NCBI RefSeq assembly: GCF_019753045.1
Contig: NZ_JAIELN010000007.1
Location: 124,001-188,000 of the forward strand
Length of the DNA stretch: 64,000 nt
Direction of reading: 5' to 3'
Origin: Hyphomicrobium sp.
GTDB taxonomy: Bacteria > Pseudomonadota > Alphaproteobacteria > Rhizobiales > Hyphomicrobiaceae
The first letter of the stretch is position 1. Each line of letters begins with the position of its first letter. Shown here in pieces: positions 1-64,000 of the stretch. The translations under genes were made by a program, and so were the position numbers. The notes beneath the pieces were generated by a model, which was not told where the DNA came from, ran no database searches, and saw only the letters and a list, made by a program, of their open reading frames with translations.

Positions 1-2
1 GC

Positions 3-389
3 GTCGAAGGTACGGCGTGGGCCAATATCGAAGGCCACATAGCCGCCGCATTCCCGGGTGTCGTCCACGAGTACGGCGCAACGATCCGCCCGAAGTCGGC
101 GAAGTTCCTGACCGTCCCTCTGCCTGCCGCTCTCGATGGACGCGGCGTACCCCTGAAACGCTCGGCCCGCGATTGGCAGCACACGTTCGTCGCCAAGAGC
201 CGTGCCGGCAACCTGATCATTTTCCAGAGGCGGGGCTCGTCGGTAGTCCCGCTTTACGTGCTGAAGACCGAGGTCAAGATCCCGCCACGGCTCGGCATGC
301 GGACGACGCTCGACGCGGGCATCCCGTATTTCGTTGACCGCGCTGCAGACCAAGTAGTGAAGGCGATGCTCAAAGGAGCGAGCGCATGA
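3..389 (+). CDS. Phage neck / tail-completion protein (HK97 gp10-like), 5'-truncated
   Basis: The reading frame is open from the left edge and ends at TGA 387-389, giving 128 residues without a start codon. Features seen are HEYGATIRPK followed by a hydrophobic run, a pattern common in small proteins of the HK97 gp10 / tail-completion type that join head and tail. Its stop overlaps the ATG of the next gene (ATGA), indicating translational coupling. The position directly before a tail-terminator-like gene and the tail tube fits. The assignment rests on this motif and gene order; sequence similarity in this family is weak. Confidence 0.6.
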   Translation, partial: VEGTAWANIEGHIAAAFPGVVHEYGATIRPKSAKFLTVPLPAALDGRGVPLKRSARDWQHTFVAKSRAGNLIIFQRRGSSVVPLYVLKTEVKIPPRLGMRTTLDAGIPYFVDRAADQVVKAMLKGASA

Positions 390-901
390 CGACGATGACC
401 GGCGACAGCATCAGGCTGCGCATACTGAACGCTATCAAGGACGCCGCCAAGGCGATCGATGTGCCGGACACGACCGATCCGAATTACGTGGCAGGTCCGG
501 CGGACTGGCCGTTGAAGTTCTCGACCGTGGCGCTCGGTCCGCTGGGAGACGAGGACAACCGCAAGCGCTACTCGCTCGGCATCGTGCCGGGACCTGAGAA
601 GCACTCGCACCTGTTCCCGTTCATCGTCTGCGATCAGCAGATCGGCCTCGAGTTCCGGGCGACGAAGAACAAGGGCGACGACGATCCGCTGGTCATGGCT
701 GAGCACCTGATGACAGTCGTCAAGCGCCTCGCCCTGAAGGACAAGCAGTGGACCGGTCTCGCGATCGACACGGAGCTCGTCAACAACGAGATCGACCTCG
801 TGAGTTTCGGGGACCGCTCGATCGTCGGCGTGCTTTTCATCGTGGTCAAATACCGCCACTCGCAGTTCGATCCGAGAGATCCAGACGCCAGCATAATCTG
901 A
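386..901 (+). CDS. Tail-terminator-like minor tail protein
   Basis: This 171-residue soluble protein starts at the ATG overlapping the previous stop. It has no membrane segment or recognisable catalytic motif. Proteins of this size between a gp10-like protein and the tail tube in long-tailed phages are usually the tail terminator, which caps the finished tube. That role is inferred from position rather than from a motif. The downstream gap holds an operator palindrome and a possible promoter. Confidence 0.5.
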   Translation: MTTMTGDSIRLRILNAIKDAAKAIDVPDTTDPNYVAGPADWPLKFSTVALGPLGDEDNRKRYSLGIVPGPEKHSHLFPFIVCDQQIGLEFRATKNKGDDDPLVMAEHLMTVVKRLALKDKQWTGLAIDTELVNNEIDLVSFGDRSIVGVLFIVVKYRHSQFDPRDPDASII

Positions 902-937
902 GCTGGGCCGATTACGCACCGGACGCCGTGACTTTCG

Positions 938-965
938 TTGCGCTGTATGTGCATTTGCAATTAAT
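938..965 (+). promoter_or_regulatory. Possible promoter overlapped by an operator palindrome
   Basis: TTGCGC (938-943), a 16-bp spacer, then ATTAAT (960-965). The -10 lies inside the 956-969 palindrome, so a bound protein would block it. The 16-bp spacing matches the other phage promoters; the -10 itself is unlike theirs. Confidence 0.3.
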
Positions 966-969
966 TGCA
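956..969. promoter_or_regulatory. Operator-like palindrome, exact copy
   Basis: TGCAATTAATTGCA, extended symmetrically to TTGCAATTAATTGCAA (955-970). It lies 26 bp upstream of the GTG start at 996. This is the leftmost copy of the phage-wide repeat. Confidence 0.85.
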
Positions 970-995
970 ATTGTCAAGACAGCGAGGAGAGATCC

Positions 996-1256
996 GTGCG
1001 CAAGCCTGTTCGCCTAGCGAAGAAGCCCGAAGAAAAGCTCGAGAAGGAAGTGCCCGAACCCACGCTCGTGGACGAGCCGTTCCTGCCGAACATCATTTTG
1101 GCTGAACCCGTGAAAGTCGAAGCGCCTGCTCCGGCTCCCAAGCCTGTCGCCAAAGCCGCTACTGCACCGCAGCCCGTCAGCCAGAACAACGGCGACGGCT
1201 ACGGATCAGGCGGCGTCTATCGGTCCATCGGAGGCGGCAAGCGCATCAAGTGCTGA
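996..1256 (+). CDS. Small Pro/Ala/Lys-rich phage protein of unknown function
   Basis: This 86-residue protein starts at GTG 996, chosen because of the GAGGAGAG ribosome-binding site just upstream. The N-terminal half is highly charged (KKPEEKLEKEVPEP), the middle is an Ala-Pro run and the C-terminal end is Gly-rich and ends in KC. This looks like a flexible or disordered protein. It lies between the tail terminator and tail tube genes, so it is expressed with structural genes. No family is recognised. Confidence 0.6.
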   Translation: MRKPVRLAKKPEEKLEKEVPEPTLVDEPFLPNIILAEPVKVEAPAPAPKPVAKAATAPQPVSQNNGDGYGSGGVYRSIGGGKRIKC

Positions 1257-1288
1257 CCGCCGCACCAACCAAGGAAAGGTGCTCCTAA

Positions 1289-2056
1289 ATGGCTATCAAA
1301 GTTAGAAGTTCGCATTTCGTCGGTACGTCGAAGGTCTTCGGCCGTGAGAAGGACGCTCTTGCAGCCATCCTGCGCGGCCTCGCAGCCGACAACGCGGTGA
1401 TCGCCGTCAGAACGGCTATCGCTGACGAGTCGCTCGCCATCTCTGGCCTGAAGTTTACCGACAACTCGACCGGTACTGCAGGTACGGCCGTCGGCTCTCC
1501 TGCGCTTCCGAAGGAGGCTATCGCTGCAACCGGTTCGCTCGGTGCCGATCTCGCGGCGTTCAACGCTGCCATCAGCAAGTTGACGAACGCTATGGCCGTC
1601 ATCACCGGCCGGGCGAACACGCTCCGCGCTGTCGTCGGTCTGCCGAACCTCGTGTCTGCAGGTACCGTCGCAACCGCGGGCACGATCCCGGCACAGGACA
1701 AGTCGGTCGCGGGCGCCAGCGGCTCTTCGGCTGCTTCGTTCGTAAGCGCCAAGGCAGTCCTCGAGAAGGTCTCGGCCAACCTCGGTCGCCTCGTCGAAGG
1801 CGTCAACGACACGCTCGTTGCTTTCGGTGCCCCCGCGATCCCGACGGACGTCGAAGCTCCGATCTCGGCAACTGGCGTCCTATCGCCGGGTACCGCGGTC
1901 GCTGCCGCCGCCACCGGTTCGGTCGCTCTATCGAAGGCTGATGCCGACGCGTTCCTGGCAAAGACCGCGAACGACGTCGCAACCATCGCAGCACTCTGGG
2001 TCGCTCGCGTCGACACGCTCGCCGTCGCGCCGCTCAAAGTTGTCGCTGGCAAGTAA
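1289..2056 (+). CDS. Alanine-rich phage protein of unknown function, tail region
   Basis: This 255-residue protein starts at ATG 1289, preceded by AAGGAAAGG. The composition is strongly biased to Ala, Val, Thr and Ser, with no Cys or Trp in its first two thirds. Alternating hydrophobic stretches suggest helices packed as a soluble or particle-associated protein. It lies directly upstream of the tail tube gene in the same operon, so a structural or assembly role is likely. I recognise no domain. Confidence 0.65.
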   Translation: MAIKVRSSHFVGTSKVFGREKDALAAILRGLAADNAVIAVRTAIADESLAISGLKFTDNSTGTAGTAVGSPALPKEAIAATGSLGADLAAFNAAISKLTNAMAVITGRANTLRAVVGLPNLVSAGTVATAGTIPAQDKSVAGASGSSAASFVSAKAVLEKVSANLGRLVEGVNDTLVAFGAPAIPTDVEAPISATGVLSPGTAVAAAATGSVALSKADADAFLAKTANDVATIAALWVARVDTLAVAPLKVVAGK

Positions 2057-2085
2057 CAACTCGCTCGAAAACGGAGAACTGAGAT

Positions 2086-3690
2086 ATGTCGGTTAAACTT
2101 ACGCGACGGGCAGTCGTTCAGGCCCAGATCGAAAGCGCCTACGGCGTCCCGGAGACGCTCGGTGTCGACGACGGCCTCCTGGTCGCTGAGCCCGAGTACA
2201 CCATCAACCCGACGACGCTCGAACGTAACATCGCGACGCCCGACCTTTCGCCCGAAGCCGTCGTGCTCGGCCGTAAGCTCGCGTCGATGACGTTCCAGAC
2301 CGAGCTTCGCGGCAACGGTAAGGCCACCGGCAATGCTGCCGATGCGCCGATCATCGCCCGCCTGTTCCGCGCTTGCGGTTACTCGATGACGGAAGTCAAG
2401 TCGCCTGAAGTCCACGGTCCATTCCAGATCGGCCAGCATGGCACGGTCGTCGACTGGGCGGTTGCTTCGGGTACGGCGGCAACGGCTGTGCTGACCTTCA
2501 CGGCTCAGCCTGACGACGCTGCCACCGTGGAAGTTGCGGGCAAGACTTACACGTTCCAGATGGCGCTCACCAACGTGGCCGGCAACGTCCTCATCGGCGC
2601 TGCTCTGGCTGACACGATCCAGAACCTGCTCAACGCCATCAACGGCGCTGGCATGCCTGGTACGGCCTACGCCGCTGCAACCGTCAAGCACGCGCTTGTC
2701 AGTGCGACCGCTACCGCAACCGCTCTCACGGTAACCGCCGTCTCGCCCGGTTCGGCCGGTAACGCGCTCACTGTGGCCTCGTCCGGCACAGACGCGGTCT
2801 GGGGAGCAACTACGCTCGCTGGCGGCACGAACGTCGCGTCGAACACAGACTTCATCGGTTACGCGATCGAAGTCGTAACGGGAGGTGCTTCGGGTGATGC
2901 CGAGGTGCAGGTCGTTGTCGCCGCTTCGCCGAGGCAGGCAGCTCACACGTACGGCCCGTTCGTCGTCACCAGCGGTCAGCCGGTAACTGTCGACAACGGC
3001 CTCGAGCTGACGCCGACCTTCACTGGCGATCTGGTCGTCGGAGAACGCTGGAGCTTCTGGCTCCTGCCTATCGGCCTTCGTCTCGATCCGGTCTCGGACA
3101 ACTTCGAGTCCGTGACGCTCGCAATGAACAAGGACGGCGTGCTGCACACGATGCCGGGCGCCTTCGGTACATTCGAGATCACGGCAGAAGCCGGCCAGTA
3201 CGCGTCGATCAACTGGACGTTCACGGGTACGTGGGTCGATCCGATCGACGCTCCGCTCGCGGTGCCGAACTACGAGAAGACACTGCCCGCTCAGGTCGAG
3301 TTGGCCCGTCTGCGTATCGACAACTTCTACGCCATCGTTGCCAAGTTCACCTACGACCAGGCGAACGAAATCAACGTCCGGCCCGACGTGTCGAGCGCTG
3401 AAGGCTACATCGGTACACGTATTACGTCGCGTGCTCCGAAGGGCGGCATCGATCCTGAAGCCGATAGCGTCGCCAACCACGACTTCTGGGGACGTCTCGG
3501 CGCTGCGAAGCGCATGCCGTTCCAGATGCGCGTGGGCAAGAACGCCGGTAACATCGTGTGGATGGTAGCGCCGTCTACGCAGTACACCGGCCTGACCTAC
3601 CAGGACCGCGACGGCATCCTGTCGTACGATGCAGAGCTGAAGTTCTCGCGCTACAACGGTAACGACGAGTTCATGCTGTTCTTCATGTAA
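2086..3690 (+). CDS. Major tail tube protein with an inserted Ig-like/beta domain
   Basis: This 534-residue protein starts at ATG 2086. The N-terminal part (LTRRAVVQAQIESAYGVPET) resembles the opening of many siphovirus tail tube proteins, and the C-terminal 200 residues are beta-rich. An Ala/Thr/Val-rich block at about residues 125-235 looks like an inserted surface domain of the kind often found decorating phage tail tubes, and makes the protein longer than the usual 200-350 residues. It is followed by an operator copy and a strong terminator, so it ends a transcription unit. The call is based on these features and on its place before the tail chaperones and tape measure. Confidence 0.7.
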   Translation: MSVKLTRRAVVQAQIESAYGVPETLGVDDGLLVAEPEYTINPTTLERNIATPDLSPEAVVLGRKLASMTFQTELRGNGKATGNAADAPIIARLFRACGYSMTEVKSPEVHGPFQIGQHGTVVDWAVASGTAATAVLTFTAQPDDAATVEVAGKTYTFQMALTNVAGNVLIGAALADTIQNLLNAINGAGMPGTAYAAATVKHALVSATATATALTVTAVSPGSAGNALTVASSGTDAVWGATTLAGGTNVASNTDFIGYAIEVVTGGASGDAEVQVVVAASPRQAAHTYGPFVVTSGQPVTVDNGLELTPTFTGDLVVGERWSFWLLPIGLRLDPVSDNFESVTLAMNKDGVLHTMPGAFGTFEITAEAGQYASINWTFTGTWVDPIDAPLAVPNYEKTLPAQVELARLRIDNFYAIVAKFTYDQANEINVRPDVSSAEGYIGTRITSRAPKGGIDPEADSVANHDFWGRLGAAKRMPFQMRVGKNAGNIVWMVAPSTQYTGLTYQDRDGILSYDAELKFSRYNGNDEFMLFFM

Positions 3691-3694
3691 GTCG

Positions 3695-3708
3695 TGCAGT
3701 TAATTGCA
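3695..3708. promoter_or_regulatory. Operator-like palindrome, one mismatch
   Basis: TGCAGTTAATTGCA starts 4 bp after the tail tube stop codon and lies just before a terminator. Confidence 0.7.
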
Positions 3709-3717
3709 AGAATTGTG

Positions 3718-3749
3718 AGAGGCTCGGGAAACCGGGCCTCTTCATTTTT
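3718..3749 (+). terminator. Rho-independent terminator after the tail tube gene
   Basis: A 10-bp stem (AGAGGCTCGG with CCGGGCCTCT, one G-U pair) closed by a GAAA tetraloop is followed by TCATTTTT. It separates the tail tube gene from the 3848-4773 cassette. Confidence 0.85.
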
Positions 3750-3775
3750 AGGTAAGTATAATTTGGGGTATTTAA

Positions 3776-3805
3776 TTGCACTCGTTCGGCACCGACCGAC
3801 TTTAA
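3776..3805 (+). promoter_or_regulatory. Probable promoter of the 3848-4773 cassette
   Basis: TTTAATTGCACTCGTTCGG carries a half operator (TAATTGCA) merged with a -35 (TTGCAC), then TCGTTC as in the promoters at 35,837 and 40,232. The -10 is unclear (CTTTAA or TTTAAG at 18-19 bp), so the exact start is uncertain. Confidence 0.45.
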
Positions 3806-3847
3806 GACGAAAGGAAGTTTCAACGTCTGAACGGTACAGAGCTAGTC

Positions 3848-4201
3848 ATGAAGCAGGAAACAAAAGACGCGATTAAGGGAGTGGTGGTCCTTGCGGGTGT
3901 GGCCTGGTTCGTCACCGGCATCTACAAGGAGTTGAAGAAGCCGGACCCTATTCTGCAGGGCGATATACATCCTTGCTTTGCAGCTGGCGGTAAAGGCTTG
4001 GCCGCGGTCGAGGAGTACATTCGCGAGAAGCGAGGGACGCACGCCTACACGGTCACGATTTCCAACTGTGAAGAGAATGGCCAGCATCGTTGGACGGTGA
4101 TCGCCAACGGCGACAAGATCGATTGGAAGCTCGTCAAGTACATGGGCTACTACGACCAAACGACATGCAAGCCGACGATAGACTGGATTGGAGGCGCCTA
4201 A
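3848..4201 (+). CDS. Membrane-anchored phage protein of unknown function (possible moron)
   Basis: This 117-residue protein has one N-terminal hydrophobic segment (about residues 10-27, VVVLAGVAWFVTGIY) followed by a charged domain containing three cysteines. The N-terminus carries KQETKDAIK before the segment, consistent with an anchor facing the periplasm. The gene lies in a cassette with its own terminator upstream and probable promoter, inside the tail operon, as morons often do. Its stop overlaps the next start (TAATG). A role at the host envelope such as superinfection exclusion is speculation. Confidence 0.6.
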   Translation: MKQETKDAIKGVVVLAGVAWFVTGIYKELKKPDPILQGDIHPCFAAGGKGLAAVEEYIREKRGTHAYTVTISNCEENGQHRWTVIANGDKIDWKLVKYMGYYDQTTCKPTIDWIGGA

Positions 4202-4524
4202 TGAGAAACATTGCAGCGGCACTGATCCTGCTTGCGACGCCAGCCATCGCTCAGGAGTTCGAGCCGATGGGCAAGGAGCAGGAAGCTGAAGCCATGCCGC
4301 TCCAACGGGAGCTGGCGACCTGCTGGAATAAGACGACAGCTAAGCCGTACAAGACCGATGCAGACCTCTTGCAGATGATCGAAGTCGACGTCATCGAGAA
4401 GTGCGGCTCGATAGCAGCGAGGCTCAAGGCTGTGCTCGGCACGTCCAGGATGGAAGCCTTCATCGCTGAACTGACGAACGCCACCTGGGCAACGCATCCG
4501 GGTTCAGAAGACAACCTGCTCTAG
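4201..4524 (+). CDS. Secreted small phage protein of unknown function
   Basis: This 107-residue protein starts at ATG 4201, overlapping the previous stop. The start is supported by a clean Sec signal peptide (AALILLATPAIA then QE), predicting a mature periplasmic protein of about 90 residues. The mature part is acidic with two cysteines (positions about 40 and 67) that could form a disulfide. Together with the membrane protein before it, it forms a two-gene envelope-directed unit within the moron-like cassette. No family is recognised. Confidence 0.6.
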   Translation: MRNIAAALILLATPAIAQEFEPMGKEQEAEAMPLQRELATCWNKTTAKPYKTDADLLQMIEVDVIEKCGSIAARLKAVLGTSRMEAFIAELTNATWATHPGSEDNLL

Positions 4525-4584
4525 TGGCCTCTGAGTGACCCGCCCGGCTTGACCTGAAGAGCAAGGTCAGCGCCGAATGCCGCA

Positions 4585-4773
4585 ATGAGCGGCTACGTCA
4601 CCAAAGTCTATATCGTCCAGAAGTTTGATCGCGACGGCACACCCAGAGAGGTGATTGCCGCGAAGCTGACGTTTTCCTCCGCCCACCAGCTGGCGAAGGA
4701 CAATGCTCCCGCCAAGGTGATCTTCGCGATCGCCGACAAGACCCTCCAGGTGAACGTCCCGGCGCACGAGTGA
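4585..4773 (+). CDS. Small phage protein of unknown function
   Basis: This 62-residue protein starts at ATG 4585. The ribosome-binding site is weak. The sequence alternates hydrophobic and charged residues (YVTKVYIVQKFDRDG) as in a small beta-alpha fold. It is the last gene of the cassette, followed by an operator copy and a promoter. Coding is likely but not certain. Confidence 0.45.
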   Translation: MSGYVTKVYIVQKFDRDGTPREVIAAKLTFSSAHQLAKDNAPAKVIFAIADKTLQVNVPAHE

Positions 4774-4784
4774 GCCACCCGATG

Positions 4785-4798
4785 TGCAATTAATTGCA
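4785..4798. promoter_or_regulatory. Operator-like palindrome, exact copy
   Basis: TGCAATTAATTGCA overlaps the -35 of the promoter for the tail chaperone operon. Confidence 0.85.
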
Positions 4799-4821
4799 AA
4801 TGTCGGCTGTTCGGGTACGGT
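4794..4821 (+). promoter_or_regulatory. Promoter for the tail chaperone/tape measure operon
   Basis: TTGCAA (4794-4799), a 16-bp spacer and TACGGT (4816-4821) followed by G, the spacing seen in the early-arm promoters. The -35 is the right half of the operator palindrome, which suggests direct control by the protein that binds it. Confidence 0.55.
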
Positions 4822-4859
4822 GCTGCATCGACAACCGCCAACAGCCCTGGAGGCAGATC

Positions 4860-5354
4860 ATGGCAATTAAAGCGCTGACCCTGAGCGAGACGTTCGAGCA
4901 TGTCTCGGATACCGACCCGAGCAAGATCAAGAAGACGGTACCGGTCGATCCCAAAGATCCTGCCAAGGGCACGAAGGAAGAAGTCACGATCGAGGAAGGT
5001 GCGACCGTATTCGGCCTGAAGCCGCTCGACGTGTTCCTGATGGGCCACATCTACGACAACGCCTCGACGCTCACCGGCAAGCAGGGCTCGGAAGACATCG
5101 GCATTCACACGCGCGTCAACCAGACGAACATCGAAGCCGTCAAGTTTGGCCTCGCGTACTTCAAGAACTTCAAGGACGAGAAAGGCAATGACCTCGTCGT
5201 GAAGCCTGTGAAGGCGCACGTCAACGGCCGCGAGTACGACGCGGCGTCCGACGAGACGCTCAAGCATCTCGGCAACCGGCTGATCGCCGAGCTCGCCCGC
5301 GAGATCAAAGAGAAGTCCGAAGTCACCAAGGACGACGAAAAAAACTCCGACTAG
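4860..5354 (+). CDS. Tail assembly chaperone (gpG-type, short form)
   Basis: This 164-residue protein starts at ATG 4860, preceded by GGAGG, rather than at an earlier in-frame ATG produced by the operator palindrome. It lies directly upstream of the tape measure gene. Near its 3' end is A AAA AAC in the correct phase, and the -1 frame is open straight into the next reading frame. This is the arrangement of lambda G/GT-type chaperones, which coat the tape measure protein during tail assembly. The fold is not recognisable from motifs; the call rests on position and the frameshift signal. Confidence 0.78.
   Translation: MAIKALTLSETFEHVSDTDPSKIKKTVPVDPKDPAKGTKEEVTIEEGATVFGLKPLDVFLMGHIYDNASTLTGKQGSEDIGIHTRVNQTNIEAVKFGLAYFKNFKDEKGNDLVVKPVKAHVNGREYDAASDETLKHLGNRLIAELAREIKEKSEVTKDDEKNSD
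5339..5345 (+). other. Programmed -1 ribosomal frameshift site (A AAA AAC)
   Basis: The codons GAA AAA AAC at 5337-5345 present the classic X XXY YYZ heptamer. A -1 slip continues CTC CGA CTA GGC into the 5375-5773 frame with no stop, giving a fusion of about 304 residues. Without the slip, translation ends at TAG 5352-5354. Confidence 0.75.
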
Positions 5355-5773
5355 GCATCAGCGCGATCCGTCGGATGCCCGACCGGCAATGCACCGGTTG
5401 CACGCGACAGAAGGAATGGGGGTGCGAGGCCAAACGTTGGCGCACTCCCAATCCAGACGAACCGGACGGCAAGGAGAACTGGGTCAAGCCAGCCTACTTG
5501 TCCGTCTCGCTGGGGGATGAAGAAAGCTTCGCCTGCCCTCGGCAAACGATACGCGAACACCCGGCCGCCTGGTCGAAAATGCTGATGTTCTACTCGATGT
5601 TCTCGAAGGGGCATCTGCCGGACAAGGGAGCGATCGTCGACCAGTCGAACGTGATGATCCAGCTGTTCCGGATCATCGAAGAAGCGAACGCAGAATGCGA
5701 TCGCGAGGAGAGAGAACGGGAGCAACGGCGCCAATCGCGTGAAGCGAACAAGCCCGGTGCCCGCAGAAGGTGA
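5345..5773 (+). CDS. Tail assembly chaperone extension (gpT-type), made by -1 frameshift
   Basis: This frame has an ATG at 5375 but no ribosome-binding site near it, which supports expression only as the C-terminal part of the frameshift product. The extension is about 142 residues. It has CTGC soon after the ATG and further cysteines about 8 and 43 residues on, a possible metal site, and ends in a very charged helix (REEREREQRRQSRE). In lambda the T part recruits the tail tube subunit to the tape measure; the same role is inferred here. It ends 9 bp before the tape measure start. Confidence 0.7.
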   Translation, partial: LRLGISAIRRMPDRQCTGCTRQKEWGCEAKRWRTPNPDEPDGKENWVKPAYLSVSLGDEESFACPRQTIREHPAAWSKMLMFYSMFSKGHLPDKGAIVDQSNVMIQLFRIIEEANAECDREEREREQRRQSREANKPGARRR

Positions 5774-5782
5774 GGGTCAACG

Positions 5783-8700
5783 GTGGCGGCAAGCGCGGGA
5801 GAGCTCGAGTTCCTTGTGAAGATGCGAGACGATGCGTCCGCAGCTTTCAAGCGCTTGTCCGACGCCGTCAACCAGACCGCCAAGACGTCCGACACTCTCA
5901 GCAAGTCGAACGATAGCGCCGCCAAGTCATTCGATCAGCTCATTGCGAAGGCCAAGGAAGCCGCCGGCGCTCTCGCTGGCGTCTGGGCCTCGAACAAGGT
6001 CGCGAAGACCAGCATCGCCGCCTTCTCCGAGTATGAGAAGGGCCTGACGAGTGTCGCGCAGACCACGGGCCAGACGAAGGCCGGACTGGCTGAGTTCGAG
6101 GGCGAGTTCAACAAGCTCAGCAAAGAGCTGAACATCGTACCGGTCGACAAGCTGGAGCACTTCTCCGAGATCGCGGGCCAGCTCGGCCTGCGTGGCGCCA
6201 AGGACATCCTGACGTTCACGTCGAATGCCGCCAAGCTGTCTACCGTGCTGAAGGTCACTGATGACGGCGTCACTGCAATCGGCCGAATGCTGTTCGCAAC
6301 CGGCGAGCTCGAGCACAAGGGCGGCCAGGCTGTCACCGATTTCGGTAACGCTCTTGCCGCCGTCAAGCCGCAGACCAAGGCGACCGCCGAAGAACTGGTT
6401 CAGTTTGCATCGTCTCTCGGCACGAACACGGCACAGTTCCGCATTGCGTCGGAGTCTCTGCTCGGTCTCGGTGCGACTGCGGCTCAGGTGAACTTGCCGC
6501 TGCAGGTCACTGGTACGGCTGTCGGCCGCGCTTTCACGCAGCTGAAGGACGCCGCGCTCTCCGGTTCGCAGGGCATGCAGCAGATTACGCGAGCGACCGG
6601 CGTCACGCAGGAGCAGCTCCAGGACCTGTTGAAGTCCAAGCCGGAGGAAGCCTTCCTCGTCCTGCTCGAGGCGATCAAGAAGACGAACAAGGAAGGGTCG
6701 TCGACCCCGTTGCTGGCTTCGCTGACGTTGCAAGGCGCCGAGTACAACCGCGTCTTCACGTCGTTGTCCGAGAACATCGACACCGTCCGAGAAAAGATTG
6801 CGCTAGCGAAGCAAGGGTCGAAGGGCGGCGGCACGCTCGACCGGATGTTCGGTGACTTCCAGGAGTCGACGTCCGGCTCAACGGCGGGCCTGACCCGCGC
6901 GTTCGAGGGTGTCGTCCGTGACATCGGCAAGGCGCTCGCCCCGCTGTACAACGCCATCGTTACGCCGATTACGGCCGCCTTGGACGCTGTCGACGTAGCG
7001 TTCCGCGCGTTTGACAAGGTGACAGCCGGCTGGGGTCCAACGATCGTCACGTCGCTGGCGGTTATCGGGCCGGGCATCGCTGCTGCTGTCGGCGCTATCA
7101 AGCTGCTTGGTCCGGCTGCGCTCGGCGTCCTAAAGGCGTTTTCCGGGTGGAATGCGATCAAGGCGATCGTCAGCACCTCGCTTGCCATACTGCCAAGCCT
7201 CATCGGCGGCATTACGACGGCGTTCGGCGTACTCCGCGCCGTCATTATGACGTTCAATCCGTGGGGCGCGCTCGCCGCTGCAGCCGTGGCAGCCGCCGTG
7301 CTGATCTACGAGAACTGGGACAAGCTCAAGACCCTGCTGCCCGACTGGCTGTCGAACTCTATCGAGTACGTTGGCAGGGCGCTGTCCGACCTGTGGAATT
7401 ACATCAAGGACACGGTCAAGGGCTGGTTCGCCAGCGAAGCTGACAAGCCGGCGATCGGCGTGAAGCCCGATGAAAAGAGCCTCGAGGACACCAAGAAGAA
7501 GATCGAGGAGAAGCTCGGCGGCACGGAGCACAAGTTCACGCTCAACACCGAGCAGCTGAACGCCCTGAAGTCGCTGTCTCCGCAGATCGAAGGTCGCGTC
7601 AACCTGAACCTGCAGGATAACGCCCTCGAAGCGGCGCGCAAGCAGCTGAAGGCGGCAGGCGGCAAGTCGTTCGTTGAAGGAAACAGCGGGCTCACGGTAA
7701 CGGAAGAAGACGTCCGTCGGGCCGAGAAGATTTACGAATACCAGAAGAAGATCGCTGAGAACCCGCTATTCGAGCAGACGCAAAGCCTGAACGACCAGAT
7801 CGCTGAAGCACAGGCGCTCACGGCGGAAGCCAAGAACGAGCTGGAGATCCGCAAGGAGATCCGTGACACCGCCAACCGGACGGGTATCGAAGAAGAGAAA
7901 ATTACCGCCGAGATCAGCTCGCGGATGCGTTTGCTGCAGCAGTCGCAGCAGCGTTCGGCGCTTATCGATCAGGCGCGGACGATCCAGGATCAGGTCCGTT
8001 CGCTAGGCGCTGTCACGGCGCAGGAGAAGTCGCGCGCCGACATCATCAAGCAGATCAATGATTTCGAACGCGAGCACGGCAAGCTCCTGGATGCCGACAA
8101 GCAGAAGCTCGTCGATATGCTGGCGACGTACAACCAGCAGGCCGAAGCCGTTCGCCTCCTGAACTCGCTAGATCCGCGCGGCCAGGCCGAGCAGCGCTAC
8201 CAGTCGGAACTGAAGACGCTCGAGGTGCTGCGGCAGCAGAACCAGATCAGCGAGCAGATGTACCGCACGTCGGTGCAGCGTCTGAACTATCAGCGCTCGC
8301 AGAACGACCCGACGACGAGGCACATTCAGGACCTTCGTGATGAACTGCGTTTGTCGTCGATGTACGGCGACCAGCAGAAGATCGAGCAGATCGCGCTGCA
8401 GGAGCGGAATACGCTGCAGCAGCAGGGCGTCGTTCTCACGAAGCAGCTCAATGAGCAGATCGAGCGTTACGCCAAGGCGAAGGTCGAGGCTGACCGGGCG
8501 AACAACTCGGGCTTGCAGGGCTGGGCGAAGGCTCAGGGCACGATCGAAGACAACCTGAACAAGATCCAGGAGAACTTCGCCGACGGTCTTGCCGACGCGA
8601 TCACCGGGGCTTTGTCGGGCCAGCGTGGCGGCTTCCGTCAGATGCTTGCGAACATGGGCAAGCAGATGCTCTCGATGGGCGTCCGCCAGATGATGGCGCA

Positions 8701-11374
8701 GTCGATCCTCGGCGCGGGCAACCCGGCCGGTAAGGCGGCGACCAACCAGGCGAACAGCGCGCTCAGCCAGATCGAACAGCTGTCGAAGTCCGGCATCAAC
8801 GCGCCGCAAGCGACCGTCAACGCAACGACGGCGATCATCAACGGCCAGGTACAGGGTGCCGGGACCGGCGGTTTCGCGCCGTCTAACAACCAGATCAACC
8901 AGGGTGCGCAGACCCCGCAGTTCTCGCCGTTGCCGCCGGCTTCGAGCCTGTCGTCGACTGGACCGTCGTCGGCTATTCCGTCCTTGGCTCCGGCCTCGGC
9001 CGCGAGCGCGCTACCGTCTCAGGCGGCAATTACGGACGCGGCTCAGAAGGTAGCAACGACCGCTCTGCCGAACTTCGCGGCTTCCCCGGCCTTTGCCGAT
9101 GCCGCAACGAAGGTCGCGTCGACGGAGCTGCCGAACTTTGCCTCGTCGTCCGCGTTCACGCAGGCCGCTGCCGAAGCGACAAAGGCGACCAGCCCGGTCT
9201 TGAAGGACATGTCGGGTGATGCGTTGAAAGCGTTGCCGGCACAGCCCATTCCGGCAACGGCTCCGTCTCAGATTGCGGCGGGTTCAGAGGCGATGAACAT
9301 TCAGCAGGTCAACGGCCTGAAGAGGTTCGGCGCTCCGATGAAGCCCGAGAACTTTGTCGTCCACCACACGGGTCCGGGCATCAAGACGCCTGACCAGCTC
9401 AACAACGTGCTCAATGCGCGCGGTCTCGGCGTGCAGTACACGGTCGACCGTGAAGGCAAGGTCTCGCAGCTGACGCCGCAGCCGAACAACAAGGCCTCGC
9501 ACACGCTGCCGTCTGACCTCAACACGCAGAGGCATCCGTTCCAGTCGCTCGGTGCCCCGAAGGGTGTCTCGAACGACAACTCGATCGGCATCGAAGTCAT
9601 GGCGGCCAACGACAAGGCCGTGACTGAAGCGCAGAAGGTTGCGACCGCGCAGCTCTACGAGAAGCTTCAGAAGGAGTATCCGAGCCTCAAGAACGTCTAC
9701 GGCCACGGTCAGGTGAACCCCGGCCACAAGGAGCCTGATGAAGGCAAGACGATCACCGACTTCATCAAGCAGAAGCAGGGGCTGAAAGATCAAGGCGTCA
9801 CGCAAGCGCCGACCGCCGCTTCGCAGGCTCAGCCGGTACAGCTCGATAAGGGCAGCCTGGACGCTCTGACGAAGGGTGCGATCCCGCCGAACGCCTATGA
9901 CCGCTCGATCCCGGCGACGATCCGCACGAACAATCCGAGCGGTATGTGGCCGGCCGATTGGCAGAAGGGCAAGTACACGGACCTGCCGGGCCAAGCGCTG
10001 CGCGATGGTCAGGGCAACAAGATCGCCCAGTTCCCGACGCCGCAAGCCGGTGCCGCGGCTCAGTTCGATCTGCTGAACCAGCCGAAGTACGCTAACAAGT
10101 CGCTCGACAGCGCGATCTACGGCTGGTCTGGCGGCAACAATTCGTCGTCTTACTCGCGGACGCTTGCCAACAAGATGGGCGTCACGGGCGATACGCGCCT
10201 TGGCGACATCACGAAGAACCCTGACAGCGCCATCATGCTGGCGAAGGAGCAGGCGCGCTGGGAGACCGGCCGTCAGTACCCGATGTCGGACGATCAGTGG
10301 CGCCAGGGCTACCAGCTCTATCAGCAGAAGAACGGCCTCGGTGGGGACATGGCCGGTGGTGCGGCCGGTGTCGACACTTCGCAAGTCAACGAGCAGATGA
10401 AGCAGTTGAACACGACGATGCAGCAGACCGGCACGTCCGTTCAGACCGCGGTTCAGCCGATGAAGAGCCTCGAGCAAACGACCCAGACGGTTGGGCAGGC
10501 ATCGCAGCAGGCTCAGACCAGCATTCAAGGCATAGGCACGTCAGCTCAGTCGGCCGGCACCGCCGCGACGACCGCGTCGCCTTCGTACATGCAGCTCGGC
10601 ATGAGCGCTCAGCAGTCCGGAACGCAGGCACAGTCGGCCGGATCGCAGTTCCAGTCCGCTGGCTCGCAAATCCAATCGGCAGGCTCCAGCGCGCAAATGG
10701 CGGGCTCCTCGGCCGGTGGTGCAACGGGTGGCTTCGGAGACCTAGGTGGTTCGCTCGGTGGCTTGATGGGTCCGTTGTCCCAGGTGCAGGGCGGCATCGG
10801 CTCCTTCGGCTCGTCGATCATGGGTCTCGTCCAGCAGCTCATGTCCGGCATGGGCGGCATGGGTGGCGGCGGTGGCGGCTTTGGCGGACTGTTCGGAGGA
10901 CTTGGTGGTCTCTTCGGCTTCGCTGAAGGCGGCGAGATCAGCGGCAAGGGTACAGGCACGTCAGACTCGATCCTCGCCCAGGTGTCGAACGGCGAGTTCA
11001 TCGTCAACGCTGCCTCGGCGCAGAAGAACCTGCCGCTGCTGCACGCCATCAACAACGACAATATGCCCGGCGACATGCCGAAGTTCGCAAGCGGTGGTGA
11101 AGTCGGTGGGAAGTCCTCGGGCCTCGGTATCGGGGAACGGGCGATGACGCGTGGCTCGGCCCAGCCGTCTGCCCAGATTGCGGCCCTGTCGAACCAGGTC
11201 GCAACGCTCAGCAAGGTCGTATCGAACGGTAGCGGCCGCGGGGATCGCGTCTCGAACATCAGTCAGAACATCACGGTCAACGCCAACGACGCCGGCAGCT
11301 TCCGCCGCTCGGAAGGTCAGCTGACTTCGGATGCCTTCCAGAAAATGAACAGAGCCGCTCGACGCAACGGCTAG
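5783..11374 (+). CDS. Tail tape measure protein with embedded amidase and a second lysin-like domain
   Basis: This 1,863-residue protein starts at GTG 5783. Residues 1-400 are tape-measure-like, about 400-510 hold several hydrophobic segments, and 560-960 are long coiled coil. An N-acetylmuramoyl-L-alanine amidase (Amidase_2) domain lies at about 1171-1335, with VVHHTG (His 1194/1195), QYTVDREG and YGHGQVNPGHK. A second domain at about 1367-1520 (RTNNPSGMW, then GNKIAQF and a run ending in YQLYQQKNG) resembles virion muramidase-type modules built around an NNPGN motif. Ser/Gln repeats and the Gly-rich FAEGGEISGKGTGTSDS ending follow, typical of lambdoid tape measures. Such domains open peptidoglycan locally during DNA injection. 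At about 0.15 nm per residue the length suggests a tail of up to roughly 280 nm. Confidence 0.92.
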   Translation: MAASAGELEFLVKMRDDASAAFKRLSDAVNQTAKTSDTLSKSNDSAAKSFDQLIAKAKEAAGALAGVWASNKVAKTSIAAFSEYEKGLTSVAQTTGQTKAGLAEFEGEFNKLSKELNIVPVDKLEHFSEIAGQLGLRGAKDILTFTSNAAKLSTVLKVTDDGVTAIGRMLFATGELEHKGGQAVTDFGNALAAVKPQTKATAEELVQFASSLGTNTAQFRIASESLLGLGATAAQVNLPLQVTGTAVGRAFTQLKDAALSGSQGMQQITRATGVTQEQLQDLLKSKPEEAFLVLLEAIKKTNKEGSSTPLLASLTLQGAEYNRVFTSLSENIDTVREKIALAKQGSKGGGTLDRMFGDFQESTSGSTAGLTRAFEGVVRDIGKALAPLYNAIVTPITAALDAVDVAFRAFDKVTAGWGPTIVTSLAVIGPGIAAAVGAIKLLGPAALGVLKAFSGWNAIKAIVSTSLAILPSLIGGITTAFGVLRAVIMTFNPWGALAAAAVAAAVLIYENWDKLKTLLPDWLSNSIEYVGRALSDLWNYIKDTVKGWFASEADKPAIGVKPDEKSLEDTKKKIEEKLGGTEHKFTLNTEQLNALKSLSPQIEGRVNLNLQDNALEAARKQLKAAGGKSFVEGNSGLTVTEEDVRRAEKIYEYQKKIAENPLFEQTQSLNDQIAEAQALTAEAKNELEIRKEIRDTANRTGIEEEKITAEISSRMRLLQQSQQRSALIDQARTIQDQVRSLGAVTAQEKSRADIIKQINDFEREHGKLLDADKQKLVDMLATYNQQAEAVRLLNSLDPRGQAEQRYQSELKTLEVLRQQNQISEQMYRTSVQRLNYQRSQNDPTTRHIQDLRDELRLSSMYGDQQKIEQIALQERNTLQQQGVVLTKQLNEQIERYAKAKVEADRANNSGLQGWAKAQGTIEDNLNKIQENFADGLADAITGALSGQRGGFRQMLANMGKQMLSMGVRQMMAQSILGAGNPAGKAATNQANSALSQIEQLSKSGINAPQATVNATTAIINGQVQGAGTGGFAPSNNQINQGAQTPQFSPLPPASSLSSTGPSSAIPSLAPASAASALPSQAAITDAAQKVATTALPNFAASPAFADAATKVASTELPNFASSSAFTQAAAEATKATSPVLKDMSGDALKALPAQPIPATAPSQIAAGSEAMNIQQVNGLKRFGAPMKPENFVVHHTGPGIKTPDQLNNVLNARGLGVQYTVDREGKVSQLTPQPNNKASHTLPSDLNTQRHPFQSLGAPKGVSNDNSIGIEVMAANDKAVTEAQKVATAQLYEKLQKEYPSLKNVYGHGQVNPGHKEPDEGKTITDFIKQKQGLKDQGVTQAPTAASQAQPVQLDKGSLDALTKGAIPPNAYDRSIPATIRTNNPSGMWPADWQKGKYTDLPGQALRDGQGNKIAQFPTPQAGAAAQFDLLNQPKYANKSLDSAIYGWSGGNNSSSYSRTLANKMGVTGDTRLGDITKNPDSAIMLAKEQARWETGRQYPMSDDQWRQGYQLYQQKNGLGGDMAGGAAGVDTSQVNEQMKQLNTTMQQTGTSVQTAVQPMKSLEQTTQTVGQASQQAQTSIQGIGTSAQSAGTAATTASPSYMQLGMSAQQSGTQAQSAGSQFQSAGSQIQSAGSSAQMAGSSAGGATGGFGDLGGSLGGLMGPLSQVQGGIGSFGSSIMGLVQQLMSGMGGMGGGGGGFGGLFGGLGGLFGFAEGGEISGKGTGTSDSILAQVSNGEFIVNAASAQKNLPLLHAINNDNMPGDMPKFASGGEVGGKSSGLGIGERAMTRGSAQPSAQIAALSNQVATLSKVVSNGSGRGDRVSNISQNITVNANDAGSFRRSEGQLTSDAFQKMNRAARRNG

Positions 11375-11378
11375 TTTG

Positions 11379-11392
11379 TGAAATTAATTGCA
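11379..11392. promoter_or_regulatory. Operator-like palindrome, one mismatch
   Basis: TGAAATTAATTGCA lies in the 34-bp gap between the tape measure gene and the next tail gene, 16 bp before its ATG. Confidence 0.7.
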
Positions 11393-11408
11393 AAATGCGG
11401 AGACGACG

Positions 11409-12509
11409 ATGGCCTTGATTTGGATGGACGGGTTTGACAGCTACGGACCAGTAGTCGCGGCTAGAGGCGTCTACAACAATGCCGCCTTTAACACGCTGAT
11501 GCTCAGCTCCGGCTATGTGTTCTGCCAGGGCGTCGGCGTCGAAAACGACACGCGCACCGGCTACGGCAAGTCTCTGTGGATGACATGGGACAGCTTGGGC
11601 ACCCCGTCCGACTGGAGACTCGCCTTCCTTCCGAAGGACGAGATCATCGTTGGGTTCGCCTTCAAGTTCACTTCGACCGACCTCGCAAACATCATCGAGT
11701 TCCAGTTCGATGACCGTCTCGGCACGGTCACGCCGCAGATGCGCGTATATGCGAATGCCGAAGGTGGCATCTCGCTTTCGGCTGACGGCGGTACGACGCT
11801 TACTGCCGCCTCGGGGCCGAACATCATCTTCCCGAACGTCTGGCAGTATCTCGAAATTCGCTACCGCCCGAACAAGACGGAAGGGACGATCATCGTCAAA
11901 GTCGAGGGCCAGACGTGCATTCAGTTCGACGGCAAAACGAGCCAGATGACGACGCCTAACCAGGTCAACATGATCAGGTTTCGCACACCGGCTGGTGAGT
12001 TCAACATCGGCACGCAGCAAAACCCGGTCAAGAGATATGACGATCTGTACGTCTGCGATACGCTCGGCTCCGGCTTCAACACGTTCCAGGGCGACGTGAT
12101 CGTCCACTCGGTCAAGGTAGTCTCTGACCAAGGGCCGAACTCGCTCTCGCAGTTTGGTGGTGAAGTCGGTCACTACGCGGCGGTCGATGAATTTCCGCCC
12201 GATGACGACGTCAGCTACCTGTACACGAACACGCTGGGCGACCGGGAGATGTTCGGCATTGACGCGCTTCCGGCCAACATCGTCGACGTGCTCGCCGTCT
12301 CGACGCATGTCAGGGCAAAGAAGGATGCACCGGGCACCTCGGCCTTGCAGTGCGTGACACAGTACCAGACGCACGAGGCGCGCGGCGCCGTTCAACCGCT
12401 GGCGGTGCAGTACACGACGAAGAACCAGTTCCTCGAACAATGCCCGGACGGCACCGGCTGGACGAAGGCGAAGGCTGAAGCTCTCGTCGTCGGATTTGAG
12501 GTCGCCTGA
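11409..12509 (+). CDS. Adhesin-like minor tail protein, paralogue 1 of 3
   Basis: This 366-residue protein starts at ATG 11409 (MALIWMDGFDSY), preferred over an upstream TTG arising from the operator sequence, because the two paralogues also begin MAI.. near MDGF/FFDG. The middle is a beta-sandwich-like region (YLEIRYRP, VKVEGQT, RYDDLYVCD) of the kind seen in concanavalin A-like and laminin-G-like folds. The C-terminal half shares THVRAKKDAPGTSA and a closing EALVVGFEV with the proteins at 19,645 and 20,717. Position after the tape measure suggests a tail-tip or surface-binding subunit. The function is inferred. Confidence 0.6.
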   Translation: MALIWMDGFDSYGPVVAARGVYNNAAFNTLMLSSGYVFCQGVGVENDTRTGYGKSLWMTWDSLGTPSDWRLAFLPKDEIIVGFAFKFTSTDLANIIEFQFDDRLGTVTPQMRVYANAEGGISLSADGGTTLTAASGPNIIFPNVWQYLEIRYRPNKTEGTIIVKVEGQTCIQFDGKTSQMTTPNQVNMIRFRTPAGEFNIGTQQNPVKRYDDLYVCDTLGSGFNTFQGDVIVHSVKVVSDQGPNSLSQFGGEVGHYAAVDEFPPDDDVSYLYTNTLGDREMFGIDALPANIVDVLAVSTHVRAKKDAPGTSALQCVTQYQTHEARGAVQPLAVQYTTKNQFLEQCPDGTGWTKAKAEALVVGFEVA

Positions 12510-13717
12510 TGTCAGGACGCGTAACGAGCGTAGAGAGCCGGCAGCTTGGAAAGGCGCCACCGCCGAATACGCGGGTGACCGAAGTCAAGGCGCAGGCGCT
12601 CGGCAACAGTGGTGAGCCGAACCGCAGGTTCACAGAGGTTAAGTGCCAGGCCATGGGCCGCTTGGATCGCAGCGTTATTGATCCAGGCAACGGCGTCAGG
12701 CCTCGCAACTTTTTGTTCAACGTGTCCGCCATCGAAGCGCGGGTCATGTTTTCGAGGACTCCGGATTTCAGGTGGATTGAGATGCTGGTCTATGAAGTGT
12801 TCCCGTTCGACATCAGCTACAGCTCGATCGGAGCGACACGCTTCACGACCGATGTGACGGTTGTCGACAGCGGTGACGATCAGCGTAACGCGCGCTGGTC
12901 CCAGCCGCTGATGGAGTACGACGTTGCCTACGGCGTTAGAACGATGGAGCAGCTGCAGGGGCTGATCGCATTCTTCCGTGCCGTCAAGGGCCGGCTGTAC
13001 TCGTTCCTGTACCTCGATAACACCGATTATAAGTCGACCCAGGCTGTTCGCGAGGAGGCGCGCTCGACGCCTGACACGCACTGGACCGATCAGCCGCTCG
13101 GGACCGGAGACGGCCTCACGAAGGTGTTCCAGCTTCAGAAGAAGTATGAGACGCCGATGGCTGAATACGCCAATTACCGGCCGATCTATAAGCCGAAGGA
13201 CGGCACGGTGCAGATCGGCGTCAACGGCAACCGCGTGCTGAACTGGACGGTCGACCGGAATACCGGGAAGGTGACATTTACGTCGCCGCTCGTCGTGTCG
13301 GGCCTGACGAACGTCCACATGGAGCACGTAGCCGGTCCCACCTGGAAGATCATCTCGACCGTGCCGTCGATCTTCGCTGGCTTCAGCGTTGGCGACAAGA
13401 TCGTGACGTGGGGCTGGGTGAACCCGCTCAACAACTCGCAGGAGAAGGACGCGCTCGTCATCGGCACGATCAATGCCGCGCGCAACGAGATGACGTTCAC
13501 AGCTCCGCTGCTTTTTGGTGCCGTCGAGACGGCGCTCAAGGACGTCAACGTCATGGTGCATCCGGCTCCGAAGGCTGGGACCGTGCTGACGGCCGGCTTC
13601 GAGTTCTACGTTCCGGTGCGCTTCGATACCGACCGCCTGCCGGTCAGCCTCGACTATTACGGCATCGGTGGCGCAGCCGATGTGAAGCTCGTGGAAGTGA
13701 GGCCGCAGAGCGAATGA
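12509..13717 (+). CDS. DUF2460 distal tail protein (GTA gp12-like)
   Basis: This 402-residue protein has a DUF2460 core at about residues 85-190: FDISYSSIG, FTTDVTVVDSGDDQRNARW, then FFRAVKGRLYSFLYLD. In gene transfer agents and related phages this protein is the distal tail component joining tube and baseplate. The first 60 residues add three short repeats of the type RVTEVKAQALG, resembling those of the 102-residue protein at 21,769. The gene overlaps its neighbours by one and four bases, so the baseplate block is one coupled operon. Confidence 0.82.
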   Translation: MSGRVTSVESRQLGKAPPPNTRVTEVKAQALGNSGEPNRRFTEVKCQAMGRLDRSVIDPGNGVRPRNFLFNVSAIEARVMFSRTPDFRWIEMLVYEVFPFDISYSSIGATRFTTDVTVVDSGDDQRNARWSQPLMEYDVAYGVRTMEQLQGLIAFFRAVKGRLYSFLYLDNTDYKSTQAVREEARSTPDTHWTDQPLGTGDGLTKVFQLQKKYETPMAEYANYRPIYKPKDGTVQIGVNGNRVLNWTVDRNTGKVTFTSPLVVSGLTNVHMEHVAGPTWKIISTVPSIFAGFSVGDKIVTWGWVNPLNNSQEKDALVIGTINAARNEMTFTAPLLFGAVETALKDVNVMVHPAPKAGTVLTAGFEFYVPVRFDTDRLPVSLDYYGIGGAADVKLVEVRPQSE

Positions 13718-14421
13718 AACGGATCTCGCCACAGATTTTCGATGAGCTGCGGTCGAAGTCGTCCAACATCGTCGTTGGATGGCTCGTCGAGCGCGGAGAC
13801 GGCCTGAAGCTCGGCTTCACGACGGCCGATACGGAGTTCACGTTCGAAGGCGTAGCGTACTCGCCGACCAATCCGTTCAGCACGTCCTCGGTGCAGTCGA
13901 AGAACAACTTCTCGGTCGACAACGTCAACACGGTCGCCCTGATGAACGAGCAGATCACGAAGGGTGACTTGCTCGGCGGGCGCTGGGACAACGCCAAGGT
14001 CAAGTTCTTCTGGATCAGGCCCGACAAGCCGGAGTGGGGCGTCGTTCCGATCCGCGGCGGTAAGTTCGGCACGATCACGACCAAAGGCCAGACCTTCGAG
14101 ACGGAGCTGCGCTCGGTGCTCCAGACGCTGCAGCAGCCGTTCGGAGATTTCTACACGCTCGAATGCTCAGCGGACCTCGGTGACGCCAAGTGCAAGGTGA
14201 AGCTCGACCCGCCGAAGTGGGCAGCCGGTCAGGTGTACGTCGCCAAGATCGACCAGGAAGCCGGCATCGGTGACATAGTCAAGCCGACGACGCCCAATGG
14301 CTTCTGGTACGTCTGCACGAATGCGCCGAACACGGTGAAGTCGAGCGTCAATAAGGGCGAAGTCTCGAACCAGATTTACGACAAGCTTCTCGGCATCAAG
14401 AAAGCGAACGGTCTGAAATGA
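13714..14421 (+). CDS. DUF2163 baseplate protein, N-terminal half (GTA gp13-like)
   Basis: This 235-residue protein starts at ATG 13714, overlapping the previous stop. The first 165 residues are DUF2163-like (FTFEGVAYSPTNPF, then LQQPFGDFYTLECSADLGDAKC). In most relatives this domain continues in one chain into a BR0599 domain; here the chain stops after a partial module (WAAGQVY, NGFWYVCTNA) and the rest is in the next gene. The stop overlaps the next ATG and the two frames differ by -1. The protein is a baseplate/hub component expected to bind the gpJ-like protein. Confidence 0.75.
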   Translation: MKRISPQIFDELRSKSSNIVVGWLVERGDGLKLGFTTADTEFTFEGVAYSPTNPFSTSSVQSKNNFSVDNVNTVALMNEQITKGDLLGGRWDNAKVKFFWIRPDKPEWGVVPIRGGKFGTITTKGQTFETELRSVLQTLQQPFGDFYTLECSADLGDAKCKVKLDPPKWAAGQVYVAKIDQEAGIGDIVKPTTPNGFWYVCTNAPNTVKSSVNKGEVSNQIYDKLLGIKKANGLK

Positions 14422-14999
14422 GCTTTGGCGGCGGCGGTAACGAACCGATCGACAACTACAAGCCTGGCAAAGGCATGTCCCGCGTTGTGACGACGCGTGC
14501 GTTCGATATGAAGTACGGCATCTCTGCCGGTGCGGAGCCTGCTTGGCCGACAACGGATAAGGCGACGTTCACGGATGCCAACGGCATAACGTGGCAGGCG
14601 ATCAGGGCGCGGCGTATCACCAGCACAGTGACGGGTGTCTTCGGACGGACAAACTTCTCGGCGCAAAGCCTGAGCCCGTATCCCGATGACTTCTTTCAGT
14701 ACGGCGTCCTTAAGTGGCTGACCGGTGAGAATGCCGCCTTGCAGGTCGAAGTGCACGCCTACAAGAAGCTGCCGGCACCGAACTTAGAACTGTTTGAGGC
14801 GACGCCGTTCGAGATCGTCGAAGGCGACACGTTCGAGGTCGTGCAGGGCTGTGCCAAGACGCGGACCGCCTGCAAGGTGACGTTCAATAACAATCACAAT
14901 CATCGTGGCTTCCCGGATATGCCGACCGAAGAAAAGGCGCTCGCAACGCCGAACTTCTCGCAGCAGGGCAAGCCCAAGCAAGACAGCGGAGGCAGCTGA
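14418..14999 (+). CDS. BR0599-type baseplate protein, C-terminal half of the split gene
   Basis: This 193-residue protein ends with the hallmark of phage BR0599 domains: a Gly-Cys (FEVVQGCAKTRTACKVTF) followed by NHNHRGFPDMPTEEKAL. Its middle (GAEPAWPTTDKATFTDANG, then ITWQAI) completes the module begun at the end of the previous protein. The first 30 residues are Gly-rich and not part of the known family. It overlaps the previous stop (ATGA) and the next ATG (TGATG), so production with its partner is probably stoichiometric. Confidence 0.75.
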   Translation: MSFGGGGNEPIDNYKPGKGMSRVVTTRAFDMKYGISAGAEPAWPTTDKATFTDANGITWQAIRARRITSTVTGVFGRTNFSAQSLSPYPDDFFQYGVLKWLTGENAALQVEVHAYKKLPAPNLELFEATPFEIVEGDTFEVVQGCAKTRTACKVTFNNNHNHRGFPDMPTEEKALATPNFSQQGKPKQDSGGS

Positions 15000-15430
15000 T
15001 GGCAAAGCGATCGGAGATCGTTGCTGCCGCCAGGGATTGGCTCGGCACGCCGTACCGGCACCAGGGCCGCGACCGCAGAGGGATCGACTGCATCGGCTTC
15101 ACGTGGGCCGTTGCACGGGACTTGGGCTACGAGTCAGACATCCCGTCGAATTACTCGTCCTCGCCCTCGGGCAACCAGCTGATCATCGGCTGTGAGAAAT
15201 GGCTCGTCCGGCAAGAGCGTATGCAATTAATTGCAGGCGACATTGCCATAATGTGGGGCAGCACTCGAGGCGAAGCGCAGCATTTCGCGATCATCGGTGA
15301 GACGAGCGCCAGGCTGACGCTCATTCACGCCTGGTCGAAGCACCAGAAGGTCGTCGAGCACGGTTATGACGATTTCTGGGAGCGGCGCCTGATGGCGATT
15401 TACTGCTTGCCAGACACGACGGAGGGCTGA
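14999..15430 (+). CDS. NlpC/P60-family tail peptidase (GTA gp14-like)
   Basis: This 143-residue protein has Cys31 in GIDCIGF, His95 in AQHFAII and His110 in LIHAW, the likely catalytic Cys-His-His set of NlpC/P60 enzymes. In GTA-type tails this enzyme sits between the BR0599 protein and the gpJ-like hub and cleaves cell-wall peptides at entry. The N-terminus, IVAAARDWLGTPYRHQG, is typical of the family. An exact operator palindrome lies inside the gene and encodes Met75-Gln-Leu-Ile-Ala79, between the two catalytic halves and just before GDIAIMW. Confidence 0.88.
   Translation: MAKRSEIVAAARDWLGTPYRHQGRDRRGIDCIGFTWAVARDLGYESDIPSNYSSSPSGNQLIIGCEKWLVRQERMQLIAGDIAIMWGSTRGEAQHFAIIGETSARLTLIHAWSKHQKVVEHGYDDFWERRLMAIYCLPDTTEG
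15222..15235. promoter_or_regulatory. Operator-like palindrome, exact copy, inside the NlpC/P60 gene
   Basis: TGCAATTAATTGCA is in frame as Q-L-I-A. It is 195 bp before the gene's stop and about 197 bp before the next start, so it is not at a gene boundary. A roadblock (stoperator) role is possible. Confidence 0.8.
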
Positions 15431-15431
15431 C

Positions 15432-18002
15432 GTGGCACTACCAATTCTGCCGCTTCTGATGAGCGTCGGCGGCATGGTGCTGCAGATGCTGTTCGCGCCG
15501 AAGCCGAAGGACCAGTACGGTCCCCGGTTGTCGGACCTGAACGTGCCAGCAGTATCGCCCGGCAACCCGATCATTCGGCATTGGGGTACGATGAAGCTGA
15601 CGACCCAGGTCATTTGGGTGTCGCATCTCATAGAGACGAAGCACGTCCAGAAGGCCGGCGGCAAGGGCGGCATGATGGGCGGTGGCCCGAAGCAGATCAC
15701 GTACACGTATTCGGTAGACATCGCGCACGCCGTCTGTGCCGGTCCGGTGCATAAGCTGAACCGCATCTGGGCGAACCAGAAGCTGCTCTGGGTGCATCCC
15801 GATCTGCTTAAAAATGAGAAGCAGGCTTTCGAGGACGCCTATTACGCTGAAGGCACCCGGCTCCTCGACAACGACGTAGACCTCGAAGAGGCGTCAGTCG
15901 GGGCGTTCTTCTTTGCCTTCAACAATTACGAGCAGCACGAATACGATCTGTCGACGCGCAAGGAAGCTAAGAAGTTCATTAAGGAACATCCGATCGACCC
16001 GCCGAACGTGCCGAACGAAGCGCGCGTTAGCCTGATGATAGACCAGATGCTGTCGCCGCTCGACAAGGACAGCACGTACCGGAGCCTGAAGACGCGGTTC
16101 GACAATCTCGACATTTATCTTGGCTACGAAGACCAGCAGCCGAACTCGGTGATCGAAGGCTACAAGGGCGTCGGCTTCGTCTCGGGCTTCCGTGGCGTCT
16201 GCTATTTCGTCGTGCAGAACCTGCAGCTGGAAGACTTCGGCAACGCAATCCCGCAGTTCCAGGTGGAAGTCGTCAAGAAGGACGGCACCACGTATCTGCA
16301 TGAGATCGTGACAGACCTGTGCCTCGGCAGCGGGCTGGAGAACGACGAGTTCAACGCGACGTGCGGTCTGCCCGTTATCCCGGTGCTGGGCTTTGCCGTC
16401 ACGAACACGTCGTCGGCCCGATCGGTGCTCGAGGATCTGCAGAAGATTTACCCGTTCGATGGCCAGGAGACGAGCTACGTGCTCCGTTTCGACTGGATCG
16501 AACGCCGGCCGCGGGCTCTGATCCGGCGAGAAGACTTCGCGGCTCACATTTCCGGTGAAGACGTGCCGTCGATCGAGGACGTGTCGCGGACGCAAGACCT
16601 GGAGCTGCCGAAGCAGCTGAACCTGAAGTATCAGGAGCCTGCTCGAGCGTACTCTGCGAACACCGTCAAGGCGACGCGCCAGATCACGATCTCGAACCAG
16701 GTCGAAGACTATGACATTGCCATCGCTCTGAGCCGCGTCGAGGCGAAGTCGCGCATCGAAGACACGTTCGTCAACCGGCTGATGGCTCGGCGCACGTACA
16801 AGATCGTGCTGCCCAGAAAGTACGTCGTGATCGAACCCGGCGATCCGGTGCTGGTGCCCGAGGAGCACAACCCGAACCGCTTTTACGGGATGCTCGTCAC
16901 CTCGGTGACTATCGGAGCAAACGGCGTCCTGGAGTTCGAGCTGGCCGACCATCATTACCACACGCTCGTCAGCGCCACGGTCGAGTCCGACACCGAGGAG
17001 GGTGGAGGCACGATTGATTACTCGGCCCGCACTTACGCCTACATGCTCGACTGCCCTCTGCTGACGGACACGGAGAAGGACAATCCAGGCTATTACGTCG
17101 TCATGTCCGGCGCTCGCGGCACCTGGCAGGGCGGCACGCTGCTGGTCGACGTTTCCAGCGGTGGCACGGTCACGGCTTACGGCTTGACGCAGGAGGGCCA
17201 GGTCAACGGCTCGAACTGGTACACGGTCGTCAACGCCGAAGACTCGGCTCCGCACGGTTTCATCATGAACCAGCTCGGCCCGGCCGTGCCCGGCGTCTGG
17301 GATGTCGAGAACAAGATCATGTTCTGGAACGTCAACCAGATCGCGCTGTCGTCGGTGGCGAAGTCTGACCTGATCCAGAACGCGTTCAACCTGCTCATGG
17401 TCGGCGATGAACTGATCCAGTTCGCCAATGCCACCGACAAGGGCAACGGCGTCTGGCAGCTCGATACGCTGCTCCGCGGGCTTCGCGGCACGGACTGGGC
17501 AGTCGATAAGCATCTGGTCGGTGAACGCTGCCTCCGACTGACCCAGACCGTCACGAAGCGTGTCGAGCACGATTTCTCGCTCCTGAACAAGGAAGGGACG
17601 TATGAGGCGCTCTCGTTCGGTGACAGCACGGAAGACGTCGAAAGCTTCAAGTTCACGAACACCGGCAACAGCTTCCGGCCGTACACGCCGAACGTGAAGG
17701 TGGCCGAGAAGCGGGCGACCGATTTCTACATGCGCTGGATTTACCGTGCCCGGCAGAACGGGGTCTGGACGGATGGGGTGGATACGGCCCTAGACCAGCC
17801 ATACGAGAAATACGAGATCGACGTGATGAACGGTGCTACGGTCGTCCGGACTGTGCAATTAATTGCAAATCGCGAGTGGACGTACACCGAAGCGATGCAA
17901 GTAGAGGATTTCGGCGAAGCTCAGAATAGCGTCACGCTCAATCTGTTCCAGATGGGCGAGGTCGTCGGCCGGGGCTTCAAGAAAGTGGTGACGATAGCAT
18001 GA
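15432..18002 (+). CDS. Tail hub / host-specificity protein (GTA gp15, gpJ-like)
   Basis: This 856-residue protein starts at GTG 15432, two bases after the NlpC/P60 stop. It belongs to the large tail proteins of GTA gp15/lambda J type, which form the tip hub. Typical features are the opening LPLLMSVGGMVLQMLFAPK, the PGNPIIRHWGTMKL segment, VAGPVHKL-like AVCAGPVHKLNRIW, the PRKYVVIEPGDPV stretch and the TLLRGLRGTDWAV module at about residue 680. The C-terminal part holds a fibronectin-like domain where an operator palindrome encodes Val808-Gln-Leu-Ile-Ala812. Confidence 0.85.
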   Translation: MALPILPLLMSVGGMVLQMLFAPKPKDQYGPRLSDLNVPAVSPGNPIIRHWGTMKLTTQVIWVSHLIETKHVQKAGGKGGMMGGGPKQITYTYSVDIAHAVCAGPVHKLNRIWANQKLLWVHPDLLKNEKQAFEDAYYAEGTRLLDNDVDLEEASVGAFFFAFNNYEQHEYDLSTRKEAKKFIKEHPIDPPNVPNEARVSLMIDQMLSPLDKDSTYRSLKTRFDNLDIYLGYEDQQPNSVIEGYKGVGFVSGFRGVCYFVVQNLQLEDFGNAIPQFQVEVVKKDGTTYLHEIVTDLCLGSGLENDEFNATCGLPVIPVLGFAVTNTSSARSVLEDLQKIYPFDGQETSYVLRFDWIERRPRALIRREDFAAHISGEDVPSIEDVSRTQDLELPKQLNLKYQEPARAYSANTVKATRQITISNQVEDYDIAIALSRVEAKSRIEDTFVNRLMARRTYKIVLPRKYVVIEPGDPVLVPEEHNPNRFYGMLVTSVTIGANGVLEFELADHHYHTLVSATVESDTEEGGGTIDYSARTYAYMLDCPLLTDTEKDNPGYYVVMSGARGTWQGGTLLVDVSSGGTVTAYGLTQEGQVNGSNWYTVVNAEDSAPHGFIMNQLGPAVPGVWDVENKIMFWNVNQIALSSVAKSDLIQNAFNLLMVGDELIQFANATDKGNGVWQLDTLLRGLRGTDWAVDKHLVGERCLRLTQTVTKRVEHDFSLLNKEGTYEALSFGDSTEDVESFKFTNTGNSFRPYTPNVKVAEKRATDFYMRWIYRARQNGVWTDGVDTALDQPYEKYEIDVMNGATVVRTVQLIANREWTYTEAMQVEDFGEAQNSVTLNLFQMGEVVGRGFKKVVTIA
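17854..17867. promoter_or_regulatory. Operator-like palindrome, exact copy, inside the hub gene
   Basis: TGCAATTAATTGCA is read as V-Q-L-I-A, in the same phase as the 15,222 copy. It lies 132 bp upstream of the next start at 17,999. Confidence 0.8.
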
Positions 18003-19645
18003 CCGGGACGCCATTTTTCAACCTGCCTTTGATGTCGACGAACGATGCCCAGAAGGAGGTGTTGTTCAACGAGGCGATCATCGCATTCGACGTCATGGCG
18101 GCACGCATCGTCAAGAGCATCCGCACGACGCCTCCGGTCAGTCCCGTAACCGGCGACACGTACCTCGTCGGTGTCGGCGCGAGTGGCGCCTGGGCCGGCT
18201 CCGACAACAAGATCGCCTTCTATTTCAACGGCTGGCAGTTCCTGCCGACTGTTGCGAAGATGAAGATGTGGGTCAGCACGCCGGGCAGCTATTACACGTT
18301 CTCGGGCACCGCCTGGCTCGCCGATGCCACGCCGCCGATCAACACGCTCGACGACTTGGCCGACATTTCTCTGACGCCGCTACTCAACGGCGACATGCTG
18401 AAGTGGGACGCCGTGGCTTCGAGGTGGAAGAACTCGCCCTCGTCGTCGCTCACGTCGTTGAATGCGCTGACGGACGTCGAAGCTGGCACGCCCGGTGACG
18501 GCCAGGTGCTGTCGTATAATTCCACGGCGCACAAATGGGTTGCGGCAAGCCTGCCGACGCACACGGTAGTCGACCGGCTGCAAGACTTGACCGATGTCAA
18601 CTGGACCGGTGTCGGGAACAAGAAGATCCTGTCTTGGGACACGACGACCAACAAGGCGAAGTGGGTCGATCCTGTAAACCCGGTTCCCTCGACGCTCGCC
18701 GCGTTGTCCGACGTCAACATCGCTGGCGCAACAGCCAACGATGCGCTCGTCTACAACGGCGCGGTTTGGGGACCGTCGAAGCTCACGTACAATTATTCGT
18801 TCAAGAACATGACCGATGGACCGGGCACGCTGGCAGGCCATGCCGGCGAGTTCATGGTCGTCGATATCACCGAGAGCTTCCTCAAGTTCGTGTCTGTCGG
18901 CGAGCTGCTGGGCAACTCTGACATGAGGACCCAGAACCTTGCGGACATGGACGTCATCAACGGCGACAACGACCTAAATAAGGTTCCGCAGCTCTACAAG
19001 CAGAGCGGCAAGTACCGCTTCAAGTACACGACGCTGCCGACAATCCCTACGTATGCCGTGAAGAAGGACGGAACGAACGTCACGGCGGCGATGGCCTCGC
19101 TCAACTTTGCGGGCTTCAACGTCGCAAACAGCTCCAACAACGTAACCGTTTCGCCGATCCCGCTCGTCTGGCAGACGCAGAACGAAAATGTCAGCGGCCC
19201 GCAGGTGTCGAAGATCAACTTCCGTGGGCCGGGCGTTGGCGTCACGAACGTAGATGGTGTTCTTGAAGTCGAGGTAGCCGGTGCCGACTCGGGCGCTGGC
19301 GGCACGTACGACCTCGCCGTCTTTTATCCAGGCACGCTGGCTTCGGTTAGTCAGGAAGTGTTCCGTTTCCCGGCAATTCGGCCGTTCCGCATCCTCTCCA
19401 ACTTCAACGGCTCGCGCGGTTCGTGCGTCGTCAACCCGTCGTCCGAGGTCACGTTCACGGCGAAGAAGAACGGCACGAACGTGGGGACGATCAAGATCAG
19501 CAATACGGGCGTCTTCACCTTCAGCACGACCTCCGGCGGCGTAATCAACTTTGCGGCGGGCGACGTGTTCGAAGTCGTTGGACCCGCGATCCCAGACGGG
19601 GCGCTTGCCGATTTCTCAATCGCGATTGCGGGAGTTAAGACCTGA
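17999..19645 (+). CDS. DUF2793 tail fibre protein
   Basis: This 548-residue protein starts at ATG 17999, overlapping the hub stop. Residues 1-105 are DUF2793 (NLPLMSTNDAQKEVLFNEAI, TGDTYLVGVGASGAWAG, FYFNGWQFL), a module that attaches fibres to GTA-like tails. Residues about 113-265 contain four repeats around L-x-D-L-x-D/T-D, such as LDDLADIS, LNALTDVE, LQDLTDVN and LAALSDVN, each ending near xLxWD or xLxYN; these repeats build trimeric fibres. The rest is beta-rich and probably the receptor-facing tip. The three following genes are likely accessory tip proteins. Confidence 0.8.
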   Translation: MTGTPFFNLPLMSTNDAQKEVLFNEAIIAFDVMAARIVKSIRTTPPVSPVTGDTYLVGVGASGAWAGSDNKIAFYFNGWQFLPTVAKMKMWVSTPGSYYTFSGTAWLADATPPINTLDDLADISLTPLLNGDMLKWDAVASRWKNSPSSSLTSLNALTDVEAGTPGDGQVLSYNSTAHKWVAASLPTHTVVDRLQDLTDVNWTGVGNKKILSWDTTTNKAKWVDPVNPVPSTLAALSDVNIAGATANDALVYNGAVWGPSKLTYNYSFKNMTDGPGTLAGHAGEFMVVDITESFLKFVSVGELLGNSDMRTQNLADMDVINGDNDLNKVPQLYKQSGKYRFKYTTLPTIPTYAVKKDGTNVTAAMASLNFAGFNVANSSNNVTVSPIPLVWQTQNENVSGPQVSKINFRGPGVGVTNVDGVLEVEVAGADSGAGGTYDLAVFYPGTLASVSQEVFRFPAIRPFRILSNFNGSRGSCVVNPSSEVTFTAKKNGTNVGTIKISNTGVFTFSTTSGGVINFAAGDVFEVVGPAIPDGALADFSIAIAGVKT

Positions 19646-20706
19646 TGGCTATTCTTGTGATGGACGGCTTCGACGTCTACAACGACATCACCGATTTGAT
19701 TAGTTCCCCTGGCTGGACCTCGACGAACGGCAACCCTGTACAAGCTCAGGGTGGCTCGCTACCTCGAACGGGCGGTGCGTTTGGTGGGGCGGCCGTGCAG
19801 TTCGGCACGAGCAGCGTCGCCTACCCGCTTCAGAGGCAGTGCCCGTTCGACTACGACAAGACGTATGTCGCCAGCTTCTATTTCAAGACGACTGGGTTTC
19901 CGACCACGACGTACCCGCTATGCGGCGTCTACACGTCTTCGGGCACTCGGCTGTTCGGGCTGTTCATCACGAACACCGCCACGATTTCGGTCAGTGACCA
20001 GACCTCGAACTTCAGCGCGGCGGCAGCTTCGGTCCTGACTGCCAACTCGTTTTATCATATCGAAGTCAAGTTCAAGCTCGGCACGGCGGCGAACACCGGC
20101 ACGCTGGAGATCAGGGTGGGCGGCACCGTGATCTACACGCTCACCGGCTTGAATTTGTTCAACGCGAGCCCGGCCAGCGGTTTCCGTATTTTCAACCCGG
20201 CCACAGGCGTAATTGGCTGCTGGTATGACGATCTGGTCATTCTCGACAGCACGGGTGATGCGAACAATGATTATCTCGGCGGCATCCGCATCGACACGAT
20301 CCGCCCGAACGCGGACACGGCTCAGGCCAATTTCGCGCTGACGAGCGGAGCATCAGGCTACGCCCTGATCAACGACGCGTTCGGCTCGGCCGATACGACG
20401 GGGTATATCGAGTCGTACACAGTCGGCGCCAAATCGGAGTTTGAATTGTCTAACCTTGTCGGTGGTTCGAACGGCATCATGGCCGTGCAGCCGCGGATCA
20501 GAGCCACGAAGTCCGATGCCGGCTCACGTACCTATCGAGGCTATCTCAAGTCGGGTGCTGTTGCCGCGAACGGTCCGACGATCACGCCCGCTATCGGCTG
20601 GCTGTGGCACACGAACGGTATCTTCGAAAAGGCTCCAGACACCGAGGACGCGTGGACCGACAACGGCATCAACGCCTTGAAGCTCGGCCTCGAAGTCGTG
20701 TCGTAA
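19645..20706 (+). CDS. Adhesin-like tail protein, paralogue 2 of 3
   Basis: This 353-residue protein starts at ATG 19645, overlapping the fibre stop. It begins MAILVMDGFDVYND. The predicted beta-sandwich includes CPFDYDKTYVASFYF, LEIRVGGTVIYTLTGL and CWYDDLVILDSTG. The C-terminal half shares RATKSDAGSRTYRGYLKSG and the closing NALKLGLEVVS with the next gene. Such concanavalin A-like proteins are common surface-binding subunits in phage tails; the receptor is unknown. Confidence 0.62.
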   Translation: MAILVMDGFDVYNDITDLISSPGWTSTNGNPVQAQGGSLPRTGGAFGGAAVQFGTSSVAYPLQRQCPFDYDKTYVASFYFKTTGFPTTTYPLCGVYTSSGTRLFGLFITNTATISVSDQTSNFSAAAASVLTANSFYHIEVKFKLGTAANTGTLEIRVGGTVIYTLTGLNLFNASPASGFRIFNPATGVIGCWYDDLVILDSTGDANNDYLGGIRIDTIRPNADTAQANFALTSGASGYALINDAFGSADTTGYIESYTVGAKSEFELSNLVGGSNGIMAVQPRIRATKSDAGSRTYRGYLKSGAVAANGPTITPAIGWLWHTNGIFEKAPDTEDAWTDNGINALKLGLEVVS

Positions 20707-20716
20707 GGAGGCGCAG

Positions 20717-21772
20717 ATGGCGATCAGATTTTTCGACGGCCTTGGTAGTTACAAGACAACAGCTGAATTGAGTGCGGCCAAGAATAGCATCCTGTCAGGT
20801 GCTACAGCCATAAACACGAGCGGTGGACGCTTCGGGGGCGGTTGCGTCACAGTCGGGCCTCCTGCGTCTAATCCGTTGACGATTAACTTCGCCTCAGCCC
20901 TCAACACGCCCATTTACGTTGGCGCGGCGGTCAACTTCATCCAGGACGCTTCGCTCTCCGCGCGCAATTTTATGAACTTCTTTAGCTCTGGTGGGGCTGC
21001 AATGGGCTACGTCGGAGGCGTTCCGGCGACCGGCCAGTTGTACGTTGGCAACAAGTCCAACGTCATTCAGGGAGGCATCACGGTAGGTAATGCGCTTCAG
21101 CCGAACAGTTGGCACTGGCTGGAGGTGCGCTTCGTTCCGGGGTCGACCACGTCTAACGGCTCGATTGCCGTCCATGTCGACGGCTTGGAGGTCCTCAATG
21201 TGACTGGGATCGACACCAACCGCGGAACCGAGACGCTCGGCTCGATCCTATTTGGTGGCATTGTCAACAGCACCTCGAGCGGTAAGGTCGATGACCTCGT
21301 TATCTGGGATGAAACCGGCGATGTGGCGAACACTTGGCTTGGCGATATACGGATCGATGAACTGGTGCCGACTTCAAACGGCGCAGACCAGGATTGGGCA
21401 GCAAACACCGGACCGGCATGGGACGCTGTAAACGATACGCCATCTGCCGCCGACGACGACACCACGTACATTGCATCGAGCACGGTTGATGCGAAGTCGT
21501 CGTTCAACATTGCGCCTTTGAGCGGCGTTTCGGCCGCCGTCTATGGCGTGAAGGTCAGGGCACGGTCGAAGAAGTCGGATGCCGGAGCCAAGACAGTCAA
21601 GACCCTGATGAAGTCTGGCTCAACCGAAGTCCTAGACGCTGCCGCAGTCGATCCGACAACGGCCTACAACGCCGTCCATGGCGACATGAAGCTCGTCAAT
21701 CCGGACACGTCTGCGGTGTGGGATGATGCGTCGGTGAACGCGCTCAAGATCGGAGTAGCGGTGGCGTCATGA
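20717..21772 (+). CDS. Adhesin-like tail protein, paralogue 3 of 3
   Basis: This 351-residue protein starts at ATG 20717 behind AAGGAGG. It has the same plan as the previous gene: MAIRFFDGLGSYK at the start, VHVDGLEVLNVTGI and VDDLVIWDETGD in the middle, RSKKSDAGAKTVKTLMKSG and NALKIGVAVAS at the end. The conserved core is the DDLV/DDLY region plus a GDIRID segment; the first 150 residues have diverged, as expected if that part contacts the host. It overlaps the next gene by four bases. Confidence 0.62.
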   Translation: MAIRFFDGLGSYKTTAELSAAKNSILSGATAINTSGGRFGGGCVTVGPPASNPLTINFASALNTPIYVGAAVNFIQDASLSARNFMNFFSSGGAAMGYVGGVPATGQLYVGNKSNVIQGGITVGNALQPNSWHWLEVRFVPGSTTSNGSIAVHVDGLEVLNVTGIDTNRGTETLGSILFGGIVNSTSSGKVDDLVIWDETGDVANTWLGDIRIDELVPTSNGADQDWAANTGPAWDAVNDTPSAADDDTTYIASSTVDAKSSFNIAPLSGVSAAVYGVKVRARSKKSDAGAKTVKTLMKSGSTEVLDAAAVDPTTAYNAVHGDMKLVNPDTSAVWDDASVNALKIGVAVAS

Positions 21773-22077
21773 CGGATATCCGCACCACAGCACTTGAAGC
21801 GGAAGTCCTTCGGAAGCCGTCGCCAGAAGGACGTGTCACGGCGATAGAGGCCGAAGTCCTCAGAAGCGTGATCACGCCAGCTCGCGTCACGTCGGCTGCG
21901 GTTGAGGTTATGTCGACCCGCACAAGTGCGGCGAGGGCGTCATCGGTTGCGGTCGAGGTTCTTCGCGTGGCCAGCGTGAAGACGGCTCTCCAGACCACGT
22001 CGGCTGCAGTGGAGGTCCTCCGGAAACATCCGCCGATCTTGAACCGGCGTCGGGCCGTGGTGGTTGTCATCGGCTAG
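21769..22077 (+). CDS. Repeat protein of the phage tail ('RVT..VEVLR' repeats)
   Basis: This 102-residue protein consists almost wholly of five degenerate repeats of 17-20 residues around T-x-(x)-E-A/V-E-V-L-R, such as RVTAIEAEVLR, VTSAAVEVM, SSVAVEVLR and TSAAVEVLR. Similar V-T-Q-x-V-E-V-L repeats are known at the ends of many phage tail-fibre proteins. A diverged form occurs at the N-terminus of the DUF2460 protein (12,509). It is the last tail gene and is followed by two operator copies. The role is unknown; it may connect or multimerise tip proteins. Confidence 0.6.
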   Translation: MTDIRTTALEAEVLRKPSPEGRVTAIEAEVLRSVITPARVTSAAVEVMSTRTSAARASSVAVEVLRVASVKTALQTTSAAVEVLRKHPPILNRRRAVVVVIG

Positions 22078-22114
22078 CCGGGCCGCCATCGGTACCAGCG
22101 ACCGTCAACAGACG

Positions 22115-22128
22115 TGCAATTGATTGCG
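22115..22128. promoter_or_regulatory. Operator-like palindrome, two mismatches
   Basis: TGCAATTGATTGCG lies in the gap between the tail and lysis genes, with its centre 35 bp from the exact copy at 22,150. Confidence 0.55.
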
Positions 22129-22149
22129 ATCCCGGTTATCGGGCGTTTG

Positions 22150-22163
22150 TGCAATTAATTGCA
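22150..22163. promoter_or_regulatory. Operator-like palindrome, exact copy, before the endolysin gene
   Basis: TGCAATTAATTGCA lies 20 bp upstream of the endolysin ATG. No good promoter is seen between it and the gene. Confidence 0.85.
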
Positions 22164-22183
22164 ATCGACGTCTGAGGTTCCCG

Positions 22184-23356
22184 ATGGTCACGAAAAATGA
22201 GCTTTTCAGGTTAGCTCCGGGAGCCCGCCATGACCTGGTGCAGGCGATCGTCGACAATTGGGGCGTCGCCGTAGCTGCCGGGCTGACGAAGCCCAGGCGC
22301 ATCCGCCAGTTCCTCGCCAACATCTGCGCCGAGACAGGCGGCCTCTCGATCCTCGAAGAGAGCATGAATTACCGGACGACCGCGCGTCTCCGCCAAATCT
22401 GGCCGACCCGGTTCAAGACGAACGCGGCAGCAGCGCCTTTCGTAGGCCAGCCGATCAAGCTCGCTCAGAAGGTCTACGGCGGCCGTATGGGCAACGCGCC
22501 GGCCCCGTCGCTCGACGGCTGGACGTACCGCGGTGGCGGCATGATGCAGACGACCGGCCGCGAAGGCTATCGCGACATCGGCTTCGAAAACAATCCCGAC
22601 GCACTCCGTAAAGACCCGGCGATCGCCTTCAAGACGGCGGTGCAGGAGTGGGTAGATTACAAGCTCAACCCGGCGGCTGACCGCTACGACACGGTTGCTG
22701 TCAGGAAGCGCATCAACGGCGGACTCAACGGCATCGCCGAAGTCCGTCACTTCCTGCAGGTCGCTGAGGGTATCTGGCCGGACGATGCTCGGCTGGTGAC
22801 GGAGTATACGTCTCAAACGCCCGCACAAGCAGATACGGCAGCCAAGCTGGAACGTGAACGCGTCCGCGCCGTCCAGAAGAGGCTGATCAAGCTCGGTTAC
22901 ACCGAAGTCGGTGAAGCTGATGGTCTCAACGGCAAGTTCACGCGTGCCGCGATCCTCGCCTTCCGTGACGACAACGGCCTGCCGCCCGGCGACATCGACG
23001 ACACGCTCAAGCAGGCGCTGGCAACGGCTCCAAAGCGCCGGATCGCAGACGATCTGCCGAACCTCTCGGCAAAGGCCGCCCGCAGGTTGGCGCCCGAGCT
23101 GAAGGCGAACTTCATCACGAAGATCTTCAGCGCGTTCTCGGCGATCACCGCTGCCATCAGCGCTTTCTTCAAGGGCGTCCTCGATCAGTTCGCGGATGCC
23201 AAGAGCATGGTCGAGCCGCTCCAGGAGTACCTCTACGACGTACCCGGCTGGGTGTGGCTCAGCATCGTCTTCTCCGCCTCCGTAGGTCTCTGGCTGGTCG
23301 CTCACAAGGGCGAAGTCGAAGGCATTGAAGCTGTCCGAACCGGCAAGCGCCGCTAA
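22184..23356 (+). CDS. Endolysin: GH19 lysozyme + peptidoglycan-binding domain + C-terminal membrane segment
   Basis: This 390-residue protein starts at ATG 22184 behind TGAGG. Residues about 10-210 are GH19 (chitinase-like lysozyme): ICAETGGL with Glu50, LEESMNYR with Glu58/59, VYGGRMGN, GWTYRGGGMMQTTGR and RKRINGGLNG. A peptidoglycan-binding domain follows at about 222-290 (VQKRLIKLGY, DGLNGKFTRAAILAF). The C-terminal 80 residues add an amphipathic stretch and one clear membrane segment at about 355-375 (GWVWLSIVFSASVGLWLVAH), which is unusual for an endolysin and may hold it at the membrane. It cuts cell-wall glycan at lysis. Confidence 0.88.
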   Translation: MVTKNELFRLAPGARHDLVQAIVDNWGVAVAAGLTKPRRIRQFLANICAETGGLSILEESMNYRTTARLRQIWPTRFKTNAAAAPFVGQPIKLAQKVYGGRMGNAPAPSLDGWTYRGGGMMQTTGREGYRDIGFENNPDALRKDPAIAFKTAVQEWVDYKLNPAADRYDTVAVRKRINGGLNGIAEVRHFLQVAEGIWPDDARLVTEYTSQTPAQADTAAKLERERVRAVQKRLIKLGYTEVGEADGLNGKFTRAAILAFRDDNGLPPGDIDDTLKQALATAPKRRIADDLPNLSAKAARRLAPELKANFITKIFSAFSAITAAISAFFKGVLDQFADAKSMVEPLQEYLYDVPGWVWLSIVFSASVGLWLVAHKGEVEGIEAVRTGKRR

Positions 23357-23373
23357 CAGAAAGGTACTGAAAG

Positions 23374-23523
23374 ATGCTTGAGTTCCTAGTCGTCGTGCAC
23401 TTCGCGGCCCTCGTGGTCTGCAATCTCCGCAAGCCCAGCTCGACGTCGACGAGCAAGTTCGCGAAGGCGTACCCGTACATCCGTCTCGTCGCCGGCCTCG
23501 TCACCGACAAGGTGGGCAAATGA
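23374..23523 (+). CDS. Small membrane protein of the lysis cassette
   Basis: This 49-residue protein starts at ATG 23374 behind AAAGGTACTGAAAG. It has one N-terminal hydrophobic segment (FLVVVHFAALVVC) and a basic C-terminal part. Its stop overlaps the ATG of the next gene. Position directly after the endolysin suggests a holin or spanin-related role, but there is no diagnostic motif. Confidence 0.5.
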   Translation: MLEFLVVVHFAALVVCNLRKPSSTSTSKFAKAYPYIRLVAGLVTDKVGK

Positions 23524-23810
23524 CCTGGCTCTATGGCGGACTGAGCGCGATCATCATGTACGTCGGCGTGCTGGCGTACTCGAACATCAACAAGATTGCG
23601 ACGCTCTCGACCGAGCTCGCCGAGGCGAAGCACAAGCTCAACCTGACCGATTACCGGGAGGCCAGCTTCCGTCGAATGACCGACCGTCGTGATCGAGCGA
23701 TCGCGGCGTCTCAGTGCGCCAAGCAGATCCAGTACTGGGTCCGCCACCCGGACGAAATCCCGAAGAAGTTTGCCCCGTTCAAACAGCTCGAGCCCGAAAA
23801 CACAAGGTAA
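23520..23810 (+). CDS. Possible inner-membrane spanin-like protein
   Basis: This 96-residue protein has an N-terminal membrane segment (WLYGGLSAIIMYVGVLAY), a short coiled-coil stretch (LSTELAEAKHKLN) and a basic region. Rz-type i-spanins have this plan: membrane anchor, then periplasmic coiled coil. It follows the endolysin with only one small gene between. No o-spanin lipoprotein is seen in or near it, so the call is tentative. Confidence 0.45.
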   Translation: MTWLYGGLSAIIMYVGVLAYSNINKIATLSTELAEAKHKLNLTDYREASFRRMTDRRDRAIAASQCAKQIQYWVRHPDEIPKKFAPFKQLEPENTR

Positions 23811-23843
23811 GCCGTGAGCAATTGAGCAGGCAGGAGGGCGGCC

Positions 23844-24212
23844 ATGGTCGTCACGCTCGTTGGGACGTCACTGGCGGTCTTTTACACGCCGCCGTCGAAA
23901 GAAGCCAGGTTTGGGAAGTTTAAGATGCCACAGATCAAGGCTGAAATTTCGATAGGCAACATCCTGTCGATGGCGGTGTCGATGGTCGCACTGTTGTCGA
24001 TGGTTGTTACCGTTGCCGTATTCGGCACGCAGCTCCGTTCCGACGTCGATCGCCACGAGCGGTCGATCTCCGACATCCATCTCCAGCTCGCCAAACAGAT
24101 CCAGACGAACGAACAGAACATCAAGGCGCTGGCCGAGATCAGCGTCGACCTGAAGTACATGCGCGAGGCGCTGAGCCGTCTCGAAAATCGCGAGTCACGT
24201 AGAGCACCGTAG
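23844..24212 (+). CDS. Membrane protein with coiled coil, holin candidate
   Basis: This 122-residue protein starts at ATG 23844 behind a strong AGGAGG. It has a short hydrophobic N-terminus and a clear membrane segment at about residues 39-60 (NILSMAVSMVALLSMVVTV), then a charged coiled coil (ERSISDIHLQLAKQIQTN). This fits a one-segment holin or a membrane-bound regulator of lysis. It closes the lysis cassette. Confidence 0.5.
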   Translation: MVVTLVGTSLAVFYTPPSKEARFGKFKMPQIKAEISIGNILSMAVSMVALLSMVVTVAVFGTQLRSDVDRHERSISDIHLQLAKQIQTNEQNIKALAEISVDLKYMREALSRLENRESRRAP

Positions 24213-24229
24213 GAAGAAAAGGCGTTGGA

Positions 24230-25372
24230 ATGGACCCGATTGAAGCTGTCGACACGTACGGAAATCCGACTCTCGCCGCCAACGCTTTAGGCCTTCCTCG
24301 CTCGACGTTCATGCACCGCTACCGCAAGGCGTTGCTGGCGCAAAAGAAGAGCGCTCGTAAGGCGGACGGCGGCTTCGAGGCGCCTGAAGAACCACCCGTG
24401 GACCTGCCGATCGAAGAGATCCTCGAGCAGGCGTCCAAGCGCTTCAAGCTGATGAAGGGCATCGACGACGCTTCGAATTGGCCGATCATCAAGATCCGCG
24501 AGCAGAAGCCGATCGGTATCCTGTGGTTCGGCGATCCCCATCTCGGTGATCCTGGCTGCGATATCGACCTGATCCGCAAGCACGCGGCGCTCTGCGCGGC
24601 GACCGAAGGCCTTTACGGGGCCAACATCGGCGACACGACCAACAACTGGATGACGCACGGCAAGCTCTCCAAGCAGTGGGCCGAACAGGACTCGTCCATC
24701 GCAACCGAACGCCGAATGGCGCGCTGGCTGATGACGGAAGCCGGTGTCCAGTGGCTCGTGTGGATCATCGGCAACCACGACGCCTGGAATGGCGGTGAGA
24801 CGATCCTACAGGGCATGAACGTCCGCGGTATTTTCATGCGGAACTGGGAAGCCAAGTTCATTCTCGAGTTCCCCGACGGCACGCAGATCAAGATCCACGC
24901 GGCGCACAACTTCAAGGGCTTCTCGGACTGGAACCCGATGCACGGCCCGCTCAAGGCGTCCATCAAGGCGTCGGACGCGGACCTGTACATCGCCGGCCAC
25001 TTGCACACGCCTGGCTCAATGCAGCTCGATCTGCCGGGCTCACGCCGCTTCCCGCTGTTGCTGCGCGTCGCCAGCTACAAGCGCTTCGACAAGTACGCCA
25101 AGCTGAACGGCTTCCCTGACCACGAGGTCGGTTCGGCCGTGGTGACGATATTCAACCCGGCAGCAAAGGACGTTGCCGGAAAGATCACGCACTTCTTCGA
25201 CGTCGAGATGGGTGCTCGCGTCCTGAAGGCCATGAGAGATGGAGTTGACGTTGACCTTGCCAGTAGCCGTGAAGAACGACCACGGAAAAAATCCGCTAGA
25301 GCTGCTGCCGCCGGACGCGGTGTGGATAACGTCGCTCGTGCTGATGGTCGGCGAAGCAAAGTACGACGCTGA
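24230..25372 (+). CDS. Metallophosphoesterase with N-terminal HTH
   Basis: This 380-residue protein begins with a short helix-turn-helix-like stretch (TLAANALGLPRSTFMHRYR). The calcineurin-type phosphoesterase core has FGDPHLGD (Asp102, His104), IGDTTNNW (Asp135), GNHD (182-184) and AGHLH (His257, His259), which together bind two metals. Similar proteins occur in many phages near replication genes, where they may act as nucleases or phosphatases; the substrate is not known. The C-terminal 45 residues are low-complexity and basic and overlap the start of the next gene. Confidence 0.82.
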   Translation: MDPIEAVDTYGNPTLAANALGLPRSTFMHRYRKALLAQKKSARKADGGFEAPEEPPVDLPIEEILEQASKRFKLMKGIDDASNWPIIKIREQKPIGILWFGDPHLGDPGCDIDLIRKHAALCAATEGLYGANIGDTTNNWMTHGKLSKQWAEQDSSIATERRMARWLMTEAGVQWLVWIIGNHDAWNGGETILQGMNVRGIFMRNWEAKFILEFPDGTQIKIHAAHNFKGFSDWNPMHGPLKASIKASDADLYIAGHLHTPGSMQLDLPGSRRFPLLLRVASYKRFDKYAKLNGFPDHEVGSAVVTIFNPAAKDVAGKITHFFDVEMGARVLKAMRDGVDVDLASSREERPRKKSARAAAAGRGVDNVARADGRRSKVRR

Positions 25373-25790
25373 CAACTGGGCGAAGGGTATGAGCTGGCGC
25401 CGCATGATCGGTGCCTTGAAGCGTCATACGACGGAGCTCGAGTCCGGAGTAGACTTGGATGCCGAGACGGGACTGATCCAGTCGGCGCATATCGCCTGCT
25501 GTGCTCTGTTCCTTGCGGCGTATCAGTTGCGGCAGATCGGAACGGACGACCGGGTGAAGGTCGCGCTGCCCGAACTGCCCGAGAAGACGAAGCAGCTTAT
25601 TGCGGATCTGCGCCGTGCAAAAGAAGCCCGTATCGCTAAAAGTGTACCGGAACTTCCAGGACAAGAAGCGCCGGGCAAAGCTAAAGGCCGAGCTTCAGGA
25701 GGCGGCAAAGTTCGCGTCCGAAATGCCGGAACTGGCGGGGTACGTCGTAATCGCAATCAACCAAAAGGGCGAGTGCGGCACGCTGTTTGA
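25239..25790 (+). CDS. dATP/dGTP diphosphohydrolase-like protein (DUF5664 / MazG-like)
   Basis: This 183-residue protein starts at ATG 25239. Residues about 10-110 match the family: a Lys-Asn-Asp start, GEAKYDADNWAKG, RRMIGALKRHTTE, then GVDLDAETGLIQSAHIACC. These are nucleotide pyrophosphatases that trim dNTP pools in phages; the helical core and acidic residues are present. The last 70 residues are Gly/Arg-rich. It overlaps the previous gene by 134 bp and the next by about 176 bp, which is unusual and could reflect real overlap or a distant stop. Confidence 0.7.
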   Translation: MELTLTLPVAVKNDHGKNPLELLPPDAVWITSLVLMVGEAKYDADNWAKGMSWRRMIGALKRHTTELESGVDLDAETGLIQSAHIACCALFLAAYQLRQIGTDDRVKVALPELPEKTKQLIADLRRAKEARIAKSVPELPGQEAPGKAKGRASGGGKVRVRNAGTGGVRRNRNQPKGRVRHAV

Positions 25791-25890
25791 CGCCGGGCCG
25801 ATCCTGCCCGCGGTGCTCCCCGCCTACGTGCAGGAGATGCTGCAGCGGGCTGTCTATTCCGACCCCGAAGAAGCGGAATTTACCGAGTAG
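25615..25890 (+). CDS. Small phage protein of unknown function
   Basis: This 91-residue protein is best started at GTG 25615 (QKKPVSLKVYRNFQDKKRR). It has an amphipathic N-terminal helix and then a beta-like stretch (GYVVIAINQKGECGTLFD) and an acidic C-terminus. Most of it overlaps the 3' end of the dATP/dGTP-diphosphohydrolase-like gene in another frame, but its composition is more protein-like than the overlapping tail of that gene. It ends five bases before an exact operator copy. Confidence 0.55.
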   Translation: MQKKPVSLKVYRNFQDKKRRAKLKAELQEAAKFASEMPELAGYVVIAINQKGECGTLFDAGPILPAVLPAYVQEMLQRAVYSDPEEAEFTE

Positions 25891-25894
25891 TAAT

Positions 25895-25908
25895 TGCAAT
25901 TAATTGCA
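25895..25908. promoter_or_regulatory. Operator-like palindrome, exact copy
   Basis: TGCAATTAATTGCA lies 7 bp upstream of the -35 of the promoter for the AAA+ ATPase gene. Confidence 0.85.
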
Positions 25909-25915
25909 TTTTTAC

Positions 25916-25943
25916 TTGCTCTCGCCCGCCTGCCTGACATACT
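25916..25943 (+). promoter_or_regulatory. Promoter of the AAA+ ATPase/primase operon
   Basis: TTGCTC (25916-25921), a 16-bp spacer beginning TCGCCCG, and CATACT (25938-25943). The TCGC after the -35 recurs in the phage promoters at 40,232 and 42,003. Leader length to ATG 25980 is about 30 nt. Confidence 0.6.
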
Positions 25944-25979
25944 CGATACGGTGCCTTCCAGGATGGGAAATTCACCGCA

Positions 25980-27185
25980 ATGCTTAGTATGGCCATCAAG
26001 GCCCAGTTGCCGATTATCGCTGTCTCAACCCGAGATGTAATGAACCTGCACGAAGTCGTGCACGAGCTCACCAAACGGACGCCTGTGGCGTGGAACCCGA
26101 AGGTCCCGGTCGATACGGGCAAGGTCTACACGCACATCAGCGTGCCGAAGCAAGAGCTGCCGCTCCTCGAGCTTTACGCGACGTTCGTCAAGGCCGAGTG
26201 CACGTTGATCATCGTCAACCCGACGCAGGTCAAGGAGCCGATGTTTAACGCCGGCGAGGTGCCGGTGCCGCGCAAGCTGCTCTCGAAGTTCATGAGCCAG
26301 GTCGTCGAAGACTCGAAGAAAGCCGAAACGCTTCTCCGTGGTCTTGGCGGCTGCACGATCAAGGAGGCTGCCGAGTTCGCGCGCTTGACGATGGCGCGTG
26401 ACGCGAGCCTGACCGTAGACGGCCTCATGGAGACGCGCAGAAGCTCGTTCATGGGCGCCAACGGTCTGACCCCGGTCGATAGCAAGCAGAGCTTCTATGA
26501 CCCGCCTGACGCGCTTGTAGGCTGGGTTAAGCGTGAACGTCAGTTCTTCCTGACCGGCACCGATCCTCGGCTCATTCCGCGCGGCCTGCTGTTCGACGGT
26601 CCGCCCGGTACCGGCAAGACGTCCGGCGCGAAGTGGCTCGCTGAGCAGCTCGGCGTTCCGCTCTATCGCATGGACATCGGCGGCACGAAGTCGAAGTGGG
26701 TCGGCGAGTCGGAAGCACAGATGCTGACGAACCTGGCGCGTGTCGATCATGAGGCGCCTGCCGTCGCACTGTTCGACGAAGTTGAGAAGGTGTTCTCCAC
26801 GACCGGCAACGACGCATCGGGGACGACGACTACAATGCTCTCCCAGCTGCTCTGGTGGCTCGCTGAGCGGCGTTCTCGCGTCCTGGTAGTCATGACGACC
26901 AACAACGCAAAGGCGCTCCCACGCGAGCTCTATCGCGAAGGGCGCGTCGACGAGGTCCTGTGGATGAACGGTCTCGACCTCGAGAAGTCGCGGGCGTTCG
27001 TCGAGCGGCTCGTTCTGACGTTCCCGACGCTCAAACTTTCTTCCGACAGCAAGACGGCATTAGTCGACAGTGTTCTGAAGGATGCCACGGTCATTCCAAA
27101 CACGAAGCCGGTGATGTGGGCGCAGTCGGCTTTGACGAAGGCGACGTACACGAAAATCAAGAAGATCAGCAACAAAGGAGCATGA
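25980..27185 (+). CDS. AAA+ ATPase
   Basis: This 401-residue protein has an N-terminal domain of about 180 residues without a known match and a C-terminal AAA+ module: GPPGTGKTS (Walker A from Gly207), ALFDEVEK (Walker B, Asp266-Glu267), a TTNN sensor-1 (Asn308) and a following Arg-rich segment. The core resembles FtsH/RuBisCO-activase-type AAA+ more than helicase loaders. Encoded just before the primase-like gene and ending one base before its start, it may remodel or load replication proteins. Confidence 0.82.
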   Translation: MLSMAIKAQLPIIAVSTRDVMNLHEVVHELTKRTPVAWNPKVPVDTGKVYTHISVPKQELPLLELYATFVKAECTLIIVNPTQVKEPMFNAGEVPVPRKLLSKFMSQVVEDSKKAETLLRGLGGCTIKEAAEFARLTMARDASLTVDGLMETRRSSFMGANGLTPVDSKQSFYDPPDALVGWVKRERQFFLTGTDPRLIPRGLLFDGPPGTGKTSGAKWLAEQLGVPLYRMDIGGTKSKWVGESEAQMLTNLARVDHEAPAVALFDEVEKVFSTTGNDASGTTTTMLSQLLWWLAERRSRVLVVMTTNNAKALPRELYREGRVDEVLWMNGLDLEKSRAFVERLVLTFPTLKLSSDSKTALVDSVLKDATVIPNTKPVMWAQSALTKATYTKIKKISNKGA

Positions 27186-27186
27186 C

Positions 27187-28320
27187 GTGACTGAAGCAGC
27201 GAAGGTGCCGATGATGCTCGGCACGAGCGGTAAGGCGGACTACTTGGCGTTCGCTAAGAAAGGAAACATTGCTCTGGGCATCAAGCCGGAGTCAGCGCTG
27301 CCCGGAGAGTCGATGCGGGTGCCGAACACCGTGTGGTTTGGAGCCCGTCTGCGAGCCGCTCCAGGCTGGGGACTGTTCTCGGGTAAGGAAGGCGCAGACA
27401 ACGTCGTATCGTTCCAGAAGACCTACGCGAAGCCCGGCGACGCATTCCCGAATGTCACCTGGGAGAAGTCGGACAATGACCGCGCGTCCACGACGATAGG
27501 CATCCTGTTGCCGGGCTCGTCCAGGACGGTCGAAGACGCCATATTACGCAACAGGCGTCCTGACCGAGGAACACCACGAACGGCTCGTTGCCGACCTCGT
27601 AGGGTTCGCCCAGGACGCTGGTATCCAGCCGCACTGGATTTACACGGCGCTCGGAGCCAACTTTGGCCCGGGTGAAGTCGATTACATTCGCCGCTTCCGG
27701 CAGCACATGAACGAGGGCAAGCTCGCTGGCGTCTGCTACACGGGTGCCACCAACGCATTCGCGATGGAGCAGCACCTGGCGGCGTTTGCCCGCCCGCGAT
27801 CGCCGACGCACTCGACCTCCGGATCGACACGTACCAGAAGCGCGTCTGCTTCCCGATCAGGGACTTCAAAGGCCGTCTTGTCGGCTTCCACGGTCGCGCC
27901 GTCGAAAAGGGTGTAGAGCCTCGATACCGTATGTACCTGCAGGGCGGGCACAACAACCCGATCTACTGGCTCGGTGAGCACTGGGTCGACCTCGACAAGC
28001 CGCTCGTCGTCGTTGAAGGACCGTTCGACGTGGCGTCCGTCCGGCGCGTCTACAAGAACGTCGCGAGTCCGCTGTTCTCGAACCCGAGTTTCGAAAAGCT
28101 CCGGCGCATGGCGAGCTGCCTCGAATGGATCACGTTCTATGACCGCGGCACAGGTGGCGACGCCGGCCGCGCGAAGGTGTCGGCCTGCCTCCATCAAGAC
28201 CACGTCGTCCAGCACGTCTTGCCGCCGGAAGGCCGGAAAGATCCCGGCGAAATGACATTAACTGAACTGAGAACTTCTCTTCTCACGGTGCTGCCGGAGA
28301 GCGCACTCACTGTTGACTAG
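27187..28320 (+). pseudogene. DnaG-type (Toprim) primase gene broken by two compensating frameshifts
   Basis: The frame starts at GTG 27187 (AAGGAG upstream) and reads about 115 residues. Around 27,500-27,542 protein similarity moves to the +1 frame (YYATGVLTEEHHERLV and on to EQHLAAFARP). At about 27,788-27,799 it returns to the first frame (IADALDLRIDTYQKR, FPIRDFKGRLVGFHGR). The end holds a Toprim domain: VVVEGPFDV and FYDRGTGGDAGRAK. The frames without indels show random-looking sequence. The full protein would be about 377 residues and make primers for phage replication. The cause may be real decay or two one-base sequencing errors. The first 115 residues have no recognised motif and could be a separate domain. 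Confidence 0.65.
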
Positions 28321-28340
28321 AGTCGCCTTTCTCGTAAAGT
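28313..28340 (+). promoter_or_regulatory. Promoter of the SSB-like gene
   Basis: TTGACT (28313-28318), 16-bp spacer, TAAAGT (28335-28340) then G. The -35 overlaps the end of the primase gene. An exact operator follows 7 bp downstream of the -10, over the expected start site. Confidence 0.65.
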
Positions 28341-28347
28341 GAAAGGG

Positions 28348-28361
28348 TGCAATTAATTGCA
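28348..28361. promoter_or_regulatory. Operator-like palindrome, exact copy, over the transcription start
   Basis: TGCAATTAATTGCA lies 7 bp after the -10 box and 27 bp before the SSB-like ATG, where a bound protein would block transcription start. Confidence 0.85.
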
Positions 28362-28388
28362 CTTTGCGAGTAACATTGGAGCCAACAG

Positions 28389-29198
28389 ATGGCATTGAGT
28401 TTTGTACAAAAGAAGAGCGCACCCGCGCAGTACAACGTCGTCACGAAACCGGCTGAAAGTCCGAAGAAGACAGGCACCGTTCTGTCGTTCCTGAAGACAG
28501 GTCAGTCCGCTCGTGAGGCGCTTACGCAGGAAGAGGCGAAAGCCGAACTTGCGAAGCAGGAGCAGGGCAAGCTCTGGCGTTTCTGGATGCCGGACGGTGA
28601 AGACCGTCGCGTCACGTTCCTCGACGGCGAGATGAGCGATGACGGGCTGCTAGATGTGCCGATGTTCTATCAGCACACGATCCGGATCAACGGCAACTGG
28701 GAGAGCTTCGTTTGCACCGCAGACGCTGACACCTCGCAGCCGTGCCCGTTGTGCGAAAGCGGCGACAAGCCGTCTCTCGTCGGCGTCATGACGGTGATCG
28801 ACCATTCCGAGCACAAGGTGAAGAACGGACCGAACGCCGGCGCCATCATCAAGAACACGCGCAAGCTGTTCCTGGCGAAGCGCAACACGATCAAGCAGCT
28901 GACGAAGCTCGCCGCCAAGCGCGACGGTCTCGCCGGTTGCACGTTCGACGTATCGCGTACCGACGACAAGCAGCCGTCGGTGGGCAACCAGTTCGACTTC
29001 GTCGAGAAGTTCGAAAGTTACGACGACATTGCCGACAAGTACGGCTTGAAGATTGAGGATGCGCAGCCTGCCGACTACACGCAGGAAATTCGCTACCGCA
29101 AGCCTGAAGAGCTGATCGAGTTGGGTGTCGGTAAGGCCGTCAAGAGTGCCCTCGGAACGAAGAAAGTTTCGTCGGCGGCAATCTCTGACGAATTGTAA
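28389..29198 (+). CDS. Phage single-stranded DNA-binding protein with zinc motif
   Basis: This 269-residue protein starts at ATG 28389. The core runs from RFWMPDGEDRRVTFLDGE to about residue 215, with Cys109-x9-Cys119-x2-Cys122 (CTADADTSQPCPLC) as a zinc site of the gp32/gp2.5-like phage SSB families, followed by RKLFLAKRNTIKQL and FDVSRTDDKQPSVGNQF. The C-terminal end (AAISDEL) is acidic, as in SSBs that recruit partners. It has its own promoter and operator, consistent with high expression. Confidence 0.8.
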   Translation: MALSFVQKKSAPAQYNVVTKPAESPKKTGTVLSFLKTGQSAREALTQEEAKAELAKQEQGKLWRFWMPDGEDRRVTFLDGEMSDDGLLDVPMFYQHTIRINGNWESFVCTADADTSQPCPLCESGDKPSLVGVMTVIDHSEHKVKNGPNAGAIIKNTRKLFLAKRNTIKQLTKLAAKRDGLAGCTFDVSRTDDKQPSVGNQFDFVEKFESYDDIADKYGLKIEDAQPADYTQEIRYRKPEELIELGVGKAVKSALGTKKVSSAAISDEL

Positions 29199-29238
29199 GT
29201 TAATTGCACAAATTGGACGAGACAAACGCTCCAAAGAG

Positions 29239-29252
29239 TGCAATTAATTGCA
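29239..29252. promoter_or_regulatory. Operator-like palindrome, exact copy
   Basis: TGCAATTAATTGCA lies downstream of the SSB-like gene. A further half-site (TTAATTGCA) is at 29,200-29,208. A possible -35/-10 (TTGGAC at 29,213, AAGAGT at 29,234) stands directly before it, in the layout seen at 28,313-28,361. Confidence 0.8.
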
Positions 29253-29300
29253 GACGCGAGCCGTAGCCTGTTGAGGGGTCCGGGCGGCGGCTACTGCGAC

Positions 29301-29338
29301 GGGGAGAGGTCGGTTTCGGCTCCGCCTCTCCCCTTTCT
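29301..29338 (+). terminator. Rho-independent terminator between SSB-like and helicase genes
   Basis: GGGGAGAGG (29301-29309) pairs with CCTCTCCCC (29325-29333), followed by TTTCT. It lies 20 bp upstream of the helicase start; because a possible promoter at 29,213 also reads through it, it may act as an attenuator. Confidence 0.8.
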
Positions 29339-29358
29339 AGCTTGGTCAGGAGGACCAG

Positions 29359-30723
29359 TTGGCCGCTTTATCAGAACTCATTCGCCACGATGAACCGCTG
29401 TCGGTCGGATCGACGGCTGTGTATCCGTATAAGTCGAACCTAGAGAAGAAGTATCGCTTTACGTCTCGCTTCGGTGAGGAAGTCCTGCTGCACCGGGTCG
29501 AAGGCAACGTCATCCACCTGCCACGTGCGCTGTGCCCTGTACCCGCAAACGATTTCCGGGACGACGGAGACGTTGTCGTATTCCCGAAAGGCCCAGAGCC
29601 GCGCGAATACCAAGCGGCGCTGTTCGAAGAAGTAGGCCAGCTCTGCCTCAACCGTCTGTCGGGCGTCGTTGTCGCCATGACCGGCTGGGGCAAGACGGTG
29701 CTCGGCTACCATGCCGCCTACACGATCCAGCGCAAGACGCTCGTCATCACGACGAAGGAAGACATTTACGACCAGTGGATCAAGGGCGCTGAGAAGTTCC
29801 TCGGCCTGAAGCCGCACGAGATCGGGGAGATCCGCGGCGACAAGTGCGAGGTCATCGGAACCAAGTTCGTCGTCGCGCTCATTCAGTCGATGTCGAAGGA
29901 AGACAAGTATCCGGACTGGATCACGAAAGGCTTCGGCCTCGTCATTTACGACGAGACGCACCGGGTGGCTGCAAACCAGTTCTCGGCCGTGGCCGACCTG
30001 TTCCCCGCGAAGATGAGGCTCGGCCTCTCGGCGACGCCAGAACGCGCCGACGGCAAGGAGATCCTGGTCCACGCCCACATCGGTCCGATCCGCGCCAAGG
30101 CGCAAGTCGAGCAGCTCGTGCCGAAGGTGCTGCGCTTCACGTCGGCTTGGGAATGCCCGCGCGTCTTCCGTCACGATCCCGAGACCGGCAAGAAATCGGT
30201 CGTCCGCCTGCCGCATCAGCCCGGCAAGACAACGCACATCGAGAAGAAGATCGCAGCCGACCCGGTACGCAATGCCTTGCTCGGCGAGCTGATCGACATG
30301 GTGCACAAAAAAGGGCGCAAGCTGGTGGTTTTCTCCACCCTACATGCACACCTGGAAGCCCTGAAACAGATCTGCATAGACGTCCACGGCGTCCCAGCAG
30401 CAGACATAGCGCTTTACATCGGAACCCAGTCGAAGGCCGACAAGGCGATACGCAACGCGCAAACGGTGCGCCCGATCCTGCTGACGACGTACGGCATGAT
30501 GGGTGAGGGCACGGACATTCCGTGGCTCGACACGTGCTTGCTCGCGATGCCGCGCTCGAACGTCAAGCAGCCAGTCGGGCGTATCCGCAGAGAGTACCCG
30601 GATAAGCGCGAACCGATCGTCATCGACGTCTGCGACCACGATAGCCCGGTGTTTTCAGGTTATGCCTCAACCCGGCTCAAGTGGTACAATCAGATCCAGT
30701 CAAAAGTCGTTGATATGCAATGA
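29359..30723 (+). CDS. SF2 DNA helicase (UvsW/Rad25-like)
   Basis: This 454-residue protein starts at TTG 29359, supported by AGGAGG at 29,350. Motifs are MTGWGKT (Walker A, about 107-113), YDETH (DEAH-type, Asp198), SATPERAD (motif III, from 224), TTYGMMGEGTDIPW (motif V) and QPVGRIRR (motif VI, 404-411). T4 UvsW-like helicases act in branch migration and origin control; a similar role in phage recombination fits the neighbouring SSB, RecA and RuvC genes. Confidence 0.85.
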   Translation: MAALSELIRHDEPLSVGSTAVYPYKSNLEKKYRFTSRFGEEVLLHRVEGNVIHLPRALCPVPANDFRDDGDVVVFPKGPEPREYQAALFEEVGQLCLNRLSGVVVAMTGWGKTVLGYHAAYTIQRKTLVITTKEDIYDQWIKGAEKFLGLKPHEIGEIRGDKCEVIGTKFVVALIQSMSKEDKYPDWITKGFGLVIYDETHRVAANQFSAVADLFPAKMRLGLSATPERADGKEILVHAHIGPIRAKAQVEQLVPKVLRFTSAWECPRVFRHDPETGKKSVVRLPHQPGKTTHIEKKIAADPVRNALLGELIDMVHKKGRKLVVFSTLHAHLEALKQICIDVHGVPAADIALYIGTQSKADKAIRNAQTVRPILLTTYGMMGEGTDIPWLDTCLLAMPRSNVKQPVGRIRREYPDKREPIVIDVCDHDSPVFSGYASTRLKWYNQIQSKVVDMQ

Positions 30724-30751
30724 AGATCCCTAGGAAAGTCAGGAGGAAGAC

Positions 30752-31084
30752 GTGGCACTGAAATTCAAGAAACCTGCACCTGTCGAGGCGCACACGACCG
30801 TAACGACGAGCCAGAAGGGCGTCCAGGTTGCGGAAGAGACCAATGTCGAGCAGGTCGAGATCCCGCCCGCTGCTGCAGCGAACACGGGCTCCGATAAGCC
30901 GTTCTGCGAGGTTGGCTTCGACGCGAGCTACACGATGAACTTGGGCGATTACAACTCGACCCGCATCGGCGTCAGTCTGAAGATCCCCTGCCTCCATCCC
31001 GAGATCGACGAAGTGTTCGAGTACGGCAAGGGCTGGGTGAACAGCAAGATGGAAACGCTGATCAGCGAGATCAAAGGCGAGTAG
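30752..31084 (+). CDS. Small phage protein of unknown function, next to recA
   Basis: This 110-residue protein starts at GTG 30752 behind AGGAGG. A disordered Pro/Val/Thr-rich N-terminal half precedes a compact domain (CEVGFDASYTMNLGDYNSTR, then GVSLKIPCLHPEIDEVFEYGKGW). Proteins with this second half occur beside recombination genes in other phages; the function is unknown to me. Confidence 0.6.
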   Translation: MALKFKKPAPVEAHTTVTTSQKGVQVAEETNVEQVEIPPAAAANTGSDKPFCEVGFDASYTMNLGDYNSTRIGVSLKIPCLHPEIDEVFEYGKGWVNSKMETLISEIKGE

Positions 31085-31118
31085 GACGGCAGGGCGCCCG
31101 TTTGTGGCGTCCATACTG

Positions 31119-31132
31119 TGCAATTAATTGCA
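31119..31132. promoter_or_regulatory. Operator-like palindrome, exact copy, before recA
   Basis: TGCAATTAATTGCA lies 18 bp upstream of the GTG start of the RecA-like gene. Upstream CATACT (31,112-31,117) could serve as a -10, but no -35 is convincing. Confidence 0.85.
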
Positions 31133-31150
31133 AATGTTCGGGGGAATGCG

Positions 31151-32275
31151 GTGGTAGTCAAGGTCACGAAGGGCGGCAAGAGTGAGACGCTCAAGGCGTC
31201 CGAGCTGTTGAAGACGTTCCAGAAGGACTTCGGCGACGGCATCGGCTCGTTTGGCGGCAAGCTCGTCAACGCCGAGCGCATTCCGACCGGCATTTTCGAA
31301 CTCGATCTAGGCCTCGGCGGAGGCTTCCCGCGGGGCAAGGTGTCGATCATTTTCGGACCCGAAAGCTCTGGTAAGACGAACGCAGCGCTGCTCGCGATCG
31401 CCAACCATCAGCGGATGTACCCGAAGCTGACGTGCGCCTTCGTCGACATCGAGCACGGCTTTGACCCGGCCTGGGCGGCGGCGCTGGGTGTCGACGTCAA
31501 GAAGCTGATCGTGATCAAGCCGTCCTATGCCGAGCAAGCGGTCGACATGGTCGAAAGCCTGCTCTACGCCACCGATTGCGGCCTCGTCGTCGTCGACAGC
31601 TTGGCGGCGCTCGTTACCTCGTCGGAGATCGACTCGAGCGCGGAGAAGGCGGTCGTGGGCGGTGCTGCTCTCGTCATCGGCAAGCTCACCCGCAAGACCA
31701 CGCTCGCGCTCAGTGAAGCCGAGAAGGAAGGGCGCTACCCGACGCTGATCTACATCAACCAGATCAGCTACAAGATCGGCGTCATGTTCGGTGATCCCGA
31801 GACGCAGCCGGGCGGCAAGAAGCCGTTGTTCCAGGCGTCCATCATTCTGAGGCTCTACGGCAAGAACAAGATCGACGGCAAGGTCAGCCAGACGATGCCC
31901 GTCTCGAAGGAGACGACGTTTATCATCCGGAAGTACAAGACGCCGATCTACGCCGTGTCCGGCAAGTTCGAAGTCGCCATGTGCCGTTACAAGGGCCTGA
32001 AGCCCGGCCAGAGCGATGACTTCGGCGCGGTGTCCGACATGCTCAAGAGCTACGGCCAGTTCGACAAGTCGAAGACCGGCAAGGGCTGGTCGATCGCCGG
32101 CGTTGAGTATCCGACGATCGCGGACTTCAAGGAGAAGTTCTACGGCGACCCCGACTTCGGCAACCAGATCCGCCAAGCCCTGATCGACCGGGTGACGAAG
32201 GACAACGGCCTGATGGAGCAAGGGGACGGCAGCGAGGACCTGCACGACCCCGTTACCGGAGAGCCCGATGGCTAG
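31151..32275 (+). CDS. RecA-family recombinase
   Basis: This 374-residue protein is best started at GTG 31151 (GGGGGAAT upstream); an earlier in-frame GTG is created by the operator. It has Walker A GPESSGKT at 69-76, Walker B GLVVVDSLAAL (Asp149), and YINQISYKIGVMFGDPETQPGG corresponding to the L1/L2 region. It catalyses strand exchange, probably feeding phage recombination-dependent replication. It overlaps the nuclease gene that follows by eight bases. Confidence 0.88.
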   Translation: MVVKVTKGGKSETLKASELLKTFQKDFGDGIGSFGGKLVNAERIPTGIFELDLGLGGGFPRGKVSIIFGPESSGKTNAALLAIANHQRMYPKLTCAFVDIEHGFDPAWAAALGVDVKKLIVIKPSYAEQAVDMVESLLYATDCGLVVVDSLAALVTSSEIDSSAEKAVVGGAALVIGKLTRKTTLALSEAEKEGRYPTLIYINQISYKIGVMFGDPETQPGGKKPLFQASIILRLYGKNKIDGKVSQTMPVSKETTFIIRKYKTPIYAVSGKFEVAMCRYKGLKPGQSDDFGAVSDMLKSYGQFDKSKTGKGWSIAGVEYPTIADFKEKFYGDPDFGNQIRQALIDRVTKDNGLMEQGDGSEDLHDPVTGEPDG

Positions 32276-32624
32276 CATCCCGTACCTCTCGCGGCGCAAC
32301 CAGCACCGTATCGGAGCTGCGGGACGTAAGTCCGAGAAGAAGCTGGCCAAGCGCTTAGGTGGCCGAGCCCGGCCGGCATCAGGCGCAATGGTCGGAGCCA
32401 AGGGTGACATCGATCTGAAGACGATCCTGCTCGAGGCAAAGAGCACGACGAACAGTCAGATCGCACTGAAGCTCGGATGGCTGATGAAGATCGCTCATGA
32501 AGCACGCTGCGAAGGCAAGGACCCGGCGCTCTCGGTTTCGTTCGTCCATGATGACGGCGAGCCGGTGCGCGACGGTCAGTGGGTGCTCGTTCCGATGAGC
32601 CTATGGGAGGAGAAGCTCACATGA
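32268..32624 (+). CDS. PD-(D/E)XK Holliday-junction-resolvase-like protein
   Basis: This 118-residue protein starts at ATG 32268, inside the end of recA. The motif GAKGDIDLKTILLEAKST gives an Asp followed about ten residues later by Glu-x-Lys, the PD-(D/E)XK signature; upstream GGRARPASGAM and downstream QIALKLGWLMKIAHEA fit small archaeal-Hjc/phage resolvase-like nucleases. RecA coupling and the RuvC gene nearby suggest a role in resolving or trimming recombination intermediates. Structure-level confirmation is lacking. Confidence 0.65.
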   Translation: MASIPYLSRRNQHRIGAAGRKSEKKLAKRLGGRARPASGAMVGAKGDIDLKTILLEAKSTTNSQIALKLGWLMKIAHEARCEGKDPALSVSFVHDDGEPVRDGQWVLVPMSLWEEKLT

Positions 32625-32998
32625 AGTGGGCACGTAGCGCGTTCGTTGAGGCTCAGGCTTCCGAGCACAAGAAGTCGATTGTCGTCGAGCAAGCACCCAC
32701 GCCGACGATGACGATCCTGAATGCTGAACCAAAGGACGTCATCCTCCCGCTGAAGCCGAAAGGTACGTTGACCCTACCAAAAAATAACCCGGCGCCTGTC
32801 GCCCTTCCTGTCGGCTTAGCGTTAGACTCGTTGGTCCACCACGGCCTCATAGCCGAAGAGATAACAGTCCAGAACAAGCCGGCAGTTGCGCTCGTGACCC
32901 TGCGTCTCGAAATAGCCGTGAGTCACTTCAAGCCGTCTGAAGCGTACGAGGAACTGCTGACGTGGTGGGAGAAACACAAGAGCGGCAGCAAGCCGTAG
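32621..32998 (+). CDS. Phage protein of unknown function, recombination operon
   Basis: This 125-residue protein starts at ATG 32621, overlapping the previous stop, behind GGGAGGAG. The first 70 residues are Pro/Lys-rich and likely flexible, the rest (EITVQNKPAVALVTLRLE, then YEELLTWWEKHK) looks folded. Translational coupling puts it between two nucleases, so an accessory role in DNA recombination is plausible. No family is recognised. Confidence 0.6.
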   Translation: MKWARSAFVEAQASEHKKSIVVEQAPTPTMTILNAEPKDVILPLKPKGTLTLPKNNPAPVALPVGLALDSLVHHGLIAEEITVQNKPAVALVTLRLEIAVSHFKPSEAYEELLTWWEKHKSGSKP

Positions 32999-33005
32999 GA
33001 GCCAT

Positions 33006-33914
33006 ATGACGATCACGTTCCTGAAGAAAGCCAAAGACCTCACGCCGCAGAACTCGATCAAGTACTGGCTTCACCAGCACCTGTCGCGGATCGATGATGG
33101 CCGTCCGCTGTCACGCATGCACGCGTCCGAGTTGACCCGTCCCGAAGGTCTCTGCCCGCGGATGTACGCGATCGCCGACCTGACGAAAACGAAGCCGAAA
33201 GATGAGTGGCTGAACGCCTCGAGCTTCATGACGTTCCAGATCGGCCGTGATCAGGAGAAGAACATCGTCCTCTGGTTCGCTGAGATGAACAAGGCGGTCT
33301 GCCATTGGAAGTGTGTCGCCTGCGGTACGGTGCACAAGTTCACGATGCGCCCGCACGCCTGCAAGTCATGCGGCACGAAGAAGTTCGATCCCCAAGAGGT
33401 CCGCTTCGAAAGCGCCATCACCGGCGTCTCGTGCGGCGTAGACATGCTCGTCGCTATGGGCGGGCCGAAGCTTCGCCCGGTCGAATTGAAGACGATCGAC
33501 AAGGACGAGTTCAAGAACCTGAAGGCACCGCTCGCCGAGCACAAGTGGCGGACGCAGCTGTACCTCCGCACGATCGATGAGTGCACCGATCAGAACGCGT
33601 CGCACGTCGGCACGGATAAGGCGACGATCCTCTACGTATCGAAGGGTGGTTTCGGTTGCGCCGACCCGGAACTCAAGAAGTGGGGCCTGCAGGAAGGGTT
33701 CTCGCCGTTCAAGGAGTTCGAGATCACGCGGGACGACAAGGCGACTGAGCCGCTCGCGGAGCGCGCCAAGGTCGTCAAGGACTTCCGGGACGGCAAGGTC
33801 GGCATGCCGTGTGGCCTATGCCCGTCGTCAATGTCTCAGCGCGCCAAGGGCTGCATCGTCAAGAAGCACTGTTTCTCGGGCGATTTCCCGCCCACGTATG
33901 ACTGGAAGGCATGA
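33006..33914 (+). CDS. Cas4/AddB-like Fe-S PD-(D/E)XK nuclease with zinc ribbon
   Basis: This 302-residue protein has Cys50 (LCPRMYA) and a C-terminal Cys269-x2-Cys272-x10-Cys283-x5-Cys289; Cas4 and AddB bind a 4Fe-4S cluster with one N-terminal and three C-terminal cysteines, so this set could hold one. The nuclease core is GVDMLVAMGG (Asp146) and PVELKTIDKDEF (Glu160, Lys162). An inserted zinc ribbon uses Cys103-x2-Cys106 and Cys119-x2-Cys122. It likely processes DNA ends for the RecA-like protein. It overlaps the RuvC gene by four bases. Confidence 0.72.
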   Translation: MTITFLKKAKDLTPQNSIKYWLHQHLSRIDDGRPLSRMHASELTRPEGLCPRMYAIADLTKTKPKDEWLNASSFMTFQIGRDQEKNIVLWFAEMNKAVCHWKCVACGTVHKFTMRPHACKSCGTKKFDPQEVRFESAITGVSCGVDMLVAMGGPKLRPVELKTIDKDEFKNLKAPLAEHKWRTQLYLRTIDECTDQNASHVGTDKATILYVSKGGFGCADPELKKWGLQEGFSPFKEFEITRDDKATEPLAERAKVVKDFRDGKVGMPCGLCPSSMSQRAKGCIVKKHCFSGDFPPTYDWKA

Positions 33915-34447
33915 TGTCACTGTATCGCGCTATCGGTATCGATCCGTCCATCTCTGGGACCGGCATCGTTTTGTTGCAGGAGAACGGCACGAGCAAGCCC
34001 GAGCTACTGGTCGAGCACGAGATCAAGCCAGAGGGCAAAGGCCTGGAGCGGACACGCTCGATCGCCATCAACGTGCTGAAGCTCGTCCACAACTGGCAGC
34101 CTGACGCCATCGTGCTCGAGGGCTATTCGCTGGGCAAGAATCCGAACTCCACGATCCCGCTCGTCGAGCTCGGCGGCATCCTGCGCCTTATGATGATGAT
34201 AGACGGCCTCAAGTGGTACGACCCGCGAGCAAGCAAGCTCAAGAAGTTCGTCACCGGCAAAGGCAACACCCAGAAAGACCAGATGATGATGTACGTCCTG
34301 AAGCGCTGGGACCACACGAGTATGACCAACAACACGGCGGACGCCTATGGGCTCGCCTGCATGGGGCTAGCCGTTAAGAACCGCTTGCCCGGGATAACGC
34401 AGGAAATGCGGGCCGTATCGGCCGAGATGGAGCTTCGTTGTCACTGA
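33911..34447 (+). CDS. RuvC-family Holliday junction resolvase
   Basis: This 178-residue protein starts at ATG 33911, or at the next codon (33914). The RNase-H-fold acidic residues are present: GIDPSISGTG (Asp11), VLEGYSLG (Glu70), GNTQKDQMM (Asp123 region) and NTADAYGLA (Asp144). RuvC cuts four-way junctions symmetrically. As the last gene of the recombination operon it would resolve products of RecA and the helicase before packaging. Confidence 0.82.
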   Translation: MMSLYRAIGIDPSISGTGIVLLQENGTSKPELLVEHEIKPEGKGLERTRSIAINVLKLVHNWQPDAIVLEGYSLGKNPNSTIPLVELGGILRLMMMIDGLKWYDPRASKLKKFVTGKGNTQKDQMMMYVLKRWDHTSMTNNTADAYGLACMGLAVKNRLPGITQEMRAVSAEMELRCH

Positions 34448-34451
34448 ATGG

Positions 34452-34465
34452 TGCAATTAATTTCA
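34452..34465. promoter_or_regulatory. Operator-like palindrome, one mismatch
   Basis: TGCAATTAATTTCA starts four bases after the RuvC stop, 35 bp upstream of the exact copy at 34,487. Confidence 0.7.
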
Positions 34466-34485
34466 CCATTATCGAATGTCTCTTA

Positions 34486-34513
34486 TTGCAATTAATTGCA
34501 CTAGCCGTAGGAT
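34486..34513 (+). promoter_or_regulatory. Promoter whose -35 lies within an operator
   Basis: TTGCAA (34486-34491), 16-bp spacer, TAGGAT (34508-34513), then G. The -35 and the first nine spacer bases lie within the exact palindrome 34,487-34,500, so binding there should exclude RNA polymerase. Confidence 0.6.
34487..34500. promoter_or_regulatory. Operator-like palindrome, exact copy
   Basis: TGCAATTAATTGCA, 74 bp upstream of the ATG at 34,575 and paired with the imperfect copy at 34,452 (35 bp centre to centre, as at 22,115/22,150). Confidence 0.85.
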
Positions 34514-34574
34514 GAAATCATCGGAACCCGCCAAGGAGTGGCGCACCTCAATCCCTTAAACCAAGGAGAACGGC

Positions 34575-35690
34575 ATGTCTGCCGCAAGTCTTAGTTTGCT
34601 TACCGGCGGCAAGAAGGCCGCAATCGACGAAGAGTTGGGCTCAGCGCCCGCAGCCGCTACAGCCGCTACAACCGGCGCACCTGAAGAAGGTGTCGAAGTC
34701 GATATCGACGTTCTATCGGCCGAAGAGGTTGAACAGGTCGTAAAGGACTTCTCGCTCGATGTGCCGCAAGACTGGGCCAGCTTAACGCTCGAGGGCAAGA
34801 AGGTGTGGCTGAAGAGCCAGGCCGAAGACGCCCCGGAAGCAGCAGCCGCAACGCCACAAGAGTTCAAGTGCGCCGGTGTCGTGCAGACGACAGGCAAGCC
34901 TGAGAAGCCCAAGAAGGAAAAGGCGGCAAAGGCTGCCAAGCCAAAGTCGACCGGAACCGAGGTTGCTCTAACGCAGCAGGCCGTTGACGGTGAGATCGTG
35001 GCGGCTGACGCGCTGACCGACCTCGTCCACGAAATCGAGACGATGAACGAGAAGGACGCTCTGCAGGCCGTCACGCTTCTGGCTGACGAGACCGAGAAGA
35101 CGTTCTTCAAGCTCGGCGGCGTCCTCTCGGTGATCCAGACCAAGGGCTGGGTGGCCGGCTACCCGAACTTCCGTGAGTATGTCGAGAAGGGCCTGGGCAT
35201 CCATTACCGCAAGGCGATGTACTGGATCTCGATCTACAACTCGCTCGTCGAGAGCAAGGTGCCGTGGGAGAAGGTCAAGGATCTCGGCTGGACGAAGCTG
35301 AAGATCATCGCCGAGGTCATTCAGCCCGACAACGTCGACAACTGGGTGGGAATTGCCAAGAGCCAGACCGCCCTGCAGCTCGGCGAGACGGTGAAGGCGA
35401 CCCTGACCCAAGGCAAGGCGATCACCGACCAGTCGACGAGCTCCACCACGACGACGAAGACGTTCAAGGTGCACTCGGGCCAGAAGGAGACGATCGAAGC
35501 GGCCATCGACAAGGCGAAGACGGACTCGAATACGTCCGTCGACACGGTGGCTCTCGAGAACATCTGCCTCGATTACCTGGGCGGCGTCTCTATGAAGCAG
35601 CGGCTGATCAAACTAGGCCTCGAAGCCTCGTTGAAAGCACTTGAAGAAGCATTCCCGGACGCCTCGATCGAAGTGTCGCTTCCGGAGTAA
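34575..35690 (+). CDS. Phage protein with 'GWTK' domain, long paralogue
   Basis: This 371-residue protein starts at ATG 34575 behind AAGGAG. The first 160 residues are Ala/Glu/Lys-rich and probably disordered. Residues about 160-270 form the shared domain: FFKLGGVLSVIQTKGW, YPNFREYVEKGLGIHYRKAM, YWISIYN and LGWTKLKIIAEVI. The same plan is in the 171-residue protein at 36,927. Proteins with this G-Y-x-x-F-x-E-Y / RKAxYW / GWTK pattern occur in phages and plasmids; it resembles ParB/Spo0J-type helical domains, but no function is established here. It has its own promoter and terminator, suggesting separate regulation. Confidence 0.65.
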   Translation: MSAASLSLLTGGKKAAIDEELGSAPAAATAATTGAPEEGVEVDIDVLSAEEVEQVVKDFSLDVPQDWASLTLEGKKVWLKSQAEDAPEAAAATPQEFKCAGVVQTTGKPEKPKKEKAAKAAKPKSTGTEVALTQQAVDGEIVAADALTDLVHEIETMNEKDALQAVTLLADETEKTFFKLGGVLSVIQTKGWVAGYPNFREYVEKGLGIHYRKAMYWISIYNSLVESKVPWEKVKDLGWTKLKIIAEVIQPDNVDNWVGIAKSQTALQLGETVKATLTQGKAITDQSTSSTTTTKTFKVHSGQKETIEAAIDKAKTDSNTSVDTVALENICLDYLGGVSMKQRLIKLGLEASLKALEEAFPDASIEVSLPE

Positions 35691-35708
35691 ATTCAATGAG
35701 GTAACCCA

Positions 35709-35728
35709 CCGCCCATCCTGCTGGGCGG
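35709..35728 (+). promoter_or_regulatory. Perfect 7-bp hairpin downstream of the GWTK gene
   Basis: CCGCCCA and TGGGCGG around a 6-base loop, 18 bp after the stop codon and without a T-run. It may stabilise the mRNA end or act with the following terminator. Confidence 0.45.
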
Positions 35729-35750
35729 CTTCCCAGCCTCGTTGATAGAG

Positions 35751-35795
35751 AAGGCCTCTTGGTACCCGCGACGCACGGGTGTTGAGGGGCCTTTT
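35751..35795 (+). terminator. Rho-independent terminator
   Basis: AAGGCCTC and GAGGGGCCTT pair, with a nested CCCG/CGGG stem, followed by TTTCGTTT. Confidence 0.75.
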
Positions 35796-35814
35796 CGTTT
35801 GTAGAAATTAATTT

Positions 35815-35828
35815 TGAAATCAATTGCA
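35815..35828. promoter_or_regulatory. Operator-like palindrome, two mismatches
   Basis: TGAAATCAATTGCA lies 8 bp upstream of the -35 at 35,837. A related AAATTAATTT sits just before it. Confidence 0.5.
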
Positions 35829-35836
35829 CTTTTCAT

Positions 35837-35864
35837 TTGCACTCGTTCCGGCCTAAGTTAGATG
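35837..35864 (+). promoter_or_regulatory. Promoter of the 35,900 gene
   Basis: TTGCACTCGTTC (from 35,837), then TTAGATG with a 15- or 16-bp spacer. The TTGCACTCG start matches the promoter at 40,232. Confidence 0.55.
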
Positions 35865-35899
35865 TCGAAAGGGTGATACATCTTTCTAGGAGTGAAGAG

Positions 35900-36310
35900 A
35901 TGCAGACCCAGCAATCAATGATTTTCCCGCAGCGTGACGTAGCCGCGGTCATCGCCGCTCGCATGCAGAAGCACAATGGCGGCAAGTACGATGCCATTAA
36001 GCTGCCGACGGGATGGCAAGTTGTCCCGATCACGGTGCTCCCGGCTTACATGCCGCCGGCCAAGCCAAAGCCCGTCGCCGTCAGCCCGGCCAAGGGGGAC
36101 TTGACAGTAGGACTCAAGGAGACAGCCGACACCGTCGTCCTGACGTTCGATCTGAAGTCGGTAACGCCCGCCTGGGTGATCGTCTGGCGTGACGGCAAGG
36201 AGATGAGTTTCGGCAAGACGACGTTGCTCGACTGGAAGGTCGATGACGACAAAGTGCACATCAAGCTGACGAAGAAAGCGGCCAAGTATCGAGGCCTGTT
36301 GGCAGCTTAA
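35900..36310 (+). CDS. Phage protein of unknown function
   Basis: This 136-residue protein starts at ATG 35900, supported by AGGAGTGAAGAG and its promoter. An N-terminal helical part (DVAAVIAARMQKHNGGKYD, then PTGWQVVPI) is joined by a Pro/Lys linker to a beta-rich C-terminal domain (TVVLTFDLKSVTPAWVIVW). I recognise no family. Long 5' leader similarity with neighbouring early genes suggests early expression. Confidence 0.6.
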   Translation: MQTQQSMIFPQRDVAAVIAARMQKHNGGKYDAIKLPTGWQVVPITVLPAYMPPAKPKPVAVSPAKGDLTVGLKETADTVVLTFDLKSVTPAWVIVWRDGKEMSFGKTTLLDWKVDDDKVHIKLTKKAAKYRGLLAA

Positions 36311-36327
36311 CTACTTGTTAAGTTTAC

Positions 36328-36373
36328 AGAAATTCAATTGCAGTTGATTGCACAATTCAATTGATTTCTGCAC
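36328..36373. repeat. Inverted repeat with degenerate operator at its centre
   Basis: CAGAAATTCAATTG is mirrored by CAATTGATTTCTG around TGCAGTTGATTGCA (36,339-36,352, two mismatches to the operator). Four half-sites lie within 45 bp, the densest cluster in the window. It is in the gap before the BRCT gene. Confidence 0.5.
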
Positions 36374-36446
36374 GTCCTAAAGCAGATTATTACGGTCATC
36401 ACCCAAACATGGAGTGAAGGGGGTGACCGGAAAAAGGTCGAGTAAA

Positions 36447-36803
36447 ATGCGTATCGTCTTCACCGGCCCTGCCATCGACGGCAACGGCAATACAATCCTT
36501 CGGGCGAATCTAGCGGCAGCTTGCCTCAAGGCTGATCTGTCAATTCAGCCTGCAGTTCGGCAAGATACCGAGATACTAGTAGCGAGTCGGACGGATACGG
36601 TGAAGGCGAAGGCGGCAGCTGCTCGAGGCTTGGAAGTGATCGGATACCCGGAGTACATCAACAAATACCTTAGTGGGGTCAAGTTGCCGACTTCGGGGCG
36701 CGCTAACATCTACACCGACTTCGCCATCAATAAGCTCAACCGAGACTTATTGGTGCCGGATTTCACAAACAATGAAACTCTAGCGGCTCTCGATTCGTTG
36801 TGA
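36447..36803 (+). CDS. Stand-alone BRCT-domain protein
   Basis: This 118-residue protein is best started at ATG 36447 (MRIVFTGPAIDGNGN). The VFTG opening, the middle SIQPAVRQDTEILVAS and DTVKAKAAAARGLEVIGYPEY follow the BRCT pattern of bacterial NAD-dependent ligases. BRCT domains bind proteins or DNA ends. A free phage BRCT protein could assist the phage ligase (44,873), which lacks one; that is inference. The C-terminal 40 residues are outside the domain. Confidence 0.6.
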   Translation: MRIVFTGPAIDGNGNTILRANLAAACLKADLSIQPAVRQDTEILVASRTDTVKAKAAAARGLEVIGYPEYINKYLSGVKLPTSGRANIYTDFAINKLNRDLLVPDFTNNETLAALDSL

Positions 36804-36847
36804 GCCGATGGACTCTACCCGCGACATGCCAGGAGGGCAGCGGACTT

Positions 36848-36916
36848 ATGACTAGGAAACTTTTTGCAGGCGGAAGGGTGCAATTAATTACCCAGGCACG
36901 CCTGCTATACAACTAA
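36848..36916 (+). CDS. Possible 22-residue leader peptide containing an operator
   Basis: ATG 36848 with AGGAGG 12 bp upstream reads 22 codons to TAA 36,914-36,916, which overlaps the ribosome-binding site (TAAGGAGG) of the next gene. The peptide ends in ARLLYN. An imperfect operator (36,879-36,892) encodes V-Q-L-I-T. It may be a translational leader, or chance. Confidence 0.3.
   Translation: MTRKLFAGGRVQLITQARLLYN
36879..36892. promoter_or_regulatory. Operator-like palindrome, two mismatches
   Basis: TGCAATTAATTACC lies 34 bp upstream of the GTG at 36,927. ATTAAT and TATACA (17 bp apart) could form a promoter overlapping it. Confidence 0.55.
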
Positions 36917-36926
36917 GGAGGACGAT

Positions 36927-37442
36927 GTGGCCGACGCTACCGTGCTTTATGATAAAGCTCTGGCACTGGCTCCGCAGCTCAAAGACAACTTCATGGACCT
37001 CGCGCACCATCTGCGCGATCTATTGGAGACTGATCCGGCTGAGTTTCAGAAGTTCTACAAGAAGTCGTCTGTCAACAAACGAAAGGCGTACTATCTCGTC
37101 GAGATCGATAGGGCGTTTCGAAAACTCGGCATCTCGAAGAACCGTTTGCACAAGATTGGCTGGACCAAGGTCATGATCTTGACGAAGCACATAAACGACA
37201 GCAATGCCCAGGAATTGATCACTATGGCTGAGCAGAACAGCGCGCACAGTCTGCAAGCGCTCCTCAAGGGCCAGAAGAAACCAGCGAACGCCCATTGCGT
37301 GCTGATGTACTTCAAAGATAGCGACTACAACCTGTTCTATAACGCCCTGATCAAACGCGGCGCGCAGCAGTCGGCCCGTGGCCTAATCAACAAGGAAGAA
37401 GCGCTCGTAAAGCTTCTTAAGGATCTCGAGAAAGACCGCTGA
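36927..37442 (+). CDS. Phage protein with 'GWTK' domain, short paralogue
   Basis: This 171-residue protein starts at GTG 36927 behind AAGGAGG. It carries the same domain as the 371-residue protein at 34,575 without the disordered N-terminal extension: FYKKSSVNKRKAYYLVEIDR, FRKLGISKNRLHKIGWTK and NDSNAQELITMAEQNSAH, then a second conserved region (DYNLFYNALIKRGAQQSARG). Having two forms on one phage suggests division of roles such as dimer partners. The function is unknown. Confidence 0.62.
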   Translation: MADATVLYDKALALAPQLKDNFMDLAHHLRDLLETDPAEFQKFYKKSSVNKRKAYYLVEIDRAFRKLGISKNRLHKIGWTKVMILTKHINDSNAQELITMAEQNSAHSLQALLKGQKKPANAHCVLMYFKDSDYNLFYNALIKRGAQQSARGLINKEEALVKLLKDLEKDR

Positions 37443-37446
37443 GTAA

Positions 37447-37482
37447 CCACGAAAACCATTGGCTTGGCTGATGGTTTTGTGG
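37447..37482 (+). terminator. Stem-loop terminator after the GWTK short paralogue
   Basis: CCACGAAAACCAT pairs with ATGGTTTTGTGG around an 11-base loop, starting five bases after the stop codon. A T-run follows only after a short gap (CTTTTG). Confidence 0.6.
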
Positions 37483-37493
37483 CACGCTGCTTT

Positions 37494-37507
37494 TGCAATT
37501 AATTGCA
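37494..37507. promoter_or_regulatory. Operator-like palindrome, exact copy
   Basis: TGCAATTAATTGCA lies 18 bp upstream of the ATG at 37,526, between it and the preceding terminator. Confidence 0.85.
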
Positions 37508-37525
37508 CAAACCCAGGAGGGAAGA

Positions 37526-37912
37526 ATGGCAGCAGCACAGCAGCCTCAGCAGCAAATCTCGGCAACCAAGACCGCACCGGTAGACCTGACCAGCGTTCTA
37601 CAGGGCGTGGACATGAAGCTCCAGAAGGAACGCGAGCAGATCGCCCGCGCCATCAACGATCCGAACCTGATCCGCGACTTCACGACGTTCAACTCGTGGG
37701 TAGCCGGCATGCAGGCCTCGATCCGTACGCTCGATTTGCTCACCGGCAAGGTGATGGACGTTCACGGCACGGCATGGCCCGAGATACCGGCGCCTAAGCC
37801 GCCACAGTCCGCTCAGCCGGAGCCCGCTACACCAGCAGAGGCAAAGCCAGCAGAAGCACCTTCCGCACCGATCGCGGCAAGCACTTCTGAAGGGGGCGCA
37901 ACAGCCCAATGA
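37526..37912 (+). CDS. Phage protein of unknown function, helical with disordered tail
   Basis: This 128-residue protein starts at ATG 37526 behind CCAGGAGGG. A central helical part (LQGVDMKLQKEREQIARAIN, then DFTTFNSWVAGMQASIRTL) is followed by a Pro/Ala-rich tail of 45 residues. It ends in an overlap with the next ATG. It looks like a small interacting protein; no family is recognised. Confidence 0.58.
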   Translation: MAAAQQPQQQISATKTAPVDLTSVLQGVDMKLQKEREQIARAINDPNLIRDFTTFNSWVAGMQASIRTLDLLTGKVMDVHGTAWPEIPAPKPPQSAQPEPATPAEAKPAEAPSAPIAASTSEGGATAQ

Positions 37913-38181
37913 AACGCGGCAGCACCCCAGTAACGTTCGTCAGCTCTGTAGCGCAGACACGTAAGGGTACCGCCCAGTTCCTTGTCCTCCAATCAGGAGG
38001 GCAGGGACCACTCAAGCTGGAGTACCCCGACAAAGCCTCGGCAATGAGTGCCAGAGCCCAAATCATGAAGTCCGGCAACACATACACAGTCGCGAGCATG
38101 AAGCTCTTCGGGGCAATCTCAGAAGCTCTCAGAGCGCCTCCGAAACAATCGCGGCAAGCACTTCCCGAAGAGTCAGACTGA
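37909..38181 (+). CDS. Small phage protein of unknown function
   Basis: This 90-residue protein starts at ATG 37909, overlapping the previous stop. The beta-rich first half (TPVTFVSSVAQTRKGTAQFL) and a helical second half give no family match. A short sequence, ATCGCGGCAAGCACTTC, near its 3' end also occurs near the end of the previous gene (about 37,870), a small direct repeat. Confidence 0.55.
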   Translation: MKRGSTPVTFVSSVAQTRKGTAQFLVLQSGGQGPLKLEYPDKASAMSARAQIMKSGNTYTVASMKLFGAISEALRAPPKQSRQALPEESD

Positions 38182-38289
38182 CAAGATCTGACAGGGACAA
38201 AGACCTAAGCCAAAAGCCAACTTTGGACGTCCCTGGAGACAGTCCCAAAATCGCGGCAAACGATAGTAGCAGAACCATGCCTGAAGGAG

Positions 38290-38303
38290 TGCAATTAATG
38301 GCA
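38290..38303. promoter_or_regulatory. Operator-like palindrome, one mismatch, over a start codon
   Basis: TGCAATTAATGGCA spans the gap between AAGGAG (38,284-38,289) and ATG 38298. The mismatch creates the ATG. Binding here would also cover the translation start region. Confidence 0.7.
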
Positions 38304-38588
38304 GCAAGCCCGCAAAACCCCAGCAGATACGAGACGTTTGAAGAGAGCCAGGCAAAGCTCAGAAACAGCCGAGAAAGACTGATCAAAGTGAGCCCAGACA
38401 ACGATAATAGTAAGGGTGTCAGAACAGCTGCAATTACGTGGGTATTCGCACTGATCGTTGTGGGCGCATCGATCGGTTCAATCGCAACGATGACGTGGTT
38501 CAGCAGAGAGATCCAAGGCACTCACAGAACGCCGGTAGAACGCCCAGCAGATGTACAGCCCGTAGAGCAGGAGACGGCACCGGTATGA
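38298..38588 (+). CDS. Small single-pass membrane protein (cluster of four, 1)
   Basis: This 96-residue protein starts at ATG 38298, set by AAGGAG 8 bp upstream; earlier in-frame starts lack one. A charged N-terminal half (TFEESQAKLRNSRERLIK) precedes one membrane segment (AAITWVFALIVVGASIGSIA) and a Pro-rich tail. It is the first of four overlapping genes for small membrane proteins. The function is unknown; phage envelope proteins of this type often protect the host from other phages. Confidence 0.6.
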   Translation: MAASPQNPSRYETFEESQAKLRNSRERLIKVSPDNDNSKGVRTAAITWVFALIVVGASIGSIATMTWFSREIQGTHRTPVERPADVQPVEQETAPV

Positions 38589-38701
38589 GCGGAGAGATAG
38601 ATCCGACGTCGGCAGCGGCGATCGTTGCAATGGTCATGTGGCTGGGTGCAGCACTGCTGTGTCTGTTCGTGGCGGTGATGATGCTGCTGGGGAAACTCTG
38701 A
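38585..38701 (+). CDS. 38-residue membrane protein (cluster of four, 2)
   Basis: The frame starts at ATG 38585, overlapping the previous stop. After an acidic start (MSGEIDP) the remainder is one membrane segment (AAIVAMVMWLGAALLCLF). The stop overlaps the next ATG (TGATG). Confidence 0.5.
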   Translation: MSGEIDPTSAAAIVAMVMWLGAALLCLFVAVMMLLGKL

Positions 38702-38787
38702 TGGGTGCGATGGAGCTCGGCATGCTGATCGGCGCTGGGTGCGTGTGGTTCGGCATTTTCTTGTGGGTGTTGTGGGGGAGGCTCTGA
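38701..38787 (+). CDS. 28-residue membrane protein (cluster of four, 3)
   Basis: Reads ATG 38701 to TGA 38,785-38,787. Nearly all residues form a membrane helix (LIGAGCVWFGIFLWVLW) capped by GRL. Its stop overlaps the next start. The tight overlap chain suggests it is translated, although it is very short. Confidence 0.45.
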   Translation: MGAMELGMLIGAGCVWFGIFLWVLWGRL

Positions 38788-39290
38788 TGGAGATCCAGAT
38801 GACGTATGATCAGACGATGGTGCAGCACGTGAATTGGGAGCTTGTATCGCTAGCCGGCTTCTTGCTGGCGGGCGCCTTCATGGTCGCAATATGGCTGCGG
38901 TACTCGGCCAAGCTCGACCGTGATTTCGAAGCGCGTATCGCTGCATGGCGCGCATACGAAGGCGAAGAAGTCGCCGAAGAAGACGAGGAGCAGTTCGAGG
39001 AACCGGCACAGCCATACGGCCGTCCGAGCTGGTACCGCATGACGCCTGTGCAAAGGGCTGCAGACCCGAAGTCCGTCATACCGCCTGTGCCGAGTGAAGG
39101 CGAAGTCTGGAAGCACACGAAGACGGGTCTCAGGTACAAGGTGACGGGCGCAGTCTTCAACGCGCTGACCGATAAAGTCGACGTCACGTATGAGCCGCTC
39201 TATGTCCCGAGCGTACGGGAGTTCACCCGCCAGCTGCTCGATCAAAACGAGGACGGTACGGCCCGTTTCGTTCTGATCGATTTCGCCTGA
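38787..39290 (+). CDS. Membrane-anchored DUF1653-like protein (cluster of four, 4)
   Basis: This 167-residue protein starts at ATG 38787, overlapping the previous stop. One membrane segment at about 17-37 (WELVSLAGFLLAGAFMVAIW) is followed by an acidic linker and a C-terminal domain resembling DUF1653 (GEVWKHTKTGLRYKVTG, then VTYEPLY and REFTRQLLD). DUF1653 domains are small beta folds of unknown role, usually soluble; an anchored form is unusual. Start at 38,787 is chosen because of the overlap. Confidence 0.6.
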   Translation: MEIQMTYDQTMVQHVNWELVSLAGFLLAGAFMVAIWLRYSAKLDRDFEARIAAWRAYEGEEVAEEDEEQFEEPAQPYGRPSWYRMTPVQRAADPKSVIPPVPSEGEVWKHTKTGLRYKVTGAVFNALTDKVDVTYEPLYVPSVREFTRQLLDQNEDGTARFVLIDFA

Positions 39291-39292
39291 TT

Positions 39293-39306
39293 TGCAATTA
39301 ATTGCA
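39293..39306. promoter_or_regulatory. Operator-like palindrome, exact copy
   Basis: TGCAATTAATTGCA lies 18 bp upstream of the -35 at 39,325, the shorter of two recurring spacings. Confidence 0.85.
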
Positions 39307-39324
39307 CAAGCAGTCGCATTTCAA

Positions 39325-39352
39325 TTGCACCGGTGTCCGCATGTGCGAGGAT
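39325..39352 (+). promoter_or_regulatory. Cassette promoter (CAGTCGC box type)
   Basis: CAGTCGCATTTCAA (from 39,311), TTGCAC (39325-39330), 16-bp spacer, GAGGAT (39347-39352), G. Same architecture as the promoters at 40,232, 42,003, 42,508 and 44,378. Confidence 0.65.
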
Positions 39353-39359
39353 GTTTGTA

Positions 39360-39530
39360 TCAAGGGAGCGGTTAGGCGCTCGGTCAGTCCGGCATAAAAG
39401 CAAGCTCGCCATTGACGGTATTCAGCCCGTAGATAGAGCATGTACGTGGCTTGATCGTTCCCAAAGCACCAGCTAGTTGGTGTGTGAAAGCCTCGGGCCG
39501 CTCAGTATACGGGTGGCTCGGGGCTTTCTT
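39360..39530 (+). ncRNA. Candidate phage small RNA (promoter to terminator, no ORF)
   Basis: About 170 bases lie between a cassette promoter and a strong terminator. I find no credible + strand start with a ribosome-binding site in it, so transcription would give a short non-coding RNA. It could also be a long leader with attenuation of the 39,560 gene. The tRNA cloverleaf was not found. Confidence 0.35.
39486..39530 (+). terminator. Rho-independent terminator
   Basis: GAAAGCCTCGGGCC pairs with GGCTCGGGGCTTTC (14 bp with two G-U pairs), followed by TT. It stands 30 bp before the next gene. Confidence 0.75.
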
Positions 39531-39559
39531 GCATCTAGTGCAGACCCAGGAGGGGTGAA

Positions 39560-40120
39560 GTGAAACGGTTGGCATATGCAACGCTCGTGTCCGGGCTCAT
39601 GACAGGCGTCCTGTTGTCGTCAGGGACTGCCAGAGCAGAAGAATGGTATTTCAACAGCGAGCCAAACGCGTTCCAGGGCGCGGTGAATGACGCCTTCATT
39701 GTCACTAATCGGCAGATGATGACCGGCTTTACGTGCCGCAATAATTTCGACATGGCGATGAATTTGGTCACGCCCGAGAGGTTCAAAGGCGATCGCGTAG
39801 AAGGGAAGGCGACGCTCGCAATCATCGTCGATGACTTGCCGCCCACCGAAATCCCCGCCAAGCTCTTGGTGAACAACAACAATAAGTTCCTCTTCAAGGC
39901 AGACGATGCGGAGACCACCCGCACCCATGTCCTCACCATTGCCAAGCTCGTCCGCACGGCAAGTACAAGGTTTGCTGTTGCCGGCATGCTGGACGGTCAG
40001 ATCATGCACTCGAGCAACTTCGACCTGATTGGTATGCCGAAAGCATTGGGCCAGCTCCTTGCTGCGTGTCAGCGCTCAACCGACACGATGAAGACAGGCA
40101 GGACTCCCGTAGAGAAGTAA
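39560..40120 (+). CDS. Secreted phage protein of unknown function
   Basis: This 186-residue protein starts at GTG 39560 behind CCAGGAGGGG. It has a Sec signal peptide (LATLV..LLSSGTARA, cleavage before EEWYF). The mature part (YFNSEPNAFQGAVNDAFIVT, MMTGFTC, a long C-terminal helix) has two cysteines that could pair. It lies alone between two terminators (39,486 and 40,136), a moron-like layout. The target is probably periplasmic; the function is unknown. Confidence 0.62.
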   Translation: MKRLAYATLVSGLMTGVLLSSGTARAEEWYFNSEPNAFQGAVNDAFIVTNRQMMTGFTCRNNFDMAMNLVTPERFKGDRVEGKATLAIIVDDLPPTEIPAKLLVNNNNKFLFKADDAETTRTHVLTIAKLVRTASTRFAVAGMLDGQIMHSSNFDLIGMPKALGQLLAACQRSTDTMKTGRTPVEK

Positions 40121-40135
40121 TCAGGGCCGGAATAG

Positions 40136-40166
40136 GGCGTCGCTTCTCAGGAGGTGGCGCCTTTTG
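40136..40166 (+). terminator. Rho-independent terminator after the secreted protein gene
   Basis: GGCGTCGCTTCT pairs with GGAGGTGGCGCC (several G-U pairs), followed by TTTTGTTA. Confidence 0.65.
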
Positions 40167-40189
40167 TTATGCAGTTGTTAGCCGTAGTT

Positions 40190-40203
40190 TGCGCTTAATT
40201 GCA
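40190..40203. promoter_or_regulatory. Operator-like palindrome, two mismatches
   Basis: TGCGCTTAATTGCA lies 28 bp upstream of the -35 at 40,232. Confidence 0.5.
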
Positions 40204-40231
40204 AACTTCTCTGCAGGCAGTCGCTTTTCAA

Positions 40232-40259
40232 TTGCACTCGCTCGTATGCAACGCAGAAT
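40232..40259 (+). promoter_or_regulatory. Cassette promoter (CAGTCGC box type)
   Basis: CAGTCGCTTTTCAA, TTGCAC (40232-40237), 16-bp spacer starting TCGCTCG, CAGAAT (40254-40259), G. Drives the genes from 40,295. Confidence 0.7.
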
Positions 40260-40294
40260 GAGGACATCAACGGCATCCAACTAGGATTGAAGCG

Positions 40295-40573
40295 ATGCAA
40301 ACCTCCTCTTTCTCGGCTCTTCGTGCACCTGTCTCCCCGGTAGCTATGGCCCCGGTCGACCTCAAGAAGCTCGCTCGTACGAACCCCCGCAACTTCGCAG
40401 CCATGGACGCATCGACGGTCCTCTGCATGGCAGCCCGCGAGTTCAGCCGCATGTTCGGTTCGAAAGAAGAGGCAGTCGCCCAGTTGAAGACGCTGCCGGT
40501 TGTTCGCCAGCATGCACTCGACAAGTCGCTCGCCAAGGCAGACGCCAAGCGCCTCGGCCTCATTCGCAACTGA
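40295..40573 (+). CDS. Small phage protein of unknown function
   Basis: This 92-residue protein starts at ATG 40295 behind TAGGATTGAAG, the leader also used at 42,067. Mostly helical with basic C-terminus (KSLAKADAKRLGLIRN). The DNA-binding potential cannot be judged. It is the first gene of an early-type operon of three small genes. Confidence 0.55.
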   Translation: MQTSSFSALRAPVSPVAMAPVDLKKLARTNPRNFAAMDASTVLCMAAREFSRMFGSKEEAVAQLKTLPVVRQHALDKSLAKADAKRLGLIRN

Positions 40574-40590
40574 GACGTCAGGAGTAGACG

Positions 40591-40776
40591 ATGAAACGCG
40601 AGATCATCGGGCTCAAGCCTGGCTGTTGTGGCTGTTGCCCAGGCCACGATGAGTTCCCCGATGACAGCTACGGTAATCGTCGATCGAAGAGAGCCCGGTC
40701 GGAAGGCAAGGCTCGTGAGCACCGGCTTGTTCGCCGCGTGATGAAGGTTCGCACAAAGGCTGAAGCCAATGAGTAA
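40591..40776 (+). CDS. Small Cys-rich basic phage protein
   Basis: This 61-residue protein starts at ATG 40591 behind CAGGAGTAG. It has PGCCGCCPGHDE near the start, a possible metal-binding knuckle, then a basic region (RRSKRARSEGKAREHRLVRR). Such small proteins recur in early regions of phages and may bind nucleic acid; this is not shown. Confidence 0.55.
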   Translation: MKREIIGLKPGCCGCCPGHDEFPDDSYGNRRSKRARSEGKAREHRLVRRVMKVRTKAEANE

Positions 40777-40933
40777 TACGCAAGAGAAGCTGCCCGACGG
40801 CTACGATGTACGTCTGCTGGGCTTCAAGAAGTGGGCCTGCATCGCACCCGACGGCACGCAGATAGCCGTTTGCACCAACCTCCGCTACGCCGCCAGCCGT
40901 TGCCAGCGCCACTCTGTCGGACTCAAGTTTTGA
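40769..40933 (+). CDS. Small phage protein of unknown function (54 residues)
   Basis: ATG 40769 overlaps the end of the previous gene and reads to TGA 40,931-40,933. Sequence LPDGYDVRLLGFKKWACIA followed by a basic, Cys-containing helix (YAASRCQRHSVGLKF) looks like a small alpha/beta protein. An exact operator follows 8 bp after the stop. Confidence 0.5.
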   Translation: MSNTQEKLPDGYDVRLLGFKKWACIAPDGTQIAVCTNLRYAASRCQRHSVGLKF

Positions 40934-40941
40934 TAGCAGTT

Positions 40942-40955
40942 TGCAATTAATTGCA
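40942..40955. promoter_or_regulatory. Operator-like palindrome, exact copy
   Basis: TGCAATTAATTGCA lies 19 bp upstream of the ATG at 40,975. TTGCAA-N16-GAGAAT-G also fits the promoter spacing, but GAGAAT overlaps the ribosome-binding site, so a promoter here is doubtful. Confidence 0.85.
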
Positions 40956-40974
40956 CAGCCAGGAGAATGAACGC

Positions 40975-41181
40975 ATGAACGACACCACGAACGATAGTGG
41001 CGAAGTCAACTTCGCCGAGCGCGAGGCCAGGATCAGGGACAACCCGAGCATGGACGACTGTTACGCAACCGGCCGTTCGCACTTTGGCTACGGCTGGGCC
41101 TGCACGCCCTGGGGCCATTGGAGTGACGAGCAGAAAGAGGCCTATCGCGCTGGCTACCAGGCCGCGAAGCAGAAAGGCTGA
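40975..41181 (+). CDS. Small phage protein of unknown function
   Basis: This 68-residue acidic protein starts at ATG 40975 behind CCAGGAG; an upstream in-frame start arises from the operator. The C-terminal half (YGWACTPWGHWSDEQKEAYR, then AGYQAAKQKG) resembles ribosome modulation factor-like YxxGYxAxxxG ends, seen in many small phage proteins. Four bases separate it from the methylase gene. Confidence 0.55.
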   Translation: MNDTTNDSGEVNFAEREARIRDNPSMDDCYATGRSHFGYGWACTPWGHWSDEQKEAYRAGYQAAKQKG

Positions 41182-41184
41182 CCA

Positions 41185-41958
41185 GTGGCACGTAGTACCG
41201 CTCAGAAGGTCGCCCCGGCTAGCCGCCACAAGGCCCGCTCGAGGGAGTTCCTGGAGCTCGTCGGCAAGATCTCCATGCTGGAAGGCTGGCGTGAGTACGA
41301 CGCCCTGACGAAGTGGCTGGAGGCTGCCACCTGTGCGCTCCGCAATCCGGTGCTCAGGACGATCGGCGACAAGCTCACGTGGGACGAGAACGAGGCCCGC
41401 TACATGAAGATCGTGCACTCGTGCCGGCACCCGGATGACACGATGGGCGCCATGAGCAAGATGCTGGCAGTTGCTCAGCTCGCACTCGACGAGGAGCCGT
41501 CTGACTTCATTGGGCCGATGTTCATGGAGGTCGCAGCCAACTCGCACGTCGGTCAGTTCTTCACGCCGCATGAGCTCTCGATAGTTGCCGCCCGCATGAC
41601 AATGGCGAACCCTCGCGACATGCTCGAGGCTGTCATGAAGGACGAGGGCCGTGATCACCTGATGCTGTGCGAGCCCGCGTGCGGTGTTGGCGGAATGGTG
41701 TTAGCAGCCAATCAGGTGATGCGGGAGTTCAACCTCGATCCCGCGCGACACGCCCACTGGGTCTGCACGGACATAGATCTGAAGGCCGTCTGCGGCGCCT
41801 ACATTCAGCTGACCTTGACTGACACGTCAGCCGTTGTCGTCCACGGCAACACGATCACGCGCGAGATGTTCGATGTCCTGATCACGGCGCCGGCCCTGCG
41901 CTACCCGAAGCGCAAGCTGCATCCCGATCACGTAGTCGAGCCCGCTCTGGTGGAGTAG
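41185..41958 (+). CDS. N6-adenine DNA methylase-like protein lacking the NPPY motif
   Basis: This 257-residue protein starts at GTG 41185. It has GQFFTPHELSIVAARM and CEPACGVGGMVLAANQVM (S-adenosylmethionine-binding motif I), as in HsdM-type adenine methylases, and CTDIDLKAVCGAY (motif II-like). The chain ends soon after ITREMFDVLITAPAL, and no D/N-P-P-Y/F catalytic motif is present. It may be inactive, use a changed site, or need a partner. Orphan methylases protect phage DNA from restriction. The ending is well formed and no frameshift is obvious. Confidence 0.7.
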   Translation: MARSTAQKVAPASRHKARSREFLELVGKISMLEGWREYDALTKWLEAATCALRNPVLRTIGDKLTWDENEARYMKIVHSCRHPDDTMGAMSKMLAVAQLALDEEPSDFIGPMFMEVAANSHVGQFFTPHELSIVAARMTMANPRDMLEAVMKDEGRDHLMLCEPACGVGGMVLAANQVMREFNLDPARHAHWVCTDIDLKAVCGAYIQLTLTDTSAVVVHGNTITREMFDVLITAPALRYPKRKLHPDHVVEPALVE

Positions 41959-41960
41959 TG

Positions 41961-41974
41961 TGCAATTAATTGCA
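41961..41974. promoter_or_regulatory. Operator-like palindrome, exact copy
   Basis: TGCAATTAATTGCA starts two bases after the methylase stop and 28 bp before the -35 at 42,003. Confidence 0.85.
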
Positions 41975-42002
41975 AATTTAAGCAGGTGCAGTCGCTTTCT
42001 AA

Positions 42003-42030
42003 TTGACCCCGCTCGTATGGGGCGCAGAGT
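42003..42030 (+). promoter_or_regulatory. Cassette promoter (CAGTCGC box type)
   Basis: CAGTCGCTTTCTAA, TTGACC (42003-42008), 16-bp spacer starting CCGCTCG, CAGAGT (42025-42030). Confidence 0.75.
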
Positions 42031-42066
42031 ACGTATAGACAACTTGGCAAACTAGGATTGAACCCC

Positions 42067-42327
42067 ATGATCGCACTGAACGCCCTCCAGAAGACGGACA
42101 TCAAATCGGTTTACACAGGCCGCGCTGGCAAGTGCTGCTGCGGATGCGCCGGCACCCACTCGGAGAAGCCAGCCACCAAGACGTATGTGCTGAACATCCT
42201 GAAGAAGAACGCAGCCGACGTTGACGATGACGGAGACAATCTCTCGGTTGAAATCGGTGGCCGCCTGTACGTCGCCTACCGCACGCAAGAAGCCCAGAAC
42301 GCAGTCCAGAACGCAAGAGCCGCCTGA
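42067..42327 (+). CDS. Small phage protein with CxCGCxG motif
   Basis: This 86-residue protein starts at ATG 42067 behind TAGGATTG. YTGRAGKCCCGCAGTHSE gives a Cys cluster followed by His, a likely metal site, found in small early proteins of several phages. The second half (YVLNILKKNAADVDDDGDN, then LSVEIGGRLYVAYR) is a small alpha/beta region. Stop overlaps the next ATG. Confidence 0.6.
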   Translation: MIALNALQKTDIKSVYTGRAGKCCCGCAGTHSEKPATKTYVLNILKKNAADVDDDGDNLSVEIGGRLYVAYRTQEAQNAVQNARAA

Positions 42328-42473
42328 TGAACCGCAAGTCCCAGAAGAAGCTGTCCCGCCTGATGAACGACCTGTTCGCACCCGATCGGGTTCGCGAGAG
42401 CGGGATGCAGGCCTCGATCGACCGCATGCTTGCAGCCAAGAAAGCCAAAGAGCAGGCCGCAGCGGGCAATTAA
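42327..42473 (+). CDS. Small basic phage protein (48 residues)
   Basis: ATG 42327 overlaps the previous stop; TAA 42,471-42,473 lies within an operator copy, which encodes the last residues (Gly-Asn-stop). The chain is a basic helix (NRKSQKKLSRLMNDLF, RMLAAKKAKEQ). It is short but supported by the overlap. Confidence 0.5.
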   Translation: MNRKSQKKLSRLMNDLFAPDRVRESGMQASIDRMLAAKKAKEQAAAGN

Positions 42474-42478
42474 TTGCA
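42465..42478. promoter_or_regulatory. Operator-like palindrome, one mismatch
   Basis: GGCAATTAATTGCA overlaps the stop codon of the preceding small gene and lies 29 bp before the -35 at 42,508. Confidence 0.75.
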
Positions 42479-42507
42479 ATTTCTCAGCAGGAGTCGTCGC
42501 ATTTCAA

Positions 42508-42535
42508 TTGACCACGCTCGCATGGGGCGCAGAGT
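42508..42535 (+). promoter_or_regulatory. Cassette promoter (CAGTCGC box type, variant)
   Basis: GTCGTCGCATTTCAA, TTGACC (42508-42513), 16-bp spacer starting ACGCTCG, CAGAGT (42530-42535), G. Confidence 0.75.
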
Positions 42536-42570
42536 GATTGCAGAACATATGGCAACTAGGAGTGAGCGCC

Positions 42571-42771
42571 ATGATCGATGTCAGCAAGATCCGCCCGGTC
42601 GACCTTTACAACTGCGTGAGCGCGGTGGAGTTCGAGCTGGAGATTGAGATCGGCAAAGATGAAGTAGTCGACATCGCCCTTGGCACGCATGAAGCGTTCG
42701 GCCCTGAGACGGGTGTCGCCAAGATTGTCCGCGAAGTCCTCACAGAGGCGCAACAGGAGACCCAGCAGTGA
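42571..42771 (+). CDS. Small acidic phage protein
   Basis: This 66-residue protein starts at ATG 42571 behind TAGGAGTGAG. Acidic and alpha/beta-like (VDLYNCVSAVEFELEIEI, then a helix ending in EAQQETQQ). Its stop overlaps the next start. No family is recognised. Confidence 0.55.
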   Translation: MIDVSKIRPVDLYNCVSAVEFELEIEIGKDEVVDIALGTHEAFGPETGVAKIVREVLTEAQQETQQ

Positions 42772-42983
42772 AACTAGCCACTTACATTGACCAGCTGACA
42801 ACCGCCGGAATTGAGCCTAAGATCGCCACAGCTCATGCTAAGGCGCTCGAAACCATGCTCGATGACAAGTACGTCACCAAGGATTACCTGGACGCCAAGC
42901 TGTCCGACGTGAAGGCTGTGCTCTTCCAGACCGTGGGCATTGCCGGTATCTTCCTCGCGATCATGAAGCTGACGGCTCACTGA
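42768..42983 (+). CDS. Small phage protein with C-terminal hydrophobic segment
   Basis: This 71-residue protein starts at GTG 42768, overlapping the previous stop. Helical N-terminal part (IEPKIATAHAKALETML, KYVTKDYLDAKLSDVK) and a hydrophobic end (FQTVGIAGIFLAIMKL). The plan resembles the CCDC90-type/coiled-coil small membrane proteins found in phages and bacteria. The role is unknown. Confidence 0.55.
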   Translation: MKLATYIDQLTTAGIEPKIATAHAKALETMLDDKYVTKDYLDAKLSDVKAVLFQTVGIAGIFLAIMKLTAH

Positions 42984-42985
42984 AG

Positions 42986-43216
42986 GTGGCCGAGTACTGG
43001 CTCACGGGCGTCAATCCGTCCGACGGGGTGAAGATCTACGTCAAACGTATCGGCCCGCACCGCTTCTGGCACGAGGACCGGCTTGAATGGGTGCGCGACG
43101 TTGCGCAAGCCACTCGCTTCACCGAAGCCCAGGCGCAGACGAACTACTGGCGATTGAAACGCCTCATGCGCGGCGGCTACCAACTCACGACTGAGATAGC
43201 AAGCCCGAAGCGCTAA
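42986..43216 (+). CDS. Small phage protein of unknown function
   Basis: This 76-residue protein starts at GTG 42986. It contains YVKRIGPHRFWHEDR and FTEAQAQTNYWRLKRLM, basic and aromatic-rich. Last gene of a three-gene operon started at 42,571. No family is recognised. Confidence 0.52.
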   Translation: MAEYWLTGVNPSDGVKIYVKRIGPHRFWHEDRLEWVRDVAQATRFTEAQAQTNYWRLKRLMRGGYQLTTEIASPKR

Positions 43217-43265
43217 GAAAGCGCTAACGCCGAGTGTATGCCCGACGTTTAGCAAGCCGAGGATT

Positions 43266-43279
43266 TGCAATTAAATTCA
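43266..43279. promoter_or_regulatory. Operator-like palindrome, two mismatches
   Basis: TGCAATTAAATTCA lies one base upstream of the -35 at 43,281. Confidence 0.55.
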
Positions 43280-43280
43280 C

Positions 43281-43308
43281 TTGACCCGCCCCGGTCAGGT
43301 CGCAGTAT
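43281..43308 (+). promoter_or_regulatory. Promoter next to an operator copy
   Basis: TTGACC (43281-43286), 16-bp spacer starting CGCCCCGG, CAGTAT (43303-43308), G. The CAGTCGC box is absent; the operator abuts the -35 instead. Confidence 0.7.
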
Positions 43309-43331
43309 GAAGCCATCACTAGGAGTGCAAG

Positions 43332-43613
43332 ATGACTGAAGAGAAGACTGGAAAGAAGCCAGAAGACCCTCCGAATTTCACAGTGACCGTCGAGCGCATG
43401 CCTGGCGAGGTGTATAGGGCAACCGTTGGCCGGTTTGTCGGCGAGGGCAAAGAGAAGGTGTTCGCGATCCACGCGTGCTGGGAGTCGAAGAGCCAAGCCA
43501 TCGCCATCAAGCGCGCCCTGGAGGAGTTTGAGGAGAACGTCGGCAAGAAGGAGCTGGAAGCCGACCACGATGCTCCGTGGGTCAAGCGGTCGGTGCCGGC
43601 TGATCTGCATTAA
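43332..43613 (+). CDS. Small phage protein of unknown function
   Basis: This 93-residue protein starts at ATG 43332 behind TAGGAGTG. A beta-rich region (NFTVTVERMPGEVYRATVG) is followed by a helix (QAIAIKRALEEFEENVGKK). The layout of strands then an EE-rich helix resembles the three proteins that follow, although sequence similarity is low. It is the first gene of that operon. Confidence 0.55.
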   Translation: MTEEKTGKKPEDPPNFTVTVERMPGEVYRATVGRFVGEGKEKVFAIHACWESKSQAIAIKRALEEFEENVGKKELEADHDAPWVKRSVPADLH

Positions 43614-43633
43614 GCAAGCGTAGGAGAGTAGAC

Positions 43634-43840
43634 GTGCCGAGGTTCAAAGTAACAGTTCAGCAGATGGTCGTAGAGGCGGCCGACATCGCAGTCAACGCCG
43701 ACAGCTTGGAAGAAGCCGTCAAGCTCGTCAGGCAAGGTATCGATGACGGCACGATTGTTCCCGAGTGGAAGGACGAGCTCGCTCCGATATCGATCGACCA
43801 TATAGGCGTCAAGATCAGGTCCGTCGTTTCGATCGATTGA
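43634..43840 (+). CDS. DpnD/PcfM-like small protein, tandem paralogue 1
   Basis: This 68-residue protein starts at GTG 43634 behind GGAGAG (PRFKVTVQQMVVEAADIAVN). Pattern: short strand, V-E/V-E-A-A, Ala-rich turn, then LEEAVKLVRQGIDDG and PEWKDE. The same pattern recurs in the next two genes. The strand-helix plan resembles the DpnD/PcfM C-terminal family, small proteins of unknown biochemistry near restriction or conjugation genes. That link is tentative. Confidence 0.55.
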   Translation: MPRFKVTVQQMVVEAADIAVNADSLEEAVKLVRQGIDDGTIVPEWKDELAPISIDHIGVKIRSVVSID

Positions 43841-43846
43841 GCATAA

Positions 43847-43860
43847 TGCAATTAATTGCA
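43847..43860. promoter_or_regulatory. Operator-like palindrome, exact copy, between tandem paralogues
   Basis: TGCAATTAATTGCA lies between paralogues 1 and 2, 22 bp upstream of the TTG start of paralogue 2. Confidence 0.85.
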
Positions 43861-43882
43861 AATACAATCTAGGAGCACGTCG

Positions 43883-44098
43883 TTGCCGAAGTACACTGTC
43901 CGCGTGAAGCAGTACGTGGAAGAGGTCGCTGAGTTCGAAGTCGAAGCCGACAATGACGAAGAGGCCATGGCCCTCGTCAAGTACGGTCTCGAGCATAGCT
44001 CGATTGATCTCGATTGGAAGGAAGGCAACGAGGCGCTCGGCCTGCGAGTAGCAACGCTGACCGAGAAGAAGCCTGACGACCCGAAACGTCTGAATTGA
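43883..44098 (+). CDS. DpnD/PcfM-like small protein, tandem paralogue 2
   Basis: This 71-residue protein is best started at TTG 43883 (PKYTVRVKQYVEEVAEFEVE), set by TAGGAG and by alignment with its neighbours, which also begin (M)P-K/R-Y/F; an upstream ATG belongs to the operator. EEAMALVKYGLEHSSIDLDW aligns with paralogue 3. Ends in a charged tail (EKKPDDPKRLN). Confidence 0.58.
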   Translation: MPKYTVRVKQYVEEVAEFEVEADNDEEAMALVKYGLEHSSIDLDWKEGNEALGLRVATLTEKKPDDPKRLN

Positions 44099-44111
44099 GC
44101 AGGAGAGCGCC

Positions 44112-44354
44112 GTGCCGAAGTACAAAGTAACGATCCAGCAGTTCGTCGAAGAGGTGGCTGAAGTGACGATCACTGCCGCCAGTCCCGAAGAGGCCATGCA
44201 ACTCGCTCAGGAGGGTGTGGATGACGGCTCGCTCGATATCGACTGGAGTGATGGCTCTGACGTCATGGAGGCGAAGGCCATCCGCGCCAGACCGATTGCC
44301 AGAAAGGTAAGTAAGCCTGTTGAGCCGGATGATTGGATTGTAGTTTGCAATTAA
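44112..44354 (+). CDS. DpnD/PcfM-like small protein, tandem paralogue 3
   Basis: This 80-residue protein starts at GTG 44112 behind CAGGAGAG (PKYKVTIQQFVEEVAEVTIT, EEAMQLAQEGVDDGSLDIDW). About half of the first 50 positions match paralogue 2. Its stop codon (TAA 44,352-44,354) falls within the operator copy at 44,346. Confidence 0.58.
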   Translation: MPKYKVTIQQFVEEVAEVTITAASPEEAMQLAQEGVDDGSLDIDWSDGSDVMEAKAIRARPIARKVSKPVEPDDWIVVCN

Positions 44355-44359
44355 TTGCA
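44346..44359. promoter_or_regulatory. Operator-like palindrome, exact copy
   Basis: TGCAATTAATTGCA overlaps the stop of the preceding gene and lies 18 bp upstream of the -35 at 44,378. Confidence 0.85.
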
Positions 44360-44377
44360 AATTCAGTCGCTTTCAGT

Positions 44378-44405
44378 TTGACCCCGCTCGACTGCATCGC
44401 AGAAT
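44378..44405 (+). promoter_or_regulatory. Cassette promoter (CAGTCGC box type)
   Basis: CAGTCGCTTTCAGT, TTGACC (44378-44383), 16-bp spacer starting CCGCTCG, CAGAAT (44400-44405), G. Confidence 0.75.
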
Positions 44406-44437
44406 GAACGGGTCAAGCAATTCATCACTAGGAGTGA

Positions 44438-44647
44438 ATGATGAAACGCGAATTTATCCTCCAGACTGAAATGACCGGCGAAGGCGCCCACCGCGCAATG
44501 GCGTTCGAGTGGACCGAGTATCGCGGCAGCCCGTACCTCAGCCTCCTTGAATGCTGGGAGTCGCCCTGCCCGAAGACCTCGCTCAACAAGCTGCGCCGCG
44601 AGCTCAAGAAGACGTACGGCGACTACAGCCTGAAGCGGGCAGCATGA
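44438..44647 (+). CDS. Small phage protein of unknown function
   Basis: This 69-residue protein starts at ATG 44438 (or the next codon) behind TAGGAGTG. Contains FEWTEYRGSPYLSLLECWES and a basic C-terminal helix (LNKLRRELKKTYGDYSLKRA). First gene of the ligase operon. No family is recognised. Confidence 0.55.
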   Translation: MMKREFILQTEMTGEGAHRAMAFEWTEYRGSPYLSLLECWESPCPKTSLNKLRRELKKTYGDYSLKRAA

Positions 44648-44658
44648 GGAGTAGCACA

Positions 44659-44886
44659 TTGCTGAAGTATGACCCCGAAATCGTTGCGCTTGCGTGCCGT
44701 ATGGTCGAGCTGAGATTGGCCTACACCCGCGTGAACGATCGGTACGCCAAGTACCAGTCTGAGTGGCTCGATGTAACGCGGCGCCACGTGTGGGCGGCCT
44801 ACACGGAGACAGTCGAGACGCTCAAGGCCACCGCCGAAGCGAAAGGATTAGACGAAACGAAAGGGAAGCCCGATGTCGACGCCTAA
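44659..44886 (+). CDS. Small phage protein of unknown function
   Basis: This 75-residue helical protein is started at TTG 44659, 7 bp after GAGGAG; an ATG at 44,644 lies before that site and has none of its own. Contains YDPEIVALACRMVELRLAY and a second helix ending in LKATAEAKGLDE. Overlaps the ligase start by 14 bp. Confidence 0.48.
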   Translation: MLKYDPEIVALACRMVELRLAYTRVNDRYAKYQSEWLDVTRRHVWAAYTETVETLKATAEAKGLDETKGKPDVDA

Positions 44887-45847
44887 GAAACTGAAGCCAC
44901 TGCTCGCCCTGAGCAAGGTACCTAACCTGCACACGGAAGTGACATGGCCCAAGATGATGAGCACGAAGCTCGACGGCTTCCGGTGCCTGATTGTTGAGGG
45001 TGAGCCGCGCTCTCGCAAGCTGCTCGAAATCCCGAACCTGCATGTCAGGCGGCACCTGACCAGCCTTCCACACGGCCTCGACGGCGAGCTGACCGTGGGA
45101 GCACCGAACGATCCGAACGTCTTCACGAACACGGCGAAGGGCGTGGGCAAGCAATCAGGAGAACCCGACTTCACGTTCTGGGTGTTCGACGACTTCTCGC
45201 TCGATGCGCCGTTCATGACCCGGCACGAGAATGCACGCACTGTGGTTGAGAGCCTGAACCTGCCGTACGTCAAGCTGCTGCCGCATGTGCATGTGAAGTC
45301 GGCCGACGAATCTGATGACATGAGCCGCTGGTGGTTCGACCAGGGTTACGAAGGAGCGATCCTGAGATCGATAGCAGGCCAGTACAAGTATGGCCGCTCG
45401 ACGCTGAACGAGCAGATCATGCTGAAGATCAAGTTCTGGGAGGACACCGAAGGCGAAATCCTGGCAGTCCACGAGCAGGAGTCGAACACGAACGAAGCTC
45501 AGGTCGATGAGTTGGGCCACACGAAGCGCTCGACAGCCAAGGCCGGCAAGGTCGCCAACGGCACGCTGGGTGCAGTCGATGTCCGCTGGAACAACGGCAA
45601 GGAGACCGTCGAGTTCAGCTTGGCAGCCGGCGTGGCTGCGCTCTGGGCGATCAAGGACGAGCTGCCAGGCCAGATGGTCAGCTTCAAGTTCAACGGTATC
45701 GGCGTCAACGGCCGTCCCCGTTTCCCGATCTGGAAAGGCCTAAGAAGTGCAATTGATTGCACGACAGCAGATGCTGCGGTCAATGGCGATGCCGACCGCG
45801 CCTGTTCGCGTTTCCGGGTGTCTGGCTGCGCTGCAACGGACTGGTGA
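44873..45847 (+). CDS. ATP-dependent DNA ligase (phage), with aberrant C-terminal extension
   Basis: The frame starts at ATG 44873 and encodes 324 residues. Nucleotidyltransferase motifs: STKLDGFR (motif I, Lys32), FWVFDDF (motif III-like), GYEGAILRS (motif IV, Glu160), MLKIKFW (motif V, Lys185/187). An OB domain follows and the family ending is NGRPRFPIWKGLR at about residue 290. The last 33 residues run through an operator copy into chromosome-like sequence, so they are probably not native; the true phage end was likely changed by integration. It seals nicks in phage replication and recombination. Confidence 0.8.
   Translation: MSTPKKLKPLLALSKVPNLHTEVTWPKMMSTKLDGFRCLIVEGEPRSRKLLEIPNLHVRRHLTSLPHGLDGELTVGAPNDPNVFTNTAKGVGKQSGEPDFTFWVFDDFSLDAPFMTRHENARTVVESLNLPYVKLLPHVHVKSADESDDMSRWWFDQGYEGAILRSIAGQYKYGRSTLNEQIMLKIKFWEDTEGEILAVHEQESNTNEAQVDELGHTKRSTAKAGKVANGTLGAVDVRWNNGKETVEFSLAAGVAALWAIKDELPGQMVSFKFNGIGVNGRPRFPIWKGLRSAIDCTTADAAVNGDADRACSRFRVSGCAATDW
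45748..45761. promoter_or_regulatory. Operator-like palindrome, one mismatch, rightmost copy
   Basis: TGCAATTGATTGCA, within the ligase reading frame. No further copy is found to the right, marking the end of phage DNA. Confidence 0.72.
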
Positions 45848-45965
45848 AGATGGACGGTCCCAATGTCGAGACGACGACGATGCCGAACTCACGGATGCGA
45901 TCAATCACGAACGGATGCCCGTCCTGTTGAGCGAGCAAGCCGACTCCGAGACGTGGTTCTCGAGT
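45790..45965 (+). pseudogene. Decayed SRAP-domain (YedK/HMCES-like) gene fragment at the prophage edge
   Basis: Three frames contain pieces of the C-terminal part of SRAP proteins: GDADRA, then LFAFPGVW, then VETTTMPN, then LTDAINHERMPVLLSEQADSETWF. Intact SRAP proteins read near PFAFAGLWE..., TTxxN, HDRMPVIL and W in one frame. At least two frameshifts are needed to join these. The N-terminal part, with catalytic Cys2, is absent from the window. It may have been interrupted by the prophage. Confidence 0.5.
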
Positions 45966-46312
45966 CATCGGCCTAGATTTTCACACTGGCGCGGGGCTAT
46001 GATCCCCGCCGCGATGCGCATTCTGCAGACCGGCCGGATCGCATCGACGTTGCGAGTCTGGGTAGAGCCTGCACATGGTTCTGATCTCGGCCGTGAACTT
46101 ATAAACACCCCCGCTATCCGCCCCATTAGAAACCGCTTTTGAGCGATAAACTGCCGTTGGCAAACCGTACCGCCGCGATGGGCCAATGGCGGACATTTGA
46201 GCAAATCGGGGAAGGTTTCGGGATTAGAGTGGCAAGCACCCCGCCGACATACCCTCGCTTCCGCGTTGATGCGTCGGATCCAAATTCCGATCGCTGACCT
46301 AAGGGCAGCGCT
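45966..46312. other. Intergenic region between prophage edge and dmeF
   Basis: About 350 bp with no supported gene. No tRNA or recognisable attachment repeat was seen. A stretch at 46,170-46,200 (CGCGATGGGCCAATGGCGGACA) resembles short intergenic sequences common in Hyphomicrobiales; that is a recollection, not a search. Confidence 0.5.
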
Positions 46313-47233
46313 TCAAACAAAAGGTTCGACCTCAATCGTTACGTGAGAAAGCTCGTGAATGTCCGACAGCTTTTCCCGGTAGTGCGATGGCGCGCGTGGG
46401 GCTTTGCACTTGAGGGCGATGATGGCGCCATGGTGCCCCGGCCCGAGCTGCCACACGTGCAAGTCGGTAATCTGATCCTGCGGGGTTTCAAGCGCGTGGC
46501 GGATTTCTCCCGGTAACTCTTCGTGGGAAGGGTTGTAGTCGAGGAGAACGCCGCCGGCATCGCGGATCAGTCCCCAAGACCAGTTTGCGATGACGATGGC
46601 GCCGACCACACCCATGACGGGGTCGAGCCATATCCAGCCGTAAAGACTACCCGCGGTCAGAGCGACAATCGCGAGAACCGAAGTCAGCGCATCGGCGAGC
46701 ACATGGACGTAGGCCGCGCGTAAGTTGTTATCTTGGCCCTTGCCGTGGTGATGTTGATGGTGGGCATGGTCGTGACTGTGCCCAAGGTCGTGATGGTCCT
46801 CATTGCGCAGCAGCCATGCGCTGGCGATGTTCACCGCTAGACCCAACACGGCCACGGCGATCGCTTGATGGAAATCTATTTGAACCGGCTTGGCAAGGCG
46901 GAGCAGGCTTTCCCATCCGATGAGTACGGCAATCAGTGCAAGAACAATGGCACTGGCAAAGCCCGCGAGGTCGCCCATCTTGCCCGTTCCAAAGGTGAAC
47001 CGGGCGTTCCTGGCGTTTCGGCGCGCGTAATAATAAGCGACCAACGCCATGATCATGGCGGCAGCGTGGGTGGCCATGTGCCAGCCGTCGGCGACCAACG
47101 CCATCGACCCGAAAATGGTCCCGGCAATGATCTCACCCGCCATCATGGTCGACGTACGGTATTCGTTGCGGTCGTGGCCGCTGCCAAGGAAAACGTGGTC
47201 ATGCCCACTGGTGGGCACGTGGGCGGAAATCAT
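46313..47233 (-). CDS. dmeF: Cobalt/nickel efflux protein, cation diffusion facilitator (DmeF)
   Basis: This 306-residue inner-membrane protein of the cation diffusion facilitator family has six predicted membrane segments. Typical sites: DGWHMATH in segment 2 and HVLADALTS in segment 5 (metal site A), and a His-rich loop (HHDLGHSHDHAHHQHHHG) between segments 4 and 5. The N-terminus also carries histidines (SGHDHVFLGSGHDR). DmeF proteins export Co2+ and Ni2+ with H+ exchange. Its start overlaps the end of the sensor gene, forming a dmeRF operon as known in Rhizobium leguminosarum. Confidence 0.88.
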   Translation of the reverse strand: MISAHVPTSGHDHVFLGSGHDRNEYRTSTMMAGEIIAGTIFGSMALVADGWHMATHAAAMIMALVAYYYARRNARNARFTFGTGKMGDLAGFASAIVLALIAVLIGWESLLRLAKPVQIDFHQAIAVAVLGLAVNIASAWLLRNEDHHDLGHSHDHAHHQHHHGKGQDNNLRAAYVHVLADALTSVLAIVALTAGSLYGWIWLDPVMGVVGAIVIANWSWGLIRDAGGVLLDYNPSHEELPGEIRHALETPQDQITDLHVWQLGPGHHGAIIALKCKAPRAPSHYREKLSDIHELSHVTIEVEPFV

Positions 47234-47502
47234 GTCAGATAGCTCCTGATGACGTTGATGAGTTCGGCGCCCCCTTTGGACCTGATCCGCTCATCCGCGA
47301 CGTCGACGACGTGGTTCCGGATATGGTCTTCAATCAATTCGGCGGTCAGCCCGTTGATGGCACCGCGAACGGACGCCACAAGATTGAGCACCTCATGGCA
47401 GGCCGCTTCGGCCTCAACGGCGCGCTCGATGGCTTCCATTTGCCCCTTCAACCGGCGGACCCGGGCGAGAAGCTTCGGTTTCATGGCGATGGTGTGTGGC
47501 AT
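47230..47502 (-). CDS. dmeR: Nickel/cobalt-sensing repressor of the CsoR/RcnR family (DmeR)
   Basis: This 90-residue all-helical protein has the RcnR-type ligands His3 (MPHTIAMKPK), Cys35 (EAACHEVL) and His60/His64 (EDHIRNHV), the Ni/Co pattern rather than the Cu pattern of CsoR. The start ATG at 47,502 is chosen since His3 is a ligand. It precedes and overlaps dmeF. Just upstream is a G-tract (ATAGGATAGGGGTCTACC, 47,501-47,518, + strand), a plausible operator for this family, which binds G/C tracts with short flanks. Confidence 0.85.
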   Translation of the reverse strand: MPHTIAMKPKLLARVRRLKGQMEAIERAVEAEAACHEVLNLVASVRGAINGLTAELIEDHIRNHVVDVADERIRSKGGAELINVIRSYLT

Positions 47503-47700
47503 AGGATAGGGGTCTACCTTCTTTCAGTATAGCTTGGAGTTGATCGAAGTAGGCCGCACAAACAGCTAGGTCCGGCCGCAAGCGTGGCGATATGACAACG
47601 TTTCAGCCGCCACGCGTGCCAAAGCGTGGCTTGGCGCACTTGCGGCGGGCCGGCCGTCGTACTAGTTATTGAGTCGTTGGCTGCTACAGATCGGACGACC

Positions 47701-48093
47701 GTGCGATACTGGGTTAAATTTCTGGCGCTTATGGCCCTCATGATGCTGGGCTTGACGACGGCCGCCAGCGCCCATGGTGGCGTGGACGAGGACGTGTCCG
47801 CGAGGCCCGTAATGGCCGGCCAAGTTCATGCTGACACCGACGCGAAGATCCTTGGGACGTCCGCGCAATACTTCGAAGCGAGCGAACTCCCCGTCGGCCG
47901 TCCCTGCACGGGCGCATGTTGCTGTTTGGGAATATCTCACTGCGCCCCCTGTGGGCCGTCCGCGTCGGCGTTGCAGGGTGTCGGCGCCGGAATCAATTAC
48001 GATCCAGCCGTCAAGCGAATCAACGTCGCCTATAATTCTTTAGCGAAGACACTCGACCGCAAATTCGGTCTCGAAAGACCTCCAAGAGTCTAA
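47701..48093 (+). CDS. Secreted Cys-rich protein of unknown function
   Basis: This 130-residue protein starts at GTG 47701, supported by the signal peptide that follows (FLALMALMMLGLTTAASA, then HGG). The mature protein has CTGACCCLGISHCAPC, five cysteines with one histidine in 16 residues, a possible metal site. Similar small secreted proteins occur in metal-resistance islands. The function is unknown. The ribosome-binding site is weak. Confidence 0.55.
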   Translation: MRYWVKFLALMALMMLGLTTAASAHGGVDEDVSARPVMAGQVHADTDAKILGTSAQYFEASELPVGRPCTGACCCLGISHCAPCGPSASALQGVGAGINYDPAVKRINVAYNSLAKTLDRKFGLERPPRV

Positions 48094-48265
48094 TTGCGCC
48101 CAAACGGCGCCGACCCGTTGCCGGTCGAGTGCGATAAAGGCATAGCCGCCTCTTCGCGCCACATTCTCGTACATGTCGGCTTTTTGCGTCTTATGCGCCC
48201 CCACGGCCATTGGATTCGGAACGCACGCCATGGTGACCGCATGACCTCCAGATGTGAGGTTTCCA

Positions 48266-48520
48266 ATGCTAGTTCGTGTTTTGATAGCAGCGCTCCTGGT
48301 GCCCACCCTTACCGCTTGGGGTGAAGCGCCCACTTGGCCGGTCAGTGGGCCCATGCCGGACAGGCCGGTCTCCGTGCGCGAACAGTCCTACGCCCCTGTG
48401 AACGCAGGCGCGAAGTCCTATCGGCCGGTCGAACCGATGCCCTGGGGCGACATCAATCGCCGCGTCGCGCCAAAGCAACCGGACGCCAAACCAAATTCGC
48501 AGGGCCACGACGCTCACTGA
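48266..48520 (+). CDS. Small secreted Pro-rich protein of unknown function
   Basis: This 84-residue protein starts at ATG 48266 behind GTGAGG. The N-terminus is a signal peptide (LVRVLIAALLVPTLTAWG). The mature part has repeats of RPV/YxPV type and ends in a His-containing tail. It stands just upstream of the copper genes, so a periplasmic metal role is possible but not shown. Confidence 0.5.
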   Translation: MLVRVLIAALLVPTLTAWGEAPTWPVSGPMPDRPVSVREQSYAPVNAGAKSYRPVEPMPWGDINRRVAPKQPDAKPNSQGHDAH

Positions 48521-48549
48521 GCGTCATCGTTACGGGGGAAAGACAACGC

Positions 48550-49992
48550 ATGCACGGGGGAACGTTGCGGTGGACATGGCGCGGGGGTGCTCGATCCATC
48601 GGAATAACAACAGTCGCGGCGGCTGGGCTCGCGCTCGGCGGTTGCGCTCATTTTTCGAAGGATGGCGGGATGACACTCGTCGCGGACCAGACTGGCAGCG
48701 TTCTTGGAACGCCGGCCGTAAAGATTAGGGATGAGGCCGACGCCGCAGCCGCAAAGGCGCGCGTGGGATCGCTTTTGGCGAGACCGCTTACCGCCAGCGG
48801 CGCGGTGGAGATCGCGTTGCTCAACAACCGCGCACTTCAGGCCGCATACAACGATCTCGGTGTTTCCGAGGCCGATCTTGTGCAGGCGAGTCTTCCGCCC
48901 GCTCCCACGTTTTCGTTGGTGCATCTGACGGGCGCCGAGCTTGAGGTTGAGCGGCTGGTCACGCAGAACATCCTCGCCCTGCTTACGCTGCCGCGCCGTC
49001 GCGAGATTGCGCAGGACACGTTCAAAGTCGCCCAGGCTCGCGCGATTGAAGCCACACTCGCCACGGCGGCCGAAGCGCGTCGCGCCTATTACCGCGCCGT
49101 GGCGGCCGGGCAAACGGTGAAGTTTCTTGAACAGTCTCGCGCCGCTGCCGACGCGGTGTCGGAACTGGCAAAGAAACTGGGCGAGACCGGCGCCTTACCG
49201 AAGCTCGACCAGGCGCGGGAGCACGCGTTCTACGCGGAAGTTAGCGGACAGCTCGCGGTCGCGCGTCTTAAACAACGCGGCGAACGCGAGAAACTCAATC
49301 GCGTGCTGGGGCTGTGGGGCGGTGAGCTCGTTTATCGACTCCCCGATAAACTTCAGGCGCTGCCACCGAAGCCACGAACGTCAGCCGATGTGGAGACCGA
49401 GGCGGTCACCTCGCGCATCGATCTTCAGATCGCGCGAATGGAGCTTGCCGCATTGTCCAAAGAGTACGGACTTACGCACGCGCTACGCTTCATCGATATG
49501 CTTGAGGCGAGCGGCGTAAGCCGGAATGAAATCAAAAGCGGCGAGCGGACGCCCCGCAACGGCTACGAACTGAGCTTGCAAATCCCGATCTACGATTTCG
49601 GTGAGGTCAAGACCAAACGCGCCGAAGAAACCTATCTCCGTGCCGTCAATCTGCTCATGGACAAGGCGGTCAATGTGCGCGCGGACGCGCGCCAGTCGTA
49701 TCAAGTCTATCGTGGCGCGTACGACATCGCGCGCTACTACGACAAAGAAATCCTGCCATTGCGCGAGATCATCTCAGAGCAAACGCTGCTCAACTACAAC
49801 GGCATGTTGTCTGACTTGTTCGGTTTACTCACAGACGCGCGGGACCGCATCAGCGCCAACGTTCAATCCATCGACGCCAAGCGGGATTTTTGGCTCGCAG
49901 ATGTAGACCTCCATGCCGCGATCGTCGGGGGAGGTGGGATGAGCACCGTCGGCGGGGGCCAAATGCAGCGAACATCAGCACAGAACGACTAA
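48550..49992 (+). CDS. Outer-membrane efflux lipoprotein (TolC/CusC-type)
   Basis: This 480-residue protein starts at ATG 48550 behind ACGGGGGAAAG. The signal peptide ends in a lipobox (LALGGC; Cys about 35). Two OEP repeats follow: ASGAVEIALLNNRALQAAYN, then YELSLQIPIYDFG in the second half, with long helical hairpins typical of TolC channels. No inner-membrane RND gene is nearby, so its partners are unclear. It heads a cluster with multicopper oxidase and cupredoxin genes, suggesting metal export across the outer membrane. Confidence 0.8.
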   Translation: MHGGTLRWTWRGGARSIGITTVAAAGLALGGCAHFSKDGGMTLVADQTGSVLGTPAVKIRDEADAAAAKARVGSLLARPLTASGAVEIALLNNRALQAAYNDLGVSEADLVQASLPPAPTFSLVHLTGAELEVERLVTQNILALLTLPRRREIAQDTFKVAQARAIEATLATAAEARRAYYRAVAAGQTVKFLEQSRAAADAVSELAKKLGETGALPKLDQAREHAFYAEVSGQLAVARLKQRGEREKLNRVLGLWGGELVYRLPDKLQALPPKPRTSADVETEAVTSRIDLQIARMELAALSKEYGLTHALRFIDMLEASGVSRNEIKSGERTPRNGYELSLQIPIYDFGEVKTKRAEETYLRAVNLLMDKAVNVRADARQSYQVYRGAYDIARYYDKEILPLREIISEQTLLNYNGMLSDLFGLLTDARDRISANVQSIDAKRDFWLADVDLHAAIVGGGGMSTVGGGQMQRTSAQND

Positions 49993-50008
49993 CGAAGGAA
50001 CGAAGCTC

Positions 50009-51394
50009 ATGACCGTTTCGCGTCGCAACTTCCTTGCAACCTCCGGGCTGGCGCTCGCGAGCGTGACGCAGGTGACCGGCCGTGTCGCCGCCGCGTCGAT
50101 CCCCGAAGCGGCCACGCAGGCTTCGCCGTTAATGCAGCCGCCTCTGTATCCGTCGAGTGGTCCCGACTACCAACCAGTTGTCACCCTCAACGGGTGGACG
50201 TTGCCCTGGCGGCAGAACGGCGACTGGAAAGAGTTTCACCTCGTCGCCGAGCCGGTGGTCCGAGAAATCGCGCCGGGAATGAAGGCACATCTGTGGGGCT
50301 ACAACGGGCAATCACCTGGACCCACCATCGAAGCTGTCGAAGGCGACAAGGTCCGCATCTTCGTCACCAACAAGCTCCCCGAGCACACGACCATCCATTG
50401 GCACGGCATGCCGGTGCCCAACGGCATGGACGGCGTCGGAGGGCTAACGCAGCCGCAGATCAAACCCGGCCAGACCTTCGCCTACGAATTCGAGATCCGC
50501 CGCTCGGGCACCTTCATGTACCACCCGCACGCCGACGAGATGCTGCAAATGGCCATGGGCATGATGGGCTTCTTCGTGGTGCATCCGAAGGATGCCAGCC
50601 AGCATCGTGTCGACCGCGACTTCGTGTTCCTCCTCAACGCCTACGACATCGAGCCGGGTGCGTACGTGCCCAAGGTCAACACCATGCTCGATTTCAACCT
50701 CTGGACCTTCAACAGCCGGGCCTTTCCCGGCATCGACCACATGGTCGTGCGCAAGGACGACCGCGTCCGCATTCGCTTCGGCAATCTTACAATGACCAAT
50801 CATCCCATCCATTTGCACGGGCATGAGTTCGAAGTGACTTGTACTGATGGTGGCTGGACCAGACCTGAATCGCGTTGGCCCGAGGTGACGGTCGATTGCG
50901 CCGTCGGACAGATGCGGGCCGTTGAATTCATCGCGAGCCAGCCGGGCGACTGGGCGTTCCACTGCCACAAGTCACACCACACGATGAATGCTATGGGCCA
51001 CGATGTGAAAACCTACGTCGGCGTCGATCTCAAAAGCATGCGGCAAAAAATCTCGAAGGTCGTGCCGGGCGGCTACATGCCCATGGGACAGGCGGGCGGC
51101 GCGGATATGGCCGAAATGGAAATGCCGCTACCCGACAACACCTTGCCGATGATGACGGGCTACGGCCAATACGGCCCCATCGAAATGGGCGGCATGTTCA
51201 CCGTAATGAAGGTCCGCGAGGACCTCGATCGCAACGACTACAAGGACCCCGGCTGGTTCAAGCATCCCGAAGGCACCGTTGCGCGCGAGTGGACCGGCAA
51301 ACTTGCCAAGGCGCAGGAGGCCCCCTCCGCCGAAACCAATCCAGACGATGTCGATCTGCGGGTGGTGAAGCCCACAGGTCCGATGAATCATTGA
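50009..51394 (+). CDS. Tat-exported multicopper oxidase (CopA-like)
   Basis: This 461-residue protein starts at ATG 50009. The twin-arginine motif is SRRNFLAT. Copper-binding motifs: HWHGMP (His130, His132), YHPHADE (172, 174), HPIHLHGHEF (265, 268, 270) and HCHKSHHTMNAM (318-328). The C-terminal region is Met-rich (MAEMEMPLP), often seen in Cu(I) oxidases. It likely oxidises periplasmic Cu(I) to less toxic Cu(II). It is 16 bases from the outer-membrane factor and 26 from the cupredoxin gene, so a single operon is likely. It is shorter than classical CopA (about 600 residues). Confidence 0.85.
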   Translation: MTVSRRNFLATSGLALASVTQVTGRVAAASIPEAATQASPLMQPPLYPSSGPDYQPVVTLNGWTLPWRQNGDWKEFHLVAEPVVREIAPGMKAHLWGYNGQSPGPTIEAVEGDKVRIFVTNKLPEHTTIHWHGMPVPNGMDGVGGLTQPQIKPGQTFAYEFEIRRSGTFMYHPHADEMLQMAMGMMGFFVVHPKDASQHRVDRDFVFLLNAYDIEPGAYVPKVNTMLDFNLWTFNSRAFPGIDHMVVRKDDRVRIRFGNLTMTNHPIHLHGHEFEVTCTDGGWTRPESRWPEVTVDCAVGQMRAVEFIASQPGDWAFHCHKSHHTMNAMGHDVKTYVGVDLKSMRQKISKVVPGGYMPMGQAGGADMAEMEMPLPDNTLPMMTGYGQYGPIEMGGMFTVMKVREDLDRNDYKDPGWFKHPEGTVAREWTGKLAKAQEAPSAETNPDDVDLRVVKPTGPMNH

Positions 51395-51420
51395 TCAATC
51401 AACAGGGAGAAAAATCATCC

Positions 51421-51918
51421 ATGCTTCGTACACTTCGAGTTCTCGCGGCGGCCGCGTTTAGCGTCGCGCTGACGTTCGGCTACATGCCGTCGATGCTGCC
51501 GCACGCCATGGCGCACGAGGGCGCTGACGACGACGATTATGCCGCCGGCGAACCCGGAGATGCCACCAAGCCGTTTCGGGTTGTGGAGATCACGATGCGC
51601 GAGAGCGACGGCGCGATGACGTATTCTCCGGATTCCGTCGATGTGAAGCAAGGCGAGCAAATCAAATTCATCGTGAAAAATACCGGGGCGCTCAAGCACG
51701 AGTTCTTCCTCGATTCGGAGCAGCACAACGCTCATCACAAGCTCGAAATGCAGAAAAACCCCGAGATGGAGCACGATGATCCGAACGCGCAAAGCATTGA
51801 GCCGGGTAAGCAGGTCGAAATCCTCTGGAAGTTCTCGAAGGCCGGTACCTTCGAGTTCGCATGCCTCATCCCTGGCCACTACGAGGCGGGAATGCACGGC
51901 AAGGTCGTCGTCAAATGA
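51421..51918 (+). CDS. Periplasmic cupredoxin
   Basis: This 165-residue protein starts at ATG 51421. It has a signal peptide (VLAAAAFSVALTFG..AMA) and an acidic N-terminal stretch (DDDDY). The cupredoxin fold has its copper ligands in LKHEFF (His) and FACLIPGHYEAGMHG (Cys, His, Met). It likely carries copper to or from the multicopper oxidase encoded just before it. Such proteins (CopI-type) support copper tolerance in several proteobacteria. Confidence 0.82.
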   Translation: MLRTLRVLAAAAFSVALTFGYMPSMLPHAMAHEGADDDDYAAGEPGDATKPFRVVEITMRESDGAMTYSPDSVDVKQGEQIKFIVKNTGALKHEFFLDSEQHNAHHKLEMQKNPEMEHDDPNAQSIEPGKQVEILWKFSKAGTFEFACLIPGHYEAGMHGKVVVK

Positions 51919-51965
51919 CGCGACTGGGACGGGGGAATGTGTTGAGCAACTTAGGAGTTCACAGC

Positions 51966-52280
51966 ATGAAACGAGTGAAAGCCACACTTTTCGGCGCAGC
52001 GCTGCTGTCGCTGCTGTCTTTTAACGGTTTGGCATCCGCCGAAGAGACCAAGGCGCTTCCGATGATCAACGGCGAAGTCAAAAAAGTCGATGAGTCCGCC
52101 GGCAAAATGACGATCAAGCACGACGCCATCACCAATCTCGACATGGGCGCTATGACGATGGTGTTCAAAGCCAATGACCCGGCGATGCTCAAGCAGGTGA
52201 AGCCTGGCGACAAGATCAAGTTCAGCGCCGACAAGGTCAACGGCCAGCTTACGGTCATGATGGTTGGGAAGGCCAAGTGA
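51966..52280 (+). CDS. CusF-like periplasmic copper-binding protein
   Basis: This 104-residue protein starts at ATG 51966 behind TTAGGAG and has a signal peptide (FGAALLSLLSFNGLASA). In CusF copper is held by His, Trp, Met and Met (H-x7-W-x2-M-x-M). Here the order is KHDAITNLDMGAMTM: the Trp position is Met, leaving His-Met-Met-Met. It probably delivers Cu(I) or Ag(I) to efflux or oxidase partners. Its stop overlaps an alternative start of the next gene. Confidence 0.8.
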   Translation: MKRVKATLFGAALLSLLSFNGLASAEETKALPMINGEVKKVDESAGKMTIKHDAITNLDMGAMTMVFKANDPAMLKQVKPGDKIKFSADKVNGQLTVMMVGKAK

Positions 52281-52426
52281 CCGGCAGCGGGCGGCCTTCG
52301 TACCCCCGTCGGCCGTCCGCGATTCGTGCAAATTTCAATCACGCTGTTTCAGCGGTGAGGGACGGCATGCCAACTGACGCTAACAACGAAAACATCCACG
52401 CTTCAGTTGCGCCAAAGCGGACCGCC

Positions 52427-53065
52427 ATGGCGCAGCCGACGCGCCGAACGGCCTGCATTTTGGCGGCTTGGCTTTTGCTTATCGCCGGCTCACGAACCGC
52501 AGTCGCGGACATCGTGACCGATTGCAGGTCCGGCAATCCAGCGCGGGCGATAGAGGGCTGTAGCATCGTCATTGATAGCGGTATGACGGCGCCCATGGAT
52601 TTGGCCACTGCTTACACCTACCGCGCCAACGCATCCGAAACAGTCGGTAAACATGGCGACGCGCTCACCGACCTCAATAAGGCAATCGCGCTGAACCCGA
52701 ATCTCGCGGGCCTCTACAGTAATCGCGGAAACGTTTACATGTCGCTCGGAGACGAAGACCAGGCGCTTGCGGACTACACCCAGGCGATCCAACTCGACCT
52801 GAACTTTGCGGGGGCCTACTTCAATCGCGGGAATGTCTATAGCCGCAGGGGCGACCTCGATAGCGCTTTGACGGACCTCACGGCGGCTGTGCACCTAAAT
52901 CCCACGTACGCTCCCGCCTACTTTAATCGCGGCATTGTCTATTTCCGCATGGGCCGCGCGGCCGATGCGACGGTAGACTTCCGAAAAACCCTAGCACTGA
53001 ATCCACAACATGAGGGGGCTCTGAGTGCTCTGAGACTTTTGGAAAAAACAGCGCACACAAAGTAG
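52427..53065 (+). CDS. Periplasmic TPR-repeat protein
   Basis: This 212-residue protein is started at ATG 52427, directly before a signal peptide (ACILAAWLLLIAGSRTAVA); a GTG at 52,277 would add 50 unlikely residues. Four or five TPR repeats follow (YTYRANASETVGKHGDALTD, LYSNRGNVYMSLGDEDQAL, AYFNRGNVYSRRGDLDSALT, AYFNRGIVYFRMGRAADATV). TPR proteins are scaffolds; its partner is unknown. It closes the copper cluster. Confidence 0.75.
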   Translation: MAQPTRRTACILAAWLLLIAGSRTAVADIVTDCRSGNPARAIEGCSIVIDSGMTAPMDLATAYTYRANASETVGKHGDALTDLNKAIALNPNLAGLYSNRGNVYMSLGDEDQALADYTQAIQLDLNFAGAYFNRGNVYSRRGDLDSALTDLTAAVHLNPTYAPAYFNRGIVYFRMGRAADATVDFRKTLALNPQHEGALSALRLLEKTAHTK

Positions 53066-53122
53066 TTGCTTGCCTGAATGGCACAGCAACTGTCCTTGCA
53101 ATCAAATTCATTCCTCGCAAGC

Positions 53123-54454
53123 TTAGGGGTTCGATTCCGCCTCTCGGGACTCGGGCTTGGTACACGCGCGCGGTTGCGCTCCGTTACCGACGAAGACCGG
53201 CGCGAATCCACCGCCCGGTGTCCGGAAGTTGGTGGTTTGCCCTTCGTAAAGGCGGGCGGCAATCAATTGAACCTGGCCGGCGTAGGTGTAATTCCGCAGG
53301 TCCGCCTTCATGGCCTGGATTTGACCATCGATCGAAATCGTCCGGGTGCTTGGGGGCACAATCGCCTGCGCCACGTAATCTCCGGTCAAGATCTCGGTCC
53401 ATACCTTGCGGGTGACCTTGTCGCCACGATAAGCCGCTTTGCTGCCGAAACCTGCACTCGGCTTGAAGAACAGCTTGCTGCGGCGGCTCCACAATTCTTC
53501 AGGCTCGGCGAGCTTTACGAGTTCAGTCCGAGGTATGCCGTTAAGCAACGTCGCGATCAATTCCTCCGCGACGCCCCACTGCCGCAGGACTTTCTCGTCG
53601 CTAAGGACGACTAAGTTTTTCTTGTTGGCAAACAGAGCATGTGCGCGCGGATTGGGCGTTAACACCACTTGGCCGGCCAGATAGGCGTTTTGAAGGGCTT
53701 GGCACTCCGGCTGGCCCAAGTCGAAATCAGTGAGACGGTTATAGACGAGATCAACACGCTGCCCGGCGTGCCACAACGCGCCGTCACGCAGCGACAATGC
53801 GTCCGGAGTCGTGATGAATGCCGTTATGCCGTGGGCTTCAAACATCCTCTGGAACAGCACGAATTCCGGGTAGAGATATTGCTCGCTTGGCGACTGATCA
53901 ACGATCGCGATCGATTGCAGTTGGCTCGTCCGACCTTGACGGCGCCATTCACGTTCGAAGCTGGACATAAACCGGTCGAGAAGGGCGGGCAGATCGCAAG
54001 GCATATCAGCGGAGATTGCCGCTTCATTGCAACAAGCCCGTTGAGCCTGCAACAGGTAGGCGTTGATGAGAGCGCCACCGGCATTGGTGTTGATCTCTAT
54101 AAGTTTTGGACCGTCCGGACCCAAATGGAAATCATAGCCCATGAAGACCCCGATGGGCCCGGGCCGGAAGCGTGCGATCTCGGGCGCATAGTTCAAGACG
54201 GCGGATTGGTAGGATGGAAGACCGGCAACCGTCTCGATGCCGCGAATGATCGTCTGCATTTGTTCGGCGTGAGCTGGAGACAAGAACAACGGCTGCGCCG
54301 CCAACAAATAGGGACGCGTCTCGGAAAGCTCGCGGAAAAATCCGGGATCGTTCACCACGCCTTCGGCCGCTTGCCGCAGAGCCGCGATATCCAGCGTGAC
54401 GCAGGCACAGTCGGTGTTGCGCTGTTCGATATTGTGCACCAATTCTGCGTTCAT
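53123..54454 (-). CDS. ATP-grasp-like conserved protein
   Basis: This 443-residue protein has PKLIEINTNAGGALINAYLL, a typical ATP-grasp (glutathione-synthetase-like) metal-binding stretch, FFKPSAGFGSKAAYRGDKVT (lysine/glycine loop) and DYVAQAIVPPSTR. It is long and without signal peptide, so cytoplasmic. The family is conserved in proteobacteria with unknown substrate; carboxylate-amine ligation is expected. It points away from the copper genes and probably has its own promoter upstream (after 54,454). Confidence 0.65.
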   Translation of the reverse strand: MNAELVHNIEQRNTDCACVTLDIAALRQAAEGVVNDPGFFRELSETRPYLLAAQPLFLSPAHAEQMQTIIRGIETVAGLPSYQSAVLNYAPEIARFRPGPIGVFMGYDFHLGPDGPKLIEINTNAGGALINAYLLQAQRACCNEAAISADMPCDLPALLDRFMSSFEREWRRQGRTSQLQSIAIVDQSPSEQYLYPEFVLFQRMFEAHGITAFITTPDALSLRDGALWHAGQRVDLVYNRLTDFDLGQPECQALQNAYLAGQVVLTPNPRAHALFANKKNLVVLSDEKVLRQWGVAEELIATLLNGIPRTELVKLAEPEELWSRRSKLFFKPSAGFGSKAAYRGDKVTRKVWTEILTGDYVAQAIVPPSTRTISIDGQIQAMKADLRNYTYAGQVQLIAARLYEGQTTNFRTPGGGFAPVFVGNGAQPRACTKPESREAESNP

Positions 54455-54690
54455 GCTCGCTCCTTTAATGCAGTCGATGTGTGTGGGGCAGCTATTTTTT
54501 GAGCAATAGGGCGACCAGTCACATCACCGAAACGTACCATCAATTTTATCGGACAATCCTAAGAAGATCGTGCCGCCGCCCCATTAGCAGGCCGAGCGGA
54601 GTGAGCGTGAGGAGATGCCGGCTGGAACTCGCTTCTTCTGTGGGTCTAAAGTGATCCGCGCAAATTTTTAGAATCCCCAGGAGAAAGATC

Positions 54691-54834
54691 GTGTCAAAGA
54701 ACAACGATACGCTTCCAAGCGGGGGCAACGAGGGTGGCGAAAAGCCTCTCGGCCCGGAAGAGTTCTTAATTTTCGGCGACCTGCGATATTCGTTTATTGA
54801 GCCGACAAGTTGGCGCTTATTCGCATTCGCGTGA
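54691..54834 (+). CDS. Possible small ORF (47 residues) in the 54,455-54,968 gap
   Basis: GTG 54691 has CAGGAGAAAG upstream and reads to TGA 54,832-54,834 (SKNNDTLPSGGNEGGEKPLG, then EEFLIFGDLRYS). Directly after it another frame reads RVIALENLIALLADASDR, a string resembling the N- or C-terminal helix of known small proteins, so this region may be a gene remnant. Nothing else is seen in the gap. Confidence 0.3.
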   Translation: MSKNNDTLPSGGNEGGEKPLGPEEFLIFGDLRYSFIEPTSWRLFAFA

Positions 54835-54968
54835 TCGCGCTGGAGAACTTAATCGCATTGCTCGCTGACGCGTCCGACCGGTAACCTGGAACCAACGCCG
54901 AGCTTGAATGACGAACCCTGCAGCATCTTCCGCCGGCAGACAGCGATCCGACCAAGGAACAATACCCA

Positions 54969-56984
54969 ATGCTGATTCAACCGATCGATATTTTCGTCTA
55001 CGCTTGGCTGATCTTGGCGGTCCTGTCGGCCGCCTATGTGGCGTGGGACCAGTTTAATGGAAACCCGGAACCCCCCGTAATGAAATGGGGCTTTGTCCTA
55101 ACGACCCTCTATATGGGTCCGATTGGCCTGCTGCTGTACGTCATGGCAGACAAAGAACCCCAACCAGGCGGCCACGAAGATTTCATCAAGCCGCTTTGGA
55201 AGCAGGGTGTGGGATCCACTGTTCATTGTGTCGCCGGCGATGCCACAGGCATCGTGGTTGCGGCTTTGGTTACCGCCTTGGTCGGACTGCCAATGTGGAT
55301 CGATTTGATCGTTGAGTACGCCGCCGGGTTCCTATTCGGATTGTTGATCTTCCAGGCTCTGTTCATGCGCAAGATTATGGGCGGCAGTTACGTCGAGAAT
55401 GTTCGCCGCAGCTTCCTGCCTGAACTGATTTCCATGAACTGCATGATGGCCGGGATGGCACCTGTCATGATTTACCTCATGATGGGGCGCGACATGCGCG
55501 CAATGTGGCCGGGAGAGCCGCTGTTCTGGGTGGTAATGTCGCTCGGGATCGTCGCTGGTTTCGCTGTTGCCTATCCAGTCAACGTATGGATGGTCTCGCG
55601 CGGAATGAAGCACGGGCTCATGACCGTGCGCGAAGACTCCACGCCCGGACCAATGCAGGAGAGCCCGCCGTCCCAAGCCCGCCGTGATGAGAAATCGCCG
55701 GGCCACACCGGCGGCGTGCATCCTGACATGCAAATGGCAGAGTCATCAGCCTTGGGCGCGCAGCCGCACGATCGGGCTCTGCAAAGACAGATTCCGGTGG
55801 CCGCTGCCGAGCACCTAAATCACCCGAGCGGAAGTTCTATGCAGAGCGGCAGTCGGCACATGCAGATCGGTGCGACTCGACCGCAGCTGGTTGCCGTCAC
55901 CGTATTCTCGTCGCTAATGTTGCTCGCGGGCATGACGTTGCCTGCAGCCTTCTTCAACTTGCGACTGACCGCAGAAGAAGTAGGCGGGGCGATAATGCCG
56001 CCAGGCATGATCATGACCCAGGAAACCTCGGCCGCCGCGATGCTCGACATGGCGGCCGTCGACCCACGTCAGGTCACCGCAAATTACGGCCTGGATCGAC
56101 ATGGGGCGCGAGTGCTGGAGCCGCGCGTCGAAAACGGCGTCAAAGTCTTTGATCTGGAAACCTCCGTCATCCGCTGGCAAATACTGCCTGCGATCTCGGT
56201 CAATGCCTTCGCTTACAACGGCCAAGTCCCGGGACCCACATTGCGCTTTCGCCAAGGCGATCGCGTGCGGATTAACCTGACCAACCGACTGCCGGATTCG
56301 ACGACCGTGCACTGGCACGGACTGATCCTGCCCAACGTCATGGACGGACCAGCTAAAATTACGCAAGCGCCAATCGAAAACGGCCAACGCTACAGTTACG
56401 AATTTACCGCCGTCCAGTCGGGGACCTATTTTTATCATTCGCACGATCACGTCGACCGGCAGCAAGCCCTGGGGCTTTATGGCGCGATCCTCATCGACCC
56501 GGAAAATCCCGCCGACGAGATTGCTGCGGACCACGATTACACGATCCAATTGCAAGAATGGCTAGTGCGAGACGGCCTGACTTACCCGGCGATGCCGATG
56601 GAAGGCGGCATGCCGAACTATTTTACTATCAATGGTCGCGCCTATCCTTCGACCGACACCATCAAGATGAAGGTCGGAGAAACGGTCAAGATACGCTTCA
56701 TCGGCTCCAGCAGCGGTTTCATTCATCCCATGCATATCCACGGCGGCCCGTTCCTGGTGGTTGCTCGCGACGGCGAGACGCTCGCGCCGGGTGCCCGCTT
56801 CAAGGCCGACAGCATCAATGTCGGTCCCGGGCAACGCTACGACGTAATCTGGACAGCGCTCAAGGCCGGGAAATGGATGATTCATTGCCACATCTCGCAC
56901 CACACGACCAACAACAACGCCGAACAGCAGGGGGGCGGCGGCCTGATGATGGACATCGACGTGGCCGGTGATCCAAAAATTTGA
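54969..56984 (+). CDS. DUF4396 membrane domain fused to a multicopper oxidase
   Basis: This 671-residue protein has two parts. Residues 1-215 are DUF4396, with several membrane segments, MKWGFVLTTLYMGPIGLLLY and STVHCVAGDATGIV. A His/Met-rich linker follows (HTGGVHPDMQMAES, HLNHPSGSSMQSGSRHMQIG) and one more membrane segment at about 310-330. From about 380 comes a multicopper oxidase: VHWHGLILP (His448, His450), FYHSHDH (490-494), HPMHIHGGPF and HCHISHHTTNN (from 639). The oxidase is therefore tethered to the inner membrane. DUF4396 proteins occur with metal and mercury/copper genes; the fusion suggests copper passed from membrane to oxidase. Confidence 0.82.
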   Translation: MLIQPIDIFVYAWLILAVLSAAYVAWDQFNGNPEPPVMKWGFVLTTLYMGPIGLLLYVMADKEPQPGGHEDFIKPLWKQGVGSTVHCVAGDATGIVVAALVTALVGLPMWIDLIVEYAAGFLFGLLIFQALFMRKIMGGSYVENVRRSFLPELISMNCMMAGMAPVMIYLMMGRDMRAMWPGEPLFWVVMSLGIVAGFAVAYPVNVWMVSRGMKHGLMTVREDSTPGPMQESPPSQARRDEKSPGHTGGVHPDMQMAESSALGAQPHDRALQRQIPVAAAEHLNHPSGSSMQSGSRHMQIGATRPQLVAVTVFSSLMLLAGMTLPAAFFNLRLTAEEVGGAIMPPGMIMTQETSAAAMLDMAAVDPRQVTANYGLDRHGARVLEPRVENGVKVFDLETSVIRWQILPAISVNAFAYNGQVPGPTLRFRQGDRVRINLTNRLPDSTTVHWHGLILPNVMDGPAKITQAPIENGQRYSYEFTAVQSGTYFYHSHDHVDRQQALGLYGAILIDPENPADEIAADHDYTIQLQEWLVRDGLTYPAMPMEGGMPNYFTINGRAYPSTDTIKMKVGETVKIRFIGSSSGFIHPMHIHGGPFLVVARDGETLAPGARFKADSINVGPGQRYDVIWTALKAGKWMIHCHISHHTTNNNAEQQGGGGLMMDIDVAGDPKI

Positions 56985-57002
56985 GCAAAACTGCTGTAGA
57001 TG

Positions 57003-57190
57003 CTAAGGGCCAGCCGGGCAGCGATAGACGTTCTCGTCGGGCCGATAGACAAAGTCCTGCTTGCCGATGCGACCCTCCAACTTGGCGCCCGAAGTCATCG
57101 GCTTTTGCAGGGTTGCGATGATCCTCGCTCCGTGGCAGGCCAGGATCTCCGGGCTGTTGAAGTAACCTCGATCGGCATGTCCATATCCAT
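57003..57190 (-). pseudogene. IS1182-type transposase remnant
   Basis: On the - strand the frame reads ADRGYFNSPEILACHGARII, KPMTSGAKLEGRIGKQDF and VYRPDENVYRCPAG, matching the region after the second catalytic Asp of IS1182-family transposases, and stops right after CPAG. The 5' half before ADRGYF is not transposase-like. No terminal repeats were found, so it is an immobile fragment. Confidence 0.7.
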
Positions 57191-57348
57191 AATCGTTTGC
57201 GGCATTGCCGAGCCGACGCGTGTCGACTGATGGATGCCACGACCGGAGAACAAGATTTGCCGCGCAGTTTTCTAAGCTCTGCTCTCTGCGTTTAATACTG
57301 AACTGCTGACAGGCCCGCAGCAAAGCCACGGGCCTGGACTAGAGACGT

Positions 57349-57525
57349 CTAAGTGCTCTTCGGATGGGGCGTTTGTGGCAACGGTTGCGGTTGCGGGATT
57401 GGGCTTGAGCAGCCGCCCCGCGTGATTGGCATCGCACACTGCTGATAGCCCGCTTGTGCCAGTCCGGCGAAACCGGTCACAGTCGCCGCACCTAGGAGCA
57501 TAGCTCCGATCAGAGATTTCAACAT
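57349..57525 (-). CDS. Small secreted Pro-rich protein
   Basis: ATG (57,525-57,523) to TAG (57,351-57,349) encodes 58 residues. A signal peptide (LIGAMLLGAATVTGFAGLAQA) is followed by a short mature part with two cysteines and Pro-Gln repeats (SPIPQPQPLPQT). A GAAAATCG stretch upstream is a poor ribosome-binding site. The function is unknown; similar tiny secreted proteins are common in metal islands. Confidence 0.5.
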   Translation of the reverse strand: MLKSLIGAMLLGAATVTGFAGLAQAGYQQCAMPITRGGCSSPIPQPQPLPQTPHPKST

Positions 57526-57624
57526 TTTCGATTTTCCCGAGTTTTGAATATCTTCACCTGCCGCGCGCTTATGCGCGCAGCATTCTTTGCGAGCGTTGCC
57601 GCTCGTCGAATTCGGCGTGAAGGT

Positions 57625-57960
57625 TCAACCTCGGGGAGGCGGAATGGGCGGTCTTATGAGGAGCGACTGCAGTTCAAGGACGTATCGCGACGGCACCGCT
57701 TGACGAGTAGGTGTGAACGGGCTCACCCTATCAGTCAGGATCGCAGTGCCGGCAAAGCAGTGGTTTGCGCATCCGACCGCTGTTCTGCATTGCGGCATCG
57801 ACCTGCAATCAAGCATGTCGTTGCAAGGGCAGACCGAATAATGCCCGGCATTCACTTCCACCGTTATCGTGCACGGCTTGGCCATCGCAACGCTAGCCAT
57901 CGACGCAAAGGCCGTCGTAAACGAGAGCAAAACGACGAGTATAATGCGGTGCAAGGTCAT
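57625..57960 (-). CDS. Small secreted Cys-rich protein
   Basis: This 111-residue protein starts at ATG 57,960, just before a signal peptide (IILVVLLSFTTAFASMASVA, then MAKPC). The mature part has eight cysteines within about 50 residues (VCPCNDMLDC, PQCRTAVGC, NHCFAG). Probably a disulfide-rich or metal-binding periplasmic protein. It follows the 33-residue membrane protein in the same direction, 12 bp apart. Confidence 0.5.
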   Translation of the reverse strand: MTLHRIILVVLLSFTTAFASMASVAMAKPCTITVEVNAGHYSVCPCNDMLDCRSMPQCRTAVGCANHCFAGTAILTDRVSPFTPTRQAVPSRYVLELQSLLIRPPIPPPRG

Positions 57961-57971
57961 CGAGAGTCCGA

Positions 57972-58073
57972 TTATTTCGCCAGGGCCGCAATCGCCAGAA
58001 CGAGCACGACAAATGGAGTAGCCCCGACGAGGCCCATTCCCCACATCATGCCACCCAAGGCATCCTGCATCAT
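57972..58073 (-). CDS. 33-residue membrane protein
   Basis: ATG (58,073-58,071) behind AGGAGTAG reads MMQDALGGMMWGMGLVGATP then FVVLVLAIAALAK. The Met/Trp/Gly-rich start plus one membrane helix is a plan shared by many very small proteins of metal-resistance islands. The good ribosome-binding site supports translation. Confidence 0.55.
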   Translation of the reverse strand: MMQDALGGMMWGMGLVGATPFVVLVLAIAALAK

Positions 58074-58111
58074 CGAATCTACTCCTTAGCATAGCCTTCA
58101 ACAACGTATTT

Positions 58112-58290
58112 GTGGCACCCTTCGCTTGTGGCCGACACCGCGCCCGACGATCTGCGCGGGACGGCTGTCGGCCTCTTCAACCTAGTTACCGGCGGGTGTG
58201 TCGTTGCTGGCGAGCGTGCTCGCCGGCTGCCTCTGGCAAGCCTATGGTCCCGACGGCAACGTTTGCCGCCGACCCTCGACGCCGAAACAG
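58112..58290 (+). pseudogene. MFS transporter remnant
   Basis: The + strand reads VADTAPDDLRGTAVGLFNLVTG, then after a frameshift near 58,198 SLLASVLAGCLWQAYGP. Both belong to the C-terminal half of major-facilitator proteins (DxxPxxxRGTAxGxFN.. then LASxxAGxLWxxxGP). No start or full length is present. Confidence 0.6.
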
Positions 58291-58454
58291 CCGGACTGTT
58301 CGCAGCGATGTCCCGACGCTGTAATTTTGATCGCATCGGCCGCTCGGGCTGCTTCGAACGTCGCCGCCGCAACCGCCCCGCGCAAGCGCCGACGGCTAGA
58401 AACAATTGAACTGAGCTGTGAGGCCTGCTCGTGATACTCCCGATGCGTTGGATG

Positions 58455-59318
58455 TTATTCGAATTCGTAGCCGGCCGTCTGGCGGAGGATCGCATCTTGG
58501 CTATCCTTCGTGAGGCCGAATGCGCCGCCGATGCCGGCGTGAAGATGATTTTCGAACTCGGCCTCTAGATTGACGCCCGCGTATTGCTGCGTCTTGTCTG
58601 AATCGAACGTAAGACCGCGCACCGAGTCGCCGATCCCGCCATAAAACTCGACGCCGAGCGTCAGCTTCTCAAGATCCCATCTTTCGCTCTCGGCTTTTTC
58701 GCGAGCGTCTTCCTCGGCTTCCAATCCTGATTTTATGAGGACGTAGTTGAATCCGGCGGCATAGCCGAAGGACCAGACTCCATTGTCGAACTTGATCTCG
58801 TTGATCCAGTTGAAGGCGACGTTGAAGCGATCGGTGATGTCGTGTCCGACAATGAGCTTTGTCTCAAGCTCATGTTCTGTTCCCGCCGGACCTTCCGGCG
58901 TATCCGTCCGCCCAACGACAGATGTGATGAACCGGCTTTCCGGCTCCTTCTGCTCGTACTCGGCGTAAAGCACCGGATTGAAGAATGTCTCTTCCTTGAA
59001 CAGGCGGACCCGGTTCTCAAACCGGAAACTGGCATAGTCGTAGTTCTCACCGTAGGTCTTCGCGCCCTCAAGATAGACGGCTGTCGTCCAGAGATCTGTG
59101 ACGCCATATTCGATTTCGAAGAGTTGCGTGGTGTAGTCCTTCTCGCCCTGTCCAACTTGCGCGAAATCGGAAAAGACCTCAATTTCGGTCTCGCCCTTCT
59201 CCTCCAAGTGTTGATTATAGAGCACGAAGTTGGCGTCGTTGCCGGCGCGTGCCGGGTTCGCCGCATTAATCACCGTCGCGGTTACCAGCACGCAACTCAA
59301 TGCCATTACATTTCGCAT
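58455..59318 (-). CDS. Outer-membrane beta-barrel-like protein
   Basis: This 287-residue protein starts at ATG 59,318 behind GGGGGAACG. A signal peptide (VMALSCVLVTATVINAANPARA) precedes alternating amphipathic strands (YTTQLFEIEYGVTDLWTTAV, FRFENRVRLF, TKLIVGHDITDRFNVAFNW) and it ends with an aromatic (GYEFE), as outer-membrane barrels do. Likely a transporter or porin-like protein near the metal genes; substrate unknown. Confidence 0.65.
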   Translation of the reverse strand: MRNVMALSCVLVTATVINAANPARAGNDANFVLYNQHLEEKGETEIEVFSDFAQVGQGEKDYTTQLFEIEYGVTDLWTTAVYLEGAKTYGENYDYASFRFENRVRLFKEETFFNPVLYAEYEQKEPESRFITSVVGRTDTPEGPAGTEHELETKLIVGHDITDRFNVAFNWINEIKFDNGVWSFGYAAGFNYVLIKSGLEAEEDAREKAESERWDLEKLTLGVEFYGGIGDSVRGLTFDSDKTQQYAGVNLEAEFENHLHAGIGGAFGLTKDSQDAILRQTAGYEFE

Positions 59319-59421
59319 TCGTTCCCCCAACTGCGACCGCAACATCTCGCGTTATGGCGATTATATTCGGAACCCCGGAGGCAGGAATAGGATGTCTACT
59401 TCATATGTCAACAATCAGAGT

Positions 59422-59817
59422 TTACTGCGATCCTACGATGCGGATTTGTAGTTGGGTTGGTTGCGTTTCAGCCACATACCTAGAACTCCTCGCGCTTACG
59501 CAAGGGAAGGAACCTGGTGGTTCATCGACTGCGATAAGACGATCGCCGTTCATCCACGGGGGCGGTTCAAGGCGGATAACGGCATCGCGGGGCTCACCTG
59601 CTTTTCGCACGCAATAGACGAAGCGCGTATGATTATGGCAGTGTCGATACGTACGATTGTCGACCTGGTGGACGCTGTAGCCGTCGAACCTAAGATTGGG
59701 CGTCAGCAACGCAGGGAACGCTCCCGCACCAATTGAACTCGCGCTCAAGGCAGTTGTTGCGAGCGACGCCACGCTGAGAAGACGCATCAATTGTTTTGTT
59801 TTTTGTGTCGGTTGCAT
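59422..59817 (-). CDS. Secreted protein of unknown function
   Basis: This 131-residue protein starts at ATG 59,817 behind GTGAGGAC. Signal peptide LLSVASLATTALSASSIGAGA. The mature part contains TYRHCHNHTRFVYCVRKAGE, with two Cys and two His that could bind metal. The last 30 residues (after DEPPGSF) look unlike the rest and may be out-of-frame readthrough. Confidence 0.5.
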   Translation of the reverse strand: MQPTQKTKQLMRLLSVASLATTALSASSIGAGAFPALLTPNLRFDGYSVHQVDNRTYRHCHNHTRFVYCVRKAGEPRDAVIRLEPPPWMNGDRLIAVDEPPGSFPCVSARSSRYVAETQPTQLQIRIVGSQ

Positions 59818-59901
59818 CTTGTCCTCACCGCTGAAACAGAACGGTTGAAAATCGTGCAGCTAGGCTGCTTAGAAAGCGCACAATAGTTTAGCGAGGCAAC
59901 A

Positions 59902-60177
59902 GGAAGTCCGTGGGAGAACGGTTACGTCGAGAGCTTCAATGCCCGGCTCAGAGACGAGCTGCTGAACGGAGAAATCTTCTATTCGCTCCGCGAGGCCCAG
60001 ATCGTCATCGAAAGCTGGCGACGCCATTACAACGCCGTCCGGCCACACGCTTCACTCAGCTACAAGCCACCAGCGCCCGAGGTCTTCGTGCCGACGATGG
60101 CTGCATGGCCACCTACGCAGCCTCCGGCCGCTCCGTCGTCCACGCAGCTTCTAGCCGATGGAGGCGCTGTGAACTAA
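59902..60177 (+). pseudogene. IS3-family transposase (OrfB) 3' remnant
   Basis: The frame reads GSPWENGYVESFNARLRDEL, then NGEIFYSLREAQIVIESWRR and HYNAVRPHASLSYKPPAPE to TAA 60,175-60,177. This is the C-terminal integrase core of IS3-family OrfB, with the last catalytic Glu. The upstream part, including the first two acidic residues, is missing, and no terminal repeat was seen. Confidence 0.75.
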
Positions 60178-60241
60178 CATTCCACTTGGGCCACTCAGTC
60201 GGGGCTGATCAAGCCCCAAAAGCGATGAGGTGGGAACTGCG

Positions 60242-60388
60242 ATGATCACACGCATGTCCTACGTTATGGATTTCTTCAAGAAATGCTCGCGCCAGATTGG
60301 AGCTGACATAGACGACGAACTAAGTATCGTCGACGACGGACACCTTTTTGTTGAGGGCAATATCGGTAGACTAGACGCCAGTGATTGA
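60242..60388 (+). CDS. Possible small protein (48 residues)
   Basis: ATG 60242 to TGA 60,386-60,388 (MITRMSYVMDFFKKCSRQIG, then ADIDDELSIVDDGHLFVE). Composition is protein-like and acidic at the C-terminus, but no ribosome-binding site stands out. It could be a remnant. The 60,389-60,465 gap holds nothing recognised. Confidence 0.3.
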   Translation: MITRMSYVMDFFKKCSRQIGADIDDELSIVDDGHLFVEGNIGRLDASD

Positions 60389-60465
60389 TCTGACGCATGC
60401 GCAAGGCAACGCGAATTCGACGTCAATGAGTTAGTTAGGTAACTAGATCTGAACTAGAGGCGACC

Positions 60466-61467
60466 TTGAACGTGTTCGACAAGCGAGTGGCGATAGCAGC
60501 GGGCCTCACCATCGTCATCCTGGCCATTGTCGCGTGGAGCGGTCTTCTTGGCTTTCGCTCCAACGAGAGCGGCGTGATCGTCCTTCAGGGCAATGTCGAC
60601 GTCCGACAGGTCAACCTGAGCTTCAAGGTCGCTGGCCGCATCGCCGAGATGATGGTCGACGAGGGTGACAAGGTCGAGACCGGAAAGATCGTTGCCTCGT
60701 TGGAGAAGTCCTACTTCGCCGACGAGGTAAGGCTGGCTCGCGCACGTGAGGCTGCCCAGACGGCTGTTGTAGCGCGGCTCGAGAACGGCACCCGGCCGGA
60801 AGAGGTCGCTCAAGCGCGCGCCGCTGTTTCCGAGCGTGAGGCTGGCGTCGCGCTAGCCGAAGCGACGCTAAACCGGCAGGAAGATCTTGCCGGTCGCGGT
60901 GTTTCCCCTCACCAACGGCATGATGAGGCAACCGCGGCGGCCCAGCAGGCGCAGGCGGCGCTGAAGTCCGCTCAGGAGACCTTGAAACTCGCTGAGATCG
61001 GCCCTCGCCGCGAGGACATTGATGCTGCGAAGGGTCAGCTCGAAGCCGAGAATGCGGCTCTTGCGCAAGCCGAGCGCCGGCTGACCGATGCCGATCTGAT
61101 CGCCCCGAGCCACGGTGTGGTCTTGACCCGCGTCCGCGAGCCCGGCGCCATCGTCGCTACCGGCGAGACGGTTTATGCCGTGACCGTAACTTCGCCCGTC
61201 TGGGTGCGCAGCTACGTGTCCGAGCCCGACCTCGGGCGCATCGTACCTGGCATGTCCGTCGACGTGCGAACCGACGGGGGCAAGACTTATCGCGGGCAGA
61301 TCGGCTTCATCTCACCGGTCGCCGAGTTCACGCCGAAGTCGGTGGAGACCAAGGAACTGCGCACGAGCCTGGTCTACCGCCTTCGCGTTGTGGTCGACGG
61401 GGAAACTGCCGGCCTGCTCCAAGGAATGCCGGTCACGGTCCTAGTGAAGACTGGAAACGGAAGCTGA
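60466..61467 (+). CDS. ybhG: HlyD/YbhG-type membrane fusion protein of an ABC exporter
   Basis: This 333-residue protein is started at TTG 60466 behind GAGG (a GTG at 60,472 is possible). A membrane anchor (AIAAGLTIVILAIVAWSGLL) is followed by a biotinyl-lipoyl half (LQGNVDVRQVNLSFKVAGRI), a long helical hairpin (residues about 85-195) and the second half (DADLIAPSHGVVLTRVREPG). It connects the inner-membrane ABC exporter to an outer-membrane channel. Three bases separate it from the ATPase gene. Confidence 0.85.
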   Translation: MNVFDKRVAIAAGLTIVILAIVAWSGLLGFRSNESGVIVLQGNVDVRQVNLSFKVAGRIAEMMVDEGDKVETGKIVASLEKSYFADEVRLARAREAAQTAVVARLENGTRPEEVAQARAAVSEREAGVALAEATLNRQEDLAGRGVSPHQRHDEATAAAQQAQAALKSAQETLKLAEIGPRREDIDAAKGQLEAENAALAQAERRLTDADLIAPSHGVVLTRVREPGAIVATGETVYAVTVTSPVWVRSYVSEPDLGRIVPGMSVDVRTDGGKTYRGQIGFISPVAEFTPKSVETKELRTSLVYRLRVVVDGETAGLLQGMPVTVLVKTGNGS

Positions 61468-61470
61468 ACC

Positions 61471-63192
61471 ATGAGCGAGGCATTGGTCCGGCTCGATGGC
61501 GTTTCGAAGCGGTTTGATGCGACCGCCGCGATTGCTGAAATGACCACCACGATTATGGGCGGAGGGATTACTGGTCTCGCCGGACCCGATGGCGCGGGCA
61601 AGACGACGCTGCTTCGCTTGATCTTGGGCCTGCTCAAACCGGATTCGGGCACGCTCAGCGTCTGCGGACGCGATCCTATCTCCGAGGCTTCCGAGGTCCG
61701 CGATCTCGTCGCCTACATGCCACAGCGATTCGGGCTCTACGAGGATCTGACGGTTCTCGAGAATCTGTCACTCTATGCTGACCTGCGCGCGGTTATCGGA
61801 GAAGACCGCCGTTCCGCCTTCGACCGCCTTCTGACGTTCACAAGCCTCGCTCCCTTCGCGGGCCGCATTGCGGGCGCATTGTCAGGAGGCATGAAGCAAA
61901 AGCTTGGGCTGGCCTGCGCACTCATCCGGACGCCGCGTCTGCTGCTACTCGATGAGCCGACCGCCGGCGTCGATCCGGTCTCGCGCCGCGAGCTGTGGCG
62001 CATGGTCCGGACCCTGACCAGTGAAGGCATTGGCGTCGTTTGGAGCACGGCCTATCTCGAGGAAGCGGAGCGGTGCGAACGCGTGCTCCTGATGAACGAT
62101 GGCAGGCTGGTCTATGAAGGAACGCCGTCCGAGATCACGAGTCGCATGGCCGGACGGAGTTTCCACGTACGCAACGCCGGAGAGCGGCGCCGGGCCGTGC
62201 TCGCGGCCGCGGCCAAGATGCCCGGCGTCATAGACGGCGTCATCCAGGGCGCGAATGTCCGCATCGTCCTGGCGGCGGGAGCGACTCCCCCTTCCGCCGA
62301 AGACTTCAAGGGTCTCTCGCTGGAGGTCGTTCCAACGCCGCCTCGTTTCGAGGACGCCTTCGTCAACCTGCTGGGCAGCGCCACCCCGGCGGTGTCCCGT
62401 CTCCCAACAGCGGCGGACCCTGCGACGCGGAGCGCCGGCCCTGTCATCGAAGCGAGAGAGCTGACCCGCCGCTATGGTTCGTTTACAGCCGCTGACCGCA
62501 TCTCTTTCGCAATTGGGAGGGGCGAGATCTTCGGTCTGCTCGGGCCGAATGGCGCCGGCAAATCGACCACCTTCAAGATGCTGTGTGGCCTCCTGCGCCC
62601 GACCTCAGGCGAGGCGCGCGTCGCCGGCCTCGACGTCGCGGTTCAGACATCCGCCGCGCGCAACCGGCTCGGCTATATGGCGCAGAAGTTTTCGCTCTAT
62701 GGAGATCTCAGCGTCGCGCAGAACTTGGAGTTCTTCGCCGGGGTCTATGGGCTCACGGGTGCAGGCCGTCGGCGCGCCGTCGAGCGCGTGACGGACGCGT
62801 TCGGTCTGAAGCGATACCTCGACACGAACGCCGGAACGCTGCCGGCTGGCTATAAGCAACGCTTGGCGCTGTCATGCGCGGTCATGCACGAGCCGCCAGT
62901 GCTCTTTCTCGACGAGCCGACCTCGGGCGTCGATCCGCTAACGCGTCGTGAGTTCTGGGCACATATTAATGCGCTCGTGCACAGCGGCGTTACGGTGATG
63001 GTGACGACGCATTTCCTCGATGAGGCCGAGTATTGCGATCGCATCGCGCTCATCTATCGAGGACGCGTAATCGCAACCGGATCTCCCGACGATTTGAAAG
63101 CCAGCGTACGGACGCCAGCGCTTTCCGATCCGACGCTCGAGGATGCATTCATCGCGCTCGTCGAGGCGGACGACCAGAAAGCAGTCGCATGA
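61471..63192 (+). CDS. ybhF: ABC exporter ATPase with two fused nucleotide-binding domains (YbhF-type)
   Basis: This 573-residue protein carries two ATPase domains. Domain 1: GPDGAGKTT (Walker A from Gly38), LSGGMKQK (signature), LLLLDEPTAGVDP (Walker B). Domain 2: GPNGAGKST (from Gly358), LPAGYKQRL in place of LSGG, LFLDEPTSGVDP. The altered second signature is normal for YbhF-like proteins. It powers export through the ABC-2-type permease encoded next, whose start overlaps its stop. Substrates in relatives include drugs and cations. Confidence 0.88.
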   Translation: MSEALVRLDGVSKRFDATAAIAEMTTTIMGGGITGLAGPDGAGKTTLLRLILGLLKPDSGTLSVCGRDPISEASEVRDLVAYMPQRFGLYEDLTVLENLSLYADLRAVIGEDRRSAFDRLLTFTSLAPFAGRIAGALSGGMKQKLGLACALIRTPRLLLLDEPTAGVDPVSRRELWRMVRTLTSEGIGVVWSTAYLEEAERCERVLLMNDGRLVYEGTPSEITSRMAGRSFHVRNAGERRRAVLAAAAKMPGVIDGVIQGANVRIVLAAGATPPSAEDFKGLSLEVVPTPPRFEDAFVNLLGSATPAVSRLPTAADPATRSAGPVIEARELTRRYGSFTAADRISFAIGRGEIFGLLGPNGAGKSTTFKMLCGLLRPTSGEARVAGLDVAVQTSAARNRLGYMAQKFSLYGDLSVAQNLEFFAGVYGLTGAGRRRAVERVTDAFGLKRYLDTNAGTLPAGYKQRLALSCAVMHEPPVLFLDEPTSGVDPLTRREFWAHINALVHSGVTVMVTTHFLDEAEYCDRIALIYRGRVIATGSPDDLKASVRTPALSDPTLEDAFIALVEADDQKAVA

Positions 63193-64000
63193 TGCCGTTG
63201 GCGTTGCAATCCACCGACCGCTTCCGCCGGATCGGTGCGCTGATTCGCAAAGAGACACGCCAGATCATCCGCGACCCAAGTACCATTGTCATCGCGGTGA
63301 TCCTCCCACTGACACTACTGTTCCTGTTCGGCTACGGCGTCTCCTTCGATGCCCGGCGTATCGAGATCGGGCTGGTCGTCGAGGATCCGACACCGGAGAC
63401 GGGCAGCTTCACGGCCTCGCTGACGAACTCGCCCCTCTTCGCAGCGCGTACGGCTCGTGATCGGCACAACTTCGACAGCGATCTTGTCGCTGGACGGATC
63501 GACGGGATTGTTATCCTAGCGGCCAATTTTGCCGCTCAGGCCGCGCGCGGCGACCGCGCGCCGATTCAGGTCATCGTCGACGGCAGCGACCCGAACAAGG
63601 CGACCCTGGTGCGCAACTACCTTCAGGGCGTTTGGGGAAACTGGCTCACCCAGGAGGCCATCGCGCGCGGCGAACGCGTGACCGTGCCCCTCACGGTCGT
63701 GCCGCGCGTCTGGTTCAATCCGGAGCTTTCCAGCCATCACTACCTCGTACCGGGCTCGATTGCGATCATTCTGATGCTCATCGGCGCCCTCCTCACAGCC
63801 CTCGTTGTCGCGCGTGAATGGGAGCGCGGTACGATGGAGGCGTTGCTCGCAACGCCCGTTGGCATTATCGACATTCTGGCAGGTAAACTCATTCCGTATT
63901 TCGTACTCGGCATGATCACCATGACACTCGCAACAGGCACGGCCTTGTTCCTGTTCAAAGTGCCATTTCGCGGGTCGTTCGCCGTGCTCGCGCTGATGAC
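63189..64000 (+). CDS. ybhS: ABC-2-type permease (YbhS-like), 3'-truncated by the window
   Basis: ATG 63189 (or 63,192) overlaps the ATPase stop; 270 codons are visible without a stop. Features: cytoplasmic N-terminus (ALIRKETRQIIRDPSTIVIA), first membrane segment (VILPLTLLFLFGYGVSF), a large periplasmic domain (about 55-185), then VPGSIAIILMLIGALLTALV with the conserved EREWERGTMEALLATP-like motif AREWERGTMEALLATPV. A paralogous second permease (YbhR) probably follows outside the window. Confidence 0.85.
   Translation, partial: MMPLALQSTDRFRRIGALIRKETRQIIRDPSTIVIAVILPLTLLFLFGYGVSFDARRIEIGLVVEDPTPETGSFTASLTNSPLFAARTARDRHNFDSDLVAGRIDGIVILAANFAAQAARGDRAPIQVIVDGSDPNKATLVRNYLQGVWGNWLTQEAIARGERVTVPLTVVPRVWFNPELSSHHYLVPGSIAIILMLIGALLTALVVAREWERGTMEALLATPVGIIDILAGKLIPYFVLGMITMTLATGTALFLFKVPFRGSFAVLALM

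What the first reader, a model, noticed from the sequence alone, without database searches (positions are those of the whole stretch)
956..45761. Phage-wide palindromic operator network, TGCAATTAATTGCA
I count 16 exact copies of a 14-bp perfect palindrome (at 956, 4785, 15222, 17854, 22150, 25895, 28348, 29239, 31119, 34487, 37494, 39293, 40942, 41961, 43847, 44346), six with one mismatch (3695, 11379, 34452, 38290, 42465, 45748) and about six with two. Chance predicts far less than one exact copy. Most lie within 5-30 bp of a start codon, several overlap a -35 or start site, and none is found in the chromosomal half. The layout recalls the repressor 'stoperators' of mycobacteriophage L5 or start-associated sequences of some phages, but the motif is unrelated and symmetric, suggesting a dimeric binder. 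No binder gene is recognised in the window; it may be encoded to the left.
Basis: partly seen in the sequence, partly recalled or inferred. Interest (0 to 1): 0.88.

Follow-up and report, generated by a model that had tools for sequence, protein, structure and literature searches.

The report
Phage-wide evenly spaced palindromic operators
A large integrated bacterial virus carries the same 14-base mirror-image DNA word dozens of times, mostly just before its genes, and many related viruses carry their own version at matching places, which looks like a genome-wide switch that keeps the viral genes silent.

Summary
The repeat is real: 16 exact, 6 one-mismatch and 6 two-mismatch copies of TGCAATTAATTGCA in the window (shuffle mean 0.12). 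In its own genome all 26 exact copies lie on one contig, within the attachment boundaries of one prophage. A colinear 102-kb prophage in a sister species (G060) has 62 copies; 26 of 36 anchored sites are at the same place (control 10%). The pattern belongs to a wide group of 80-110-kb siphophages (RcZahn, RHph_TM16, DLP5, JP1, L338C, PaMx31 and others): outer arms TGCAA/TTGCA are kept, the central four bases differ by phage, some positions are shared (before the prohead protease gene in 16 of 17), and spacing is often more even than random. No promoter box lies at a fixed distance and arms show no RNA-type compensation, so this is a dyad-symmetric DNA site. The likely reader is a 98-aa Cro/CI-type protein encoded 8.4-8.7 kb left of the window beside a GNAT gene; homologues occur in 11 of 17 phages studied and in two unrelated prophages with sites, but not in five distant site-bearing records. 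I read it as an operator/stoperator-type silencing network; a ParB/KorB-like reader is the main rival. Binding and function are untested.

The parts
956..969 (.). exact palindrome; orthologous site in G060
3695..3708 (.). one-mismatch site (TGCAGTTAATTGCA); terminator-like hairpin follows (by eye); orthologous in G060
4785..4798 (.). exact palindrome before a gene near the tape-measure gene whose family has a site in 11 of 11 phages
11379..11392 (.). one-mismatch site just after the tape-measure gene
15222..15235 (.). exact palindrome inside a 143-aa coding sequence; same place in G060
17854..17867 (.). exact palindrome inside the end of an 856-aa tail gene; same place in G060
22115..22128 (.). 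two-mismatch site, doublet with 22150
22150..22163 (.). exact palindrome 20 bp before a called start
25895..25908 (.). exact palindrome before the AAA-ATPase gene
28348..28361 (.). exact palindrome 27 bp before a called start
29239..29252 (.). exact palindrome before the ResIII helicase gene
31119..31132 (.). exact palindrome before the RecA-like gene
34452..34465 (.). one-mismatch site; doublet with 34487, a doublet also in G060
34487..34500 (.). exact palindrome; its gene family (after RuvC) has a site in 12 of 14 phages
35815..35828 (.). two-mismatch site beside a TTGCAC promoter-like word
36339..36352 (.). two-mismatch site
36879..36892 (.). two-mismatch site
37494..37507 (.). exact palindrome 18 bp before a called start
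38290..38303 (.). one-mismatch site
39293..39306 (.). exact palindrome, promoter-like word downstream
40190..40203 (.). two-mismatch site, promoter-like word downstream
40942..40955 (.). exact palindrome 19 bp before a called start
41961..41974 (.). exact palindrome, promoter-like word downstream
42465..42478 (.). one-mismatch site, promoter-like word downstream
43266..43279 (.). two-mismatch site next to a TTGACC word
43847..43860 (.). exact palindrome
44346..44359 (.). exact palindrome, promoter-like word downstream
45748..45761 (.). one-mismatch site inside the end of the DNA ligase gene; last site in the window

Best explanation
The palindromes are the binding sites of one phage-encoded, dimeric Cro/CI-type (XRE) repressor. 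Each half-site TGCAA is read by one HTH; the central four bases give phage-specific (immunity-like) specificity. A minority of sites lie just upstream of promoter-like words and would control initiation (operators). The majority lie between a stop codon and the next gene's ribosome-binding site with no promoter evident and would act as roadblocks that stop read-through, so that the one-strand prophage stays silent (stoperator-like). SHOWN from sequence: the sites, their restriction to the phage, symmetry, conserved positions, change of the centre from phage to phage, the linked XRE gene. INFERRED: binding, silencing, roadblock action.
For: Sites confined to the prophage region. 38 of 45 sites in G000 and 52 of 62 in G060 fall in sequence called non-coding, which is 17-19% of those sequences; in RcZahn with GenBank annotation 13 of 29 sites are non-coding against 5.3% of the genome, and 15 of 29 lie within 120 bp upstream of a start against 5.6 at random (largest of 2000: 15). 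SD-like words follow 182 of 253 sites and precede 62 of 253. 26 of 36 anchored G000 sites recur at the same place in G060 versus 263 of 2626 random points. Across phages: before the prohead protease gene in 16 of 17, a gene near the tape measure in 11 of 11, the gene after RuvC in 12 of 14 (average over 53 gene families 0.23), with different centres at the same place. Flanks of 253 TTAA-group sites carry no motif beyond about two bases each side. 5 of 160 changed arm positions are compensated. XRE: HTH_31/HTH_3 and phage-repressor profiles; an all-helical HTH model resembling ClgR, C.Esp1396I and HipB (weak, best E 5e-3); a homologue in 11 of 17 phages of my set; in the 'phages' collection, at E 1e-5, only in RcZahn, RHph_TM16 and RHph_Y1_11, all site-bearing. 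Independent case: prophages in G045 and G055 (HK97-type by my reading of their genes, no family search run) carry an XRE with a similar recognition helix and five sites each within two mismatches of TTGCAATCAATTGCAA (four exact in G055, one in G045); the homologous genes in G054 have no BLASTP match in the 100-kb phages, no ParB-like homologue was found in the fetched DNA, G055's only ParB_N match in the genome is on another contig and G045's lie 1.1 Mb or more away. XRE-first scans also met sites: 6 of 30 IMG/VR loci, 19 sites against 0.35 expected (three of the six are the phages G206, G207, G228 of my set), and both of 2 genome loci (L247 2, L248 7). A site lies within 150 bp upstream of GNAT in 6 of 10 phages.
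Against: The XRE homologue is not detectable in five distant site-bearing records: DLP5, JP1, RcTiptonus, V-YDF132, plasmid p7, nor in the fragment G213, nor by tblastn in L338C, PaMx31 and RcKickapoo; DLP5 and V-YDF132 have no HTH_3 match at E 0.05. 24 of 30 XRE-first IMG/VR loci have no exact TGCAA-N4-TTGCA; most have a different recognition helix or are short. The G054 contig has the XRE but no copy up to two mismatches in 8.9 kb. Of 33 IMG/VR records found by capsid protein (33 of 43 loci scanned whole), 29 have at least one match but only 7 show the XRE; most are fragments. Placement at gene starts weakens in distant phages: in DLP5 only 14 of 36 sites fall in sequence my caller leaves non-coding (the caller is home-made). 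V-YDF132 shows a weak A-rich conserved stretch after its sites. Motif distance correlates with XRE distance (r 0.60-0.67) no better than with other core proteins, so this adds nothing beyond common descent. Four of 10 phages have no site just upstream of GNAT. In 14 of the 30 sites with a downstream promoter-like word the gap is 6-9 bp, where a bound protein could activate as well as repress; the same words occur upstream of 16 of 263 sites against 30 of 263 downstream, a modest excess. RcZahn's lifestyle is given as not determined and V-YDF132 is described as lytic, so lysogenic silencing need not be the role everywhere.
Confidence: 0.5

Rival explanations
1. The reader is the ParB/KorB/Noc-like protein encoded near the terminase gene. 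It would load on each palindrome and slide or bridge, covering the genome for silencing (like RK2 KorB), partition or packaging.
For: ParB_N matches occur in the site-rich named records L338C, PaMx31, RcKickapoo, V-YDF132, JP1, DLP5, RcTiptonus and RHph_TM16, and in none of six site-poor relatives (SIO-2, VHB1, 1.215.A, HC, VA-RY-4, LukeCage: 0-3 sites). A homologue is in 13 of 17 phages of my set. A low-confidence model (mean pLDDT 55) matches ParB, Noc and KorB (best E 3e-10). Even tiling, strongest in distant phages (CV 0.36-0.58, 0 of 5000 random placements). DLP5 lives as a phagemid and encodes two ParB-domain proteins (passages).
Against: G060 and G206 have the same palindrome, but their ParB-like proteins are barely alike (E 8e-9; 23% identity between the G206 protein and the other type as seen in G228). 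Motif distance tracks ParB-like distance worst of 14 proteins (r 0.22, P 0.08 in XRE phages; r 0.27, P 0.01 in all 13). Only 2 of 13 ParB-like genes have a site just upstream. No PF02195 match in site-rich p7 (nor in RcZahn, whose gp1 is a homologue by phmmer), nor beside the sites of G045/G055. G000 lacks the gene. The negative Vibrio phages may be one clade.
Confidence: 0.17
2. The sites are activator or dual-function sites: the XRE protein switches on early promoters from about -50 and silences elsewhere.
For: In the TTAA group 14 sites have a TTGACN/TTGCAC word starting 6-9 bp after the site.
Against: Only 30 of 263 sites have such a word within 45 bp downstream, five of these being part of a neighbouring site, and 16 of 263 have it upstream; no fixed-distance element in 253 aligned sites.
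Confidence: 0.1
3. Another phage protein, not XRE and not ParB-like (for example the shared AAA protein or a small unrecognised HTH), reads the sites in all these phages for replication, recombination or packaging.
For: The sites are older than the XRE's detectable range, and several replication proteins are shared by nearly all 17 members. Even spacing suits a whole-genome function.
Against: Strong placement at gene starts in the alphaproteobacterial group; the XRE association in unrelated small prophages.
Confidence: 0.18
4. Translation-level or RNA elements, like the start-associated sequences of cluster K phages.
For: Close to ribosome-binding sites.
Against: 5 of 160 changed arm positions compensated; some sites inside genes, before promoter-like words, or over 100 bp from the next start.
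Confidence: 0.03

Closest known systems
Operators/stoperators of cluster A mycobacteriophages (L5, Bxb1)
   Same: 20-30 sites over the genome, some at promoters and most not, in short intergenic spaces, with consensus differing between related phages (passages of PMC6550527 and PMC9283540).
   Different: L5 sites are 13-bp, asymmetric, bound by a monomer with two DNA-binding domains, and oriented with transcription. Here the site is a 14-16-bp palindrome, orientation is not consistent, the candidate reader is a 98-aa protein with one recognised HTH, copies reach about 60 and spacing is often even.
RK2 KorB/KorA and Noc (ParB-family) dispersed sites
   Same: Dispersed palindromes read by a ParB-family protein (layout of Kor and Noc sites recalled, not looked up); the phage ParB-like model matches KorB and Noc folds.
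   Different: The top-ranked palindromes of each phage were of one type (none clear in G221); the specificity does not follow the ParB-like protein well.
Start-associated sequences (SAS) of cluster K mycobacteriophages
   Same: Short repeats just upstream of start codons, in 11-19 copies (passages of PMC3203893).
   Different: SAS is asymmetric, typically 3-7 bp from the start codon and confined to the non-structural half; here the site is palindromic, usually farther upstream, and in structural and early regions.

Membership tests
Cluster A stoperator system | Many copies of one site across the genome, mostly not at promoters | tested here: met
   (promoters judged by consensus words only)
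Cluster A stoperator system | Asymmetric 13-bp site oriented with transcription | tested here: not met
   Perfect palindrome; asymmetric variants lie mostly with transcription in some phages (JP1 9:0, DLP5 18:8, G228 9:2, G213 8:2) and not in others (G060 6:14, G207 5:9, G206 9:8)
Cluster A stoperator system | Repressor homologous to the L5 repressor with a second (Stoperator) DNA-binding domain | tested here: inconclusive
   Candidate is 98 aa with one HTH; no direct comparison with the L5 repressor was run
Cluster A stoperator system | Bound repressor blocks elongation | not testable with these tools
   needs experiment
Cluster A stoperator system | Site consensus varies between related phages in concert | tested here: met
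Cro/CI-type (XRE) operator system | HTH_3/HTH_31 protein linked to a dyad-symmetric site | tested here: met
   five distant records and fragment G213 excepted
Cro/CI-type (XRE) operator system | Protein binds the site | not testable with these tools
   no binding data
ParB/KorB/Noc network | ParB-family protein encoded by the phage | tested here: met
   13 of 17 phages; fold of a low-confidence model
ParB/KorB/Noc network | Site specificity follows the ParB-like protein | tested here: not met
   r 0.22, P 0.08 (r 0.27, P 0.01 in the wider set), lowest of 14 proteins; same sites with very different ParB-like proteins
Cluster K SAS | Asymmetric 13-mer typically 3-7 bp from the start codon | tested here: not met

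The most novel reading that the evidence does not exclude
Probability: 0.3. Interest if true: 0.86.

Novelty: new variant of a known kind. Interest (0 to 1): 0.72.

Why it matters
Genome-wide stoperator networks are best known from mycobacteriophages. Here is a symmetric counterpart in proteobacterial phages, including culturable ones (RcZahn, DLP5, JP1), with dozens of sites whose centres have diverged phage by phage. It offers a test bed for how a whole network of sites and its reader co-evolve, for prophage silencing, and for superinfection immunity in phages being considered for therapy (DLP3; title of PMC7326821).

Tried and rejected
Host regulon or genomic repeat: rejected, no exact or one-mismatch copies off the prophage contig. 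Isolated -35/-10 promoter box: rejected as a general explanation, no conserved box at fixed distance in 253 sites. RNA hairpin: rejected. DLP5 'transcriptional repressor' as reader: no Pfam domain. A small HTH shared by the distant phages and lacking in the XRE phages: none recognised in the lists. RcZahn gp51-like protein near sites in G046, G048, G053, G054: weak matches only (E 2e-4 to 9e-7), not pursued. G048's sites belong to a remnant of a G060-like prophage with a 94%-identical integrase; G046's six sites remain unassigned. A 12-kb piece of the window (11388-23356) gave no megablast match among named phages. XRE as single-protein query in IMG/VR: no relatives. The G045 XRE as query in 297 genomes drawn from the order: only G000.

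Literature. Searches: stoperator terms; RcZahn, RHph_TM16; DLP5; no hit; five motif strings; one hit, a mosquito/dengue paper, listing only. No paper naming this palindrome network was seen in those listings; subscription papers and preprints are not covered. Seen as passages: PMC8601537, PMC7326821, PMC6550527, PMC9283540, PMC3203893, PMC9413028, PMC5834331; all others as listings. PMC8601537, PMC9413028 and PMC5834331 hold no 'palindrom' in the main text; for PMC7326821 this rests on the count in the listing.

Full report
Observation. Twenty of the 28 lie within 120 bp upstream of a called start, 7 within 30 bp; three lie inside genes. The window is contig C4:124001-188000 of an unnamed 4.5-Mb genome, which has 26 exact copies, all on C4 (21 at 113088-168346 and 5 at 229437-262934); no exact or one-mismatch copy lies on another contig.

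The phage. Left of the window and in it are head, tail and replication genes of a siphophage: portal, protease, tape measure, AAA, ResIII helicase, RecA, RuvC, ligase. Of 103 genomes of the bacterial family, 9 have any exact copy and only two have more than two: G000 (26) and G060 (28). G060 holds a 102-kb prophage with 62 sites up to two mismatches, colinear with G000 C4:112-170 kb plus C4:251-265 kb; G000 lacks about 23 kb of it and holds about 81 kb of mostly other DNA in between, in which one exact site (229437) occurs. Both prophages are bounded by repeats of a tRNA-Pro 3' half.

Conservation. Sixty reciprocal gene pairs anchor the comparison: of 45 G000 sites, 36 have an anchor within 400 bp and 26 of these have a G060 site within 60 bp of the predicted place, against 263 of 2626 random points; two of them lie inside coding sequence.

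A motif family. The capsid protein found 43 IMG/VR loci; 33 of the 43 records were scanned whole, 29 with at least one match up to two mismatches. De novo motif fitting gave TGCAATTAATTGCA (usually with G and C outside) in G000, G060, G203, G206, G207 and G213, TGCAACTAGTTGCA in G210, and looser centres or arms in G216, G221 and G228. Named relatives carry the same arms with other centres: exact TGCAA-N4-TTGCA counts are RcZahn 9, RHph_TM16 17, RHph_Y1_11 15, DLP5 31, JP1 33, RcTiptonus 27, V-YDF132 25, plasmid p7 42, L338C 47, PaMx31 30, RcKickapoo 27; and SIO-2 3, VHB1 3, 1.215.A 1, HC 0, VA-RY-4 2, LukeCage 0; the reversed-pattern control gave 0 in all. In my 17-sequence set the centres differ by phage; G221 has only 2 exact TGCAA-N4-TTGCA because its arms vary. 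Sites stand at homologous places with different centres: before the prohead protease gene in 16 of 17, a gene near the tape measure in 11 of 11, the gene after RuvC in 12 of 14; 17 of 53 gene families have no site just upstream in any phage. The set has therefore changed together in each lineage, as expected of sites that follow one reader.

Spacing. Sites are more even than random in DLP5, JP1, RcTiptonus, V-YDF132 and p7 (CV 0.36-0.58; 0 of 5000 simulations), RHph_TM16 (P 0.0008), G206 and G213 (P 0.003) and RcZahn (P 0.03); G060 and G207 (P 0.05) and G210 (P 0.09) are borderline. In RcZahn evenness exceeds random choice of gene starts (P 0.0002), in G060 not clearly (P 0.10).

Form of the site. 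Beyond about two bases each side there is no conserved flank in the TTAA group; V-YDF132 has a weak A-rich stretch downstream. Arm changes are uncompensated in 155 of 160 cases, so the symmetric DNA sequence, not an RNA stem, is kept. Promoter-like words within 45 bp downstream: 30 of 263 sites (five belong to a neighbouring site); upstream 16 of 263.

Left of the window, C4:115348-115644 encodes a 98-aa protein with HTH_31/HTH_3 matches, next to a GNAT gene. Eleven of 17 phages carry a homologue. Unrelated prophages in G045 and G055 combine a related XRE with TTGCAATCAATTGCAA-like sites; the related contig in G054 has the XRE but no copy in 8.9 kb. Against it: five distant site-bearing records lack a detectable homologue. 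The ParB-like protein near the terminase gene matches site presence better across that wide group and its low-confidence model resembles ParB, Noc and KorB, but the motif follows it least of 14 proteins (r 0.22 against 0.67 for XRE and about 0.6 for capsid genes on a common set of 9 phages).

Verdict.

Noticed in passing
window 46300-64000 and C4 about 170-251 kb: The window's right part lies inside the prophage's att boundaries, in about 81 kb of mostly foreign DNA with metal-resistance-type genes (cation efflux, multicopper oxidases, outer-membrane efflux protein, AcrB-type pump); one exact site (C4:229437) and one phage-like gene (C4:244228-244911) also lie in it.
   Followed up: partly
C4:231373-250307 (L005, L006): Defence-type genes at the right end of that stretch: SIR2-type short-Argonaute partner and short Argonaute, multiubiquitin/E2 with a ThiF/E1-like protein, SNF2 and AAA_12/RNase H helicases.
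   Followed up: partly
L002:13230-13500: G000 lacks about 23 kb relative to G060, including terminase and polymerase genes; its portal homologue is truncated.
   Followed up: partly
window 35800-44500 and G060 early region: A second repeated block (TTTCA then TTGACC or TTGCAC) follows a number of sites in the TTAA group, often 6-9 bp after the site: candidate early promoters.
   Followed up: partly
L054:500-14300 and L050/L051: Small prophages in G055 and G045 carry an XRE gene among what look like tail genes and five dispersed TTGCAATCAATTGCAA-like sites each.
   Followed up: partly
window 3709-3760; L002:18561-18610: Terminator-like hairpins directly follow the sites at window 3695 and C4:122547 (seen by eye).
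   Followed up: no
L248: A Rhizobium contig holds seven TGCAA-N4-TTGCA sites, mostly of p7 type (TGCAACNNGTTGCA), within about 10 kb of a distant XRE-like gene; no homologue was found in p7.
   Followed up: partly
L228-L230 (G046:C3:598736-623809): Six TGCAATTAATTGCA-type sites in a region where called genes have no match to the 100-kb phages and no XRE was found.
   Followed up: no
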